In this document: positions 1 to 64,000 of the stretch, piece after piece
Layout of the letters: each line of letters starts with the position of its first letter
Numbering within the stretch: the first letter of the stretch is position 1
DNA from: Strigamia acuminata
Lineage: Eukaryota; Arthropoda; Chilopoda; Geophilomorpha; Linotaeniidae
Direction: 5' to 3'
DNA: 64,000 nt
NCBI GenBank assembly: GCA_949358305.1
Contig: OX442315.1
Coordinates: 21,664,427-21,728,426, forward strand
Translations under genes and position numbers: made by a program
The notes under the pieces: generated by a model
Told to the model about the DNA's origin: nothing
Database searches by the model: none
What the model saw: the letters and a program-made list of their open reading frames with translations, nothing else

Positions 1-25
1 TTAAGGCTGATTTATTTTGTTGCAG

Positions 26-3000
26 TTATCAAGGAAGATCACTTGCCTCGACAACCAGCGTCCGGGGTAGAACGGCTTTTACTGGATTCAGATGTGCACC
101 GGGTACCCGAGAGCTGCGACCGGGCCGCTGAACTGGTTTTATGGGTAGAAACTACAATTCGAAACGACGATTCTATTTGCTCGCGATTTCCTGATTTTAT
201 AAAGAGAAATATACGCCAAATTATTTTCGGTTTGTAATATTAACTTAAAAATGATTTTTCAACTTGATTTTACGTTTGATTTAAATTTTTAAAAAAATCA
301 GGTGTAGCACGTTTGCCTCCAGTCAACAGTTACTGCCGCACGCCTCCCATCCTTTGGCAAATGGGTTGGTGTCCTGAAGTGACCACATCCTCACACATGT
401 CCGTACCACCACTACCCGTTGAATATCTGCAGGAACACGAAGCTTTCAAACAATTTATATTCAGAGTGAACACCTTAGGTCAGCAAAGAATATTACACTG
501 TTAACATAACACTATTAATCTTTGAATAATTCTGTTTTGTAGGTTGGAAGAGCCGTCAGCAGTTTGAAGAGACTTGGATGACTCTTTTGGGAGTTCTTAG
601 TGCTACCCCGATAAACGAAGGCGTAGAATTGGAGGAGGAGGTGGAACGTGTAGAAACAAGTTGCTTAGCTGTGAAATGCCTTACTGGTCTGCTGCTGCAA
701 ACATTGCTGACACCGCAAATAGGAAATCCAAACAACAGTGGTTATTTGCACAATAAGAGAGACAAACCGATCGCGTTTTTGCACACTAGGTGCGGCAAAA
801 AGTTGGGTGTGGTTCTCGAAATTGTGCATCGGAGAGTGCGAGAGATGGTTTATAAAGATTATTCGACTCGTAACGGATTGTACGAAGTAAATCTCGAGCG
901 CAAATTATCTCCTGAAAAATACGGAGCTAGTCAAGTGGCGTTAGAATATTTATGGACAGCAACGGGAATGTTAGAAGAATCCGATAGTGATGTGCCATCG
1001 TCAGGATCTTATCCAGTTGGTTCCATCGAATTTCATCAACGTGAACGGCGTTTAATAGCAAGTGGATTGGACATTAATTCGTGCCTCCACTTTCTCTTAG
1101 ATTTGTATTCACAATGGTTAGCTCCTTTAACTATAACACGTCTTCCATTGGCTCTTCTGACAGAAGTTACCCGTTCCGTGGTTCAATTATCAGACTTATT
1201 CACAGAGCGCGCTCAGTTTGAATGGATGTTGGATATTCTTATGGATTTATATCGGACTCATCCTCCAGAAGATGAATTATTAACGTCTTATTTGGTCTTG
1301 GGCATTAGTAAAGCAGCGGCTGTTGTTGGAATGGTAACATTTTGATGTTTTAAATGTTGTAATTTATTTTCGTTAATTTAATTTTTGTCGTTAAGGATTT
1401 AGAGTTTGCTGAAAGACTTAAGAAAATCCTGGAGGGCAGTCTCAAAAGTACACATTTACCCACACGGATATCAACATTGCATGGTTTCCTCTATTTATTA
1501 GAGACGGGATCTTCGGAAGAAACGCTTCTCTTTCTCGCTCTTTCTATGGATTATATTTCTAAGCAATTAGAAAATTTTAATTCGTGAGTTATTAATATCA
1601 TTTTAAGTTATTTAGAATTGGTATTAATGAATTTTTAAATTGTAGGTGCAGTAATTATAGCGAGGAACATGTATTAATCACTTGGACGCTTTTATTTTAC
1701 ATTTTGGAGAATTATTGCAAAGATTTGCAGGAAACTGACTTTGCTGCGAAAGCTGTACAGGTGAATTTAGTCATTTTGTATTCAGATGAAAAATTGTAAT
1801 GTTATGATTTCAGGTGAGCATCCAAATCGCCTCTAGTCCCGAAGATTCGCATCCACTCAGTGTCTATTTGCTCATAATGCACGGTTTAGAGAGATTGCTC
1901 TTGGCTGAAGTGATTGGAGCTAAAGATGCAGAACTGCTAGTGAAGCTGGGTGTTGATAGGTATTTTTATTTTTTTAAATTGGAATTTGTGTGGGGAAATA
2001 ATTAAAGAAATTAAATGAATTTTAGGTTTTGTCAACCGAATCCAATTCGATCTTTGGTAGGGTTGAGTTTGATGTTGTCGTGCATGTACACTAGCAAAGA
2101 AAACGACAAATGGAGCCCATCGGTCGCATCCGCTAGTTTCGAAATACTTGATAGTTACAATCCTCAGGGAACAGATGCTGAATCATTAATTGTTGCTATG
2201 GAAAGAGTAACAGTTTTGTTCGATAGGTGGAAATTAAAAAATTAAAAAATTCTTTTTGGTGTACAAATTATTTAATTTATTTACAATTTATCACAGAATC
2301 AAGAAAGGTTACCCGAATGAAGCAGAAGTTGTGTCTCGGGTTCTTCCAATATTTCTGATGGACTTTTTTCCTCCTTCGGACATAATGAACAAGGTTATTG
2401 GTGAATTCATTTCCAATCAGCAGCCTCATCCTCAGATGCTTGCATCGGTTGTTTTTAATGTAAGAGTTCAACTTATTGTTATTGCGTTAATTTGTCTTTA
2501 ACATTTAATTTGCCGTTTATTTCAGGTGTTTGAAAGTGTATACCTTCAGTCGCAGCAGCCTCTCATTCAAGAATGGGTGATGCTATCTTTATCCAATTTC
2601 ACCCAAAGATCACCTATTTCTATGGCAATTTGGAGTCTCACCTGTTTTTTTATCAGTGCATCGACGAATTGTTGGATCCGATTCTTGTGATTAATATTTA
2701 AAAATATATATTTGTTTACTTTTTTTAAATTTAATTTCCTTTTTGTCGTTTTTATTCAGATTTTCATACATTCAGAGACGAATGGGAAAACAAGATATAT
2801 TTGATAGAGAAATGTTTTGTATAGCTGCATTGGATTTTTGTCGCCAGGTAATTACGTTTTATCTTGAGAAGGTTAAGAAAACTCGTTTTTTTTTTACTGA
2901 TTGTAATGTTTTTACATATAGTTATTGGATAAATCGCAACTGGAATTGATTCATCAAGTCATTGCTGTGGTGGAACAACCATACACGCCATACGCAGATC

Positions 3001-3050
3001 TTAGTAATTGTTTGACTTTATTTCAACAGGGGTCGCATGAACCTGGATAA
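26..3050 (+). CDS. htt: Huntingtin, C-terminal part (5' truncated by the window)
   Basis: The last eleven exons of a huntingtin orthologue, 786 residues visible. Exons: 26-229, 302-478, 543-1333, 1396-1583, 1646-1760, 1814-1959, 2026-2226, 2297-2459, 2526-2686, 2760-2847 and 2922-3050 (TAA). All junctions are GT-AG and keep frame. Recognised from signatures of the family's C-terminal HEAT domain: PVNSY followed by a PP.LW..GW.P run, [61 protein letters not shown] and [12 protein letters not shown]. Huntingtin is a very large alpha-solenoid scaffold with roles in vesicle transport, autophagy and mitotic spindle orientation; the visible part is the C-HEAT region. No catalytic residues are expected. 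The gene begins upstream of the window; the first visible exon starts after the acceptor at 21-25. No frame break is seen. Introns are 52-87 nt. Confidence 0.95.
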
Positions 3051-3155
3051 AGTCTCAAAGATTTGTCAAGGAGTAATTATAATGTAGATGATTTAAATAT
3101 TAATCGAATCCCCCATCATGCAGGATTTATCAGTTGTAAATTCATCTCATGACTG

Positions 3156-3161
3156 AATAAA
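3156..3161 (+). terminator. Polyadenylation signal of huntingtin
   Basis: AATAAA lies 106 nt after the huntingtin stop codon and is the first canonical signal downstream. Confidence 0.6.
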
Positions 3162-4010
3162 ATAACTATTATTCTGGTAAATTGTACGGTTTGTAAGTTA
3201 GTTGGGTATTTCATTAATGAACGTATTTAAAAAAAAAAATTTTGTGATTGTTTTCAAAGTACCGGTATCAAATTTTATTCCGCGATCCCTTCTTTTTGTT
3301 GAAGAAAATTGGCGCTTCTTTAATCTTTCGTCTTTCATGGGTTTTTGGGCTTGTTCTGCAATGCCGCAAAGCGAACTGTGACTTTTTGAATTGATTTAAT
3401 GAAAAGGCAAAGTGAATTCAATAAATATATTCTTCTTTAGAGTTTGTGTTGCAGATAAATGTATATATTTTTGTTATAATTTGATTTTAATAACTAATTA
3501 TATCTTTTCATTTATAAATAAGCATAGGAGAAGACTACAAAAATAACTGATAGGAAAAATTGTAAGTATTCTTTTCATTCTATATTACCTAACTAATCAA
3601 CCATAGACTTAGTTAGTAAATTTATTCAAAAAGAAAAGCGACGGGGTGGTGGTAAACATAGTTTCCCAATCACTTTTTAGCTAGAAAAACACTGTTTTTT
3701 GCGAGTATCTCTGTAACAACACCAGATACGCAAATTCCAACACCGGCAATCAATTTTTTTTAAGCTAATTTATTCCAAAACACTTAATTTTGGCAAAAAT
3801 ATTGAGGGTATTTAATCTATGGCAAAATGGTATTTAGACGATCTTGATTCGGGGATTTCAATACCAAAAAATTGCCAGGATTCCAAGAGTAGGTAGTGAC
3901 CTACAACCCATTTCCAAAAGTATTGAAATTCTTTAATTTGACAGAGGTATTATCTTATTGAAACTTGAAGTATTTCCCTCGATTGTGAGTTCATATGACC
4001 GCTTACAAAC
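3162..4010. other. Intergenic, no gene seen
   Basis: AT-rich sequence between huntingtin and the foldback element. I see no long ORF, no RNA gene and no strong repeat. It ends exactly at the TATACTC terminus of the next element. Confidence 0.6.
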
Positions 4011-6527
4011 TATACTCTGACCGACCTTAAGAAGGACCCTAACTCACAGCCTCATTACTCCTAACTGTGGAGTATGTCACACCACCAGGAAAAGTAGTTT
4101 CAGTCAGTATTAAATTTTTTTGATTGATTTTTATCGATTTTTATCGATTTTTAACGAGTTTTATCAACATTGTTCAAACTTGTTAAAATCGTTAAAAATC
4201 GATAAAAATCAATAAAAATCGATTAAAATTGTAAGAAATTGACTAAAATCGTCAAAAATCGATCAAAAACGATCAAAATTAATCAAAATCGTTTAAAAAT
4301 TGATAAAAATCGTAAAAAATTGATTAAAAATTGTAAAAAATCGATTAAAAATCGTAAAAAAATCGATTAAAAATTGTAAAAAATCGATTAAAAAGTGTAA
4401 AAAAATCGATTAAAAGTTGTAAAAAAATTGTTCAAAATCGATTAAAAATTTAAAAAAATTAATTAAAAATTTAAAAAATCGATTAAAAATCGTTAAAAAT
4501 CGATTAAAAATTGTAAAAAAATTGATTAAAAATCGAAAAAAATTGATTAAAGTTTAATACCGACTAAAACTAATTTGGATTTTTAATCGATTTTTTACGA
4601 TTTGTAATCGATTTTTTACGATTTGTAATTGATTTTTAATCGATTTTTTACGATTTTTATCAATTTTTAAACGATTTTGATTGATTTTGATCGTTTTTGA
4701 TCGATTTTTATCGATTTTCAACGAGTTTTATCAACATTGTTCAAAATTGTTAAAATCGTTAAAAATCGATAAAAATCAATAAAAATCGATTAAAATTGTA
4801 AGAAATTGACTAAAATCGTCAAAAATTGATCAAAAACGATCAAAATTAATCAAAATCGTTTAAAAATTGATAAAAATCGTCAAAAATCGATTAAAAATCG
4901 TAAAAAATCGATTAAAAATCGTAAAAAAAATCGATTAAAAATCGTAAAAAATCGATTAAAAAGTGTAAAAAAATCGATTAAAAATTGTAAAAAAAATTGT
5001 TCAAAATCGATTAAAAATTTAAAAAAATCAATTAAAAATTTAAAAAAATCGATTAAAAATCGTTAAAAATCGATTAAAAATCGTAAAAAAATTGATTAAA
5101 AATCGAAAAAAATTGATTAAAGTTTAATACCGACTAAAACTAATTTGGATTTTTAATCAATTTTTTACGATTTGTAATCGATTTTTTACGATTTTTAATT
5201 GATTTTTTACGATTTGTAATTGATTTTTAATCGTTTTTTTACGATTTTTATCAATTTTTAAACGATTTTGATTGATTTTGATCGTTTTTGATCGATTTTT
5301 GACGATTTTTAAACGATTTTAGTCAATTTCTTACAATTTTTAATCGATTTTGATTGATTTTTATCGATTTTTATCGATTTTTAACGAGTTTTATCAACAT
5401 TGTTCAAAATTGTTAAAATCGTTAAAAATCGATAAAAATCAATAAAAATCGATTAAAATTGTAAGAAATTGACTAAAATCGTCAAAAATCGATCAAAAAC
5501 GATCAAAATTAATCAAAATCGTTTAAAAATTGATAAAAATCGTAAAAAAATTGATTAAAAATTGTAAAAAATCGATTAAAAATCGTAAAAAAATCGATTA
5601 AAAATTGTAAAAAATCGATTAAAAAGTGTAAAAAAATCGATTAAAAATTGTAAAAAAATTGTTCAAAATCGATTAAAAATTTAAAAAAATCAATTAAAAA
5701 TTTAAAAAATCGATTAAAAATCGTTAAAAATCGATTAAAAATTGTAAAAAAATTGATTAAAAATCGAAAAAAATTGATTAAAGTTTAATACCGACTAAAA
5801 CTAATTTGGATTTTTAATCAATTTTTTACGATTTGTAATCGATTTTTTACGATTTTTAATTGATTTTTTACGATTTGTAATTGATTTTTAATCGTTTTTT
5901 TACGATTTTTATCAATTTTTAAACGATTTTGATTGATTTTGATCGTTTTTGATCGATTTTTGACGATTTTTAAACGATTTTAGTCAATTTCTTACAATTT
6001 TTAATCGATTTTGATTGATTTTTATCGATTTTTATCGATTTTTAACGAGTTTTATCAACATTGTTCAAAATTGTTAAAATCGTTAAAAATCGATAAAAAT
6101 CAATAAAAATCGATTAAAATTGTAAGAAATTGACTAAAATCGTCAAAAATCGATCAAAAACGATCAAAATTAATCAAAATCGTTTAAAAATTGATAAAAA
6201 TCGTAAAAAATCGATTAAAAATCGTAAAAAATCGATTAAAAATTGTAAAAAAATTGATTAAAAATCGTAAAAAATCGATTAAAAAGTGTAAAAAAATCGA
6301 TTAAAAATTGTAAAAAAATTGTTAAAAATCGATTAAAAATCTAAAAAAATCGATTAAAAATCGTTAAAAATCGATTAAAAATAGTAAAAAAATTGATTAA
6401 AAATCGAAAAAAATTGATTAAAGTTTAATACCGACTAAAACTAGTTTTCCTGGTGGTGTGACACACTCCACAGTTAGGAGTAATGAGGCTGTGAGTTAGG
6501 GTCTTTCTTAAGATCGGTCAGAGTATA
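4011..6527. mobile_element. Foldback-type non-autonomous DNA transposon, 2.5 kb
   Basis: Bounded by near-perfect terminal inverted repeats: left 4011 to about 4116, right about 6423 to 6527. Both begin TATACTCTGACCGA read inward and share the blocks CTAACTCACAGCC and CTCCTAACTGTGGAGT, then an ACCACCAGGAAAA block. No transposase ORF is present; the interior is an AT-rich inverted/tandem array. The TATA ends are compatible with a TA target duplication as in Tc1/mariner-like elements (inference). The same ends and subterminal blocks recur in the short elements at 32098 and 32907, so this is a family. It could also be described as a satellite captured between MITE ends. Confidence 0.8.
4117..6422. 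repeat. Array of ATCGATTAAAA-type units, strand-asymmetric inverted repeats
   Basis: Built almost entirely from 10-16 bp words such as AATCGATTAAAA and TAAAAATCGTAAAAA and their complements. A higher-order unit repeats four times. A landmark around TTATCAACATTGTTCAAA occurs near 4161, 4729, 5391 and 6052. A second landmark, ACCGACTAAAAC, occurs at 4559, 5129, 5790 and 6430. Within each unit a T-rich arm precedes the TCAACATTG landmark and an A-rich arm follows, so each unit is itself a large imperfect palindrome. Spacing is 570, 661 and 640 bp. Non-coding. Confidence 0.9.
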
Positions 6528-7850
6528 GATATTTGGTTTGTTGTGAGCTGAAAATTCCACCCAAACCATTTAACAAACCATCTCTCATTTTTTTCACTTA
6601 TTTTTGCATCACCAGCAACTCTTAGTCCTACCAATAACTTCTCCAAGCATCTGAATTGAGTTTTTCTCATCCAAAAAACTGTCATAGTTTCTTAATCCAC
6701 CCAGAACATGGTGTTTCTTGCTACGATCAAATGGTCAACTTTTATGATTCTCTGTTAGTGGTGCTCTGAATCCTGTACAATTGTAAGTCAGCACAAAAAA
6801 AAATACAAGATGAACAGGAAAGCTTTATCTGAAATTTTGCCTACTGTTGGCCTAGTCTAAGTTACTAGACGACAAATTTGTCATTTGGCCCCTGTCAATG
6901 GGCAGCTTTTCCATCTCAGTTGTGTTTTAGTGCTCAAAATTAATCTTAAGCTCAAAAATATTATGAAATGATTCATTGGAAATGCCCAATTATTACAGAC
7001 AACGAAGAACTCAAACACGTTTTTAAAATCCTGCTTGGCAAAGTAAAAAAAAAAAAACTTAAAAATTATAAAGGACATTTACTTCTGTTACTACTTATAA
7101 TAAATTATAAAATTATACATCCAGAAATATATCGTAAGCAATTTACATGACAATGTACAGAATACATACTTTTTACATACAAAATTAATAGTTAGATTAT
7201 TAATCTTGTCAACGCATCATATCAATCATCAATAATGTAATTGTTGAAGCGTAATAAAATGAACATTTACGTCGTAGCAACATGATGTCTTAGAACGTTC
7301 CGTAATACTTGCTTTTGATAGGAATGCTGGTCATACGGATGACAAAAATTATTTTACAAAAATGAAATGAGCTGTTGGAGTTTGAGATATACAGTTTTTA
7401 TTGTTGCATACTCTTGAAAAATCTAGACCCACTGAAAGCAGTACAAAAGTGCAGAGGGTAAGCTCCGGTTGAGTGTCAGGGAGACAGAAAAATTATTATT
7501 AATGACGGATATTATAAAACAAATTTTTTAAATTAATTATATTTGACACATTTGTTACGGTTCTAAGCTTTTTTCAACAGTTTATCATCAGTTTTATCAT
7601 CACGATTTCCGAGGACAAAAACCGAGTGAATTGTTGACGTTATTTCGAAATCATATAATTATTACCATAGTATGGATTTATTGTTATTACTATACTTTTC
7701 GCATACACTTCTTTCATTTTTAGTGATTATTTTGGTATAATTATATGATTCATTTTACTGTTTATGAATAGGACACATTTTTATATTTTTGTTTCCTTTT
7801 CTACTTCCCTTTGCATATTAAATTCAAACTGTTGAAATACTTTTCTCCAG
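6528..7850. other. Intergenic, upstream of the multicopper oxidase gene
   Basis: About 1.3 kb of AT-rich sequence with no supported ORF. The two short ORFs around 6881-7150 overlap on opposite strands, run through poly-A/T and look like chance. The proximal end holds the promoter of the following gene. Confidence 0.6.
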
Positions 7851-7853
7851 CTA

Positions 7854-7890
7854 TATAAACGATTAGTTTTTTTTTCGTTTCCATATCAAT
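7854..7890 (+). promoter_or_regulatory. Core promoter of the multicopper oxidase gene
   Basis: TATAAA at 7854-7859 is followed by a TCAAT initiator-like site at 7886-7890, whose A (7888) is 34 nt from the TATA box. This leaves a 5' UTR of about 16 nt before the ATG at 7904. Spacing fits arthropod TATA/Inr promoters; the start site is inferred. Confidence 0.55.
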
Positions 7891-7903
7891 CTTATTACCC
7901 AGA

Positions 7904-10900
7904 ATGATCGTGACATTTCTCATCTTTTTCGCCTCCGTTAGGTATTGCGGTGCGATTGAACGGCATTACTACATTGCTATAGCTGAAGAAATGTGGGATT
8001 ATGCACCTGATGGAAATCTTATATACAATGGAAACCCCAAGTAAAGTTTAAAACTATAAATACAAATTATTATTTCAACGCATTAATCTATTTCATTTCG
8101 TTTAGAGATACTGATTTATATTTAAAATTGGACCCAAGTGTTCCAACACCTGGAACCAAATACAAAAAGTCTCTCTTCCGCCAGTACACTGATTCAACAT
8201 TTACTCAGCGTGTAGAAGCTCCGAAATGGCAAGGAATGATTGGCCCATTTATGAAAGCTGAGGTTGGAGATACGTTAATAGTTCATTTTCAAAATCAAGC
8301 TCTCTTTTCTTACACTATTCATCCCCATGGAGTTTTTTATAATAAAGACAGTGAAGGTATAATAGCTTGTCACATATATACATTTAAAAAAAAATCCTAT
8401 TTACAGTTCTACCTTTCTATCAATTATAGGTGCACTATATTCTGATGGTACTTCAGGAAAAGATAAATTAGATGATCACGTGCAACCAGGTGATAATTAT
8501 ACCTACATTTGGAGTGTTACACCAGAATATGGGCCAAAAGAAAATGATCCTAATTGTATCACATGGCTTTACCACTCTCATCAACTTGCTCAGATTCAAA
8601 TAATGACTGGTGCAGTTGGAATCATGGCTACTTGTAAAAATGGTAAACTATATGCTTGTAATATGCACCATTTTAAAAATTAACATACCGTAACATGATT
8701 TTACAGGTATTTTGGATGCTAAAGGAAATCGCAAAGATGTTGATAAAGATTTTTCTTTGTTATTTGCTATTATGGATGAAAATTTTAGTCAATACAGAGA
8801 AGAAAACATTGAAGCAGCGGGCATTACGGAGGAAGCTATTCAGGAAAACTTTATACCTTTTCAGGTATGGTGAATTAATTAGTCATAATTCAATAATCAT
8901 ACAATGAACGTTAAAATGTTTAATTAATATTTATTTCATTCATATAGCAAGGAAACCAAAAACATTCCATCAATGGTTACATTTATGGTAATTTACCGGG
9001 GTTAGATGTATGCGTAAATGACAAAATTAATCTTCACATGGCTGTCATTGGCAATGATTATGATCTACACACTGTATATCTGCAAGGACAAACAATGGAA
9101 ATATACAGACATACAACTGACACTGTTGGACTTTATCCTGGCTATTCTCTCACAGCCGATGTTGACGTTGAGGACGAAGGAAAGTGGTTGTTGTCATGCC
9201 AAGCGAGAGATTACATCAAAGGTAAATTGAAATAACACTTATTAGAATAAGATATTTTTATAATATGTCTGCAATATTATTTCAGCTGGAATGCAGGCAT
9301 TTTTTAATGTGAAAACGTGTGGCGAGAAAAAGTTAAAGAAGAAATCGTTTGACCAACACCTGAAAGGAAAGACACGCAACTATTATATTGCAGCTGAAGA
9401 AGTACTTTGGGATTATGCGCCTACAGGGATTGACCAAGAAACTGGAATACCACTTACTCAGTTTAAGGGAATGGCTTTTTTAAAGAAACGCAACATTTAA
9501 TTTTTTATTTATATATAAAATAGGCATGCACCGGATAGTTTTGGTTCATCCTCTGGCATGTGTGTTCTAAATGGCAGATACAAAAAAGCAGTTTACAAAG
9601 GATACAGTGATTCAGAATTTACAAAACCTCTTGAACGATCTGTATCGGAAGAACATTTAGGGTTCTTAGGACCAGTCATCAAGGCTGAAGTTGGCGACAC
9701 TATCAAAGTTCATTTCCTCAATCGAGCATCTCGTCCATATTCCATCCAAGCTTATCGGTATTTTATTAGGGACGAGCAGCAGGGAACACAATACAAAAGG
9801 GGCCGAGAAGGTAAATAATCAAATTGAGTTCCATAAAGTCCAAAGTTTATCACGTTCATCACTACTTGCTGAAAAAAATAGTTTCCGTTTATCCAAATGA
9901 AAAGCGAGATTATATATGGACAGTTCCACATACCGTTGGACCTGCCAAAGCTGATGCTGACTGTTTATTTGGCAGATATTATTCTGCTGTTGATCAAGTT
10001 AAGGATACATTTACAGGACTTAATGGGCCTTTACTGGTTTGCAAAAAAGGAACTCTTGCTAAAAATTATAAAAAGGTAACCTTTTAGTCATTTCTTTATG
10101 AAAGTATGTTTATTAATCAATAATATTTATTCTTTTAGGTAGACAGACAGTTTTATTTGTTATTTTCAAATGTTCAAGAAACACAAAGCCATTATTGGAG
10201 TGAAAATGTTGAACAGACTTGTGGAAATAATTTTAATGCAAGCGAATTAACTGCAAATTTTACTTATAAAGATGCAAATACTATGCGTTGTAAGAACACT
10301 GTGACACTGTTATGGATATTGCGTAATCAAGTCTTAAGTAACTCATAAAATTTCGTGTTGAAACTAAGACTTACAATTGAAATTACGCACGATCCGAAAT
10401 AAGTCAGTTTTATTTGCTTCTGATCTTATATATATATATTTATTTTTTAATTATTTCCAGCTATAAATGGTTACACGTACGGAAACTTACCAGGTCTTCG
10501 AATGGCAGAAAATGAAAACATAGCTTGGTACATTACAAGTGCAGGATATTCAAAAGGAGATCTACACACACCATATTTCCATGGAAACACTTTTGATGTT
10601 GATGGAACAAGGAAGGATACATTTGCTCTCATTCCAGATGTATTCAAAACACTATACATGAGTCCGGATAATTCGGGTAAAAATGCTCATAATGTTTTTT
10701 TTTTAAATGCTAAATGTTAAAATTAATTTTTCTTTTAGGTACCTGGCTGATTGAGGACATGGTCCAGGTTTATAGCAATGGAAAAGGATTAACAGCATTG
10801 TACACAGTAGACAAGAATTTTAAATCAAAAAAGAAACCGGCTGACCGAAAGGGAAAAGTTCGCAATTATTGTATAGGTGCAATCGAAGAAGCTTGGAATT

Positions 10901-12227
10901 ACGTTCCTGGTGTTGAAATTGACGCAATAAACGGAAAACGTCTCGACGAAGATCCGTAAGTGGCATCTCATACTTAAAAAATAAATTTATAAAACTGTTC
11001 AATTGGTTTTCATTAGTATTGCGAGCCAATATTATAATCAAGGTGATACTACAATTGGACACATTTATAAAAAAGCTATGTACAGACAATTTACTGATGA
11101 AACATTCAGCATTCAAAAAGAACGAACCGAAAGAGAACTTCATTTAGGCACAATGGGACCCTTCATTAAAGCTGAAGTTGGTGATACAATTCGAGTTGTC
11201 TTTAAAAACCTTGCGTCGTTTAATTTTTCACTGCAACCTCATGGCGTATTTTATAATAAATCAAATGAAGGTTCCTCATTTTTTATATTTAAAGCCGTCT
11301 GAAATTTATTCTTATAAACATTTTAGGCCAAGAATACAATGATAGAACATTTACACAAGATCACAAAGGTGACTCTGTTAGTCCTGGACAAACCTACGTG
11401 TACGAATGGAGTGTACCTTCGCGTGCAGGTCCGAGTTACGATGATTTTCCGTGCATTTTTTGGCCTTACATGTCTAGAGTTAACGAAGACGGTGATATGC
11501 AAGCAGGCTTATTGGGACCCATGGTTATTTGTCGTCCGGGAATCTTGGATGAAAACGGTATTCATTCATAGCTACTACAACACACAAAACATTGTTTTCT
11601 TATGTTGTGTTGTGTTGCTTAGATTTCAGGAAAGATGTAAATAGAGATTTTGCGTTATTCTATAACATCAACAATGAAAATCTTAGCCCATATCTAGATG
11701 AAAATATCAAAGTAAAATATTTGTATGCATTTTATTGATTTAAAAATGTGTTTTTTCTGGCTTATTTTGATTAGCTGTACACAAATAACCCAGAAGATAC
11801 TCTTGAAATGAAAACATCGCATGACTGGAAAGAGACTAATATGATGATGGCTATTAATGGATTTAGTTATAATAGCTTGCGCAATGTTGACTTATATTTA
11901 GGCGAAACAGCAGCATTTTATTTGATTAGTCTTGGAGATATATTTGAAACACATACAGTTCATTGGCATGGTAAGAAATAAAAAATAAACGGAAATTTAA
12001 ATTTAGATGCTTGTTTATCATACGTAGGTAATACATTTGTACGGAGACTCTCAGGTTTGCATCGACATGATGTGATTGATGTTTTGCCAGGAGATTTCAC
12101 CCAGGTTGAGGTAATTGGCGTTAATCCAGGTATTTGGCTTACCCACTGTCACATTGGCAACCACAGTCAAAATGGAATGTTTATGATGTATCGAGTAATT
12201 GACCCCGATGTATCTCTTAGAGAATAA
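7904..12227 (+). CDS. Secreted ceruloplasmin/hephaestin-like multicopper ferroxidase
   Basis: Sixteen exons give 1080 residues: 7904-8040, 8106-8356, 8430-8642, 8707-8864, 8948-9221, 9286-9460, 9524-9810, 9882-10075, 10139-10289, 10461-10676, 10739-10955, 11017-11270, 11327-11557, 11623-11711, 11775-11970, 12028-12227. Frames agree at every junction. A short signal peptide (about residues 1-17) precedes six cupredoxin domains arranged as three repeats, each starting Y.I...E..W.Y.P. All four HxH pairs of the trinuclear copper centre are present: HPH 118-120, HSH 178-180, HWH 1012-1014, HCH 1054-1056. The type 1 site is complete (H1009, C1055, H1060, M1065). Predicted reaction: oxidation of Fe(II) to Fe(III) with reduction of O2 to water. 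The protein ends 15 residues after M1065, with no membrane anchor, so it resembles ceruloplasmin more than hephaestin. The fourth domain (exons 7-8) has lost the HPHG loop and about 15 residues. The exon 7/8 acceptor is the least certain junction. Length matches vertebrate ceruloplasmin. Confidence 0.92.
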
Positions 12228-12613
12228 ATAACGACCTTATATTGTAGCAGCAAATTGTTGCAATTCAATTTTTATAAACCCATTGCCATCTTTTGGCAAC
12301 AAATTGCATGAAATAGCGTGCCAAGCATTAGTCGATGAGTTTTCCCACTGGAGAGCAGTATTTTTTTTTTAAACGAATGAATATTCGAGTGTTTCCGCTT
12401 TAGGGTGTTGTAACTTGTAATATTTCAAACATGGGGCGTATAAATTGCAAATAATCGTCATTTAGTTAGTGTAATTGATTATTGGCTGTCGTCATTATTG
12501 TTTTTTTTTTTAAAAAAAAAAGAAACTTCTTTAAGTCGCTGATGAAGTTATTTTTATTTTTTGTTACAATTGTGATGTTTGATTTGATTATAACAGAAAA
12601 ATCTAATTTCTAC

Positions 12614-12619
12614 AATAAA
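12614..12619 (+). terminator. Candidate polyadenylation signal of the multicopper oxidase
   Basis: AATAAA about 390 nt after the stop codon. Another AATAAA overlaps the stop itself and is probably too close to serve. Confidence 0.4.
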
Positions 12620-13507
12620 TAAATTCGATCTTTTCATCGTGAATAGATGGACACGGCTTTAAAAAGACTGAAAAAAAAAATAAACACTTTATCGACAATT
12701 TATTTTAAAAATGAAAAAAAAAATATATCCAAAATTCAAATTTAATTTTCATTAAAAATAATCTAATTACCATAGACAACTTTAGCTAATTCACTGAACT
12801 AAAAGCTTAAACTAAAAAAAAAAAAAACTTTGCTGCAGAGTTCAAAACAACAGCAAAAAACTCCGCCTTAAAGTCAACTTTCCTACGAGAGAACGATTAA
12901 GGGCAAAATTATTACCTGATGCCATTAACCTCGCGTGGTCGCAAAACGATCATCTAAACGCTAAAAAAAGACAAAAACATTAGGATAAGTATTTGAAAAT
13001 TTATTTTAAATCAGCATCATAAGCAGTTATACGCAATAATCGTAACGATAACCCATTTCCTCACCATTATTCAAACGGGCGTTTGAATGGCTATTCGATT
13101 GCACGTCGCCTTAATTAAAGCCATTACCCGAAAATGCGCTTCATAATGCATACCGTATAAAAATAATTTTACTAATAGACCAAGTGGACGTTTTGTCTAA
13201 AAATTGTAGGCTACATATTGGGATGGGCCCTGATTACGGTAACACAAATAATTCATCCCGTAATTTATATATGTTTATATAATTAGTTACATTTAGTGCG
13301 CGTCTAATTGCATCGTTTGAAATAAATTAACATTTTTCTTTTTTTGCACTATCATAAATTACTACCCTACTGCATTTAATACAGGCATATGAATTTCTTG
13401 CAACTTTATGGGTGCTGAAGATTCAGAAATTTATTTCTTACATCGTACTTTTTTTTTTAAAAAAAATCTTTATCTTAATTTTTATATTGTGGGCTGAAAT
13501 GGCTCAC
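12620..13507. other. Convergent intergenic region and unresolved 3' part of the AKH gene
   Basis: Should hold the last AKH exon(s) on the minus strand, because the AKH coding exon ends at a good donor (GTGAGC, 13507 downward). I could not identify that exon. One minus-strand acceptor with a fine pyrimidine tract lies near 12961, but the sequence after it encodes only 11 residues without the conserved cysteine. The rest is AT-rich with poly-A/T runs. Confidence 0.4.
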
Positions 13508-13702
13508 CTTTAAAAGACGGTAAACCTCGATCATGGTTTCCGAACAATCCGAACATCCATTTATGGCTTTGTCTTTGTCGTCGGACAACGATCTTTTTCC
13601 TTGTCCCCAGCCTGGCGAAAAGTTTATCTGACCGTTTACTTCTACTGTTATGAATACCATCAGAACTAGGAGAGTTACAGAAAGCCATGTAACCTTTGTC
13701 AT
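13508..13702 (-). CDS. Adipokinetic hormone / red pigment-concentrating hormone precursor (main coding exon)
   Basis: The exon encodes 65 residues. A hydrophobic signal peptide (about 1-24, ending VNG) is followed directly by the decapeptide QINFSPGWGQ (25-34) and the amidation and cleavage signal GKR (35-37). The predicted hormone is pGlu-INFSPGWGQ-amide, a member of the AKH/RPCH family that mobilises energy stores through a GnRH-like receptor. The following peptide contains CSDC (50-53) and ETMIEVYRLL, matching the family's associated peptide. The start ATG is 13702-13700; a 12-nt 5' UTR follows the acceptor at 13715-13716 after a run of T. At 13507 a GTGAGC donor follows in phase 0, so a further exon carrying the conserved final cysteine is expected but was not found. 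If read through, the ORF would end at 13475 (75 residues). Confidence 0.9.
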
Positions 13703-13716
13703 GTTTGAAGTTTGCT

Positions 13717-15343
13717 GAAAAAAAAAAAACTTAAATTCACTTTGCAGTATAACAAGATAATTACACTTAATGAAATGCTAGTAATTATACGGTACAACTT
13801 GAAACCGAATAAATTAAACATAAATTCTGCAAGAATTTAAGCTATGTTCTCGTACTGTTAGGTTGACTATAAATTTTGCGCAAATATTTTCATCAATCCA
13901 TTTAAAGAACTAGTATAAGTAGGAATTATCAAGCGGTTTTATTAGCAGAAAGACCAGTAAAACAGGAAAAAAATGTTTATTCCAAGAGAAAAAAGATAGA
14001 AAGAGAACGAACAGAAAACAATACAAGACTCCAAATTCCAAAGTTAATTTTTTTGATAGTTAACTTTACCAGAAATGTTATTACTTGCGCTAATGATTTT
14101 CAATAAAAAGAAAAATTGAAGTAGGAAAATTGAGTTTTTTATAACGCAATTTATTTTTTATTTATAATTTTTACAAATTGCAAAACTCTTTAGTTTCGCA
14201 AATTGTTTCCAGTTTGCGGAGATAATATAGTATATATAACACTTAGTGGCGAATGACATAATAAAAACTCTAACAGAAGAAAGAAGATGAGTTTCCTAAT
14301 CTACACGCCCTCCATAATAATAATTTAAAAAATGTTTCGCCCAAACCATCAGCGTTGCCACGGAAACGAGTGAAGAGTGAAGCTCAATTTTTGACTCATT
14401 ATCAAGTCGTGTGCTTAGTACAAGAGCATTGATGGTCATGGGACTTTTCTCCATTCCCTAAAGTAATACATTTGTTAAAAATCATTATTTGCTCTCACTT
14501 TATTACGAAATTTGATTTCCTTTTTCTTTTTCTTCCTTCGTTAACTTACGCAAATTAAATTTCCTAAAAATACGGTAACCCTTATAATATTTAAATTTAG
14601 TTTGAAACTATCAACTGCTTCTGTATTTGACGAGCATGTTTAATTTATGAGAAATTACTTCCTCGTCGAAAAATACCCTCTAGCTTAAACTGCGGTTATT
14701 AATTAAATGAGGTTATAAAATTGAAGTGTTTTCGACATCGTAGAAACAATATTTCACGGCTTAATTAAAAATTAAGATAAACAATAACAATAGATATTAG
14801 TTTCGATTTTTATTAATTTTACGCGGTGATTAAAGTATTTTAATTTTCTTCAATGAGTGCATTAGAATATGCGTATAAACAACATGAACCTATCGGAATA
14901 AAAAACCCTACATCATAAGAAAATCGCAAATAATGGTCAAAATTTAAAAAAAATGATGAGTGTATTCGAGCATTCATCATTTTTGTAATTTAAACGAGAG
15001 CCAAACAATTTACGCGTAATAATAGCAATAAATGTGTGTTAATGAATTAAAATGATTTATTGAATTCTTATTTGTTGGAAATCAGCTGAAACGAATGTTG
15101 TGTAATCGTATAACAACCAGCAGATGGTCATTAAAAGACCGTAAAGCTTAATGCGTAAATAATCACAAGATTTATTGCCAAAAGGAAAAAATGGAAACAA
15201 AAGTGACCAAACTTTAAAAATATTTAGTTTAAGTATCATTACATTGCCAACTACAGCGACAGTTTGTGAAAGCAAACTTTTGCAATAATTTTTTTTTAAA
15301 TGACAATTTTCTTTTTTATAATGAATAAAATAATCAAACTTAC
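13717..15343 (-). other. Proposed first intron of the AKH gene
   Basis: Runs from a GTAAGT donor (15343 downward on the minus strand) to a T-rich CAG acceptor (13717-13715). An intron in the 5' UTR is common in this gene family. It is AT-rich with no supported coding sequence; a short hairpin around ATGATGA lies near 14954-14983. Confidence 0.5.
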
Positions 15344-15435
15344 CATTAGTAAAATAGAGTGTGATGAGGACTTAAATTTCAATGTAAGATGTTCGAAGTC
15401 TGATGTAAAGTTGTTGGATTGCTCTTCTATATATA
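15344..15435 (-). promoter_or_regulatory. Core promoter and 5' non-coding exon of the AKH gene
   Basis: Read on the minus strand: TATATATA at 15435-15428, TCAGAC with its A at 15401 (34 nt downstream), then a 58-nt non-coding exon ending at 15344 before a perfect GTAAGT donor. Next comes the long intron to the coding exon at 13714. The order and spacing of TATA, initiator and donor support a real start. The link to the AKH exon is inferred. Confidence 0.5.
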
Positions 15436-15972
15436 CTTGATTCTCCACCTCCGCCCATGTCAACCAATTGCGCCTCTTCATGTGAGCGACACCTATGAGT
15501 TTGCACACACATCACTTCACTGCGAATTCAATTTTCCACTTGACTCATTGCATTTCATTTTTTTCATACTTGTCAGTTGTGTGGACCTGAATATACAAAT
15601 TTCGATGGAAAAAAAATTGTCAGTCCAACCTTTACACTAATTAATACAACACTTACCGGTAGCTGTTTTAGTACAAGGAATGAAAAGAATAAATAACAAA
15701 AAGCCATTTATTATGTGAAATTGTACATTTAATAATTTGCAAGTTACTTGTTTTTTCTACAATCAAATTGCAAGGATTTACTTGTAGTTTAAATCACACC
15801 CATATTGGTAGTAAAATCTGTACCATAATGTTGCAGACAAATTTTATTTCTTTGCTATAAGTATGTCAATGGAACCTTGTCAGGACCCAAAGGCAGAACA
15901 ACTTTCGAGACATTATGTGGCATGCAAAGAACAGTTCAGTGCCTCTGATTCAGAATTTAATGCATACCTAGT
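15436..15972. other. Upstream region of the AKH gene
   Basis: No gene seen. The first 150 bases upstream of the TATA box are less AT-rich and include an inverted CCAAT (15465-15469, minus-strand ATTGG), so this may be proximal regulatory DNA. Confidence 0.35.
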
Positions 15973-16454
15973 CCGGGTGGGACCAAATGCGCGCGCTATT
16001 TAATACAGTGTCAAATGGGCGCGTGGTAAATGCGCGCCCACAATTAAAATGTAAAAATAACTAAAATTAAATAGTAATAATAGCGCGCATTTAAACAATC
16101 GGGGGTTTTAAATGCGCGTATTAACGTTTTAATGACGTAACCACAAAACCCCGTGCCCACTCGCCGCAGCAGCCTACTGCTGGTCAAGAGCGAGATGGAC
16201 CCGCTGCAGAAATTGTGCGAGTGGTACTGCGAACAGTAAAACTTAAAAATTCTATGGCTTCCTGCGCGCATTTGAGTTTGGTTTTCTCATTTGTTATTTT
16301 CCATTTAATTTTAATATGCGCGCATTTAGGACGCGCGGATCTAGGACGCGCTCATTTGAATTGCGCGCATCTGAGAGCGCGCATTCAAGACGCGCGTATT
16401 TGATGCGCGTATTTGACTTGCGCGCGTATTTAGGACGCGCCCGTTTGGTCCCCC
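15973..16454. mobile_element. MITE with GCGC-rich subterminal repeats
   Basis: Ends carry inverted GGGACCAAA: left CCGGGTGGGACCAAA at 15973, right TTTGGTCCCCC ending at 16454. They are flanked by CTAGT on both sides (15968-15972 and 16455-16459), a likely target duplication of four or five bases. Both sub-ends are packed with ATGCGCGCATTT and TAGGACGCGC words, about a dozen on the right arm (16315-16445), which resemble transposase-binding arrays. No transposase is encoded. A GC-rich core at 16150-16235 differs from the rest and may be captured sequence. Confidence 0.65.
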
Positions 16455-16459
16455 TAGTC

Positions 16460-17388
16460 TTACCTTCAGAATATATTTTTATTGAAGTCAAAAAATGATA
16501 AATTTTGTTTATATCTGTCAACTTATTTCGTTTAATTTCAGCATATTTACCACTAATTTTTATTTCTTTTATTTATTACTTTGTGATAGGTGGACTAATT
16601 GGAAATTAATTGTCCACAAATATCGTTTTTGTTTACTTAACCCAGCTGATATCCACCTGATTGGCAGTAAAGGTAAGATTCTTAGAATACAAATTTTTAA
16701 TTAAGATAAATTGATGTTTATTCAAGGCTCCAATTTAGACAAGTACTTTTTATTATATTTGGGAAAAAAGTTTTTAATTTTTAAAGCGCGGATGTTTTGA
16801 TGTGGGTTCATTTTAATACGGAAGCAGAGCAATGCTTCTTCAAACCTGTAATTTCAACATGATGAAACTAATTTCTTCATCATTGTGAACATCACAAAGC
16901 CAGACTACGCTGTCTGACTGACCGTCATCCGCTTTTATAATGAAACAGTAGTACAGTGAGTCAGTTTTAATTTTGGGAAAAGGAATTTACTAAATGATTT
17001 ATGACCAAAATATGTTGGTTGCCAATTGCCAAGAGACAAGGTATCAAATATACATGCCCATTTCAGAAGGGAGTAATATATGTAGGATAAAAATGAATTC
17101 TTCAAACATCCGATCCGATGTCCGATCGATAGTTTTTGTCAAAAATCTGTCATAACGGTGTCCGTGTCTACACCTAGCGGTAAAAGTACGGAATTGGAAT
17201 AAAATTACGTGGTTACATTTTTTTATTTTAAGTTGTGTTCCAGAAATGAATTGCCATAAATTGGTGCATTAATTTTACTGTTTGGTACGAGAAAAACTGA
17301 TTTCGGCATTGCTATTTTTGGCACTACTAGCACTACTTTTGCTAATTTCCTCACTAATGTGTTTAATGATTTCCTGGTGTTTCTGTAA
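16460..17388. other. Intergenic, no gene seen
   Basis: AT-rich sequence between the MITE and retrotransposon A. No ORF shows recognisable similarity and I see no RNA gene. Confidence 0.5.
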
Positions 17389-17392
17389 CTTG

Positions 17393-18376
17393 TGCTGCGA
17401 TCCGGGTTTTTATCCACTTAATTTCTAATAAATTAAGCAGAAACCGCAGGTGAATGCTTAACAAGACTTATATCGCGGCCGAAACTTGTCTAGGGTTAAG
17501 TTTACGAAAATAGGAATAAAAAGACAGTTTATTATGGTAATAAAAATCACACAATTATTTATTCGGTTTAAATTACAATATATATATTAATAATGATTAT
17601 GAATATCACGATATGCAACAAGTCGCGAGAATAAAATGAGCGGGAAACAATGAAACAAAGGAAGGGCTTGCAACGACTGTTGCAAGCTACAAAGCGTCAG
17701 AAATGGCGCTTAAACAACGAGATGTTGTTGATCGAAGGCAAATGTCTTCGTTCTCGGCAAACTCACGAACGATGGTCGAAGACGATGGTTCTCGTGGGTT
17801 TCTTCTACGGCTCGTGCGACGGCTCGGCGGCGGTGGTTGACGGCTGTAGGCGTCTGGTCCAGGTACGATGGCGATGGTTGCCGTTCGCGCGGCAACGATG
17901 GCGATGGTTCACTTGGATCAGGAAACTTCTTCTTCTCGATAGCTGGAATTAGCGACGGCTAATTCAAGCTGAATTGCTGGCTTTGTGCTTTGGATGACAC
18001 AAAGATAGCAGATGAAACTGAGTTACAACGGTCCTCTATCAATACGTATTGTCGGAGCAAATATCGCAGTGATGTTGAGGTTGTTGTTGTATTTTTCAGA
18101 GTCCCGATTTGAGCCAAGACGCGAGCCCAGCACGCTTCAATATTGCGCAGAAAACCTGCGCACTTAGCTCAAATGGGTGCAACTAGTGGTTATTACACCA
18201 TATTGCACCATAACGGCTAATAACCGTTTTCACCCCGGACAACCTGGGGTGATATGTGCCTAGAGAGGATTTCTCCCCTCGGTCACATGATCTGACTTGG
18301 CGTGTGCCACAGTCAAATTAATTAGAAGATAATTAATTTAATCTTCTAAGTTGGTGAATATTTTGAGATCACCACA
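17393..18376 (-). repeat. 3' LTR of element A
   Basis: 984 bp. On the minus strand it begins TGTGGTGATC and ends GATCGCAGCA, the usual TG...CA. It is identical to the copy at 28796-29779 at a constant offset of 11403. A 100-residue ORF inside occurs in both LTRs but is a by-product, not a gene. Confidence 0.93.
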
Positions 18377-18386
18377 CATCCCCCCA
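18377..18386 (-). other. Polypurine tract of element A
   Basis: Minus strand reads AAT, six G, then ATG directly before the LTR's TGTGG. This is the expected place and composition for the plus-strand primer, although the run is short. Confidence 0.55.
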
Positions 18387-18428
18387 TTTAAGACGAATCT
18401 TACATGGAGAGAAAATGAACGAACCAAT

Positions 18429-21068
18429 TTATGATTCGTCCATGGTCTGAGTTCGCTCAGGCGTCAACGGGCGCATCATATCCGTGGTGTCGTCCCTCGG
18501 GTTGGACCGCTCGTTAACCGTACACAGGTCGCGACCTGCGTTTGGTCCGGAGACCATTCCAGGGTTGACATGAAGCCAAACCTGGATGATTCTTGCCGAG
18601 TTCGCTCGGTTGAAGCATCCTAGCGCCGCGAACTCGATTGGATCCTCTGGCGCTAATCGTGCTCTCAGGAGTCGATCATGGAGCACCGATGGTGGGCTTA
18701 ACACCCGGATGTGGTCCTCGAGCCACATAAACACCTGCCTCGACAACTTGTGGTTGTTGCTAAGCAGTGTTCGCGTATCCGGCGTCAAATAGAAGTGCGG
18801 ATACAGGCGCATTAGGGTCTTGAAAGCCGACTCTTTTTTCAGCGGCTTGACCTTCGTCTCCGGCTTGGCTGGCGGCGGCGGCGGACGTGAGTCTTCCGTC
18901 GTGGCATCGTCAAACTGGCACTGCGGGCCCAAGAAAACCAACGCGGGTGCGGAGGTTGACGAGGGTGTGACGCCTCGTCCCGGTGCTCGACCCATACCGG
19001 GGAGCTGACGGGTTTCGACTACCCGTTGAACTCCGGCTGGAGTTTGAGAACTTCCGGCGTTCTCTGGCCAAAATGAACATCCAGCGCCCTCTTGGGCCGA
19101 CTGGAAAACAGCCAGTGACGCAGCTGCTGTGGCGCTTGTAACTGGAAGCGGTGGTCTTCCGGTCATTCGCGCCGTGGCCTTCGCAAAGGACCACTCGGTT
19201 CGCAACCGAACGGCGGCCTCTTCTTCGGTCTCACCGTTTGCTACGACTTGCTTTATTAGCTCGGCTAAGATCGTAGGCGGGTCGAGCCTGAGGTGGTACC
19301 ACAGCTCGACTTTCTTCTCCGACAGGCCCATCGGCGCGGTCCAAAGGTACGTTATGGCCGCTAACGCCTGTCCTGGCGAAGGAAGAACACCAGGGTACAA
19401 CACCCTAGTCATCCCCGGAATTAGCTGACGCTGAAAATCCATCAGACGGGGATCATCAATGGTATTGATGTCGGAGACTTCTAGCCTTTCAGCTAGTCTC
19501 TGCCAGTCCTTCTGCGACTCGGCGATCTGGGCGCTTTGGTATGCGTCCAGCTTCTGGAGCACTTCCTGCTGTGCTCTAATGGGTTGCTGCTCGTAGCAGG
19601 TCCATTGTGGGCCGAATGACTCACTAAAAAATGGCCGGAGTTGCAGGTTGCTAACTCCAGCCGGCAAGCGGGAAACATATCCTTGTTCAGGCAAGCGGCT
19701 AGCATGTCCAGGTACTGGCACGCTACAGTCGGGAGAAATATCGCCGACAACACGTCTCATGGCGTATGGAGTAGCCGAGTTGTCCACTTTGAACGTGGAG
19801 GCGGTTCGGCTACTTCGGGCGGACTTAATTGTGGAGTCCGATTCAAAACTCAGTGAAGACGACGAGCCAAACGACTCTGGTGTCCGTCCTCGTCGCGACT
19901 GCGGGCGTGATGGCTGCGCGTCAGTCGAATATGGGCGTGATCGCCTCTGACGTTCCTCTCGATCGCGGCTTGATTCGCGGAACATCGGTCGGACTGGAAC
20001 CGGCGGAGGGAGTTGCCCCACCCTCAAATCCTCGTCTTGCGGCGGAGGATTGATGGCCGCTGGGGCCGGAATTTCATCTTCTTGATAAAAAGGGAGAGCG
20101 CAACGCGCTTGCTCCTCTGCCTCGTGTTCTCGAGCCAGTTGTCGATTTTCGTCGACGCGAAGCTGCACCGCGGCAGCTCGGAGTGCTTTGGACGGGAAAA
20201 ATCCCGGAAAATCGTTAAAACACCCGGCGAGCGCCAACTGGTGGAGCTCGGTTTGTGTGACGGGAAGTTGTGGGTTCCCGTCACGAACGGATTTGCGATA
20301 CCGTTTAACGACTTCGCGTTGTGTCGTCTTGAGGTTCTTCCTCAATTGGGTTAGAGCACCGTAATTAATTCCGGTACTCTTTAGCGCTCTTCTGCGCTCG
20401 TGACGCTCTCGTGGCGTCACTGGCCACTGGTTGTGCAGCAACTCTGCTGCAAGCGGTCCTGGGGGGCTCTCGTCGAGCGTCCACTCGATTTCGTCGACAC
20501 CGTCCACGTGAAGGCGCTCGATGAATCTTCCTTTTGCACCAAATCCTTGCAGCGCTGATCTGCTGAAGTCGTGGCGCAACTTCCACCAGGTATTGTTTGC
20601 CGTCTTCAGTCTTCTGATTTTTTCGGGCAATGCCGCTCGAAAAATCAGCGGGTGCTGAGTCGGCACGTGATCGGGAAGCGCGAATGGCGTTTCTCGATCC
20701 CTCTCGATCTATATTCGAAGAAAAATAAATAAATTAGTTTATTTAAAAATAAACAAATAATTTCTTATTTGAAATATTTTTTAAGCTTAGCGCTTGTGGC
20801 TGTGAGTCACTAAGGGATGTTGGTTGTCATGGCAACTCCCTTCGCACATGCTTGAAGCACGTGACTTTTATAGCCGCCATTTTTATTTTTTAGCGGCTTG
20901 TGTTTGAAGTCAGGAAAAGTGAAATTACTCAATTTTTCTGACTTAAACACTTGGTAAAAATTTATTCTAATAATTTACCCGTTGTTGAAGCGTCAATTGA
21001 ACGTCTTCATTTGCCCCTTCCATGGGCATTTCTCCGTCCGCCTGGAGTTGGATCGCTTCCTCGTCCAT
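18429..21068 (-). CDS. ORF3 of element A: conserved non-envelope protein downstream of pol, spliced
   Basis: Proposed two coding exons: 21068-20979 (ATG, 30 residues) and 20708-18429. They are joined in phase 0 across a 270-nt GT-AG intron, giving 789 residues. Without splicing, an ORF of 745 codons opens at a GTG (20666). A leader exon ending at 21173 may join the first exon through a 66-nt intron (21172-21107, GTAAGT donor, CTTTCAAG acceptor). Features in 745-residue numbering: basic helical N-terminus; proline/arginine/serine-rich linker 200-300; conserved blocks LYPG 423, LWTAPMG 441, GETEEEA..RLR.EW 478, LYP...TRTLL 621-635, WLHVNPG.VSGP 697-708. The same blocks with the same spacing occur in ORF3 of element B. 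I see no signal peptide, membrane segment, zinc knuckle or enzyme motif. The function is unknown; see findings for the Gag-like hypothesis. Confidence 0.75.
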
Positions 21069-21410
21069 TCTCTTTCGTTTTCCGGTAATTTCGGAAATTC
21101 TTTCGTCTTGAAAGAGAAATAATACATAAATCTTATGTTTTATCAAATTTTTCATACAGAAAAATTACTTACGATCAGGTTGTCGAACTATTCGGGTCGT
21201 AACGTAGGCGATGCGATGCATACACTCTCGAAACTTTTGAAAAAGTGACTAAGTTCGTTGATTGCAAACACGAACTTGGATTAGAGACGCTTTGTGACGT
21301 CACTAATTATAACGTATGATTAACGTTGTCATTCGAGTGGGTACTACGAATGACGTCACGAGATTGCTTTCTCGGATCTTTTGGGTAAACCCAAAAGGTG
21401 AAAGACAACA
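21069..21410 (-). promoter_or_regulatory. Spacer between pol and ORF3 with two CRE-like sites and a leader donor
   Basis: Contains two perfect palindromic TGACGTCA sites (21295-21302 and 21351-21358), 56 bp apart, and a GTAAGT donor at 21172 on the minus strand. It could be an internal promoter with a non-coding leader exon for ORF3, or simply part of a spliced subgenomic transcript. The sites are seen directly; the role is inferred. Confidence 0.4.
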
Positions 21411-24400
21411 CTATGTCTTGGCTCGCGGAACGCGAGATCTCAAGTTGTACTTTGACTTTCGCGAAGTACAATCCAACTTGTTTAGATTGTCATCAGCATC
21501 GTCTCCAATGTCAGATGAGTTATATACTTCATTGTTTGAAATTTTCTCTTTTTCTAAAAACATTTCCTTTTCTAGATTTTCATCAAGAGAAACATTTTCA
21601 AGTCGCTGGTTTATTTCATCGACTTCGTTATTTTTGAGTTTCGATTTTTTACTCGATTCCGTGTTTTCGACAGGAATTTTGGATAATTTAGCATCATCCA
21701 AGGTATTAACAATATTCTTTGTTTTTTGACCCACTTCCTCCCCTTCCAGCCAAATTTCTTGGTTGAAAACGGGAAAGTACGGCATTAATTCAGTGCCGTG
21801 AACAGCTGGATAAATTTTATTATCACTCAGCCGTCGAAGTTGAAAGGCGCCTCCTTGTAACCTTTTGATAATTACATAAGGCCCATTCCTTTTCGGTGAA
21901 ATGCCTGCTGCTATTCCTTTAGCGGCATTTGAGAGAATATGAGACTCTCGCCAGACTAAATCATTTTGTCTGAAGTTGTCGAATTTCTTATCTGATTTTT
22001 CAGCTTCGACACGGCGTCTCAAATCTAAGACGTGAGACATCATATGCTGATACGTCTCTGCAATTATTGTTTCTAATTTCTGAACATATAAATGCGGATT
22101 TTTTGGATCAATGACTAAAATTCCTTCCGGAATTCTTGGATCCCAAGGAATTCTTAATTCTCGGAAAAAATTTAAGAAAGCAGGAGAATAATCTCTGCCT
22201 CTTGTTACAGTTGTTCTCAAACTGAATGCAAATTCGCGTAGATACTCATCCCATTGGTCATGAATATCTAAATAAATCGAAACTAAATATTTAATATCTC
22301 GATTGGTTCTCTCCACAGGATTGCTTTGTGGATGATAAATCGATGTCGGTGTTCGCGACATGTCGAATTTTTTGCAAAATTCTTTATAGACCTGTGATCG
22401 AAATTGTGGTCCATTATCACTTATGATTTGTCTCGGAAATCCGAAAGTCATTGATAAGTGATAAATTGTGTTGGCAACTTTTATTGCCGTTGGATTACAC
22501 ATTGGAAATAATTCGGGCCAATGTGTAGCGACATCTACGATGACGCAAATGTGGGTATTGTTTTTTCTGGTTCTTGGTTTGGGACCAGACAAATCCACAC
22601 TGAGGCAGTCAAATGGTCCAAATGGTCCAATTTGAGCGCCTTCAATTTCGGTCTTTGATCTCGGCTTACATGCCTGACATCCTTGACAATGTTGAATAAA
22701 ACGTGTAATATCACGTTTCATTCCTTTCCAGGTATAAACTCTTCGAGTTCGGTACATTGTCCTCGCAATGCCTGGGTGGCCGGACAGTGGATGTCCGTGC
22801 ATCAACCAAATGATTTTATAAATCAATTTTCTTGGCACAACAACTTTAAGTGCCCTACCATCCTCTCCCAATTCATCGGTAGAGGTAGGATGATAATGGA
22901 GTAACATATCTTCTTCAATGAGATAAGTACTCGCGTGTCTTTCAAAATTTCTTCTTTGAAGACGAGTTACTATGTAACTTGGGTATTGCTTGTTTAACAA
23001 GTAATTGCGAATATGTTGGCAAAATTTGTCTGCTTTTTGCGCCGCAATAATGTCATCTCTCGTTGGAGGATCACATTCCAATTGTTTGGCAATTTTAGCT
23101 GCAAATGCTTTAATTAAAACATTTGTTGTTGGCAGCTCGAATTTTTTAGCCATCATAGCCCTTAATTCGACGTCAGGGGTTCCTGACGGATCATGCATGT
23201 TAATACAAAAATTGATTAATGCTTGATCGTCTTCATTAACTATTATCGACTTGGGTAATTCATTCAATTTTCCCATTTGCCAACTTCGGCAAGGAGATGG
23301 ACAATATGATAATAAATCATCATTATCGCCATCGTCTTCTGGTTCGTCAGGTGCGCTGACAGGTGCACGTGACAATGCGTCTGCTATTACATTTAGCGGA
23401 CCTTTGACGTATTGTATTTCGAACGAATACGCCATCAGCTCCATTTGCCAACGAGCTAATCTGCCCGACGGGTCAGATAACGACATCAACCACTTAAGTG
23501 CTTGGTGATCCGTTTGTACAGTGAATGTAGTGTACTCTAAGTATGGGCGAAATTTGCGTAATCCCCATACTACTGCGAGACATTCTAATTCTGTCACAGT
23601 ATAATTCTTTTCAGCGGGTTGCAAGCTTCTGCTTGCATACACGCATGGCATTTCGACTTCTTGGCCATCCACATTTTTCTTTTGTGTAAGGGCTGCACCC
23701 AACCCTTGTTTACTGGCGTCAGTATGAACAATAAATGGCATGTACAAGTCAGGCATCTTCATTGTTTCAGCATTCGTAAGCAGGTCTTTTATTGCGTCGA
23801 ATGCTGCTTGATGATGCAGTTCCCAATCGAACTCCGCATCTTTCTTCAAGAGTGGCCTTAGTGGTTCTGCCACTGTGGCCAAATTCTTGATTAGGCGGTG
23901 AAAGAAATTCACCATGCCTAGAAATCTTTGTAATTCCTTAAGATTGGTAGGAGCAGGAAATTGCGTAATTGCAGCGACTTTTTTAGGGTCTACTGCAAGT
24001 CCTTCTACTCCTACTTTGTAGCCTAGAAAAATTAATTCCTTTCTACAGAGATGCGTCTTGCCAGGGTGCGCATGTAAATTAGCTTCTGCCAATTTTTTAA
24101 ACACTATATCTAAATGTTTAATGTGTTCTTCGAACGATTTGGATACAACAATTATGTCATCCAAATATGCCCATGCAAATTTTCTGTAAACGTCACCCAA
24201 AACTTTTTCCATTAATTCTTGGAAGGTAGTTGGTGCGTTTACTAATCCGAAAGGCATGACTAAAAACATTAGTCTTCCCATTGGGCTCCAGAAGGCAGTT
24301 TTTTCTCTGTCTTCAGGTCGCAATTCTATCTGCCAATATCCCTTGGTCAGATCTATAGTACTGACCCATTCGAATTCTCCGATTTCTCGCAGAATTTCCT

Positions 24401-25637
24401 CAATTGTTGGCATTTGAGGTGGGTTGTACTTAGTATGTGTATTGATGGGGCGAAAATCAATGCACAAGCGTGGGTCGTTTCCTGGTCGCATGACTAGGAC
24501 TGGCCTCATTCCGTAATCGCCTTCAGCTTTGACGACTACGCCTTTGTCAATCATGTCTTGACAAAGTTGTCTGATTATTTCCCTTTTTTGAGGGTTTATG
24601 CTCTTAAAGGGGACACGGATGGGTTTCTCCGTGTCAAGCTCAATTTTGTGCTTAACCAGGTGTGTTTTACCTGGATCTTTAGAAATAATCCTTTTATGTT
24701 TGGATAACATCTTTTCTAGTAATTTGGATTGCTCCAAATTTAAGTTAGCTTCTTTGACTAACTTTTGGATGAAATTCTCTTCATCAATTTTGCTTTGAGT
24801 TACACTTGCAGCGTAAGCTTTTGCAAAGGTCACAAATGAGGAATCGGGTTCCTCTATTTTCTCCAAATAACGATCCAGCAACGCTTGTGGAATGTAGGGT
24901 AAATCTGCATCCACAGGTTGCGTGAAATTCCAAGACATCGTCTGTGGATTAGGTTGGATTTTTAATTTATTCATAAAATCGCAACCCAATAGTACCATTG
25001 GATACCTATTTGGTATTACGATGAACGGATGACGTAACGTGCCATGTGTCCATCGAAATGAAAGATGGATGGTTCCATCTGGAGTGACTTCTTCACTTGC
25101 TGTCGTGACTCTGACACCAGGTCCGATAGGTCGTAGATATTTTTCTAGACCTAATTGATTAATAACTGAAGTGGCTAGGAAGCTTTTATTTGCTCCTGAG
25201 TCCAACATTCCGGTTATTACACCTTTTAACGTTTCTAACTTTAACGTCGGAAGGTCTTGGCTGTTTGGTATTCCAGCCACTTTGCACTCAAACTTGCGCA
25301 ATTTATGATGAATTGTAATTGGAGGCTCCAAAGGCAATTCATCTAATAACTCATTGGTATCAAGAGTTGTAGCTGCAAATAACTTAATGCACTCCTCAAT
25401 TCCAGGTGTCTCTGGAACTGAGCTTGGTCTATCGTCTTTAACTTCGACTTTATCTTGAATATTGGAAGTGTCTTCTTCAGTCGGGGTTTCGCCGACAATC
25501 TCCTTTTTTACATCAAGAGATCCATTTTCTTTTAGTTCAGTTTGACGAATTAATTCATCAATAGCTTCTCCAACATCTTCCATTATCTTCAGATTTTCAT
25601 TCTCTGATTCCGATTTCGGAGGTGACGCAGCGTCCAC
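21411..25637 (-). CDS. pol: Pol polyprotein of element A (protease, RT, RNase H, integrase)
   Basis: 1408 residues from the first GTG, with the frame open upstream to the slippery site at 25664. The product is therefore a Gag-Pol fusion made by -1 frameshifting. Domains: aspartic protease with LDSGAN at 145-150 and a later LLGCDF; reverse transcriptase with D429 in STIDLTKG and YLDDI at 491-495; RNase H with TDAS at 639-642; integrase zinc finger H947, H954, C984, C987; catalytic D1015, D1074, E1109, with 34 residues between the last two; then a GPY/F-type module (NGPYVI) and a charged C-terminal tail. All key residues are intact. The order protease-RT-RNase H-integrase is that of Ty3/gypsy elements. 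The protein copies element RNA to DNA and integrates it. Confidence 0.95.
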   Translation of the reverse strand: MDAASPPKSESENENLKIMEDVGEAIDELIRQTELKENGSLDVKKEIVGETPTEEDTSNIQDKVEVKDDRPSSVPETPGIEECIKLFAATTLDTNELLDELPLEPPITIHHKLRKFECKVAGIPNSQDLPTLKLETLKGVITGMLDSGANKSFLATSVINQLGLEKYLRPIGPGVRVTTASEEVTPDGTIHLSFRWTHGTLRHPFIVIPNRYPMVLLGCDFMNKLKIQPNPQTMSWNFTQPVDADLPYIPQALLDRYLEKIEEPDSSFVTFAKAYAASVTQSKIDEENFIQKLVKEANLNLEQSKLLEKMLSKHKRIISKDPGKTHLVKHKIELDTEKPIRVPFKSINPQKREIIRQLCQDMIDKGVVVKAEGDYGMRPVLVMRPGNDPRLCIDFRPINTHTKYNPPQMPTIEEILREIGEFEWVSTIDLTKGYWQIELRPEDREKTAFWSPMGRLMFLVMPFGLVNAPTTFQELMEKVLGDVYRKFAWAYLDDIIVVSKSFEEHIKHLDIVFKKLAEANLHAHPGKTHLCRKELIFLGYKVGVEGLAVDPKKVAAITQFPAPTNLKELQRFLGMVNFFHRLIKNLATVAEPLRPLLKKDAEFDWELHHQAAFDAIKDLLTNAETMKMPDLYMPFIVHTDASKQGLGAALTQKKNVDGQEVEMPCVYASRSLQPAEKNYTVTELECLAVVWGLRKFRPYLEYTTFTVQTDHQALKWLMSLSDPSGRLARWQMELMAYSFEIQYVKGPLNVIADALSRAPVSAPDEPEDDGDNDDLLSYCPSPCRSWQMGKLNELPKSIIVNEDDQALINFCINMHDPSGTPDVELRAMMAKKFELPTTNVLIKAFAAKIAKQLECDPPTRDDIIAAQKADKFCQHIRNYLLNKQYPSYIVTRLQRRNFERHASTYLIEEDMLLHYHPTSTDELGEDGRALKVVVPRKLIYKIIWLMHGHPLSGHPGIARTMYRTRRVYTWKGMKRDITRFIQHCQGCQACKPRSKTEIEGAQIGPFGPFDCLSVDLSGPKPRTRKNNTHICVIVDVATHWPELFPMCNPTAIKVANTIYHLSMTFGFPRQIISDNGPQFRSQVYKEFCKKFDMSRTPTSIYHPQSNPVERTNRDIKYLVSIYLDIHDQWDEYLREFAFSLRTTVTRGRDYSPAFLNFFRELRIPWDPRIPEGILVIDPKNPHLYVQKLETIIAETYQHMMSHVLDLRRRVEAEKSDKKFDNFRQNDLVWRESHILSNAAKGIAAGISPKRNGPYVIIKRLQGGAFQLRRLSDNKIYPAVHGTELMPYFPVFNQEIWLEGEEVGQKTKNIVNTLDDAKLSKIPVENTESSKKSKLKNNEVDEINQRLENVSLDENLEKEMFLEKEKISNNEVYNSSDIGDDADDNLNKLDCTSRKSKYNLRSRVPRAKT

Positions 25638-25657
25638 TAGACCTGATGGATCTGCGT

Positions 25658-28600
25658 CTACAAGTTTTTTCGAAACATGTCAGTTATGATCTTGACTGCT
25701 TTTTCAAACTCAGCTGTTGACACTGGTTTGTCCTTTTTAGAGGAAGGGCAGTCTTTTTGCCAATGCCCTAATTTTTTGCATAAATTGCATGGATCAGTGG
25801 CAGGCGATTTCTTTTTCGTTGCTGCTGGCGAGGCAGAACGAGAACGAGCGTCAGACCGGCGCTCTGGCGACACCGCGGGTGATTTTGAATTCCTTTCGGT
25901 ATTCACCTTTGATGCGTCAAATGAAACATTTTTTGGTTTCATTTTTGGCTTCCATTTGCCTGCAACGGGGTTATTTTTTGCTAACAGCGCCGCTGCTTTG
26001 GCTAATAAAGCCAACGTCTCATCTCCTGCTTCCTCCTCCTCTTCAGCTTCTTCAGCTTCAGACGACGGAGTTTCAGCTCCAGTTATATTTGCATGTAACT
26101 TAGGAACTGAATGAGGATTTTTGACGTCCTTTTTGGAAGATTCTTTTTTCGAACTCTTCTCATCCACTTCGTCTAGAAAGTCTTCGTAACTAGGTGGCTG
26201 CAACAATTTCAAACCATTAAAGGTTTCATTGTTTTGCTCAGCGAGTCTTTTCTCTCGCTTTAAGTACGCTGACCTTTCGGCTTCTGTAAGATAAGCTTTG
26301 TACTTTTCGTCAATGCGCAATTGATTGACTTCCATGAATTCGTTTAACTCGGAGAATTTCCCCGGGTCGGGAGCGTCCGACATCATCAGAATATTTTTAC
26401 TATATTCTGTGAGGCCAGCTCTAAACTGATCATCTGCTGTTGCATCAGTAACAGCATGTGGCATTCTGCCAAGCAGATTCTCTGCTCTTAGCATGTACGA
26501 ATGTAAGCTTTCGCCTTTTCGTTGCTTAAGACATCTCCAAAGCGTCTTGATGTCTTCGCTCGATTCACCAAATTTAAACATAAATTGTTTAACGAAGTCA
26601 TCCCACTTCGTGAAGTCTTTCCTGCGAAACCACTCCTTGACACCGCCAACTAGTATTCTTGGTACTAGATGGGCCAATGCACCTTCACAGCTAAAACTGT
26701 GAACTTTGCCTAGTTCAAATATTTCCAGCAAGAGGTTTGACCCTGCTTGCCAATTTCCATTATAGGCGTGTGGGATAACTCGATCCCATCTAATGAACTT
26801 TTCATCTGTTGTTTGATGAGTCCATTTATCAGAAGTAAATTCACTTATTTTTTGCAAAATAATTTTATCCCTTCTGCTTTTTCGCTGTTGTTGAGCATTT
26901 TGCCTCAACAACTGGTCAATCTCATCTTTCGTGTAGAAATCGGGTCTTTGAGTTCTACTACGTGTTCTGTGACGAGATCGCCCTCTCACACTGGGGCGTG
27001 AGGAATCTGTATCAGACGCAGATTCATGATTCGGATTTGGCGGCGGATCAGGGTCCGGAGGATCGTCGCCATCTGGCGGACGACGGTCTCCATTTGGTGG
27101 TCCCCTTCCATTTCGATTGCCATTCGAATTGTGGTCACGTGAGTGGCCACCTCCATGTCCATCTGAACTGTCTCCACCTGGTGGGTCACCACCTGGTGGA
27201 TTTCCACGGTATCTCGGTCCATCACGGATGTCGTTATGACAATCTCGTTTTGGTGAGCCTTCTCGCGGATTATCGTGTGACCGTCCACGATCGTGTGGTT
27301 TCTCACGTTCTTTATTTTTTCTCTCTAGCAATCCGATTAATCGGTCACTATTGCTAAAGAATCGATCCGAATTTTGCGGAACGTTTGGGGAATGATATTC
27401 GGTCGGGTCTGGTTGTCGCTTTCGCTTTTTGCGACTGTGATGACTATCACGGCTTCCACGACTACTGCGTGCGTCATCACTGTCAGTCCAACTTGATTGT
27501 CGACTGACTTTTGGTTTAGCTGATGTTAAATCAATCAACTCAGGTGATTTGGAAGCACCTTTTTGCAAAACTGGGGCTGGCTTTGCAAAATTATCTTCGC
27601 CACAAACGTCTTGTACTTTTTGTACGACTACTGCAAAGTTTTCTTGTACCGTCAATAGATCTGCGCGAAGAATCTCGTTTTCACGAGCTTGCGCAGCTAA
27701 GTCGGCACGTAATAACTGCTCTGCAGTACTTTGACTTTTGGCGGCTTGACCAGCATCAATTACTGACTGCTGTCGAGCGAGAAATACTTCATTTTCTCGT
27801 TGTGCTAATCTCTTAGCTCTTGCTGCTTGTTCTGCAGCATAATTCTCGTAATTTCGAGAAGTGGAGGGAATTTCTTCCCTCGCTCGAACTGGGGCGGTTA
27901 GTTCGGCAGTCATTAAATTTGTGTTGGCTTCTCGCAAATTTGCGTTGGCCAATCTCAAATTTTCATTAGCAATTTCTAAATCTTTTTGTGCTTGATTTAG
28001 TTGCTCGAGCCTTTGTTGTTGCTCTTCGTCAGTAATTAGCCAGGAAGCTTTTTCCTGCTCTAATTGTAACAACTTAACATGGTCATTCGCACGTTGTTGT
28101 TTTAGTTCGGCATTTTGCTGATGCATTTCTGCACGCATTCGCTCGAACTCTGCTTGCAAGCTTGTTCTGACGATTTCAACGTCTTTTTGGCTTTGTTTGC
28201 GAACCATAGCTTTGTGGATTTGTTCCACAGTCATTTCGCTAGTGACTTTTACTCCCTCGAGCCTAGCTTGCTCACGGAGTGCGTCCATCATGGTAACACG
28301 CACGGGAGAATGAGAAACTTCCATATTGGAGTTCTCAGAATCTTGTTGTGCTGCACCTTGAACCGGTGATGAATTCAGCGAGTGCTCCGCACTTGATGAT
28401 TGAATTCGTAAATTCAAATCATCGTTTTGCGACTTGGAACGGCCACTTCCAGTTGGATTGTTTAAGTCCAACTGGCCGCTTGGCGGGGATGGCTGTTGTC
28501 GCTCCAACGCTTGCGTGAATTCATTCACGATTAACTGTGCCGAGTTACAGTTAGCTGTTTGATCCATAGTTTCAAACAGTTCTTGTGACTCAGTCACTTC

Positions 28601-28681
28601 TTGATCCACGACTGGTAGATCGATGGCCACTCGTCTCTTCGCTGGTCTGCCTCTCGGTCTCTTTTCGCCTGGAGTCGCCAT
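25658..28681 (-). CDS. gag: Gag of element A
   Basis: 1007 residues from ATG at 28681, about 95 nt after the primer site. Order: N-terminal acidic region; glutamine- and glutamate-rich coiled coil about 150-350; a long linker rich in RS, DS, glycine and proline about 380-590; a capsid-like helical region about 600-770 with W...FVKQF and KGESLHSYMLRAENL; an acidic stretch; and a CCHC zinc knuckle CNLCKKLGHWQKDC at 965-978. It forms the particle and binds RNA. It is more than twice the length of many Ty3/gypsy Gags because of the coiled coil and the disordered linker. It ends in TAG a few codons after the slippery heptamer. Confidence 0.92.
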   Translation of the reverse strand: MATPGEKRPRGRPAKRRVAIDLPVVDQEVTESQELFETMDQTANCNSAQLIVNEFTQALERQQPSPPSGQLDLNNPTGSGRSKSQNDDLNLRIQSSSAEHSLNSSPVQGAAQQDSENSNMEVSHSPVRVTMMDALREQARLEGVKVTSEMTVEQIHKAMVRKQSQKDVEIVRTSLQAEFERMRAEMHQQNAELKQQRANDHVKLLQLEQEKASWLITDEEQQQRLEQLNQAQKDLEIANENLRLANANLREANTNLMTAELTAPVRAREEIPSTSRNYENYAAEQAARAKRLAQRENEVFLARQQSVIDAGQAAKSQSTAEQLLRADLAAQARENEILRADLLTVQENFAVVVQKVQDVCGEDNFAKPAPVLQKGASKSPELIDLTSAKPKVSRQSSWTDSDDARSSRGSRDSHHSRKKRKRQPDPTEYHSPNVPQNSDRFFSNSDRLIGLLERKNKEREKPHDRGRSHDNPREGSPKRDCHNDIRDGPRYRGNPPGGDPPGGDSSDGHGGGHSRDHNSNGNRNGRGPPNGDRRPPDGDDPPDPDPPPNPNHESASDTDSSRPSVRGRSRHRTRSRTQRPDFYTKDEIDQLLRQNAQQQRKSRRDKIILQKISEFTSDKWTHQTTDEKFIRWDRVIPHAYNGNWQAGSNLLLEIFELGKVHSFSCEGALAHLVPRILVGGVKEWFRRKDFTKWDDFVKQFMFKFGESSEDIKTLWRCLKQRKGESLHSYMLRAENLLGRMPHAVTDATADDQFRAGLTEYSKNILMMSDAPDPGKFSELNEFMEVNQLRIDEKYKAYLTEAERSAYLKREKRLAEQNNETFNGLKLLQPPSYEDFLDEVDEKSSKKESSKKDVKNPHSVPKLHANITGAETPSSEAEEAEEEEEAGDETLALLAKAAALLAKNNPVAGKWKPKMKPKNVSFDASKVNTERNSKSPAVSPERRSDARSRSASPAATKKKSPATDPCNLCKKLGHWQKDCPSSKKDKPVSTAEFEKAVKIITDMFRKNL
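25664..25670 (-). promoter_or_regulatory. -1 ribosomal frameshift site A AAA AAC (element A)
   Basis: In the gag frame the heptamer is the third base of CGA plus AAA AAC, the canonical X XXY YYZ arrangement. It is followed by TTG and the gag stop TAG. After a -1 slip, reading continues CTT GTA GAC without stops into pol. A downstream RNA structure could not be assessed by eye. Confidence 0.8.
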
Positions 28682-28775
28682 TTTTCAAATGAAGACAAAG
28701 AAAGGATAGAGAAGAAAGATAAGCAAGATAAAAATGGCGGGTAAATTTTAAACTATCAAAATTTATACAATGACT

Positions 28776-28793
28776 ATCCCGGACGGGCCCCCA
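28776..28793 (-). other. Primer binding site of element A (tRNA-Pro type)
   Basis: Minus strand TGGGGGCCCGTCCGGGAT, two bases after the 5' LTR. It differs by one base from the well-known proline-tRNA primer site used by murine gammaretroviruses. Confidence 0.8.
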
Positions 28794-28795
28794 CG

Positions 28796-29779
28796 TGCTG
28801 CGATCCGGGTTTTTATCCACTTAATTTCTAATAAATTAAGCAGAAACCGCAGGTGAATGCTTAACAAGACTTATATCGCGGCCGAAACTTGTCTAGGGTT
28901 AAGTTTACGAAAATAGGAATAAAAAGACAGTTTATTATGGTAATAAAAATCACACAATTATTTATTCGGTTTAAATTACAATATATATATTAATAATGAT
29001 TATGAATATCACGATATGCAACAAGTCGCGAGAATAAAATGAGCGGGAAACAATGAAACAAAGGAAGGGCTTGCAACGACTGTTGCAAGCTACAAAGCGT
29101 CAGAAATGGCGCTTAAACAACGAGATGTTGTTGATCGAAGGCAAATGTCTTCGTTCTCGGCAAACTCACGAACGATGGTCGAAGACGATGGTTCTCGTGG
29201 GTTTCTTCTACGGCTCGTGCGACGGCTCGGCGGCGGTGGTTGACGGCTGTAGGCGTCTGGTCCAGGTACGATGGCGATGGTTGCCGTTCGCGCGGCAACG
29301 ATGGCGATGGTTCACTTGGATCAGGAAACTTCTTCTTCTCGATAGCTGGAATTAGCGACGGCTAATTCAAGCTGAATTGCTGGCTTTGTGCTTTGGATGA
29401 CACAAAGATAGCAGATGAAACTGAGTTACAACGGTCCTCTATCAATACGTATTGTCGGAGCAAATATCGCAGTGATGTTGAGGTTGTTGTTGTATTTTTC
29501 AGAGTCCCGATTTGAGCCAAGACGCGAGCCCAGCACGCTTCAATATTGCGCAGAAAACCTGCGCACTTAGCTCAAATGGGTGCAACTAGTGGTTATTACA
29601 CCATATTGCACCATAACGGCTAATAACCGTTTTCACCCCGGACAACCTGGGGTGATATGTGCCTAGAGAGGATTTCTCCCCTCGGTCACATGATCTGACT
29701 TGGCGTGTGCCACAGTCAAATTAATTAGAAGATAATTAATTTAATCTTCTAAGTTGGTGAATATTTTGAGATCACCACA
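28796..29779 (-). repeat. 5' LTR of element A
   Basis: 984 bp, identical to the 3' LTR. It drives transcription toward lower coordinates. I did not locate the promoter within it. Confidence 0.93.
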
Positions 29780-29783
29780 CTTG

Positions 29784-31026
29784 AGGCACACCTCATTCAA
29801 CCAAAAAAAATGTTTGTGAGTTATACTGTAGTGGTATAACTAAATCAAATACTATTTTCTTCAATATTATGGATTCTGGTTTTACCTGAGGCAAAGTGAA
29901 CTTTTCGACTTGGCATTGCTTTGATACCTACAAACAATCGTTCAATTGCTTTTGGTTATTTATAATAGAAGAGGATAAGTAGGATGAAGGTAGGTGCACT
30001 TGTTCTATTTTTGTAAAACATGTGTGTAAACACATTTTGGATATTGATATCACATAGGGGTGGTTTTGGTAGCACCCAAAGCTAGGAATGTTCCACTTGG
30101 GGAGAAAAGGAAGCGAGATAAGCCAACTAAAGCCAAAAAATCATTGATGGTGGTCCAATAAACACCGAAGAAATAAAATAAAATTGTAGTGTGATTTTTC
30201 TAATTAGTGCAATAATAAAATAAAATATAGTACTTGTAGTACCAAAAAAAGTACTGCTGTATTCAGTTTTTTCCAGTACCAAACCCAGTAAAATTAGTGC
30301 ACTAATAAATGAATGCATCAGTTCTTTCAAAAGATTGGCTGTCCATCTCTATGGATTTCAATTCATTTTACATAATCGAAACAGAAAAGTGAATGCTTAA
30401 ATTGGCATTGATTGAGTTTGAGTGACAAGATCTAATAAAATTTCATTTTTAAAAAAATTTAAGTAATGCGTTATCAATCAAACGTGTAGTTGGAATTGAT
30501 TTAACTTCAGACTGCGTTTATTATTATTTTATGACAGGATAGCTTAAAAAGCTAATTAACACAATGTTCTGTCCTACGTACATGGCTTGTCCATCTGGAT
30601 AATGTGTAAGTGTAATGCACTATTATACATCCGTGTGTACTATTTGTGACGGTAACCATTAGCTTTTTGTATGCGTATTTGAGTGCCAACTATAAATAAA
30701 AAAATAAATAAATGAATAAATAAACAAACAAACAAATAAATAAGTAATAAAGATAATATTTCAGCAATACCGTATATCTTCTAATAGCACCCCGTGCACT
30801 ATTTACAAAATAATTTTTTCCCGCGCGCAATTCGAGACCCGCGGGCTATTTAAAACTGATATGGGCCAGTAGCCGATATCGGGCATTTATCCTTCTAAAA
30901 CGTCGCCTAAATGTAAAAAAAAAGTACGTTTCCATGTTTTTACGATGTTTTAGAAGGATAAATGAAACGTTTTGAACACGTTTCAGATGCAAAATATCAT
31001 TTGCATCCGAAATAGCCATTTGGGCT
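29784..31026. other. Intergenic, no gene seen
   Basis: AT-rich flank of element A. It contains a simple A/T repeat at about 30688-30755 (units TAAA and CAAA). Short ORFs here have no recognisable features. Confidence 0.5.
30688..30755. repeat. Simple repeat (TAAA)n with CAAA variants
   Basis: About 16 tetramer units, mostly TAAA/ATAA with a central run of CAAA. Confidence 0.8.
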
Positions 31027-31342
31027 GAACTACACTTTACGGGCGAATCGTCACTACCGATCATCCGAATTTTCATTGTTGGGAGCGACAATCACAATTT
31101 TTCCCATACATATCAGGAGTCAATAAGTGCCCAATTCCCATCACATTAATAAAACCAGTTAAGGTGAGGTTTGCGGGGGGTCAAGGGGGGCTAAGAAAAA
31201 AAAGAAAAAAAGTTAGGTGCGGAGCGCTGGCGAAATACCCGTCATTATCATAAGTCATCAAGATGATGGGTATTTCGCCAGCGCTCCCAACAATGAAAAG
31301 TCGGATGATCGGTAGTGACGATTCGCCCGTAAAGTGTAGTTC
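31027..31342. mobile_element. Nested palindromic element
   Basis: Outer arms of 61 bp, 31027-31087 and 31282-31342, are near-perfect reverse complements (GAACTACACTTTACGGGCGA and its complement). Inside lies a second hairpin with 25-bp arms, 31221-31245 and 31263-31287 (GGAGCGCTGGCGAAATACCC), which abuts the right outer arm. There is no coding potential. It may extend outward, because the neighbouring CGCGCGCAAT(T/C)CGAGACCC words near 30820 and 31395 are also shared. Likely a MITE with an internal rearrangement. Confidence 0.65.
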
Positions 31343-31517
31343 TACCGAAATGTGTACAAATGTTTCATGTCTCACTGTCTCGAATTTCGCACTCGCGCGC
31401 AATCCGAGACCCGTGCGCTATTTACAATATTTTTTTTATCCGCATGTAATTAGAAGCCAGCGGGCTATTGGAGGCCCGCGAGCAAATCGAAGATATAATG
31501 CAAGCCATAGTTGATGT

Positions 31518-31672
31518 CAGGGCTGGACTGGGAACAAATTTATGGCCGGGAAATCTGGGTGTCCGGGCCACTTTTAATGAAGTCGGGAACGGCCACAGCG
31601 GGCTGCGACAGGCCACAGCGGCCAAGGGCCACCGGGAAACTCCCGGTAGCCCGCCGGGCCAGTCCAGCACTG
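31518..31672. mobile_element. hAT-type MITE, 155 bp
   Basis: Flanked by a perfect 8-bp duplication GTTGATGT (31510-31517 and 31673-31680). Ends are CAGGGCTGGACTGG and, inverted, CAGTGCTGGACTGG. CAG(G/T)G ends and 8-bp duplications are diagnostic of the hAT superfamily. The interior is GC-rich with a CCGGGAAACTCCCGG palindrome. Confidence 0.85.
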
Positions 31673-31680
31673 GTTGATGT

Positions 31681-32097
31681 GCATATAAATAAAAAAGACG
31701 GGAAATCACACAGCCATGAGTCAAAATTGTAATATAAACTCTACTAATAGCGATAGCTGATTATGACGTTGTTGTGCGCGCAAGGTGTTGCGCTTGTATT
31801 GTTGAGTCTAAGCTCATGAAAATTCCGAATCTTTTAGAGCAGAATGGAATGTTATGACGACTGATGAATCGTGTAATTTTCTCTGATAGGGCCATGCTAT
31901 CTTGGACTGAGACGAGAAAACTCGATGTGAAGATATTTCAAAGGTTAGGGCAGATTTGGTCATGATTTGGACGAGGTTCGTGCCATTATATTTTCCCCTG
32001 GCAGCAGTCATTGCCTTTTGGAAATACACTACTGAAAAATTATGGATGATGAAACAACGTTCTGGTGACAGATATAAATTTGTGTTTGCCTCAGGCC
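31681..32097. other. Intergenic, no gene seen
   Basis: Short stretch between two MITEs; nothing recognised. The 158-residue minus-strand ORF across 31814-32290 runs into the next element's inverted repeat and has no domain. Confidence 0.45.
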
Positions 32098-32529
32098 CTA
32101 TACTCGAGTTGCACTCAAAAAGGCACCTCACAATGTGTACTCCCATTGGTCGAGCCAGTTTACTGGTGTAGTGATCCGGAAAAGTAGACCCAAACACCAG
32201 AATTGCATTACATTGTGATGTTGTAATCGATTGCCTAGGCAACGGCCTAAAATTCGAACTTCTAGACGATGTAAGCAATAAACACAACAAACATCAGTTT
32301 GACATTTTTTAATGTGTGAAACTTCATTTTAATGATGGAAATAACATTCTTTATTCAATAAAATCGAAATAACATAAACTAAATTAGTCATAACAATCAC
32401 AACAATAAATTAAAAACAAAACTACTTCTCCTAGTAGTAGTAGTATACAGTCTGGAGTTAGTAGTAAACTGGCTCGACCAATGGGAGTACACATTGTGAG
32501 GTGTCTTTTTGAGTGCAACTCGAGTATAG
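32098..32529. mobile_element. TATACTC-family MITE, 432 bp
   Basis: Terminal inverted repeats of about 67 bp: left 32098-32164, right 32463-32529. They begin CTATACTCGAGTTGCACTC and differ by one base in the first 60. The interior is AT-rich and non-coding. The subterminal words CTCCTAGTAG and GGAGTTAGTAG echo those of the elements at 32907 and 4011. Confidence 0.85.
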
Positions 32530-32906
32530 TTAGGCTTGTTTCGGGCCTGATAATAATTCTCGCTAACGGAGTAAATTAAAAATGTTGAGTACGGTTAGTT
32601 GTGGAGGAATTATGCCGAAGATTCACAAATGCAATTCTGTGTCCCATCTTGACAGTAAACCTGTTAATAATCTAGAGAATAAGGGTTTCTGGTATAATTT
32701 TACTTTATGGGCAACCTCTCAGAGAAGAGGTAGAAAAAAGAGGCTACTAACCAGGTGCGAGGATGATGAAAAAAGGATGAATTGGTTCAGTGAAATGAAA
32801 GGTTTTTATTAGGTGAAATCAGGTGTAAAACTGATGCAAAAACAAAATGTAAAAATGTGAAAGCAAACATCTGATGTTAATCGCTGGTCATTAAACTGCT
32901 GTTTTC

Positions 32907-33113
32907 TATACTCTGGTTCGACTCAAGAGTATGCCCTTCTCCCATTGGCCGAGCCGTGTAGTGATCCAAAAATGTAGTAATAATAATACTAAAAATAGGA
33001 ACTACTTTTCCTGGTGGTAGATTCTTTACTCTATGGTAATACAGCCTGGAGTTAGGAGTAATGCGGCTCGGCCAATGGGAGAAGGGCATACTCTTGAGTC
33101 GAACCAGAGTATA
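32907..33113. mobile_element. TATACTC-family MITE, 207 bp
   Basis: 50-bp terminal inverted repeats (32907-32956 and 33064-33113) starting TATACTCTGGTTCGACTCAA. The interior holds CCTGGTGGTAG and GGAGTTAGGAGTAATG, which also occur just inside the ends of the 2.5 kb element at 4011-6527. This ties the two to one family. Confidence 0.88.
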
Positions 33114-33500
33114 CTTCCATTTTCGTTTACTCCCAAAACCGTCAACGCCTTTCGTTTTTGCATTCCTGGTTCCCGTTATTTCACCACATTCATGTTTTTG
33201 CAAATCAACATTCCACTATTTTTAAAAGCTTTTTTAAAGACTTTTATTTAACTTGACTTGCACATGAGTGCTTCAACTTCTGGTTTGTGTAATTTCCCAA
33301 AAAAGAATTTAAAAATTAATTATAAGATTAGAAAGTAGACTTTTCTGATGCAGTTTTTGGTCTACTTTCCAATGAACATGATAAAATTAAAATTAAATGT
33401 TAAATGTTAAAGGCAGACAATTCTGATTTACGGCGAAATGTCAGCAAACCGGAGCGCCACCTGGCTTCCCATCTGGCTTCCCAGCAGGCTCCTCAGCAGG
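33114..33500. other. Intergenic, no gene seen
   Basis: AT-rich sequence between the MITE and the minisatellite; nothing recognised. Confidence 0.5.
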
Positions 33501-33774
33501 AAAATTACAATTGCAATTGGGAAAATTACAATTGCAAAAATTACAATTGCAATTGGGAAAATTACAATTGCAAAAATTACAATTGCAATTGGGAAAATTA
33601 CAATTGCAAAAATTACAATTGCAATTGGGAAAATTACAATTGCAAAAATTACAATTGCAATTGGGAAAATTACAATTGCAATTGGGAAAATTACAATTGC
33701 AATTGGGAAAATTACAATTGCAATTGGGAAAATTACAATTGCAATTGGGAAAATTACAATTGCAATTGGGAAAA
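33501..33774. repeat. Minisatellite of 21-bp and 15-bp units with CAATTG palindromes
   Basis: The 21-bp unit AAAATTACAATTGCAATTGGG alternates with a 15-bp shortened unit in a 36-bp composite, four times, and then repeats alone about six times to 33774. Because 36 and 21 are multiples of three, open frames run through it on both strands; these are artefacts. Each unit contains one or two CAATTG palindromes. Confidence 0.93.
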
Positions 33775-33840
33775 TCGCGATATTTCGGCTGTATTTGAGC
33801 TCTCGAAGGCGGCCGATTGTGTTTAAATGTTTCGCCATAC

Positions 33841-33920
33841 TACCGGGTGGCCCACATAAAAGCGGCCCATAATATTACATACACACATTTTCGGGCCGCT
33901 TTCATGTGGGCCACTCGGTA
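33841..33920. mobile_element. Palindromic MITE, 80 bp
   Basis: 28-bp arms 33841-33868 and 33893-33920 (TACCGGGTGGCCCACATAAA and its complement with two mismatches) around a 24-base loop. TA at both outer edges fits a TA target. Too small to encode anything; could also be transcribed as a hairpin. Confidence 0.65.
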
Positions 33921-34433
33921 TATGTCATGGGAAAATTGCGATATTTTGGCTGCGTTTGCAAACAGGAAGTTATCCAATGGTTTTAATTGCGCATGTGCAA
34001 CAGTTAAATTTTTTGAAATTTTAAGGTGAAAGTTGAAATCCGATTTACTTGATTTTGGAAATTCTTTTGAGATTGACGCACCTAGTGACTCTCGACTTTG
34101 ATATCCCTCGCATAAATGCATCTCACACGTAAATATACCTGTGGGGCTGTGGGTTTTCTTCTTAGTAAATGCTTCAGATGATTGAGGACTGAGCAACTGC
34201 TGCCAGTTTGTTAATAATTTTGAAGATATAATTCAGCAAGCAACACAGAGCACTTCTTTCTACATGAATTTCTTTATTCAGACTAAGAAAAACAGTAATA
34301 TGATATTGAACAAAATTGGCCCACTCAAGTCGCTGGTGCTAAAGTCTGAAAACAAGTTTTTAGCTTTTAATTTTGGGATACCATGATTTCTTTTAAAATT
34401 TTATTCAAATTTATAAATTGTCACGGTTTAGTT

Positions 34434-34672
34434 CAGGCGTGTCCAACCCGCAGTTCAGGATGGCTATAGATGCCGCCCATCACACTTACTTATTTTTTTT
34501 TAGATTTTAGTTTTTGTTTTCCTTGGACAGCAAACAGCATTAAAATTAGGATTATTATGTGTGGACCTTTTTGCTTATCTGTGGTGGTGTGTACCAAGAA
34601 AATTATGTATGTACGTACCCTTTTTTGGTTCATTAGTTTCTTCCAATGTAGCCAGGATGTTAGACACCCCTG
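34434..34672. mobile_element. hAT-type MITE, 239 bp
   Basis: Ends CAGGCGTGTCCAAC and, inverted, CAGGGGTGTCTAAC. Flanked by GTTTAGTT (34426-34433) and GTTTAGAT (34673-34680), an 8-bp duplication with one mismatch. The interior is AT-rich without transposase coding. Confidence 0.72.
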
Positions 34673-34680
34673 GTTTAGAT

Positions 34681-37600
34681 TTTGTATGAAACAGCTATCG
34701 CCATCTATTGATAATAAATGTATTACGTAAAATAGCGCCGCAGGCATCTGAGTTTTAGTTGTTGTATTTTACCACAAGACAGCAGCATTCTCTAAGCCGT
34801 TTTGAATTCATTTCCACAAAAAATACTCCAATTATTGTAGAGTTTCTGTTGCATTGCGAAAAAAAAATACAGGACTTATTGTGGAATTTCAACATGGAGA
34901 AACAAATTTATAACTATTTTCAAAATAAAAGGAAAAAACTTTCAGACTATTTTAGCAATAAAAAAAAAACCTTTCCTTTTATTTTTGTGAAAAGTTAATT
35001 TGAAGATTTATTTGCAAAAGCTGTAGAAAAGCTGCAGGAGCAAAATATAAACAATAGGCGCATTCAAAATACAAAAACATTTTTGCTTTCTCCCATTACA
35101 GTACTCGAACAGATCCTGAAGCTGAAACGTCGGCGAAAAACAATTTTAGATTTTGCCTAACACTTTTGACCAGGGGTGAAAGTAAGCCGGAACTCTCCGT
35201 AACGTTCTTGTGGTAAAAGATTTGAAAACAAAACGCTGTTCCAGCGTTTAATCTGAATATACAATGTACACTTAACGCCCATGCACACTAACTTCTTTTT
35301 TATTTAAAATTAATTTATGAAAACTATTATTATTATCTATGTAATTTTTCTGTGAGTTTTATAGTGCCAATTATGAATAGTGTTTTTTAAAAAGCGCTCA
35401 ACCAACTGCGGTCTGGCAAGACAGTAGATAATTTTGGTAGTCTATGCAATTGTTTGGTAATATCTCTACTTCCCCCACTTAAAAAGAGAAGTCTAGTTTA
35501 CTAACCCATATTCAATCCCATTTCATGGCTTCTGGGCGACATTTATTCATTGAAAAGTCTTAAATTTTAATGTGCCTAATTTGTCTTTATCGTGTTACAC
35601 TACGTGTTCCTGGTAGTCCATAGAAAAAATGAAAACTTCTTCCAATCTCAATTCCCAATGCAATTACATATTTCCATTTGATGAAAATTGTAACAAACAT
35701 TCAAGAAATGGACAAAGATAATTGTAAATATGGAAGATTTTGTTCACAAAATAAAGCCGGAAATTATTCTCGCCATGGGGCTTTATATGACCAAAGGTGA
35801 GCATATGGATTTTCTTTCCGAACAACGCGCCGTATCTTTGTCTGTGGCGCTATCTGCTGACTTCGTTTCTATACCCCGCAGGGATTCAAGTTGCAAAGCT
35901 AACTTCCGGTGGTGTGCGCACTTGTAAAACGTTCCTTTTCAATTTTTTTTATTTCTTTCCTTTCCCGTCCATTTTTCCCCCCCTCTCTCAAGAAAGAAAT
36001 GGAAAAAAGTAATATATTATTGTTGATAATACAGTACGTTTCAATAGAGACACATGATTTCTTTTATAAAAATAATTTTCTATTTTTCTTATCTAAAGTG
36101 ACTGTAAAAAAAAATTGCACCAACGACATCATATCCAAACGGAAAATGACTCAACTATAAAGTTGCGATATTAAAAAAAAAAAAAAAAAAAAAAATCAAA
36201 ATCATCAAAAAAAGAAAAAAAAATAATAACAAAAACCTTGTGTATTGGAGGAACAATGTAAAGCACTTATTGCCTTTGAGAAGAATACAATCTCTTAAAA
36301 AAAATTTCCTGCCCAGCTAAATTTCTTTTTAGACCATGTGGCCATCTCTGGTTCCGCGTTGCATAAAAAACAAAAGTGGCGTGACAAGGGTTCATTTTTG
36401 GGAAAGAATGAGCTCTTTTCTAATGAAGATATACAACATTGACGTTCTTCCAGGCGACCTCATGCTGACCCCTGCGACTAATTTATAAGAATGCACGCAA
36501 TTAAAAAAAAACTACGAAATGGCTTTGAAAAAAATATAGTTTTTTGAAAAAAAGAAGAAAAAAAATCTCATTTCTTATAAACAAGAAAATTGCGACGTTC
36601 GTTTGCTAATTAACACTCGAGAAACTCGTTAAAATGAAAGACGCGATTCAAAACCGAAACGTTTCTCACACATATCAAAAATTACGTGTTGTATAATTTA
36701 CCCTTGAGAAATTAATTTAATAATTGTAAATTCAACCTGTTGCGAAATCTAACGCCCTTCATAAAATAAAAATAAAATACGGAGGAAAAATATTTATTGC
36801 TTGATGTATAGTCTTTCTATTAACGTTTTGTTCCTCTTTCTCTTAATTATTGTTTGGGGGCGGCGAAGAGTTGGAAACTAACAAGTAAGCATATTTCCTT
36901 ATCATCATCCAGCTCCATAAATTAAAGACGAGCTCATTAACACTTAAGGGTGGACATCAGAACCAATCTCGTCAAAAGCAAAGCAAGAACCGACCCAAAA
37001 GCGACCGGATGTAAAACAGATAGCGCGCGAATCGCACTGCGCACTATAGGCGGAAATTAAGGCAAAGTTGCGATTGCTATCGCGGCAAATTAATTACGTC
37101 GGCGCCTTGTGTAAGCAAATCTCCGGTGACGCATTAAAACTCAGAGAGAGAGAAACCCTGAACGAGTTGACATGCCATTTATTTGTGCACGTTGTAATAA
37201 CAAGAGAAAGTATTTTTTAAAAAAATCAAAAAATTAAAACAACAACGAGGAAAAAATTGCATGCTCAAGTACAAACAACATCGCGCGACATAAAATGCGA
37301 GTGATTCAAAATGCAACGCGAGCGCCTTCTTTTGAGGTGTCGAGATATGCAGCTCGGATAAATAGCGAAGCATGTGCCGAGGCAATTAGACTCCCGTTTC
37401 ACTGCTGTTTTATCAAAACAAAATCCTAAACAAAGTCACAACTTTCATTATGTCATGTTTTCCTCGTAATTATCGCGTACACACACACACAACAATAGTC
37501 TCGTAAATCAACTTGTTGCTAATTCAACACAAAGAATTTCTAGGGCACTATTTCTTTCGTTTGTTGTTGTTGTTGCAACACGTTTACAAAGCAAGAATTG

Positions 37601-38448
37601 AGGAAAATAGCTCAAGATATACCGGCACTGATAGTGTTTTTCTGAAATGTGTACGAGTCTTCCTGATACGATAAGATCATTTAAATGAACTGGATAAAAA
37701 CGTTCTGTCCTGTAATGTTGCAGAAGTGTCTAGGGGTTATTATGTTAATTCTGGAGTGTGGAGTCACTAATTACAATGGCCGTCAATGGCCGTCGCTGTA
37801 CATGAAGACTCGTTCGCGATTCCTTCGTCTTCTCCGAACCGGTTACTCATCGGAAAATAATCAGTTCCAGGTGACCCACAGTCACGGTAGAAGTTTAGAT
37901 TAAACGTCAAACTTCTTGTAACTTTCACAAAATACAACTCCGAAATCCGTGTAAAGTTACTGAACATGGACTCCGTACCTCGTGGCCATTAAAGCATATT
38001 GAGGAAACGTTGTCTTAGCTCTAACATCAAATCAGAGCGAAAATGTGTTTATTCCGAGCGCGAAATAAAAATCCAAAATGTTTAACTTTAGAAAACTGTT
38101 CCAAAGTGAGACAGAGCCTAAAATCCTCAGGGAGTTGCCACAAAGCGATCAAAATTTAGTTTCAAAATAAGAGCGTTGTTATTTTCATGTGACTTTTTCC
38201 TGGCAAAAACAAAATTATTCCAGGAAATGGCTTATTTCCTGGAGTCTGGCTCAACAATGTGATGCTATTGCAACTACGGCACATTTCGGTTGAAAATCCA
38301 GAAAAATGACAATGAAATATTTTTTATTTGTCTTAGCCTCTACTCTAGGGTTTAGAAAAATTATGAAGTTTTTCGGATTTCCACAGTCCTCATTGAAATT
38401 TATAGTCAACTAAGTGATATACATACGTGGGTTAATCGCAAAGTAGTG
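34681..38448. other. Intergenic, no gene seen
   Basis: About 3.8 kb between the MITE cluster and the SDR gene. Mostly AT-rich, with a poly-A tract near 36170-36196. A less AT-rich stretch at about 36940-37400, with many GCGC and CGCG words and a GAGAGAGAGA run near 37143, looks different from the background and may be regulatory. No ORF shows recognisable features. Confidence 0.45.
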
Positions 38449-38478
38449 TATAAAAAAATGGCTTAAAATTAATGCTCA
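38449..38478 (+). promoter_or_regulatory. Core promoter of the SDR gene
   Basis: TATAAAAA at 38449-38456 and a TCAGA initiator with its A at 38478, 29 nt downstream. The implied 5' UTR is 70 nt. The start is inferred from motif spacing. Confidence 0.5.
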
Positions 38479-38547
38479 GAATTTGTCGTTTTAAAAATTC
38501 ATTTATTTCTTTGTTTTTGGTTGATGACTTTTATAGTTCGTATAATA

Positions 38548-40085
38548 ATGACTGCTAAATGCGTGGGCTGTGTGAATATGCGAAGCAAAATTGCCATCAT
38601 CACAGGTAAGAGAGCCTTCATTTCACCTCATAAATATTAAAACTGGTTCTCGGGTTAAGTGGTCTGAGAAAATTGTCACCTTGTGTATGTTGGTTATTAT
38701 TTTTATGGCAACTAATCACATACATTATAAGAATATGATTGGGTACAATTTTTTTCTTTCCTTTCCTCAATTCAATGCTAAAAAAATAAAAACATTTTTT
38801 AAAAAAATTAATTTTCATCGATTTAATTATTTTATTTATGAAAAAAGACAAAAATTTAAATTTCAAATACAGTAATAATGATAAACAATAAACACCTGCC
38901 ATTATTCCATTTGCAGCTTCCAGTTCCGGAATTGGCAAAGCAATTGCTCTACGTTTGGCCGCTGCTGGCGCTAGCGTTTGCTTAAATGGGCGCGATGAGT
39001 CGGTACTAAAGAACATGCAGGCATCCTGTGAAAAAATAAGCCCCACAAACGAAAAAGTCTTAAATGAAACAGCAGAATTTGATTCAACTTGACTTCTTAT
39101 TTTTTTGCAGCATTTTTATGTTTTAGGTGATTTGTTGATTGAAAAATGCAGGGAGGAATTGATATCAAAGACCATTGAAAAATATGGAAAAATAAATATT
39201 TTAATCAACAATGTAGGAGGAGGAACAGGTGCACACAGTACTATACTCGATGGCTTTTCATTAACTGCACTGGATGAAGCGATAGACATAAATTTACGGT
39301 AAAATTTAGGTTAAAAAGAGTGCTGCGAGTGTGTAACATTGATTCGTAGTGTTCCTTATCACATCACGCAATTGAGTTTACCTCATCTAATGAAAAGTGA
39401 AGGCTGCATCGTAAACATCTCTAGTTCAATTACCAACAACTTTGTACGTATATATATTTTAAAATATTATTTAAAAAAAACATAATAATAATAATAAGCA
39501 ATTCTGATCTTTTTAACAGAGTCCAATGGGTCTGAACTACGGCACAACTAAATCAGCTCTTGAATATTTTTCGAAGTGTCTTGCAGTTGGTGATTGTTAT
39601 TGAAATAATTGTTTATCTACATAATTAATATATATTTTTTTAATAATTCAGGTTTAGGCTCGAAACACGTCCGAGTTAATGTGGTGAGGTGAATTTGTGA
39701 AAATTATTAGCCATAAAATGAATTTATACGATCCAGCATACTAATTAATAAAATTTAATGATTTCATTAAGACCTGGAAGTATTACAACTGAAAAGGCAC
39801 ACGTACGTCATGGGCTAACACGAGCAGAATATCTTAAGGTGAATTTTTCTAATTAACGTACATAAAAAGTCAAGCAATTAAAATGTTCATACCTACACCT
39901 CATTGTAACAGCGCCAAGCTATGCTAGCACGTGGTCATGGACTACAACGATGTGGAACACCAGAAGAAGTAGCTGAAGTAGTTGCGTTTCTGGCATCTGA
40001 TGCAGCATCTTTTGTTACTGGAAGTACTTATTTAGTAGACGGAGGTTGCAGCGTTGCAGCACCTTCATCATTCTACCAAAGTTAA
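38548..40085 (+). CDS. Classical short-chain dehydrogenase/reductase
   Basis: Eight exons, 275 residues: 38548-38605, 38917-39056, 39111-39298, 39350-39443, 39520-39589, 39652-39688, 39772-39838, 39912-40085. The Rossmann cofactor loop TASSSGIG is at 19-26, with alanine in place of the usual first glycine. The NNVGG motif (family NNAG) is at 99-103, a catalytic serine in ISSS about 154, and YGTTK gives Tyr167 and Lys171. The later RVNVVRPGSI and the C-terminal YLVDGG are typical of FabG-like SDRs using NAD(P)H. The substrate cannot be told. An arginine after the second strand (NGRDE) suggests NADP preference (inference). Exon 2 ends at an unusual GTCTTA donor and its intron is only 54 nt; this junction is the weakest, though it restores the expected frame and spacing. 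No targeting signal is evident. Confidence 0.92.
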
Positions 40086-40110
40086 AATTTCCAACTATCT
40101 TTATGACAAT

Positions 40111-40116
40111 AATAAA
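40111..40116 (+). terminator. Polyadenylation signal of the SDR gene
   Basis: AATAAA 26 nt after the stop codon. Confidence 0.6.
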
Positions 40117-43100
40117 CATCATTAAGCACATAAAACACGAATTTTATGTATCGAAATTGATGCAATCTGCCACATAATCTATAAATCTTCATTAAATTCC
40201 AAAGCATTTATGTAATTATGTTAAAAACTGGTAAAAAAGGCCAACGATGGTGTGATGCATGGGAGGTAACAGAAATAAAAAATAAATATAAAAATAAAAA
40301 AAATGTGCGTTCTTTTTAACACCGTTGCGGATAATTAGTTTTCTCTGTCCGATGACCTCTCCCTCCCTGCGACCGATCCAGCGTCGATTTCTCTCCAGTA
40401 ACAAATGGCAGTAATTATTGCAACCTGGTAATTACCCGGGCCTAGGAGCCGCCCCCTCTTTGAGCAACCGCCGGCATGGCCAACAACGACGCCCCACAGG
40501 TGTCAAGCGTTTCACGGCCTACCTTTGCTCCCCCTTCCCCATGGCACACCTCAAAATGCCACCGAAGATATTAAAAAAAAATATGATTATAATCTAATCA
40601 CGCAAAAGAAAAGATGCAAAAACAATTTAAAATCCAGTGTAAAAACTTGGGTTGATAATAATAAGTATTTGCATGCAAATAAATACTTTGACATAATGGA
40701 AGCCCAAAGTGCATTAAAATCACGGTTGAGTTATGATATTATCAACAGGCGGCCATCACATTCCTCAATTGAGCAGGTGTGAGAGCCAATTAATCATCTA
40801 AACAGGTATTAAGATGGATAGAAGGTTATTAAAGGCGAAATACATTGCATAGTTGGAATAATTTTTGACAATTTACGGTTTATTCGAACGGGGCATATAA
40901 TACGTCAGATGTCAAGTTAATTTCTTCAATTAAATAAAATTAAGATGGCAAGTAATTTCCATGAAACGAGCTTTTCATTAATAGCACACATTAATCTTGA
41001 CTATGAGGTCAGCAAAAGCAGTTAACCAACAAGTAATTAAAACTTTACAACAGCTAGATCATAATTTCTCTCACACCTGGATTGCAAGTTATTTTCCGGA
41101 TTTAACAAATTAAAAAAATAATTGTAACAAAAAAATTGTGACGCTTTACGAGCTCATGAAGTTACAAATAATGTTTACAGCCAAATAATGACACTAATAT
41201 TTTTTTTCAAACTGAAAAAAAATTTTTTTTTTTATTGTTTTGGTGAGGGAAGAAAAACCTCAAAAATGACTATCATATACCAATTTAATGTGGCTATTTC
41301 TCACGAAAAGCCATCATTTTGAGGGGAGGAAAAAGCCATACCATATGAATAGTCAAATTTCAGGGCATAAAAAGGTCTTATGATTTTCCCGTATTTATTT
41401 CTTCACTAGAATCTGCTGTTTCCTAACTCCAGTAACGTGACTTCGACCACGACAGTTATGAAGCGCCGTAACTCACACAACATGTAATGAATGCAGCGCC
41501 CCTAGTTATAATGGCGTGTGGTTTTCACATTCGGACACATCGCAACACGTGCGTATAAACAGTAAATCAGCTAATTAATTAACGCCAACGGTGTATGGAA
41601 TTTGAATTGGAGATGCGAGGAATCTTAGTACAGTGAAGAATGGAAAAAATACAGAAATGTACCAGCCCAACTGAGTGTGTACGCATGTTAAATTAGCATT
41701 ACACTAATTTGTGAGCTCCATATAAAGGCCACTGAAGAAAAGGTGAGTGATATCAGCGCTGGTCATCTACACTTGTTCTGCACGACTGCTAAAATATGAC
41801 AAAATAAAAATGTTTCGTTTATTCTACTCGTTTTAAGAGACATGACTGGAATTTCATCTCAAAGTTTTAACAAACCAATCACGTCTTTATCACCCACCCA
41901 CTTGTGTAATATAAAACTGTTTAAATTTTTACTTCAAAAATAATTACAAATGACATTCGAATAATATTTACATTTAAATCGTGAGCAAACAACAAAAAAT
42001 GAAACAATTAAAATTAAAATTAAACTCGAAATCTCATTTTTTTTTTTTCTCAGAATTTAATTATGATTTGTTATATTTTAGCTCCGGGTTTCTGCAAAAC
42101 AAAAGCAGATGATTTTTTTTTTAAATTATAAAACTAGAAATTAATTTCAGTAGGTGCATTCATAAAGTAATATAGATTAAATAGCATTTTAAACGACAGA
42201 AAGGTATTACTGAATAGAAATAAAAATTTAATACTAATAATAATAATTTTAACTGCTTGTCTCGACCTAAGTTCAAAGATGGCGGCCGTTATAGTTGTGC
42301 ACGACATTTAAACAACAAAGTATGTTCAATTGTAAGTTAAACATGACTTTACGAATGCCCCTATAGTGATGTTTTTCTTGTTATATTTTTTTCTTTACTT
42401 TTACGTTTATCTCTAATTGTGGAGCGAGAGTTGTACAGCTGTTTATAAAGACAAAGATAGAATAATAAACAACCGTAATAATTCTACACTTCAGAATCAA
42501 TGTCAGAAAAACCTGTCCAACCTTTTAACCCTTTACCCCAAGCAAGAAAAGAAATCACATGATTACAATTTTTCTCACGGATTCGCGAGTTGGTAATTTG
42601 TTGGCGATATGTTAATATATCTCTTGAAAAATGGCTCTCTCTCCATTTCCTGATACGCCTGCCTGGCTAAGGTGAAACTGTGGGACTAATTAGTTAAAAT
42701 AGGCGCTATCATAACTATGATTTTCGAACAGATAGAACTAGATACACTAAAGGTAACAATCGTTGATAAGCGCAGTAATACAATGATCAATTTAGGCCTA
42801 CTCGCATTCGATTCAGCCATCATTGAAGTGAATGCTTTGGCAATGCTTGAACTCTAACCCGAACCAGAAAAAAAGTTTAAATTTATTTATCCGGCGTCAT
42901 AGACAATTTGGGAGGATAAAAAGAATCAAACACAGGCTCTCCTATGTAGATGACCGATTTCTTTTCCTCATAAACAAGAGAAAATGGGGCTTCGCGAGTC
43001 TCTTGGCTCAAAAGGGGGGAAAAAATGTAATGAAAATAGAACTCGTTAGCTGTCCAACACGTCGTAGGAAATTAAGAACGACAGATGGTGATCTAAAACA

Positions 43101-46100
43101 TGAAACAAGCATGAAATTAAGGAGTAATTCAATCTAATGATTTAATTGACCAATGTCTGCCTAATTATCAATAGACAAAGAGTCCCTCTGTTGTCAAAAA
43201 ACATAAGTTATGTACATAAAAACAGGCATGTGTTATATTTAAAAAAGAAAAAAAAATTAAATCTTTGATGACAGTAATAAAAATGTCAAAACAAAACCCG
43301 AAAAAAAGTTGATGTGGTGCATTAACAGTTTCATAAAACAATTCATTTTTTTAAAAAATAAAAATGTATAATAAAAAAAAAACGAAAAACATAAAAATAT
43401 ATTTGTAGTGTGTTGACAATGTATAATTAAAATTAGAATAGAAAAAAAAAGAAGTTAATTTTATCTGTTTTTGCATCAATCAGTAATTTTTAAGTTTGAA
43501 AGAAAGCAGTTTAATTACAAAGTGCAGTCCCATTTATTATCAGAAACAAAATATGTAAAAAAGAAGTTATATAAATTTTGAGGCGATTATTTAAGACTTG
43601 TCTGATAAAAAAACATTCATCTTAAATTTTATCCTGTCTGCCTAATCAGGTGTTACCATTTTGGCAAGATAATTGTCAGGCTACCGCACATCCATCAACT
43701 TTTCTTTGTGCATATAAATTATAAGCAAGATCTACGTCCCATTATCGTAACTACACATGTGAACTGCAATTAAGAGAAATATCCTCACATCCACAAACGA
43801 TTATTAAAAAAGTAATAGAAGAATTGCATTTTATCACGAACACTATATTCGAAACAACTTATTCATATACATACAGAGGGAAGAGATTTTTCTCTAAAAT
43901 TACATGCTTGCATTTACTTGGAAACAAAATTGTTGTAATTTGCGTGAAACAACGATGAGATAAAACAACAGGTGATGATGGAGTCAATTACATTACCCAT
44001 GTGAAAAAATAAAATATATAGTAAAATGGAAAAGTAAAATGGTGGATTACTCTAAATGTACTACAAAAACACACATTACACACGTACCAAAAGTTGTCTT
44101 GCTGAGAAAGAGTTACTGTAAATTGTGATTAATTGCAATTTAGTGAATGTAGGCGTTGGTAGAAATTTATTGAAATGTTTTTTTTTTTTTTTTTTTTTTT
44201 TTTGTGCAATTTAGTGGTCTGGAATGAATAGAATATTTTTTATATTTAAAAAAAAATTGTCAGAAATTTTAAGAGTGAAAATGTGTCGCGGAAAATTGAT
44301 TTCAACACTTGTAATATTTGGTTTTTATTCAATTTGATTACTATTTGAGTACAATGTTTAAATTTTATTTGTTTGTGAAGTGCAGCAAAGCTCTTTATTG
44401 AGCAGTGGAGTATAATGTTCAGATTTCGTACATTTACAGTTAATTTCAAGAAAATGTTGCTGATAATCGGAAACGACGGTTTAGTTTAGAGGGCTTTAAG
44501 ACGTTTGATTTTAATATAAGATTGGTTGGGAGTACGAGAACCTCTAAAACCAAAATTACTTCCATGAATTGGGTTTTACATATTAGATCAATTGGAGTTG
44601 ATATTAAATATTAAATAAGTAACCCAAAAAGATATAATGCACGTGTAAATCAGAAATAATTGATGAAACATGTTGAATAATAGCAAATGTTGAAAATGCA
44701 ACTGTAACTTCCTTTAGTCGCTAAAGTAAACCGAGCTTTGTGAAATGCAACAGGAGATGCTTTATGGTTATTCTATAATATTTTCTATTTTCTAATAAAC
44801 TCTAAAGTTGAAAAATTGGGGGAGAAAAATTTATTAAGAAGCGTGAACCCAATGTGTCATCAGCCACGGTAAATATCACGTGACACGTGCAGTGAAATTT
44901 TGCTGGGAGCTTGGGATCACCGTGATGCATGTTCGTTTAATTAAAGTGCATGCGGTGAAAATTACGGTTTGGCGGGATTAAACCTAAATCGTGTGATTAA
45001 CGGGTTTCCATCCTTTCTTTCCGAGACTCTGGTGCGCGAGAAATGATGGCGTACAGCCCTACATCCGGTTGTTTATAGCGCTGCAAATAGTGGCCTGCGA
45101 GGTGCAAATCATCGCGTTGATTAAAGAGCCACATCCGAGACTTATTATCCCAATAAGGCTCCTGCTACAAAAACAGTAGACGCCTTATTAGCCTAATTGC
45201 ACTCATGATGTTCACTTTCCTTATATGGTAATGATGAAGAGGGCGGAAGAAAGGCCTTTAGCATACAAATGAGACTAATAAGCCACAGGAATCACCTTCA
45301 GGTTGAATTTTGCAACACAAACAAACACATTTCTGTGTAAAGATGCCATTGGACTTGATTTGAAAAAAAAAATTAAAAAAAAGAGCAACGTGTAAAATTT
45401 TTATTAGAAGAAAAAAAAATGGCTGATGGGTGAAGTTAACAATTTTTCGACGAAGGAATGAACGATATATTGGCCCATGGCCAATTTTCCAATTAAGTTG
45501 GCACAAGTTGCCATTTTCATTTCATCGTGTGCATCAAATTCTCTCCGCCCGTCAATTTTCTCCTTTTTACTGCTGACATTTATCCAAGATGAATGCCTGC
45601 CGCCTCTGTCCGTACGTTTCATCACCCGGGCAATTCGAGAATCATGGCATGTCGGTTCCTCCCCTGGATTTGGGCAGGCATCACTTGCAATTATGTCATT
45701 ACCGTTTCCACCACAACAGGGCGCTGCCACACTCGCCCCGCCTTCAGGAATACGAGTCTGATCTATCATACGTGTAATAAAGATATTACATGTATAAATG
45801 AGTGCCTGCGGCCCCCGAAATAACTCGATGTGATGCACTATTATGTGTTTGCGGCAAAGTGAAGTTGTTGTTCAATTTGACCTGCACGTTTTCGCTGATG
45901 ATGGGTGCTCGTGGCACATTAGACCTGGTAATTATGACGCCGCACAATCACTTGATGCATCTTAATCCACCCGTCATTCGCCCGCTTTTAATCTGCAGCC
46001 GAAATCCTTCGCGCCTCCTTTCTTAATTACGACTCCTCTTGCCAGACAAAAATCAATTTCCGTCACAGACCGAGATCCGGCAGGAGCACTGCACTCTCTC

Positions 46101-49100
46101 GGCGCTTATTTAATTTGTCAAGATGTCACGTCCATCACAATCATGACTCAAACATGACGATGTCGCACCGCTTCCATCTCTATCAAACATATTTTTTCAA
46201 CTACCCCTCACCCACATCACCTTCCTTTCCTTCCCGAACCGTTCGCGCCAGTGTTAACATCTCTTTTTTTTTTCTGTGCGAGGAGGAAAACTTTCCATTT
46301 TGGAATTTATATTTTTGTAACTGTCTCGATATTTAGCTCGTGCCACTTGTTTTCTATTTAACCTTTTGTTTAACATCGTTTTGCTTGCATGGTGGTAGCT
46401 CTCATTTCCTCAATTCTCTCCCATACCAATTCTTAGACACTCAAAACTAACGGTCAGCAGCCCACGTCTCACTTCCGGAATCAAGACCCCAAGTTTCCGT
46501 TACTGATCCCTCCGATTGCTGGCCAAGATTACGAACAGTCTTCCACTTGCTTCCTCATTCAGGAAACAATAGCCTTTAATCGCACTACTTTTACATTAAA
46601 GAGAACTGTCATCTCAATTAAGTGTACCGTACATTCACATTAATAACGCCAACAAATGGTGTTTTTAGGATATCTGCGGTCAGAAGATGATTATAGCCTA
46701 AATCCCTTCAAAATTGCACCAATTACGAAGTATATATTTTTTTTTAAATATAGAAAATCCACTTCTCACAATGTTCAAAAATATATTTTATAATATAGAC
46801 TAAAATGTACAGAATTTTGCAGAATTGGTAACTATATTATTTGTGCATTTCGTAATGCGTTTGAAAAAAATGCATTGACAAATAAAAATATTTGGAAGGC
46901 ATTTGCAAACCAATAGCATGAAAAAATGTATTCCAATAAATACATTTCAAAGTACATTGCAATATATTGTAATGTATTTGAATTCCGGCAAGCAAAAGAT
47001 AATTAAGGTCCTTTTGAAGATGCAGATTCGACCGCATCTATTGTTGTTTAAGAATCTTTTGTCCCTTTTTTCGGACACTACAAAGTACAAACTGTGCCTC
47101 AAGGTAGTTGTGTAGTCAGTAAATGGCTTTAGGGTGACATGTTGAAAGTCCATTACGTATGTAACAATGAAATGATTTTCCTTTAGTGGTGCAATTATAG
47201 GAGACAATTCACTTGTCATCCGACAGGTCCATTCCTCTTTGTTTGCACTTAACCCCGGTCCAGCGCCTTCACAAAGGGCCTTCGAGAAGAAGAAAAAAAG
47301 TCGGGAGGTACCCTTTTGCTCATTTGGTTCAGTGTTTGCTTTTGTTGGCACATGTGCAGTGGCAGTGTAAGAGGACGACGGCCATCTTTCAATTTGTCAG
47401 GTGCTAGGACGTGTGTGAATTTATTAGCTCCAAGCTGGTCCATGATCCCGGGATGCCTCTTGCGGCGTTGACCTCGTAATGACCAAAGACATTCGTCTTC
47501 ATTGGCTTGACGCGACCCGACCAAGGGGTTCGCTTTACCGATCACTAATCCTCCCCCAAAGCAAAATCAATAGACCGCCCGTGGGTATCACTCACAAACT
47601 AATGCCAGTCGATGGAAGTCCTCGGCTTCCAAATAATCCTTTATACTCATAAACTTTCAAACGTGAAATAATGTTGTGGAGGGACTAGTTAACTTTTTAA
47701 CGCGACGTTTAAAATTTGCTGATTAAAGATGCGAGTTAACTCTATTAATTAAATTTTTATTTTTTTAATGAAAAAAATTAAGATTGTGAAAAAATAAAAA
47801 ATTACACGACCATTAAACATTGTGCTGTCATTTTAAATCGTCTTTTTTGCTTCTTCTTGTCTCCCGACACAATGAACTGAGAGATGTAAAGGGAAAAAAA
47901 TTGAATTTATCGCAGCTAGTAGCAAGCAGCAGCACAAGCGGCTTGCCTTATTCCATTAATTAAGTTTCTCCGTTTGCTGCATGGGGTGCTGTACTACATG
48001 ACGGATGGCATGGAATGGGCTAATTACGCGTCCAATTCAGACGCAAAAGCCTTGGACAAAGCGCCTTACGCCGAGCCCCAGCGACCCCGTAGCTGCTTGT
48101 AATTGTTTCTTTGTAAAGTGGGCTCGCGAATAAATTTGCGGTTAGGGCTCCGTCATTTGTTTCCAAGTTCCGGTGTAATCCCCTCTCTTACGAGCAACTC
48201 GGATGCGGCACTCGTTTACTACAATATGGCCTGTTTTAATGTAATTAACGCCTCGTTTTCATTTTGGAGAAAATCAACAGACATTAAATTAAAGAGGTGC
48301 TTTGGTTTGGATGCAAAAATCTTTTTTTTTTCTTTTTTTTTTTTTCTTTAAATTAATTACGGTATTGCATCATGACTTGGGCCTTGTAAAGAGAAATTGT
48401 TGTTCTCATTCTTCATCCTAATTAGGTCATCAGTCGTTGAAAAAAAATTTAATTAACTACTTGGGGGATAAAATGGCGGATAAGTTTCATCACTTTGATG
48501 AATTCAGCAACACGAAATATATCAAATGAAACTAGTAAAGAAGTCTAATACTAACCTTATAGGAAAAAAGTGCTAATTGAGGAGAATGAGACCTCAACTA
48601 GCCGCGGAATCCCCAGTGCCTCCAACGAAGGGTGATTTGTCTTCATTTCAGCTTGAAGGGAGTTCTGTGTCAGAATTTGCGTCCACCAAAAAGCTCGGTC
48701 CCACAACTGAATCCCTCCTCCTGGTGGAGAGTGCAAAGTGAATCAATCATAGACAAAGGGGTCTTGATGGACAACCCCTCTGTATATACACCAGCATTTA
48801 TCAGTAAAAGACGCGTGAGTGCAGCCATGAATGCAATGTTTTTTACTTTTACCAACGAATACAATGAAAAATAGGTTTAGAATTTTTACACACATTGTTT
48901 TATATGTAAAATGTTGATAATAACAGGTTACGAGTACATTTCATGCTGCTAAATATTGTCTTATTCATTATTTAGAGGGAAAAAAATAATTCAGATTATA
49001 TTAAAACGCATATTGTGCTGACTGTTTACTTTTTAGTGGCCAATAAAATGAGTGTATAAAAGAAAGTTGGGGAAAAAAATAGCATTTTGCATTTCATATA

Positions 49101-49891
49101 TCAGGCAGTTTCCACTTTTTTATTTTTATTATTTTCCGAATAGAAAGTGTCTTATTCACGTTCGGTATTACTTTTTTTTATTCTGATATATTCACAAACT
49201 GAGTAAAAAAAAAATAAGTCTCTCGCCCCTTTGTGAGGAGCTCAAGATGCACGTTGACGCTCATATCTTCACGTTTTCCTTCTTGATGGCGGCGATTGGT
49301 CAGGAGGATGACGCCACGCCTGTAAGAATATTATATTTTCCCCTTTGCTATCACTGGTATATAAAATCTCATCAGTATTTGGTCACGCAACGTGAAATAA
49401 ATATGCACGAGCTTTACAATGACACCTATAGCCACAATGCGGTTCAATGAAAAAGTGAGAAAAGGGGGAAATGGAGAAAGAGAAGGAAAGGGGTCATCAG
49501 AGACCACCAACAGACGCGGTATAAGATTGGAGCGTTCGAATCGGAATTTCGTATTAAGGTCGTATCAAACCGACTTGGTTTTTCCATTTCAACAGCCGAG
49601 GAAATTTTTTTTTATTTTTTTTTATTTATTTATTTTTTATAACGGTGCAGAGGCTTCCCAAAAAAGAATTGAGATCAAATGGCGGAAGAAAAGCCATCGA
49701 TTACAATTTTTTTTTCTTTTAAATTGCAATTTTTTTTTATTCAGTTAGCCCGAAAAATAAGAAACAAATCAGTTTAGAGATAATTGTTATTGAAACTATA
49801 ATTTAAAATATTGCTCCAAATAAAAACTCATTAAGAAGCAATGTAGCGAAGAATACTTTTTTGTTTTAAGGGGTAGCTTTGTTTTCCTATG
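40117..49891. other. Gene-poor region, no gene recognised
   Basis: 9.8 kb without a supported coding sequence or RNA gene. The background is AT-rich with a 26-base poly-T (44178-44203). Islands of higher complexity and GC stand out at about 40410-40560, 41400-41770, 44850-45250, 45580-46130, 47200-47560 and 47960-48260. A TATA box and initiator pair lies at 41720-41753. These islands could be enhancers or promoters of a flanking gene, or exons of a non-coding RNA. ORFs in them overlap in several frames without a consistent coding signal. Confidence 0.4.
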
Positions 49892-50910
49892 TGTAATGAG
49901 CTCAAATTACTGTGAAGAATATTAACAATAAAACTAAACTCATTGATGCCGTGCCAGGACTTATACAAATACTTCTCAAAATAACTTAATATTAACTCAA
50001 ATGATAGGAGAAATAATGACTCAATTATTTCTCAATTAACAGACGATTTATTCAAACTTAGAATAAACACTAAATCAAATACAAGATATTAAAATACGGA
50101 TATTATTTTGTGATAAAATGATAAATTAGATGACTGAAGAAATAATTTACTAAGAGAAATATAATTAAAAGCAAAGGAAAACGATAAAGAATCCAGTCGA
50201 TTCGACGACTCCACTTCTCGGGAACGCCGAACGCTTGGATTCGCTTCACTCGACGCTCGGCTCGGCCTCGACGTTTCTTCAACACGGACTCAATTCCGTT
50301 CCAACTACTTCCTCGTGACTCGTTCGGGCTCAATCCCGCTCTCCTCGTCCTCTCCAGGTCGCAACGTCGTCGTCGCGGCGTCGTTGCGGCTGATTCCGCC
50401 TAACAATCTCTCACACTCGCGCTCACTTCGCTTCGTCGCGAGTGAGAAATCTCAGTCCAACAATGGCTGTTGGCCGAGAATAGAAATCCCTCCAAACAAT
50501 ACTTGTTTGGCAAGATGAAACTCCCACTGTCACTAACTGAAGTAACAGCAAGAAATATCTCACAAATTGGTCTGGCAATTCGCAAGACTGAGTCCAAATA
50601 CTCTGACAATCATTCACTAAATCCGCTTGTAGAATGGTGTTTTCTCAGGAAGATTTTGGTGACTGGTTGCTCTCAAAGTAAGTTTCAAACTGAGGAGTTT
50701 TTCTGCTCCTCACAGGAAGTGTTTCCTGCTCCGGGAGGTTGCGGGCTGGTTTCCTTGGCGACCACCCACAATTCCTCCCACCCTGCCTAACTCCCTTTAT
50801 CTAGACAGGAAATCATAAAAAATATAAAATAAAATAAAACAATCTCCAATTTAATATTTTATTTCGGGCTCATTCCCGACACTTCATTAGTGACCACTAG
50901 GGTCACTACA
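49892..50910 (-). repeat. 3' LTR of element B
   Basis: 1019 bp. On the minus strand it begins TGTAGTGACC and ends CTCATTACA. The inner border is set by the purine tract, the outer border by comparison with 63737. A GC-richer stretch lies at about 50190-50420. Confidence 0.88.
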
Positions 50911-50924
50911 CCTCCCCTCTTTTT
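50911..50924 (-). other. Polypurine tract of element B
   Basis: Minus strand AAAAGAGGGGAGG directly before the LTR's TGTAG. Confidence 0.75.
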
Positions 50925-50954
50925 AGGAAGGTTCTCCGATTCTTCCTTCACTTC

Positions 50955-53900
50955 TCACTTCTCGATTCGGAAAACTGACTCCGGAGTTGGAGCTTCGCTT
51001 TCGGAAACCGAAAATTTTGGCAGATGCTGGGTTGGTCCCGAGGTGGCGCCATTGTTGACATGGAGCCAGACTTCTTTGATGAACTTGGTCCTCGGGAATA
51101 CTCGGTCATAATCGATGTCATATTTTTCGCGGGATCCGGTGGGTGGTCTCCGCACCGCAACTAGTCGTTGATGCTGAATTATGCGTTTAGGCTCTCTGAC
51201 AGCATTCTCGAGCCACTTCAATGCCTCATGGCATAACGTCGCATTATAGATAAGTAGAGTTCGCGCGTATTCGGGGAATCTCAGACCTGGATACAACTGT
51301 TTTATTTTCCTGTAGTCTTGGTTTGGATTCTTTTTCGTCCCTTTAGTGGCTGCCGAACTTCTGCCAGACGCTGTTTTTTGCGAGCTTCCACTAGCTCTAT
51401 TTAAGGGCTCATTCCCTTCGACATCAAACATCTCAGTATCGGTGGTCAATTTCAACTCAACATCGGATTCTGGAGCTATTGCTTTTTTGGTTGGCTGGTG
51501 GCTCGGCGTGGCAGTCATAAAGACTGTGGGCACCGCCCCTCCCGCTGCTGGTGGGTCAGCCACTTGTTGCGCACACGTCCCAAAATTCCGTTGCAGTTGC
51601 AAACTCTGTCTTCTCAGAATCCATTCGCCCCGCAGTCTCAGCATGCACTGCCCCGATGTTTCTCCCGTTTTAAAAACTTCTCGTTCCAATTGGGCCCGGA
51701 TGACAGGTGGGTCTCCCAATACTGTTTTCCAGCTGTCGAGCAACTCGGGTGGGATGCCCATTGCTGACGTCCATAGGAAACTTGCGGCGATCAACGATGC
51801 TTCGACCGCTTGGAAAACTCCTGGAAACAAAAGTCTTATTAATGCCACTGACATTTGCACTTCGAACCAAGCTAGCCATTCTTTGGTTCTCAATTCGGTG
51901 GGTTGGGCGATGAAGGCTTGAGCGCATCTCCGTCGTTCATTTAGTGACTCTGCTAATTGGGCTTGCTGATACTCGTCCATTGTCGGGGTCAGAAGTCCTT
52001 GGTTACATAACGGAAATTTCAGATACATCGTCCACAGCTGTCGATAGTATTTATCAAAATCTTCGGCTAATTTGACTGATGGGTCTATCGTGTACATCAC
52101 GGTGGCTACTGATGGAATTGGCAATGATAAGTCCGTTTGGGGAATTGGTTCCGTAATTGGTTGCAAGTGAGGGTGAGGCACTCCCAAGGCGGCACTCGGC
52201 GTAGCTTTTGGTTGTACCTTCCTTGGATCTCGCATCCTCGGGCGCAGTATTCGCGATGGTCCTTTTTTCCGCGCTGGTTCCCTTGCCCTTTTCTCCCATG
52301 CCTGGGCTAAGGCCTCGTCAAGAGTCGGCAACTCTCGGCAGCTGGAAATCTCCGGTGATGACACTCGCGGCGTTGGCGTTGGTGGGCACGTGGTTGGAGT
52401 CCAGGTAATAGGAGTGTGCGCACTCCGTGGTGGTGTCTTTGGCGCCTGGTCCGATCTTGGAGGGGTGGCCGGCGGTGGTTTCTGCACTTCCTGCTGTCTT
52501 GGCGGGGTAGTAGGTGGTGTTCGTGGCCCTCTTTTGCTAGTTTCACCTCCCTGTTGTTTTTCAGTGTCGTGTATGACTGTCGCTGTTGGCTCCCGTTCCT
52601 CCAAAATACGAACCGTCGTTTCAGCCAATTGCTGCTCTTTCTCCGAATCAGGCGATGGCGAACGTTGACACTCGTCCATTACCACGTATTGATCTAGCTC
52701 CATCTCGTGTGCCGTCAAATACTCGTCCGACGAACTTCTGCGAATTTGCACCTGTAGTGTCTCATCTTTACTTGCCGAAATTGTCACTTTTCTTGCTGGG
52801 CGCATTTCTGAATAGCGGTGTGACGACCGTGGGCGCTTCTTTGTCCGCTCAATTCGATTTCCTTCGGCTGACGGACGCTTCTCTGTTGCTCGGTGGTGTC
52901 TAGGTACGTATTCTTGCTCTGTCGTTTCGTGTCGCCTCGAATTCCTTTTCGGACTTATTTCCGAGCTTCGTTGATGCCTCTTTACTTCCCTCTCTGAATC
53001 TTTGTCTGTTCGACTTAATCTTTTCTCCATTTGCGTTTGACGAGAGAAATATTGCCGTCTTGGACTTTTACTCCTTCGTCGGGGACTTTCTTTTCTATCT
53101 CGACTTTGACATCTTCTCGGACTTATTTCCGCACTTCTGTACTCTTTTCGCCTAGATCTGAATTCCCTGGTATAATATTTTGGGCTGATTCTTCGAGGAG
53201 GAGTTGTCCTTTTGTGTCTCTCACTCCTGGAGTAACGAAGGGCTCCTCGTGATCTGGCTTCTCTTCCTCGCCGTTTGGTTTCCTCTTCTTCCGTTCTGAC
53301 ACATTTCAGAAACTCCACTTCCTCGTGCAATTCCTTCACCGTTTCTTCTGCCGCCTGCTCTAATGCTGCCTCCCACTCGTCCTGCTCCTGCCGCTGTTGT
53401 TTGGCGTACACGAGTGGTCCAAAATCCTCGGCTTGCGGCTCACCTTCTAAATTGAGCGGTGTGATGTTTTGGCCAATGAGTCCCGTCATATGGAGTTGGT
53501 GCATCTTGTACTGACTCTTTATGAAGTATGGCGGCTCTTTATCTAACTCCGGGGAAGGCAATAAGGCCTGAGCTTCGAGGTAAGCTGTCTTCTCCTCCAT
53601 ATATTTAGCCGCTACTTCTGGTGCTCCGGCTTTCAGCTTTGCCATCACCTCTTCCACGAATTTAAATTTGTTTGTCGCAGGATTCTGGTATATTTTGAGA
53701 TCGGCTGCTTCCTCCTCTTCTATTGGATATTCGTCCCCTATCATCTGGTTCCAAATTGGGCCATGTGTGTCCTCTGTAATTGGGATCTGTCTCAAAACTT
53801 CGTGGAAACATGTTTTGAATCCTTTGAATAATCGTTTCGTCGTTCCCCAAAATCTTTGAATTGCTGTTGTGAAGGCTTTGCGTGCTTGAAATGCTGTATA

Positions 53901-54002
53901 ACCTCTCTCAACGAATTCTCTCTTGTATCTATATGGAATTCTCCCTCGATGGATATTCCTTGGCAACCTAGCCGCTCTCGAAATTCTTCCCCACGACGCC
54001 AT
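50955..54002 (-). CDS. ORF3 of element B: conserved non-envelope protein downstream of pol
   Basis: 1015 residues from ATG at 54002, ending about 45 nt before the LTR. A good acceptor (TTTTATACAG at 54025-54015) lies 12 nt upstream of the ATG, so translation from a spliced RNA is likely. Regions: basic, arginine-rich N-terminus (1-70); helical acidic part (90-240); RS-rich domain about 240-400 with many SPRR and RRRS words and a KKRPR nuclear-import-like run; proline-rich TPP repeats 490-550; conserved C-terminal half. Blocks shared with ORF3 of element A: LFPG 725, LWTSAMG 743, GETSGQC.LRLRGEW 780, LYPG...ARTLL 903-917, VWLHVNNGATSGP 978-990. There is no signal peptide, membrane span or enzyme motif. 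RS domains occur in splicing and nuclear RNA proteins. The function is unknown. Confidence 0.85.
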   Translation of the reverse strand: MASWGRISRAARLPRNIHRGRIPYRYKREFVERGYTAFQARKAFTTAIQRFWGTTKRLFKGFKTCFHEVLRQIPITEDTHGPIWNQMIGDEYPIEEEEAADLKIYQNPATNKFKFVEEVMAKLKAGAPEVAAKYMEEKTAYLEAQALLPSPELDKEPPYFIKSQYKMHQLHMTGLIGQNITPLNLEGEPQAEDFGPLVYAKQQRQEQDEWEAALEQAAEETVKELHEEVEFLKCVRTEEEETKRRGREARSRGALRYSRSERHKRTTPPRRISPKYYTREFRSRRKEYRSAEISPRRCQSRDRKESPRRRSKSPRRQYFSRQTQMEKRLSRTDKDSEREVKRHQRSSEISPKRNSRRHETTEQEYVPRHHRATEKRPSAEGNRIERTKKRPRSSHRYSEMRPARKVTISASKDETLQVQIRRSSSDEYLTAHEMELDQYVVMDECQRSPSPDSEKEQQLAETTVRILEEREPTATVIHDTEKQQGGETSKRGPRTPPTTPPRQQEVQKPPPATPPRSDQAPKTPPRSAHTPITWTPTTCPPTPTPRVSSPEISSCRELPTLDEALAQAWEKRAREPARKKGPSRILRPRMRDPRKVQPKATPSAALGVPHPHLQPITEPIPQTDLSLPIPSVATVMYTIDPSVKLAEDFDKYYRQLWTMYLKFPLCNQGLLTPTMDEYQQAQLAESLNERRRCAQAFIAQPTELRTKEWLAWFEVQMSVALIRLLFPGVFQAVEASLIAASFLWTSAMGIPPELLDSWKTVLGDPPVIRAQLEREVFKTGETSGQCMLRLRGEWILRRQSLQLQRNFGTCAQQVADPPAAGGAVPTVFMTATPSHQPTKKAIAPESDVELKLTTDTEMFDVEGNEPLNRASGSSQKTASGRSSAATKGTKKNPNQDYRKIKQLYPGLRFPEYARTLLIYNATLCHEALKWLENAVREPKRIIQHQRLVAVRRPPTGSREKYDIDYDRVFPRTKFIKEVWLHVNNGATSGPTQHLPKFSVSESEAPTPESVFRIEK

Positions 54003-54013
54003 GGCTTCTTGGG

Positions 54014-54746
54014 TCTGTATAAAACATTATTAAATTCAATTTTCTCTCAAATTCATTGTATTTTATCTTTCTCTGATGTGTGTGTTATTTTTGCGTATTT
54101 ATCTCGATTTTGAGTTTTATTATTCTAAATTTTCTCACAAGATGGCGCTCCGTGCTAATTTTTTGTGATAGGAGTCCTTTTTATACCACTCTTTTGCAAT
54201 TTTTGGCGAATAATTAGCACTTTCGTCATATAAAACCAGTTATTTACGTGATAACTAATTTTATTTTAACTTATTTCAAGACATTCGACTCCTTTTCATT
54301 TTAAATCGTGATTTCGCCGAACTTGTCACGTTGTAACGACATATTTCGTTCCGTCATTTCCACGAATACTTTAAGCACTTTCAAATAACACACCCGATGA
54401 GAGAAAATACTTCCTTATTCATTTATATTTTCGACACATTTCGATTTTTACTACCTCACTGTGGTCCCGTCTTTTCGGTGGTGGTGATTTCCGTGGTTCG
54501 AACATCTTGAGATGAACTTCCGCTTAATCGGACCCTTCTTTCACTTGGCTGCACACTTTTTCTTCGTTTTTTGGTCGTTCTTCCCTCTTATTCTTACTGC
54601 CTTGTTGTTAAAATCCGGGATGACTTTCTTAAACTTGCTATTGTTTTGATGTCAAGTTAACAAGTGAGATTCGCCTCGACCAATCACGTTCGAGCTGCGA
54701 CGTCGTCCACTTCCGGACTCCCGAGTGACGTCGCTACCTTCTATTT
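54014..54746 (-). promoter_or_regulatory. Spacer between pol and ORF3 of element B, with candidate leader exon and intron
   Basis: A GTAAGA donor at 54597 (minus) and the acceptor at 54015 would remove a 583-nt intron and join a non-coding leader directly to ORF3. A TGACGTCG site (54726-54733) sits near the pol end, comparable to the CRE-like pair in element A. Whether transcription starts here or the RNA is spliced from the LTR transcript cannot be told from sequence. Confidence 0.35.
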
Positions 54747-57700
54747 TTAGAGGTAGTCTGGAGGCTTAATCCTCCCCCTATCTCGAAGTGAATATTTCTT
54801 CAAGATAGCTTTTTTCTTGATTTTTCCTGGTTGTTTTTCACGCAAATCTTGATAAAATTTCTTTATTTTCTTCTTTTCTACCACTCCTCCCCTCTTTTTA
54901 GAAAAAGACGCAACTTGTTCATCTGTTTCTAAACTTAAGTCCCGTGGAAAAAGTGGCAATCTTTCTTGCGTGTTGTCATTGGAATTTACATCCAACTCCT
55001 CGTCGCTCTCCAAATTGTTATCCTTTTCACCGCTTCTTTGTTTACTTGAAACTTGAGAACTCACGCCTGCTGTGTCTGAACCTGACAAATCCTGTAATTC
55101 CAGTTGTTGTTGTGATGTTTGTGGATCCTGCAAACTTTGTGTGTTATCCAAAGTGTGAGATTCTTGTGCATCTTCTAAATTTTGCGAATCTTGCAAACTT
55201 TGTGTTTGTTTCAAAGTTTGTGATTCCGCTGAATTACTATTATTCATCCGACTCATTTCAGTGGTCTGCGAATTTGCTGTCTCCGTATTTTCTTGTGTTT
55301 CGGATGTTGTTGGCTCATCAAATAATGTATTAATTATTTTTCCATTCGGATTGCTCTGAGTTTGATCCTTTTCCCAAATTTCTTGATTAAATTCCGGGAA
55401 ATAAGGTGATAATTCGGACATGTGAATGGAGCGAAAGATCTTATTATCTTTTAGCCGTCGCAGCTTCACTGCTCCTCCTTGGTGGACTTGGATGATCACA
55501 TATGGTCCGCTCCGCTTGTCGGATAATTTCGCCGAAATCCCTTGTGACGCTTTTGATAATGGGTGATCATCTTTCCATACCAAATCATTTGTTTTAAAGT
55601 CGTCAAACTTTTTATCCATCTTGTGATTTTGCACTCGTTCGCGCAAGTCGGTTATGTGCGCCATCATATGGTGATATGTATCTCTAATTATTTTCTCCAG
55701 TCGTTGGATGTAAATATGTGGCTTATTTGGGTCTATTTTTGCAATTCCATCCAAAATCCTTGGATCCCAAGGAATCCTAAATTCTCTACAGCAATTCAAG
55801 TATGCTGGAGAATAATCGCGGCCTGTTGTTGCCGTTGTGCGTATGCTAAACGCAATTTCTCTTAAATATGTGTCCCACCTTTTGTGAATATCTGTGAAAA
55901 TTGACAAAATATACTTTAAATCGCGGTTGGTCCTTTCTACCGTGTTGGCCTGCGGATGATATGGCGACGTAAATCGCGGAGTAATTTTGAATTTTCTACA
56001 GAATTCGTGGTATATTCGGGCCTTAAATTGCGGGCCGTTATCTGACACGATTCGGAGCGGGAATCCCCATCCCATACACGTGTTGTACAGACAATCCGCT
56101 ATATCTTGTGCGACGGGGTCGGATAATGGGTAAAGTTCCGGCCATCTGGTGGCTATATCCAAAATTACTAAAATGTAATTGTTTCCTTCATCAGTTCTAA
56201 TCAATGGCCCTACCAAATCTATACTTAGACACTCAAAAGGTGCGTATGGGCCAATCTGTGCTGCTTCTACTCGTGTTTTAGTCCGAGGTTTACACGCCTG
56301 ACACCGCGGACAGTGTTTAATAAATCTGGTGGTGTCACGTTTGATTCCGTCCCAGGTATAAATCTGACGCATTCGATAAAGCGTCCTCGCAATTCCGCAA
56401 TGGCTTGCGAGTGGGTGGCCGTGCATTTGCCATAACACTCGGAATCTTAGTGATCTCGGTATCACGACCTTCAGGGCTCGCGAATCCTCGCTTAAATCAT
56501 CTGACAATGTTGGATGGTATTTTAATAATAAATCCTCTTCTAACATGTGTTTAGTCGCCAAAATGCGATAATTCTTCTTTTGTAATGGTGTTGTTACGTA
56601 AGCTGGGAATTGTTCTGTCTCGAGGTAGTATCGCATTGATTGGCAATGGCGATCCTTTTTCTGATGCTCTATAATTTCGTCGCGTGTCGGAGGCATGCAG
56701 TCGGCTTGCTCCGTGACTTTTGCAATAAATGCTGTCACCATTTCGCATTTGGAAGTCGGCAAATATTGAACTTCTTTAATTTCCGGACTTAATTCCGACT
56801 CTTCTGCCGGCGCATTATGCATGTAACTCCAATATGCCGTGACTTGCTCGTCTACTAATCGTTCTTCATCCGACTGAGGTTTTGGCAACTGATTCCAGTT
56901 ACCCACGACCCATTTTCGTGGTTCTGTCGGACAGTATTTTAAGTCACCGTCGGCTTCTCCCGTCTCTTCGTTGTCGCAGATGAGTTGAATTGGTGCTCTA
57001 GATAATGCGTCTGCTAATGTGTTGGCAGTCCCCTTCAAATATTGGATTGTAAAATTATAAGACATCAATTCCATCTGCCAACGAGCAAGACGTCCAGCTG
57101 GCTCTTCCAGTCGCATCAACCATTTTAGCGCCTCATGATCCGTCTGCACGACGAAACTTGTGAACTCCAAATATGGTCTAAATTTTCGGAGCGCCCAAAT
57201 TACCGCCAAACATTCGAGATCCGTGGCGCCGTAATTAAGTTCTGCCTGTTGCAGACATCTACTGAGGTACACACACGGTGATTCAATCATCTGTCCATCA
57301 ATTTCTTTGATCTGCATCAAGGCCGCACCCAATCCTTTCTTACTCGCGTCTGTCCTTACGATGAATGGTTGGTGTAAATTTGGCAAGTGCATAGTTTTGG
57401 CGTCGGTCAGTAATTGCTTAATGTTATCAAAAGCAACTTGGTGTACTTCCTCCCAAATAAATTCTATCCCCTTCTTCAGGAGTGGGCGTAGAGGTTCGGC
57501 CACCGTGGCCAAATTCTTGAGAAGTCTATGAAAAAAATTGACCATGCCAAAAAATCGTTGTAACTCTGTCAAATTTTTTGGCGCTGGAAATTCCTTTATG
57601 GCCGCTACTTTGGCTGGGTCTACGCTTAAGCCGTTGATTCCAAGTTTGTACCCTAGAAATTTTAGTTCCTTCCTGCAGAATTTTGACTTTGTTGGGTTTA

Positions 57701-59918
57701 CATGCAATCCAGCTTTCTGTAATTTTCCTAAAACTGAATCTAGATGTTTCATGTGTTCTGCGTACGTTTTTGATACGATCACAATATCGTCAAGGTAGGC
57801 CCAAGCATATTTTCGGAATGCTTCGCCTAATACCTTTTCTATTAGTCGCTGAAAAGTGGTTGGCGCGTTGACCAGCCCGAAAGGCATGACGTTAAACATC
57901 AGTCTGCCTTGAGGACTCCAGAATGCTGTTTTCGGACGGTCTTCTGGTCTCAGATCTATTTGCCAGTATCCTTTTGTTAGATCAATGGTTGAAACCCATT
58001 GAAATTCGCCGAGTTCTCTTAGAATTTCTGTTATTGTCGGCATCTGGGGCGGGTCATACAAAGTGTGTTCATTCAGCGCTCTGTAATCAATACAGAGACG
58101 TGGCTCTGAACCTGGTCTCATTACCAACACAATCCTTGTCGCATAATCGCCTTCTGCAGTTGTTACATAGCCCTTATCAATCATTTCTTGGCATAATGTC
58201 CGCAATATTTCCCTTTTTTGTGGATTCCAAGATTTAAAAGGAACCCTTATTGGTTTGTCCGTATCTAAATTGATGGTGTGTTGTACCACATGAGTCTTGC
58301 CTGGATTTTTACTCAAAATTTTCTCATATTTCTTCAATACATGCTCTAATTGTAAAGCTTCTGTTAGTTGCAGTTTGGCTTCTTCTATCATGTCATGCAA
58401 GCCATTGCCAACTTTCAATCTCGCTTCAAATGCGCAAAAACTACTCTCTTTTCGGAATGTTTTTCGCAATGATTCTGGCTCTTCCAGTTTCTTCTGCTCA
58501 TATTTATCCATGATGAATTGTGGCATATATGGTTGTGGCACGTCGATTGTTGAAATAAAGTTCCACTTGCCGTTGAGCGGATTGGGCTGTATTTTCATTC
58601 GTTTCATGGCATCATTGCCAACCAACATGAATTTCATGTCGTGTGGTAACACAAGGAAATACTGTTGCATCATTCCATGGGTCCAACGAATCATCATCCT
58701 TATTGTTCCCATCGGTTGCACTTTTTTATCTGCTGTATTTACAGCCATATTGGCCTTGACGGGCCACACTTCTTTTTCCAATCCCATCGCCTGAATTAAT
58801 GGCCATGAAACACAACTACGGTTGGCTCCTGAGTCTAGCATGGCAGCGATGGATCCTTGTTTTGTTTGGAGGTCTATTGTGGTCATCCCTTCCAAAACAT
58901 CTTCTTCTGGCAATAATATATTAAAAATTCTGATGCGCGGTCCTTCCGGTTCCAATATTGTCAATTCCTTCAATAATGGATCCCATTCCACAGGCTCAGT
59001 TGGTGTATCTGTCATCCATGCTGCTAGTGATGGTGTCTCCTCATAGGTCTCTTTTACCTTTGCCCAAAAAATTGTTGCTTCATTTTCTTGTGTGATTTCC
59101 ACATTTTTTAGGGCTTCCGTCACTTCTGCTGTGAAATAAGTTCTATTTGTTTCATAAATTTCTTTTATTTTTGGACAATTTTCCAACTCTACTGGTGGAA
59201 ATTTTATTCCTACTATTTGTCCACATTCCATTTCGCAAATCATTTCTCCTCTTTTTGGCATTGTGCCAATTGCTTCTGGTGACGTGAGAGTTACTGGAAT
59301 AGTTGTATTTTTTAGTGGTCCATTATCTTTCAGAATATTCTTTTTTGATGAAGTTTCAGCTTGTTCTGGCTTGGGATCCGTCACTGGTTTCTGTGTCGGA
59401 TATCTCATCCCTACGACTTCGCCGTCTTCAAAGTTAAAAACTATTGTCCCTTTTCCACCTTCTAAAGTTCCAATCACTTTACGTGGTTTTTCAGCTAATT
59501 CTGATTGCACATATTCTCCAGTTTTGGGGTCTTTGATGAATCGTGCTCCCTTAGGCGCTTGTGCTGTTGGTGGAGTTTCTTGGGTATTTTCAGTCAAATT
59601 CTCGGGTTCCACTGATGTTTTCAATATTAATGAAGTCTCTGATATTTCTCCATCTAATGATCGGTCATTCTGTAAATTTCCACAATTTTCCGAATTTTCC
59701 GGCAGTGTTGTCTGCATGTTTTGCGAATTTTCAGAGTTTTTCAGCAAGTCCTTTGATTCTGATAATGTTTCTGATATTAACAGCGTTTCCGTCATGGCTT
59801 CATTTATTGGCTGGACCTCCGATAATCCATCCGAATCTTGTACCATTTCGATTGTTAATTCTGATGTTGGTTGGGCTTGTAGCAGATTTTCCGAAATTTT
59901 TGTTGGCGCGAGCTCCAC
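54747..59918 (-). CDS. pol: Pol polyprotein of element B
   Basis: 1723 residues from the first GTG. The frame is open for nine further codons up to the slippery site, so it is expressed as a Gag-Pol fusion. A low-complexity N-terminal extension of about 300 residues (S, E, N, T rich) precedes the aspartic protease (DSG at 362-364). Then come RT (D646 in STIDLTKG, YLDDI 708-712), RNase H (TDAS), and an integrase zinc finger (HGHPLASH, HCPRCQAC). Catalytic residues lie in SIDLVGP, SDNGPQF and NTVERT, with 34 residues between the second aspartate and the glutamate as in A. A GPY/F module (SGPYVI) and a long tail with repeated SLQDSQ-like words and a basic end follow. All catalytic residues are intact. 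The tail and N-terminal extension make it 315 residues longer than Pol of A. Confidence 0.94.
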   Translation of the reverse strand: MELAPTKISENLLQAQPTSELTIEMVQDSDGLSEVQPINEAMTETLLISETLSESKDLLKNSENSQNMQTTLPENSENCGNLQNDRSLDGEISETSLILKTSVEPENLTENTQETPPTAQAPKGARFIKDPKTGEYVQSELAEKPRKVIGTLEGGKGTIVFNFEDGEVVGMRYPTQKPVTDPKPEQAETSSKKNILKDNGPLKNTTIPVTLTSPEAIGTMPKRGEMICEMECGQIVGIKFPPVELENCPKIKEIYETNRTYFTAEVTEALKNVEITQENEATIFWAKVKETYEETPSLAAWMTDTPTEPVEWDPLLKELTILEPEGPRIRIFNILLPEEDVLEGMTTIDLQTKQGSIAAMLDSGANRSCVSWPLIQAMGLEKEVWPVKANMAVNTADKKVQPMGTIRMMIRWTHGMMQQYFLVLPHDMKFMLVGNDAMKRMKIQPNPLNGKWNFISTIDVPQPYMPQFIMDKYEQKKLEEPESLRKTFRKESSFCAFEARLKVGNGLHDMIEEAKLQLTEALQLEHVLKKYEKILSKNPGKTHVVQHTINLDTDKPIRVPFKSWNPQKREILRTLCQEMIDKGYVTTAEGDYATRIVLVMRPGSEPRLCIDYRALNEHTLYDPPQMPTITEILRELGEFQWVSTIDLTKGYWQIDLRPEDRPKTAFWSPQGRLMFNVMPFGLVNAPTTFQRLIEKVLGEAFRKYAWAYLDDIVIVSKTYAEHMKHLDSVLGKLQKAGLHVNPTKSKFCRKELKFLGYKLGINGLSVDPAKVAAIKEFPAPKNLTELQRFFGMVNFFHRLLKNLATVAEPLRPLLKKGIEFIWEEVHQVAFDNIKQLLTDAKTMHLPNLHQPFIVRTDASKKGLGAALMQIKEIDGQMIESPCVYLSRCLQQAELNYGATDLECLAVIWALRKFRPYLEFTSFVVQTDHEALKWLMRLEEPAGRLARWQMELMSYNFTIQYLKGTANTLADALSRAPIQLICDNEETGEADGDLKYCPTEPRKWVVGNWNQLPKPQSDEERLVDEQVTAYWSYMHNAPAEESELSPEIKEVQYLPTSKCEMVTAFIAKVTEQADCMPPTRDEIIEHQKKDRHCQSMRYYLETEQFPAYVTTPLQKKNYRILATKHMLEEDLLLKYHPTLSDDLSEDSRALKVVIPRSLRFRVLWQMHGHPLASHCGIARTLYRMRQIYTWDGIKRDTTRFIKHCPRCQACKPRTKTRVEAAQIGPYAPFECLSIDLVGPLIRTDEGNNYILVILDIATRWPELYPLSDPVAQDIADCLYNTCMGWGFPLRIVSDNGPQFKARIYHEFCRKFKITPRFTSPYHPQANTVERTNRDLKYILSIFTDIHKRWDTYLREIAFSIRTTATTGRDYSPAYLNCCREFRIPWDPRILDGIAKIDPNKPHIYIQRLEKIIRDTYHHMMAHITDLRERVQNHKMDKKFDDFKTNDLVWKDDHPLSKASQGISAKLSDKRSGPYVIIQVHQGGAVKLRRLKDNKIFRSIHMSELSPYFPEFNQEIWEKDQTQSNPNGKIINTLFDEPTTSETQENTETANSQTTEMSRMNNSNSAESQTLKQTQSLQDSQNLEDAQESHTLDNTQSLQDPQTSQQQLELQDLSGSDTAGVSSQVSSKQRSGEKDNNLESDEELDVNSNDNTQERLPLFPRDLSLETDEQVASFSKKRGGVVEKKKIKKFYQDLREKQPGKIKKKAILKKYSLRDRGRIKPPDYL

Positions 59919-59923
59919 TGCTT

Positions 59924-62900
59924 TTATTGAGCCCGCGCGTTCAAGTTTTTTGTGATACTTTCGGATAAGGAGTTTACAAGTTGCTCCATTTCTTCTGCAG
60001 ACATCAATCTCTTAGGATGTGGGCATTGTCGTGCCCAGTGTCCAATTTGCCCGCAATTGTGGCATGGTGCATTGTCTGGAGTCAACTTTGCTTGGTTGGC
60101 CTTATTGCCATCATCAGGGTTACTTGGAGTTGAAGTTTGTTCATTTTTTTCTCCAATTTGCGATTTATTATTTTCTTTTTTCAAATTAAAATCAACTGAA
60201 AATGGTTTTGGAAGGAAGGACGTATTTCCTTTCATCTGCGGTTGCAAGCTCGTTTGCTGTGGTTGCCTCACTTGCATTGGAGGCTTATATTTTGTTATTG
60301 CTGGATTATTTTTCGTGAATAACACACTAGCAGCATCCATCAATTTGTCTACTTCTTCCTCAGTATATTCCGCCAGCATTATCTGAGTATCTCCAATTGA
60401 CTCGCTGGATTCACCTGGGTATTGTGTCCATTTGACATTTGGTCGCATTGGTATTCGTGGCTGTGGATATGGAGGATGTCCACTCTCTCGTTTTTTGGTG
60501 GAGGTTTCCTCTCGTAACAGCGAGAATTGAGAACGCGGGCGCATCATTTTTGCACCAGCTCGAGTGTAGTCTGACTGGTGTCGTTGTTGTTCATCTCGTG
60601 CCCTTTGCTCTTCTATCGGAATGTCTGAAGCGTACCGGTCGTCAATGTACATCTGGTGGTTTCGTATGAATTGCGACAATTTTTCGAAGGAACTGGCCAT
60701 CGGTGCATCTACCATTCGCAATACTTGCTCGGAAAAAGGTGTCAGGCCATTCCTGAATTTTCTGTCTTTGTCAAAATCGCTGATATGATATGGGAGTTGG
60801 GTGAACAAATCTTCTGTACGTCTTAAATACGTGCGAATGTCTTCTCCCAACGTCTGTTTATGATTATCCCAGTATTTTATCATCATGGCGTTGGACTCTC
60901 CATATTCCTTCATAAAAGCTTTTACAAATTCGTCCCAGTGTGTGAAATTATTTTTTCGCAACCAATTTGTTGCACTTCCAACTAGCATTTTCGGAATCAA
61001 TTTTTTCAAAGTTACGTCTGGGTCCATCTCGTGATTTATAACTAGATGCATAACTTCATCCAGAAATTGGGTACCAGCCTGCCAGCCTCCATCAAACATA
61101 TCGGGAGTAATTCGGTCCCATTTGATTTGATGAGATGGGGTGTAATGGTGAGTCCAATTGCTTGAACAATATTTTCGAATTAGTTTTCTCAACATTTCCT
61201 CCATCTCCTGAGATTTCGAGGGGATTTGAGATAGTCGCGAATCGATCTGTCTTGAAATAATTTCTTCCAATTCCTCTGTGCTTCTTGGTAATGTGCGTGG
61301 GTTAGTTGGCGGTGGATCTCTATCGTCTTGTCGAAAATATCCTCCACGTCTCCTTTCCTCACGTGATCTGGAAAAATTAGGCTCGTCTCGACGAAATTGG
61401 TCAGAGTGAGAATATTTTCGATCATATTCCTCTCCTCTTGGCGGAGGGCTGGAATGTGATCGTCTGTCGTCTCGATACGAATCATCACGTCGTCCCTCCG
61501 AATAATCACGTTGTCGATACGAATTATCTCGTCGATCCTGTGAGTTGTCACGACGTCCTTGCGATTCTCTTTGGGTATAACCTTCATACCAATAGGAGCC
61601 CCTTTGCCGTCGTGATTCGTCTTGATAATCAGATTGTTGACGTGAATTATTTCTTTCCATTGACTCATTTTGATTGTAATAGTCTTGTCTGGTCGCTTCG
61701 TGATTACTTTGCTGACGTGTTCCGTCGTTGAAACGAGCAGCACCTTGTTGGTGTGTCTCTTGTTGATAACGCGACACATTTCGCGGTTCTACTTCATATT
61801 GTGATCGTGTCTCGTCGGAAAATCGTACTTCCGTAGGTGGGCGAATTCCTCGTTGATTACACGACTCATTTCGTGGATCTACATTTTCCGGTTGCTGGGA
61901 ATATTTGCCTTGTAGATAATCATTGTAATCCCTAACTTTCGTATAACTGGCTTGTCCAGTTGCTTCATCATGTCCAGTCGCAGCATTTTGGTTGCTGCTT
62001 TTATCTTGCTCTGGAACTTCTTGATCGTGTTGAAACTTTTGTTTTTCATTTTCGCGACTTATTTCGCGTTGCCTATCTCTTTCATTAGCTGCTGACAAGT
62101 GTTCAACTGCTTCTTCCAACGTATATTTACGATGGTAACAAGGATCGTTCTCATTTATTGGTTTTTCTGTGTAAACGTCAAATGATTTTCCTTCATTTTT
62201 TGTAGAAGATACTCTGACATTTTCAGTTTCCATCTTTTTGGGCTTATCCCAAATCTGCGGGTCTGCTGGATCTAATCCTGTTACTTTACCTTGTTTTTTG
62301 TCTGTTGCAGCTGATTGATTTGTTAGATGCTGACGATTTCTTTGATCAATTATGTCCAATACGTTTGGATTTTTGGCTGGTGAAATTGAAGCACGTTTGG
62401 AATCTCTTTTTTCATCCATTTCACCTTTCCTTTTTAAAGAGTTCCTGGACGATTCTGGTGACAAATTCACCACTTCTGGCCGATGAGGCGGAATATTGCT
62501 TGGCACTTGATACCGACATTGTGCAAGGTACTTAAGCTCTTCGTTTTCTTGACGGGCTCTTTCCGCTGCTTCTTGTGCTTCAAGAGCAGCCTGACGAAGG
62601 TAATGAATTTCCCTGCTCTCCGCCGACTCCATAGCCTTTTGCTTTGCCAGCAATTCTTGCTTTTCGGTTTCCAAACGGACTTTTTCCGCTTCTATCTTCC
62701 GATTTTCTTCCAAAATGGCCTCACGTTCTGCTACCGCTTGTGCTTTCCGTTGTGCACGCAACTCCTTCTGTTCAGTTTCTTGACGGAGTCTTTCTGCTGC
62801 CAGTTTATTCCTCATGGTGCGCATTTCTGCTTCAAGTCGGTCTTTGGTAGCGCGAATTTCTGCGTCTAATTGATCCTTCTTGGCGCGAATGTCCTCATCT

Positions 62901-63613
62901 GTCGTTTTCTTGGCCAATTCTGCCTCGAATTTTGCTTGTTTGGCGTGGCGCTCCTCTAACTTGAGCCGTTTCAACATCTGGAATTCTTCGGAATGTGCCA
63001 GTTGCAGTCGCCTTGCTCGATCGGCCATTGCTGCCGTTATTTGTGCCACGTCTTCATCAGAAAGCTGCACACCTTCCTCATACTGCTGGTGACGCTCCTG
63101 GAGACTGTCTTCCATCTCTTTCATGACATCTGCGATGCGTTGGCGAGCTCTCGCTAATTTATGGCGGGTTGGGGAGTTTTCTCCTGAACTTTCCGCCTCA
63201 TCGCGGGCACGTCCTGACGCTTGCTGCTTGTAGGCTCGCACTAGTCGACCACGCTTCCTTGCTACAGCGATGACTTGCTCCAACGTCATGTGAGAAAGGT
63301 CTATTTTGCTTGTTGGAGTCGAATCCACCGTGGCTGGCGTGTCGCCATGTTGCGACGAAGCTCCTGAGATACTTGATTTTCCAAGCAAATCTTGGGACTC
63401 CTCTCTCGTTTGTTTTAGCCAAAATTCCCCTTGCCGTTCAGGCGATACTTCCAGACGAAATTCCTTGCTCGTCATGGCCTGGGTGTCGTCTGCATGGTCC
63501 GACTCGGACGATGATGAAGGATGCACATTGGCTGCTCCTGCGGTCCTTCCGCCTCGTGTGCGAGGTCCGCGGCCGTTTCCCCGTCCTCTCCTCGAATCTT
63601 GTGGCTGCGACAT
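59924..63613 (-). CDS. gag: Gag of element B
   Basis: 1229 residues from ATG at 63613. A long, highly charged coiled coil about 160-380 (EAEMR, AERLRQE words) is followed by a Q/N-, R- and S-rich disordered stretch to about 800. Next is a capsid-like region about 830-990 homologous to that of A (WDRITPDMFDGGWQAG, W.EFVKAFM, GEDIRTYLRRTEDLF). The CCHC knuckle CHNCGQIGHWARQC lies at 1184-1197. It ends in TAA six codons after the slippery site. Structural particle protein and RNA binder. The minus-strand RDNS/RRDDSYR repeats in the linker explain the extra open frame on the same strand. Confidence 0.92.
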   Translation of the reverse strand: MSQPQDSRRGRGNGRGPRTRGGRTAGAANVHPSSSSESDHADDTQAMTSKEFRLEVSPERQGEFWLKQTREESQDLLGKSSISGASSQHGDTPATVDSTPTSKIDLSHMTLEQVIAVARKRGRLVRAYKQQASGRARDEAESSGENSPTRHKLARARQRIADVMKEMEDSLQERHQQYEEGVQLSDEDVAQITAAMADRARRLQLAHSEEFQMLKRLKLEERHAKQAKFEAELAKKTTDEDIRAKKDQLDAEIRATKDRLEAEMRTMRNKLAAERLRQETEQKELRAQRKAQAVAEREAILEENRKIEAEKVRLETEKQELLAKQKAMESAESREIHYLRQAALEAQEAAERARQENEELKYLAQCRYQVPSNIPPHRPEVVNLSPESSRNSLKRKGEMDEKRDSKRASISPAKNPNVLDIIDQRNRQHLTNQSAATDKKQGKVTGLDPADPQIWDKPKKMETENVRVSSTKNEGKSFDVYTEKPINENDPCYHRKYTLEEAVEHLSAANERDRQREISRENEKQKFQHDQEVPEQDKSSNQNAATGHDEATGQASYTKVRDYNDYLQGKYSQQPENVDPRNESCNQRGIRPPTEVRFSDETRSQYEVEPRNVSRYQQETHQQGAARFNDGTRQQSNHEATRQDYYNQNESMERNNSRQQSDYQDESRRQRGSYWYEGYTQRESQGRRDNSQDRRDNSYRQRDYSEGRRDDSYRDDRRSHSSPPPRGEEYDRKYSHSDQFRRDEPNFSRSREERRRGGYFRQDDRDPPPTNPRTLPRSTEELEEIISRQIDSRLSQIPSKSQEMEEMLRKLIRKYCSSNWTHHYTPSHQIKWDRITPDMFDGGWQAGTQFLDEVMHLVINHEMDPDVTLKKLIPKMLVGSATNWLRKNNFTHWDEFVKAFMKEYGESNAMMIKYWDNHKQTLGEDIRTYLRRTEDLFTQLPYHISDFDKDRKFRNGLTPFSEQVLRMVDAPMASSFEKLSQFIRNHQMYIDDRYASDIPIEEQRARDEQQRHQSDYTRAGAKMMRPRSQFSLLREETSTKKRESGHPPYPQPRIPMRPNVKWTQYPGESSESIGDTQIMLAEYTEEEVDKLMDAASVLFTKNNPAITKYKPPMQVRQPQQTSLQPQMKGNTSFLPKPFSVDFNLKKENNKSQIGEKNEQTSTPSNPDDGNKANQAKLTPDNAPCHNCGQIGHWARQCPHPKRLMSAEEMEQLVNSLSESITKNLNARAQ
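59945..59951 (-). promoter_or_regulatory. -1 ribosomal frameshift site A AAA AAC (element B)
   Basis: Third base of ACA plus AAA AAC in the gag frame, followed by TTG as in element A. The -1 frame then runs without a stop into pol. Confidence 0.8.
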
Positions 63614-63716
63614 CTCGTTTTAGTCACAGAAAAGAAGAAAGAAACAGAATACTCTATCACAAAATAACTTTTATCACACAAAATTGGTCCCTCAACTGAA
63701 GATAAGTTGTTAAGGT

Positions 63717-63734
63717 TCAAATAACGGGCCCCCA
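63717..63734 (-). other. Primer binding site of element B (tRNA-Pro-like)
   Basis: Minus strand TGGGGGCCCGTTATTTGA, two bases after the 5' LTR. The first 11 bases equal the site in element A; the rest diverges, so the match to proline tRNA is partial. Confidence 0.6.
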
Positions 63735-63736
63735 AG

Positions 63737-64000
63737 TGTAATGAGCTCAAATTACTGTGAAGAATATTAACAATAAAACTAAACTCATTGATGCCGTGCC
63801 AGGACTTATACAAATACTTCTCAAAATAACTTAATATTAACTCAAATGATAGGAGAAATAATGACTCAATTATTTCTCAATTAACAGACGATTTATTCAA
63901 ACTTAGAATAAACACTAAATCAAATACAAGATATTAAAATACGGATATTATTTTGTGATAAAATGATAAATTAGATGACTGAAGAAATAATTTACTAAGA
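63737..64000 (-). repeat. 5' LTR of element B, first part only
   Basis: Matches 49892-50155 base for base at a constant offset of 13845. The remaining 755 bases lie beyond the window. Confidence 0.93.

Follow-up and report, generated by a model that had tools for sequence, protein, structure and literature searches.

An ORF located after pol in an LTR retrotransposon is usually presumed, from its position, to be envelope-like (PMC5408684). A non-envelope ORF3 after pol is a known kind of gene, and the gene family reported here seems to be new. According to the available text on Cer1, a Ty3/gypsy element of C. elegans, its CERV protein is encoded by a spliced third ORF, is unlike envelopes, evolves fast and is nuclear, and export of the unspliced genomic RNA depends on it (PMC10309623). 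As far as their available descriptions go, LTR elements of bdelloid rotifers carry ORF3s that specify a GDSL esterase/lipase, a DEDDy exonuclease or an envelope-like protein (PMC5408684), the plant element Retand has a conserved extra protein of unknown function, TRP28, between pol and the 3′ LTR (PMC11963269), and envelope-less elements of the insect MDG1 group encode an accessory protein, sORF2 (PMC11952523).

We analyzed 64,000 nt of contig OX442315.1 of the centipede Strigamia acuminata (this whole stretch is called the window; contig C3 in our numbering), the minus strand of which holds two LTR retrotransposons, elements A and B. Genome-wide counts refer to a 237.5-Mb genome in 157 contigs. 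Like CERV in its available description, the ORF3 of these elements lies between pol and the 3′ LTR, is unlike envelopes and evolves fast, and its predicted exons, which have conserved splice sites, would be joined by splicing (PMC10309623). A sequence found directly inside the 5′ LTR of both A and B, TGGGGGCCCG, resembles the PBS of Cer1, TGGGGGCCG, given as a tRNA-Pro site (PMC10309623). In the same text CERV is 517 aa long, has exons 1-3 in the gag frame and bears a Cys-rich loop in its M domain, whereas the predicted spliced ORF3 products have about 789 (A) and 1036 aa (B), the predicted exon 1, which may not be the first of the transcript, follows pol, and no cysteine is invariant across the ORF3 core in seven core sequences from four families, so that a CERV-like Cys loop is absent from the core (PMC10309623). 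Membership of ORF3 in the CERV family is not claimed; the two were compared by description, not by sequence. With the bdelloid elements, A and B share a non-envelope ORF3 after pol, but Pfam (E up to 1) returned no family for the ORF3 of either element and recognized neither a GDSL esterase/lipase nor a DEDDy exonuclease domain (PMC5408684). The Retand ORFs are antisense, whereas ORF3 is sense (PMC11963269), and sORF2 is short and transmembrane, unlike ORF3 (PMC11952523). The available text of the literature searched on non-envelope ORF3s yielded no description of this family.

Anatomy and kinship of the two elements

The elements and the neighboring host sequences are arranged as follows:

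530-1345, plus strand: host exons, which we take to be focadhesin-like
8011-12227, plus strand: host exons, presumably of a hephaestin-like multicopper oxidase
13475-13777, minus strand: what we assume to be an adipokinetic-hormone-like prepropeptide (QINFSPGWGQGKRS)
17393-18376, minus strand: 3′ LTR of element A, identical to 28796-29779 (986 of 986 compared positions)
21411-25637, minus strand: pol of element A, with protease-like, RT, RNase H and integrase regions (ORF list and Pfam)
25658-28681, minus strand: gag of element A, 1007 aa, with a CCHC knuckle (ORF list and Pfam; PF00098 below its cut-off)
28796-29779, minus strand: 5′ LTR of element A (same 986-position repeat comparison)
49892-50910, minus strand: 3′ LTR of element B (1020 of 1020 compared positions identical)
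54747-59918, minus strand: pol of element B (ORF list and Pfam)
59924-63613, minus strand: gag of element B, 1229 aa, with a CCHC knuckle (ORF list and Pfam)
from 63737, minus strand: 5′ LTR of element B, which extends beyond the window into locus L009

Elements A and B belong to the Ty3/gypsy type of LTR retrotransposon and are called young because the LTRs of each show zero differences. In both, RT, RNase H and integrase follow one another in this order in pol, all above their Pfam cut-offs, and are preceded by protease matches that fall below the cut-off; this domain order and LTRs with a short target duplication are the Ty3/gypsy characters found. The LTRs have TG...CA ends and are associated with 4-bp target duplications, which were placed by eye (CTTG/CAAG for A, CAAG in element orientation; TATG on the plus strand for B). 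By sequence, A and B are sister families of one lineage, as their pols share 58% identity over 1193 columns. The gag capsid regions are 35% identical (227 columns), and neither the LTRs nor the pol-ORF3 gaps have significant DNA similarity between the two elements. The pol frames open a few bases past the gag stop, with GTG and without ATG (25637-25658 in A; 59918-59924 in B). Elsewhere, a short tandem array of 15- and 21-bp units lies at 33404-33826 of the window, and COX1 on contig C157 is open under the invertebrate mitochondrial code.

Homology, exon structure and upstream sites of ORF3

ORF3 is the sense ORF that follows pol in both elements, on the same strand as gag and pol. The long frame of A (18429-20666, minus strand) encodes 745 aa from a mechanical GTG start, with no ATG near it, and that of B (50955-54002, minus strand) encodes 1015 aa from an ATG. 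The two proteins align with 110 bits (E 7e-29), and the similarity is significant in both core 1 (82 bits, 32% identity) and core 2 (49 bits, 31% identity); when the A core was shuffled 100 times, the maximum score against the B core was 19.2 bits. Alignment of the N-terminal parts of A and B was not significant (19.6 bits, E 0.19). The ORF3 core (32%) thus diverges between A and B at about the rate of the gag capsid region (35%). We place ORF3 in an ancestor shared by A and B, and core homology extends it to further families of this genome.

A preliminary description of this DNA had pointed to exact spacings between conserved blocks, and these were recovered: 18 residues from L(Y/F)PG to LWT, 37 from LWT to GET and 76 from LYP to WLHV in both A and B, the first two being kept also in families C and D (with VWT replacing LWT in D). 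The use of exact spacing as an argument of its own for selection is not supported, because the ORF3s of A and B are homologous within one element lineage; in sister families, exact spacing is not independent evidence beyond homology. The description's statement that ORF3 is not env agrees with our hydropathy scan, the sole basis of this comparison, in which no 19-residue window of the A or B protein exceeded 1.6 and neither N terminus was hydrophobic; the signal peptide and membrane segment of an envelope were thus not found. The middle part of ORF3 is arginine-rich and variable, and basic NLS-like patterns occur once in A and five times in B. A relationship to SR proteins was considered and rejected: in A, 194 of 1000 shuffles reached the observed number of RS/SR dipeptides, which is no enrichment, and enrichment in B is weak (36 of 1000).

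Stops separate the long ORF of A from a 30-codon stretch that begins with ATG (21068-20979). This stretch ends at a GTAAAT donor, and splicing to an acceptor 270 nt further on would bring it in frame with the long ORF. The following exon structures were predicted:

20979-21068, minus strand: coding exon 1 of A ORF3, 30 codons, unchanged in 17 of 18 covering loci and open in the diverged locus L026
20709-20978, minus strand: intron of A ORF3, 270 nt, with GT donor and AG acceptor
18429-20708, minus strand: exon 2 of A ORF3, with the conserved core at 18522-19649
54455-54505, minus strand: coding exon 1 of B ORF3, 17 codons, same layout as A
54015-54454, minus strand: intron of B ORF3, 440 nt, same layout as A
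50955-54014, minus strand: exon 2 of B ORF3, with the conserved core at 51003-52085

The earlier report of a long ORF after pol therefore stands for B (50955-54002), whereas the interval given for A (18429-21068) spans the predicted intron and comprises two predicted exons. The A pol-ORF3 gap was matched by 26 loci, 18 of which cover exon 1 and 8 of which are truncated by the fetched stretch; the 17 loci with an unchanged exon 1 have gaps 99.6-100% identical and so carry little information. More is offered by L026 (G000:C1:7329996-7337396), in which exon 1 has 22 mismatches, 3 inserted and 3 deleted bases and nevertheless retains an open frame and the donor. These data give good but not conclusive support to the exon model, and ORF3 is probably translated from an mRNA in which splicing joins a short first coding exon to the long ORF. 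About 1 kb of DNA is inserted in the ORF3 intron of L026. Viewed by eye, the insert resembles a long inverted repeat, and this copy of A is itself a mosaic: it has diverged in exon 1 and in the sequence before it, and is nearly identical to A downstream. Upstream of A exon 1, a further donor, GTAAGT at about 21172, and an acceptor at about 21107 were likewise placed by eye and are present in L026 too. The equal 744-nt length of the pol-ORF3 gaps in A and B was considered and dismissed as coincidence, because the predicted exon and intron sizes differ.

CRE-like sites lie in these gaps:

21295-21358, no strand assigned: two TGACGTCA sites in the A pol-ORF3 gap, a motif noticed before testing
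54699-54732, no strand assigned: two GACGTC sites (54699, 54727) in the B pol-ORF3 gap

TGACGTCA occurs twice in the 64 kb, both times within the A pol-ORF3 gap, and both sites are kept in L026, with altered flanks at the second. GACGTC occurs nine times in the window, four of them in the two pol-ORF3 gaps, and four were reached by 2 of 5000 simulated gap pairs. It ranks first of 191 strand-merged 6-mers common to both gaps (uncorrected p 3.4e-5), in a test that was post hoc and gives about 0.07 when corrected over about 2080 6-mers. The sites are suggestive only of an internal promoter for ORF3.

Selection on ORF3 and its relatives

ORF3 is under purifying selection, and the constraint is about equal to that on pol. 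A protein search with A ORF3, in which 60 of 1446 candidates were scored (the window's own copy included), found 59 copies without a stop and one with a single stop, and stops were absent from ORF3 in 28 A loci. Indels in these 28 loci comprise 3 inserted bases in six loci, 1 inserted and 7 deleted in L026 and 1 and 1 in L027, the other 20 having none. Variants of A ORF3 were 68 synonymous, 34 non-synonymous and no stop (pN/pS 0.163) among 46 fetched stretches covering at least 70% of ORF3, which include some places twice (L001-L008 overlap later loci) and the window copy, so that the unit is the 24 distinct sequences; L026 contributes much of the variation, and L013 and L027, at <70%, were left out. 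For A pol, 17 stretches (14 distinct) gave 76 synonymous, 47 non-synonymous and no stop variants (pN/pS 0.167). In family C, six pairs among four copies (L052-L055) had dN/dS values of 0.038-0.097, with 53.5-71.7 synonymous differences per 281-287 sites. The B versus C value, 0.047, is given no weight, as synonymous sites are near saturation. The preliminary view that ORF3 is conserved and selected is borne out, and the pattern that would have spoken against it, an open pol next to an ORF3 with stops, did not occur (59/60 A copies and 26/26 B matches stop-free). As selection holds ORF3 intact, it probably works in the life cycle of the element, in a job other than that of an envelope.

In a DNA search with the B core (40 of 54 candidates scored), B was matched over its full length 26 times, at 90-100%, and further matches were partial, at 67-76%; the latter led to a third family, C. 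Family C had 19 full-length matches at 91-100% and one match each at 78% and 72%, and the family C search gave five partial matches at 69-71%, which we named family D; the source copy of the aligned D piece (L056) has one stop elsewhere. A protein search with the B core returned at least 142 matches, 10 with stops; 113 of 1241 candidates were scored, the counts are lower bounds, and one gene may give two matches. Among the matches listed were 26 of B (94-100%, all stop-free), C and D near 50%, a group at 40-42%, most with 837-847-codon frames, one at 38-39%, most with 816-codon frames, one at 33% with 754-826 codons, and others including frames of 759 and of 859-861 codons; element A was absent from them. 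Grouped by identity and frame length, without clustering, there are at least eight ORF3 classes besides A. C, D and the remaining families presumably lie in LTR elements. Matches spaced about 14 kb apart at G000:C1:35701870-35731140 and 19.4 kb apart at G000:C9:4411299-4451260 look as if elements or segments had been tandemly duplicated.

Possible roles of ORF3

Consistent with the preliminary statement that no named family carries this signature, Pfam, PDB sequences and two protein-database searches gave no significant match to ORF3; scans of IMG/VR also found no relative, although a pol scan there was blank as well, so that its blanks mean little. AlphaFold2 predicted core 1 as one all-helical domain with pLDDT mostly 70-89; for core 2, pLDDT was 55-64 within helices and 30-45 near WLHV. 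In the two-part folded domain proposed earlier, the first block is therefore predicted to be folded, while the fold of the second is poorly predicted. Foldseek of the predicted domain found no match at E<=0.001 in PDB or viral models, to a Bcl-2-like fold or any other, and in a second look absence from the rows shown excludes no family.

The anatomy of ORF3 (probably spliced, after pol, without a membrane segment and with pol-like constraint) fits a regulatory or accessory protein. Our preferred reading, held tentatively, is that ORF3 is a spliced, non-envelope accessory gene which, by analogy with CERV, controls the unspliced RNA of its element. The ORF3 protein, which may be nuclear and RNA-associated, would be encoded by a spliced mRNA that perhaps starts at an internal promoter bearing the CRE-like sites. 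The intron, if real, is present in the genomic RNA, which would thus face the same export problem as that of Cer1; the unspliced genomic RNA, retaining the intron, would leave the nucleus with help of the ORF3 protein and serve both as gag-pol mRNA and as packaged genome. In this model the helical core could serve for assembly or for binding a partner, and RNA would be contacted by the variable, arginine-rich middle.

Tentative as it is, RNA control seems to us more likely than transcriptional control, a structural role or counter-defence. Foamy viruses make a transcriptional regulator, Tas, from an internal promoter, and ORF3 might similarly regulate the LTR or its own promoter; the CRE-like sites in both pol-ORF3 gaps and the arginine-rich middle would suit such a regulator, but Pfam found no DNA-binding domain in ORF3 and the motif was picked after being seen, and we regard this role as rather unlikely. 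Still less probably, ORF3 contributes to the structure or assembly of the particle and may be distantly related to gag. That core 1 is predicted to be all-helical and that ORF3 and capsid diverge at similar rates would agree with such a role; gag paralogy was rejected on an hhalign probability of 0.2-0.3%, obtained with only two sequences a side, and the structural matches shown include no capsid, an absence that rules nothing out. That ORF3 counteracts a host response, e.g., cell death or small-RNA silencing, we consider improbable. Its position after pol, and the envelope-less transfer through a short membrane protein described in the available text on insect elements (PMC11952523), could suggest that ORF3 replaces an envelope in cell-to-cell transmission; the A and B proteins have no hydrophobic segment and are long, whereas sORF2 is short and transmembrane, which makes this role very improbable.

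A broader proposal, which we consider speculative and rather doubtful, is that this envelope-less lineage runs a programme like that of complex retroviruses: a transcript of several exons, driven by an internal promoter of the CRE type, would yield a dedicated regulator from a helical protein family not yet described, which controls the fate of the unspliced genomic RNA and has been retained and diversified across many element families of one genome. Taken as a whole, the ORF3 genes are selected, show no envelope features, are probably spliced and have many open relatives in one genome, and these families are a good natural set in which to ask whether regulatory genes comparable to Rev, Tas or CERV had an independent origin among invertebrate elements.
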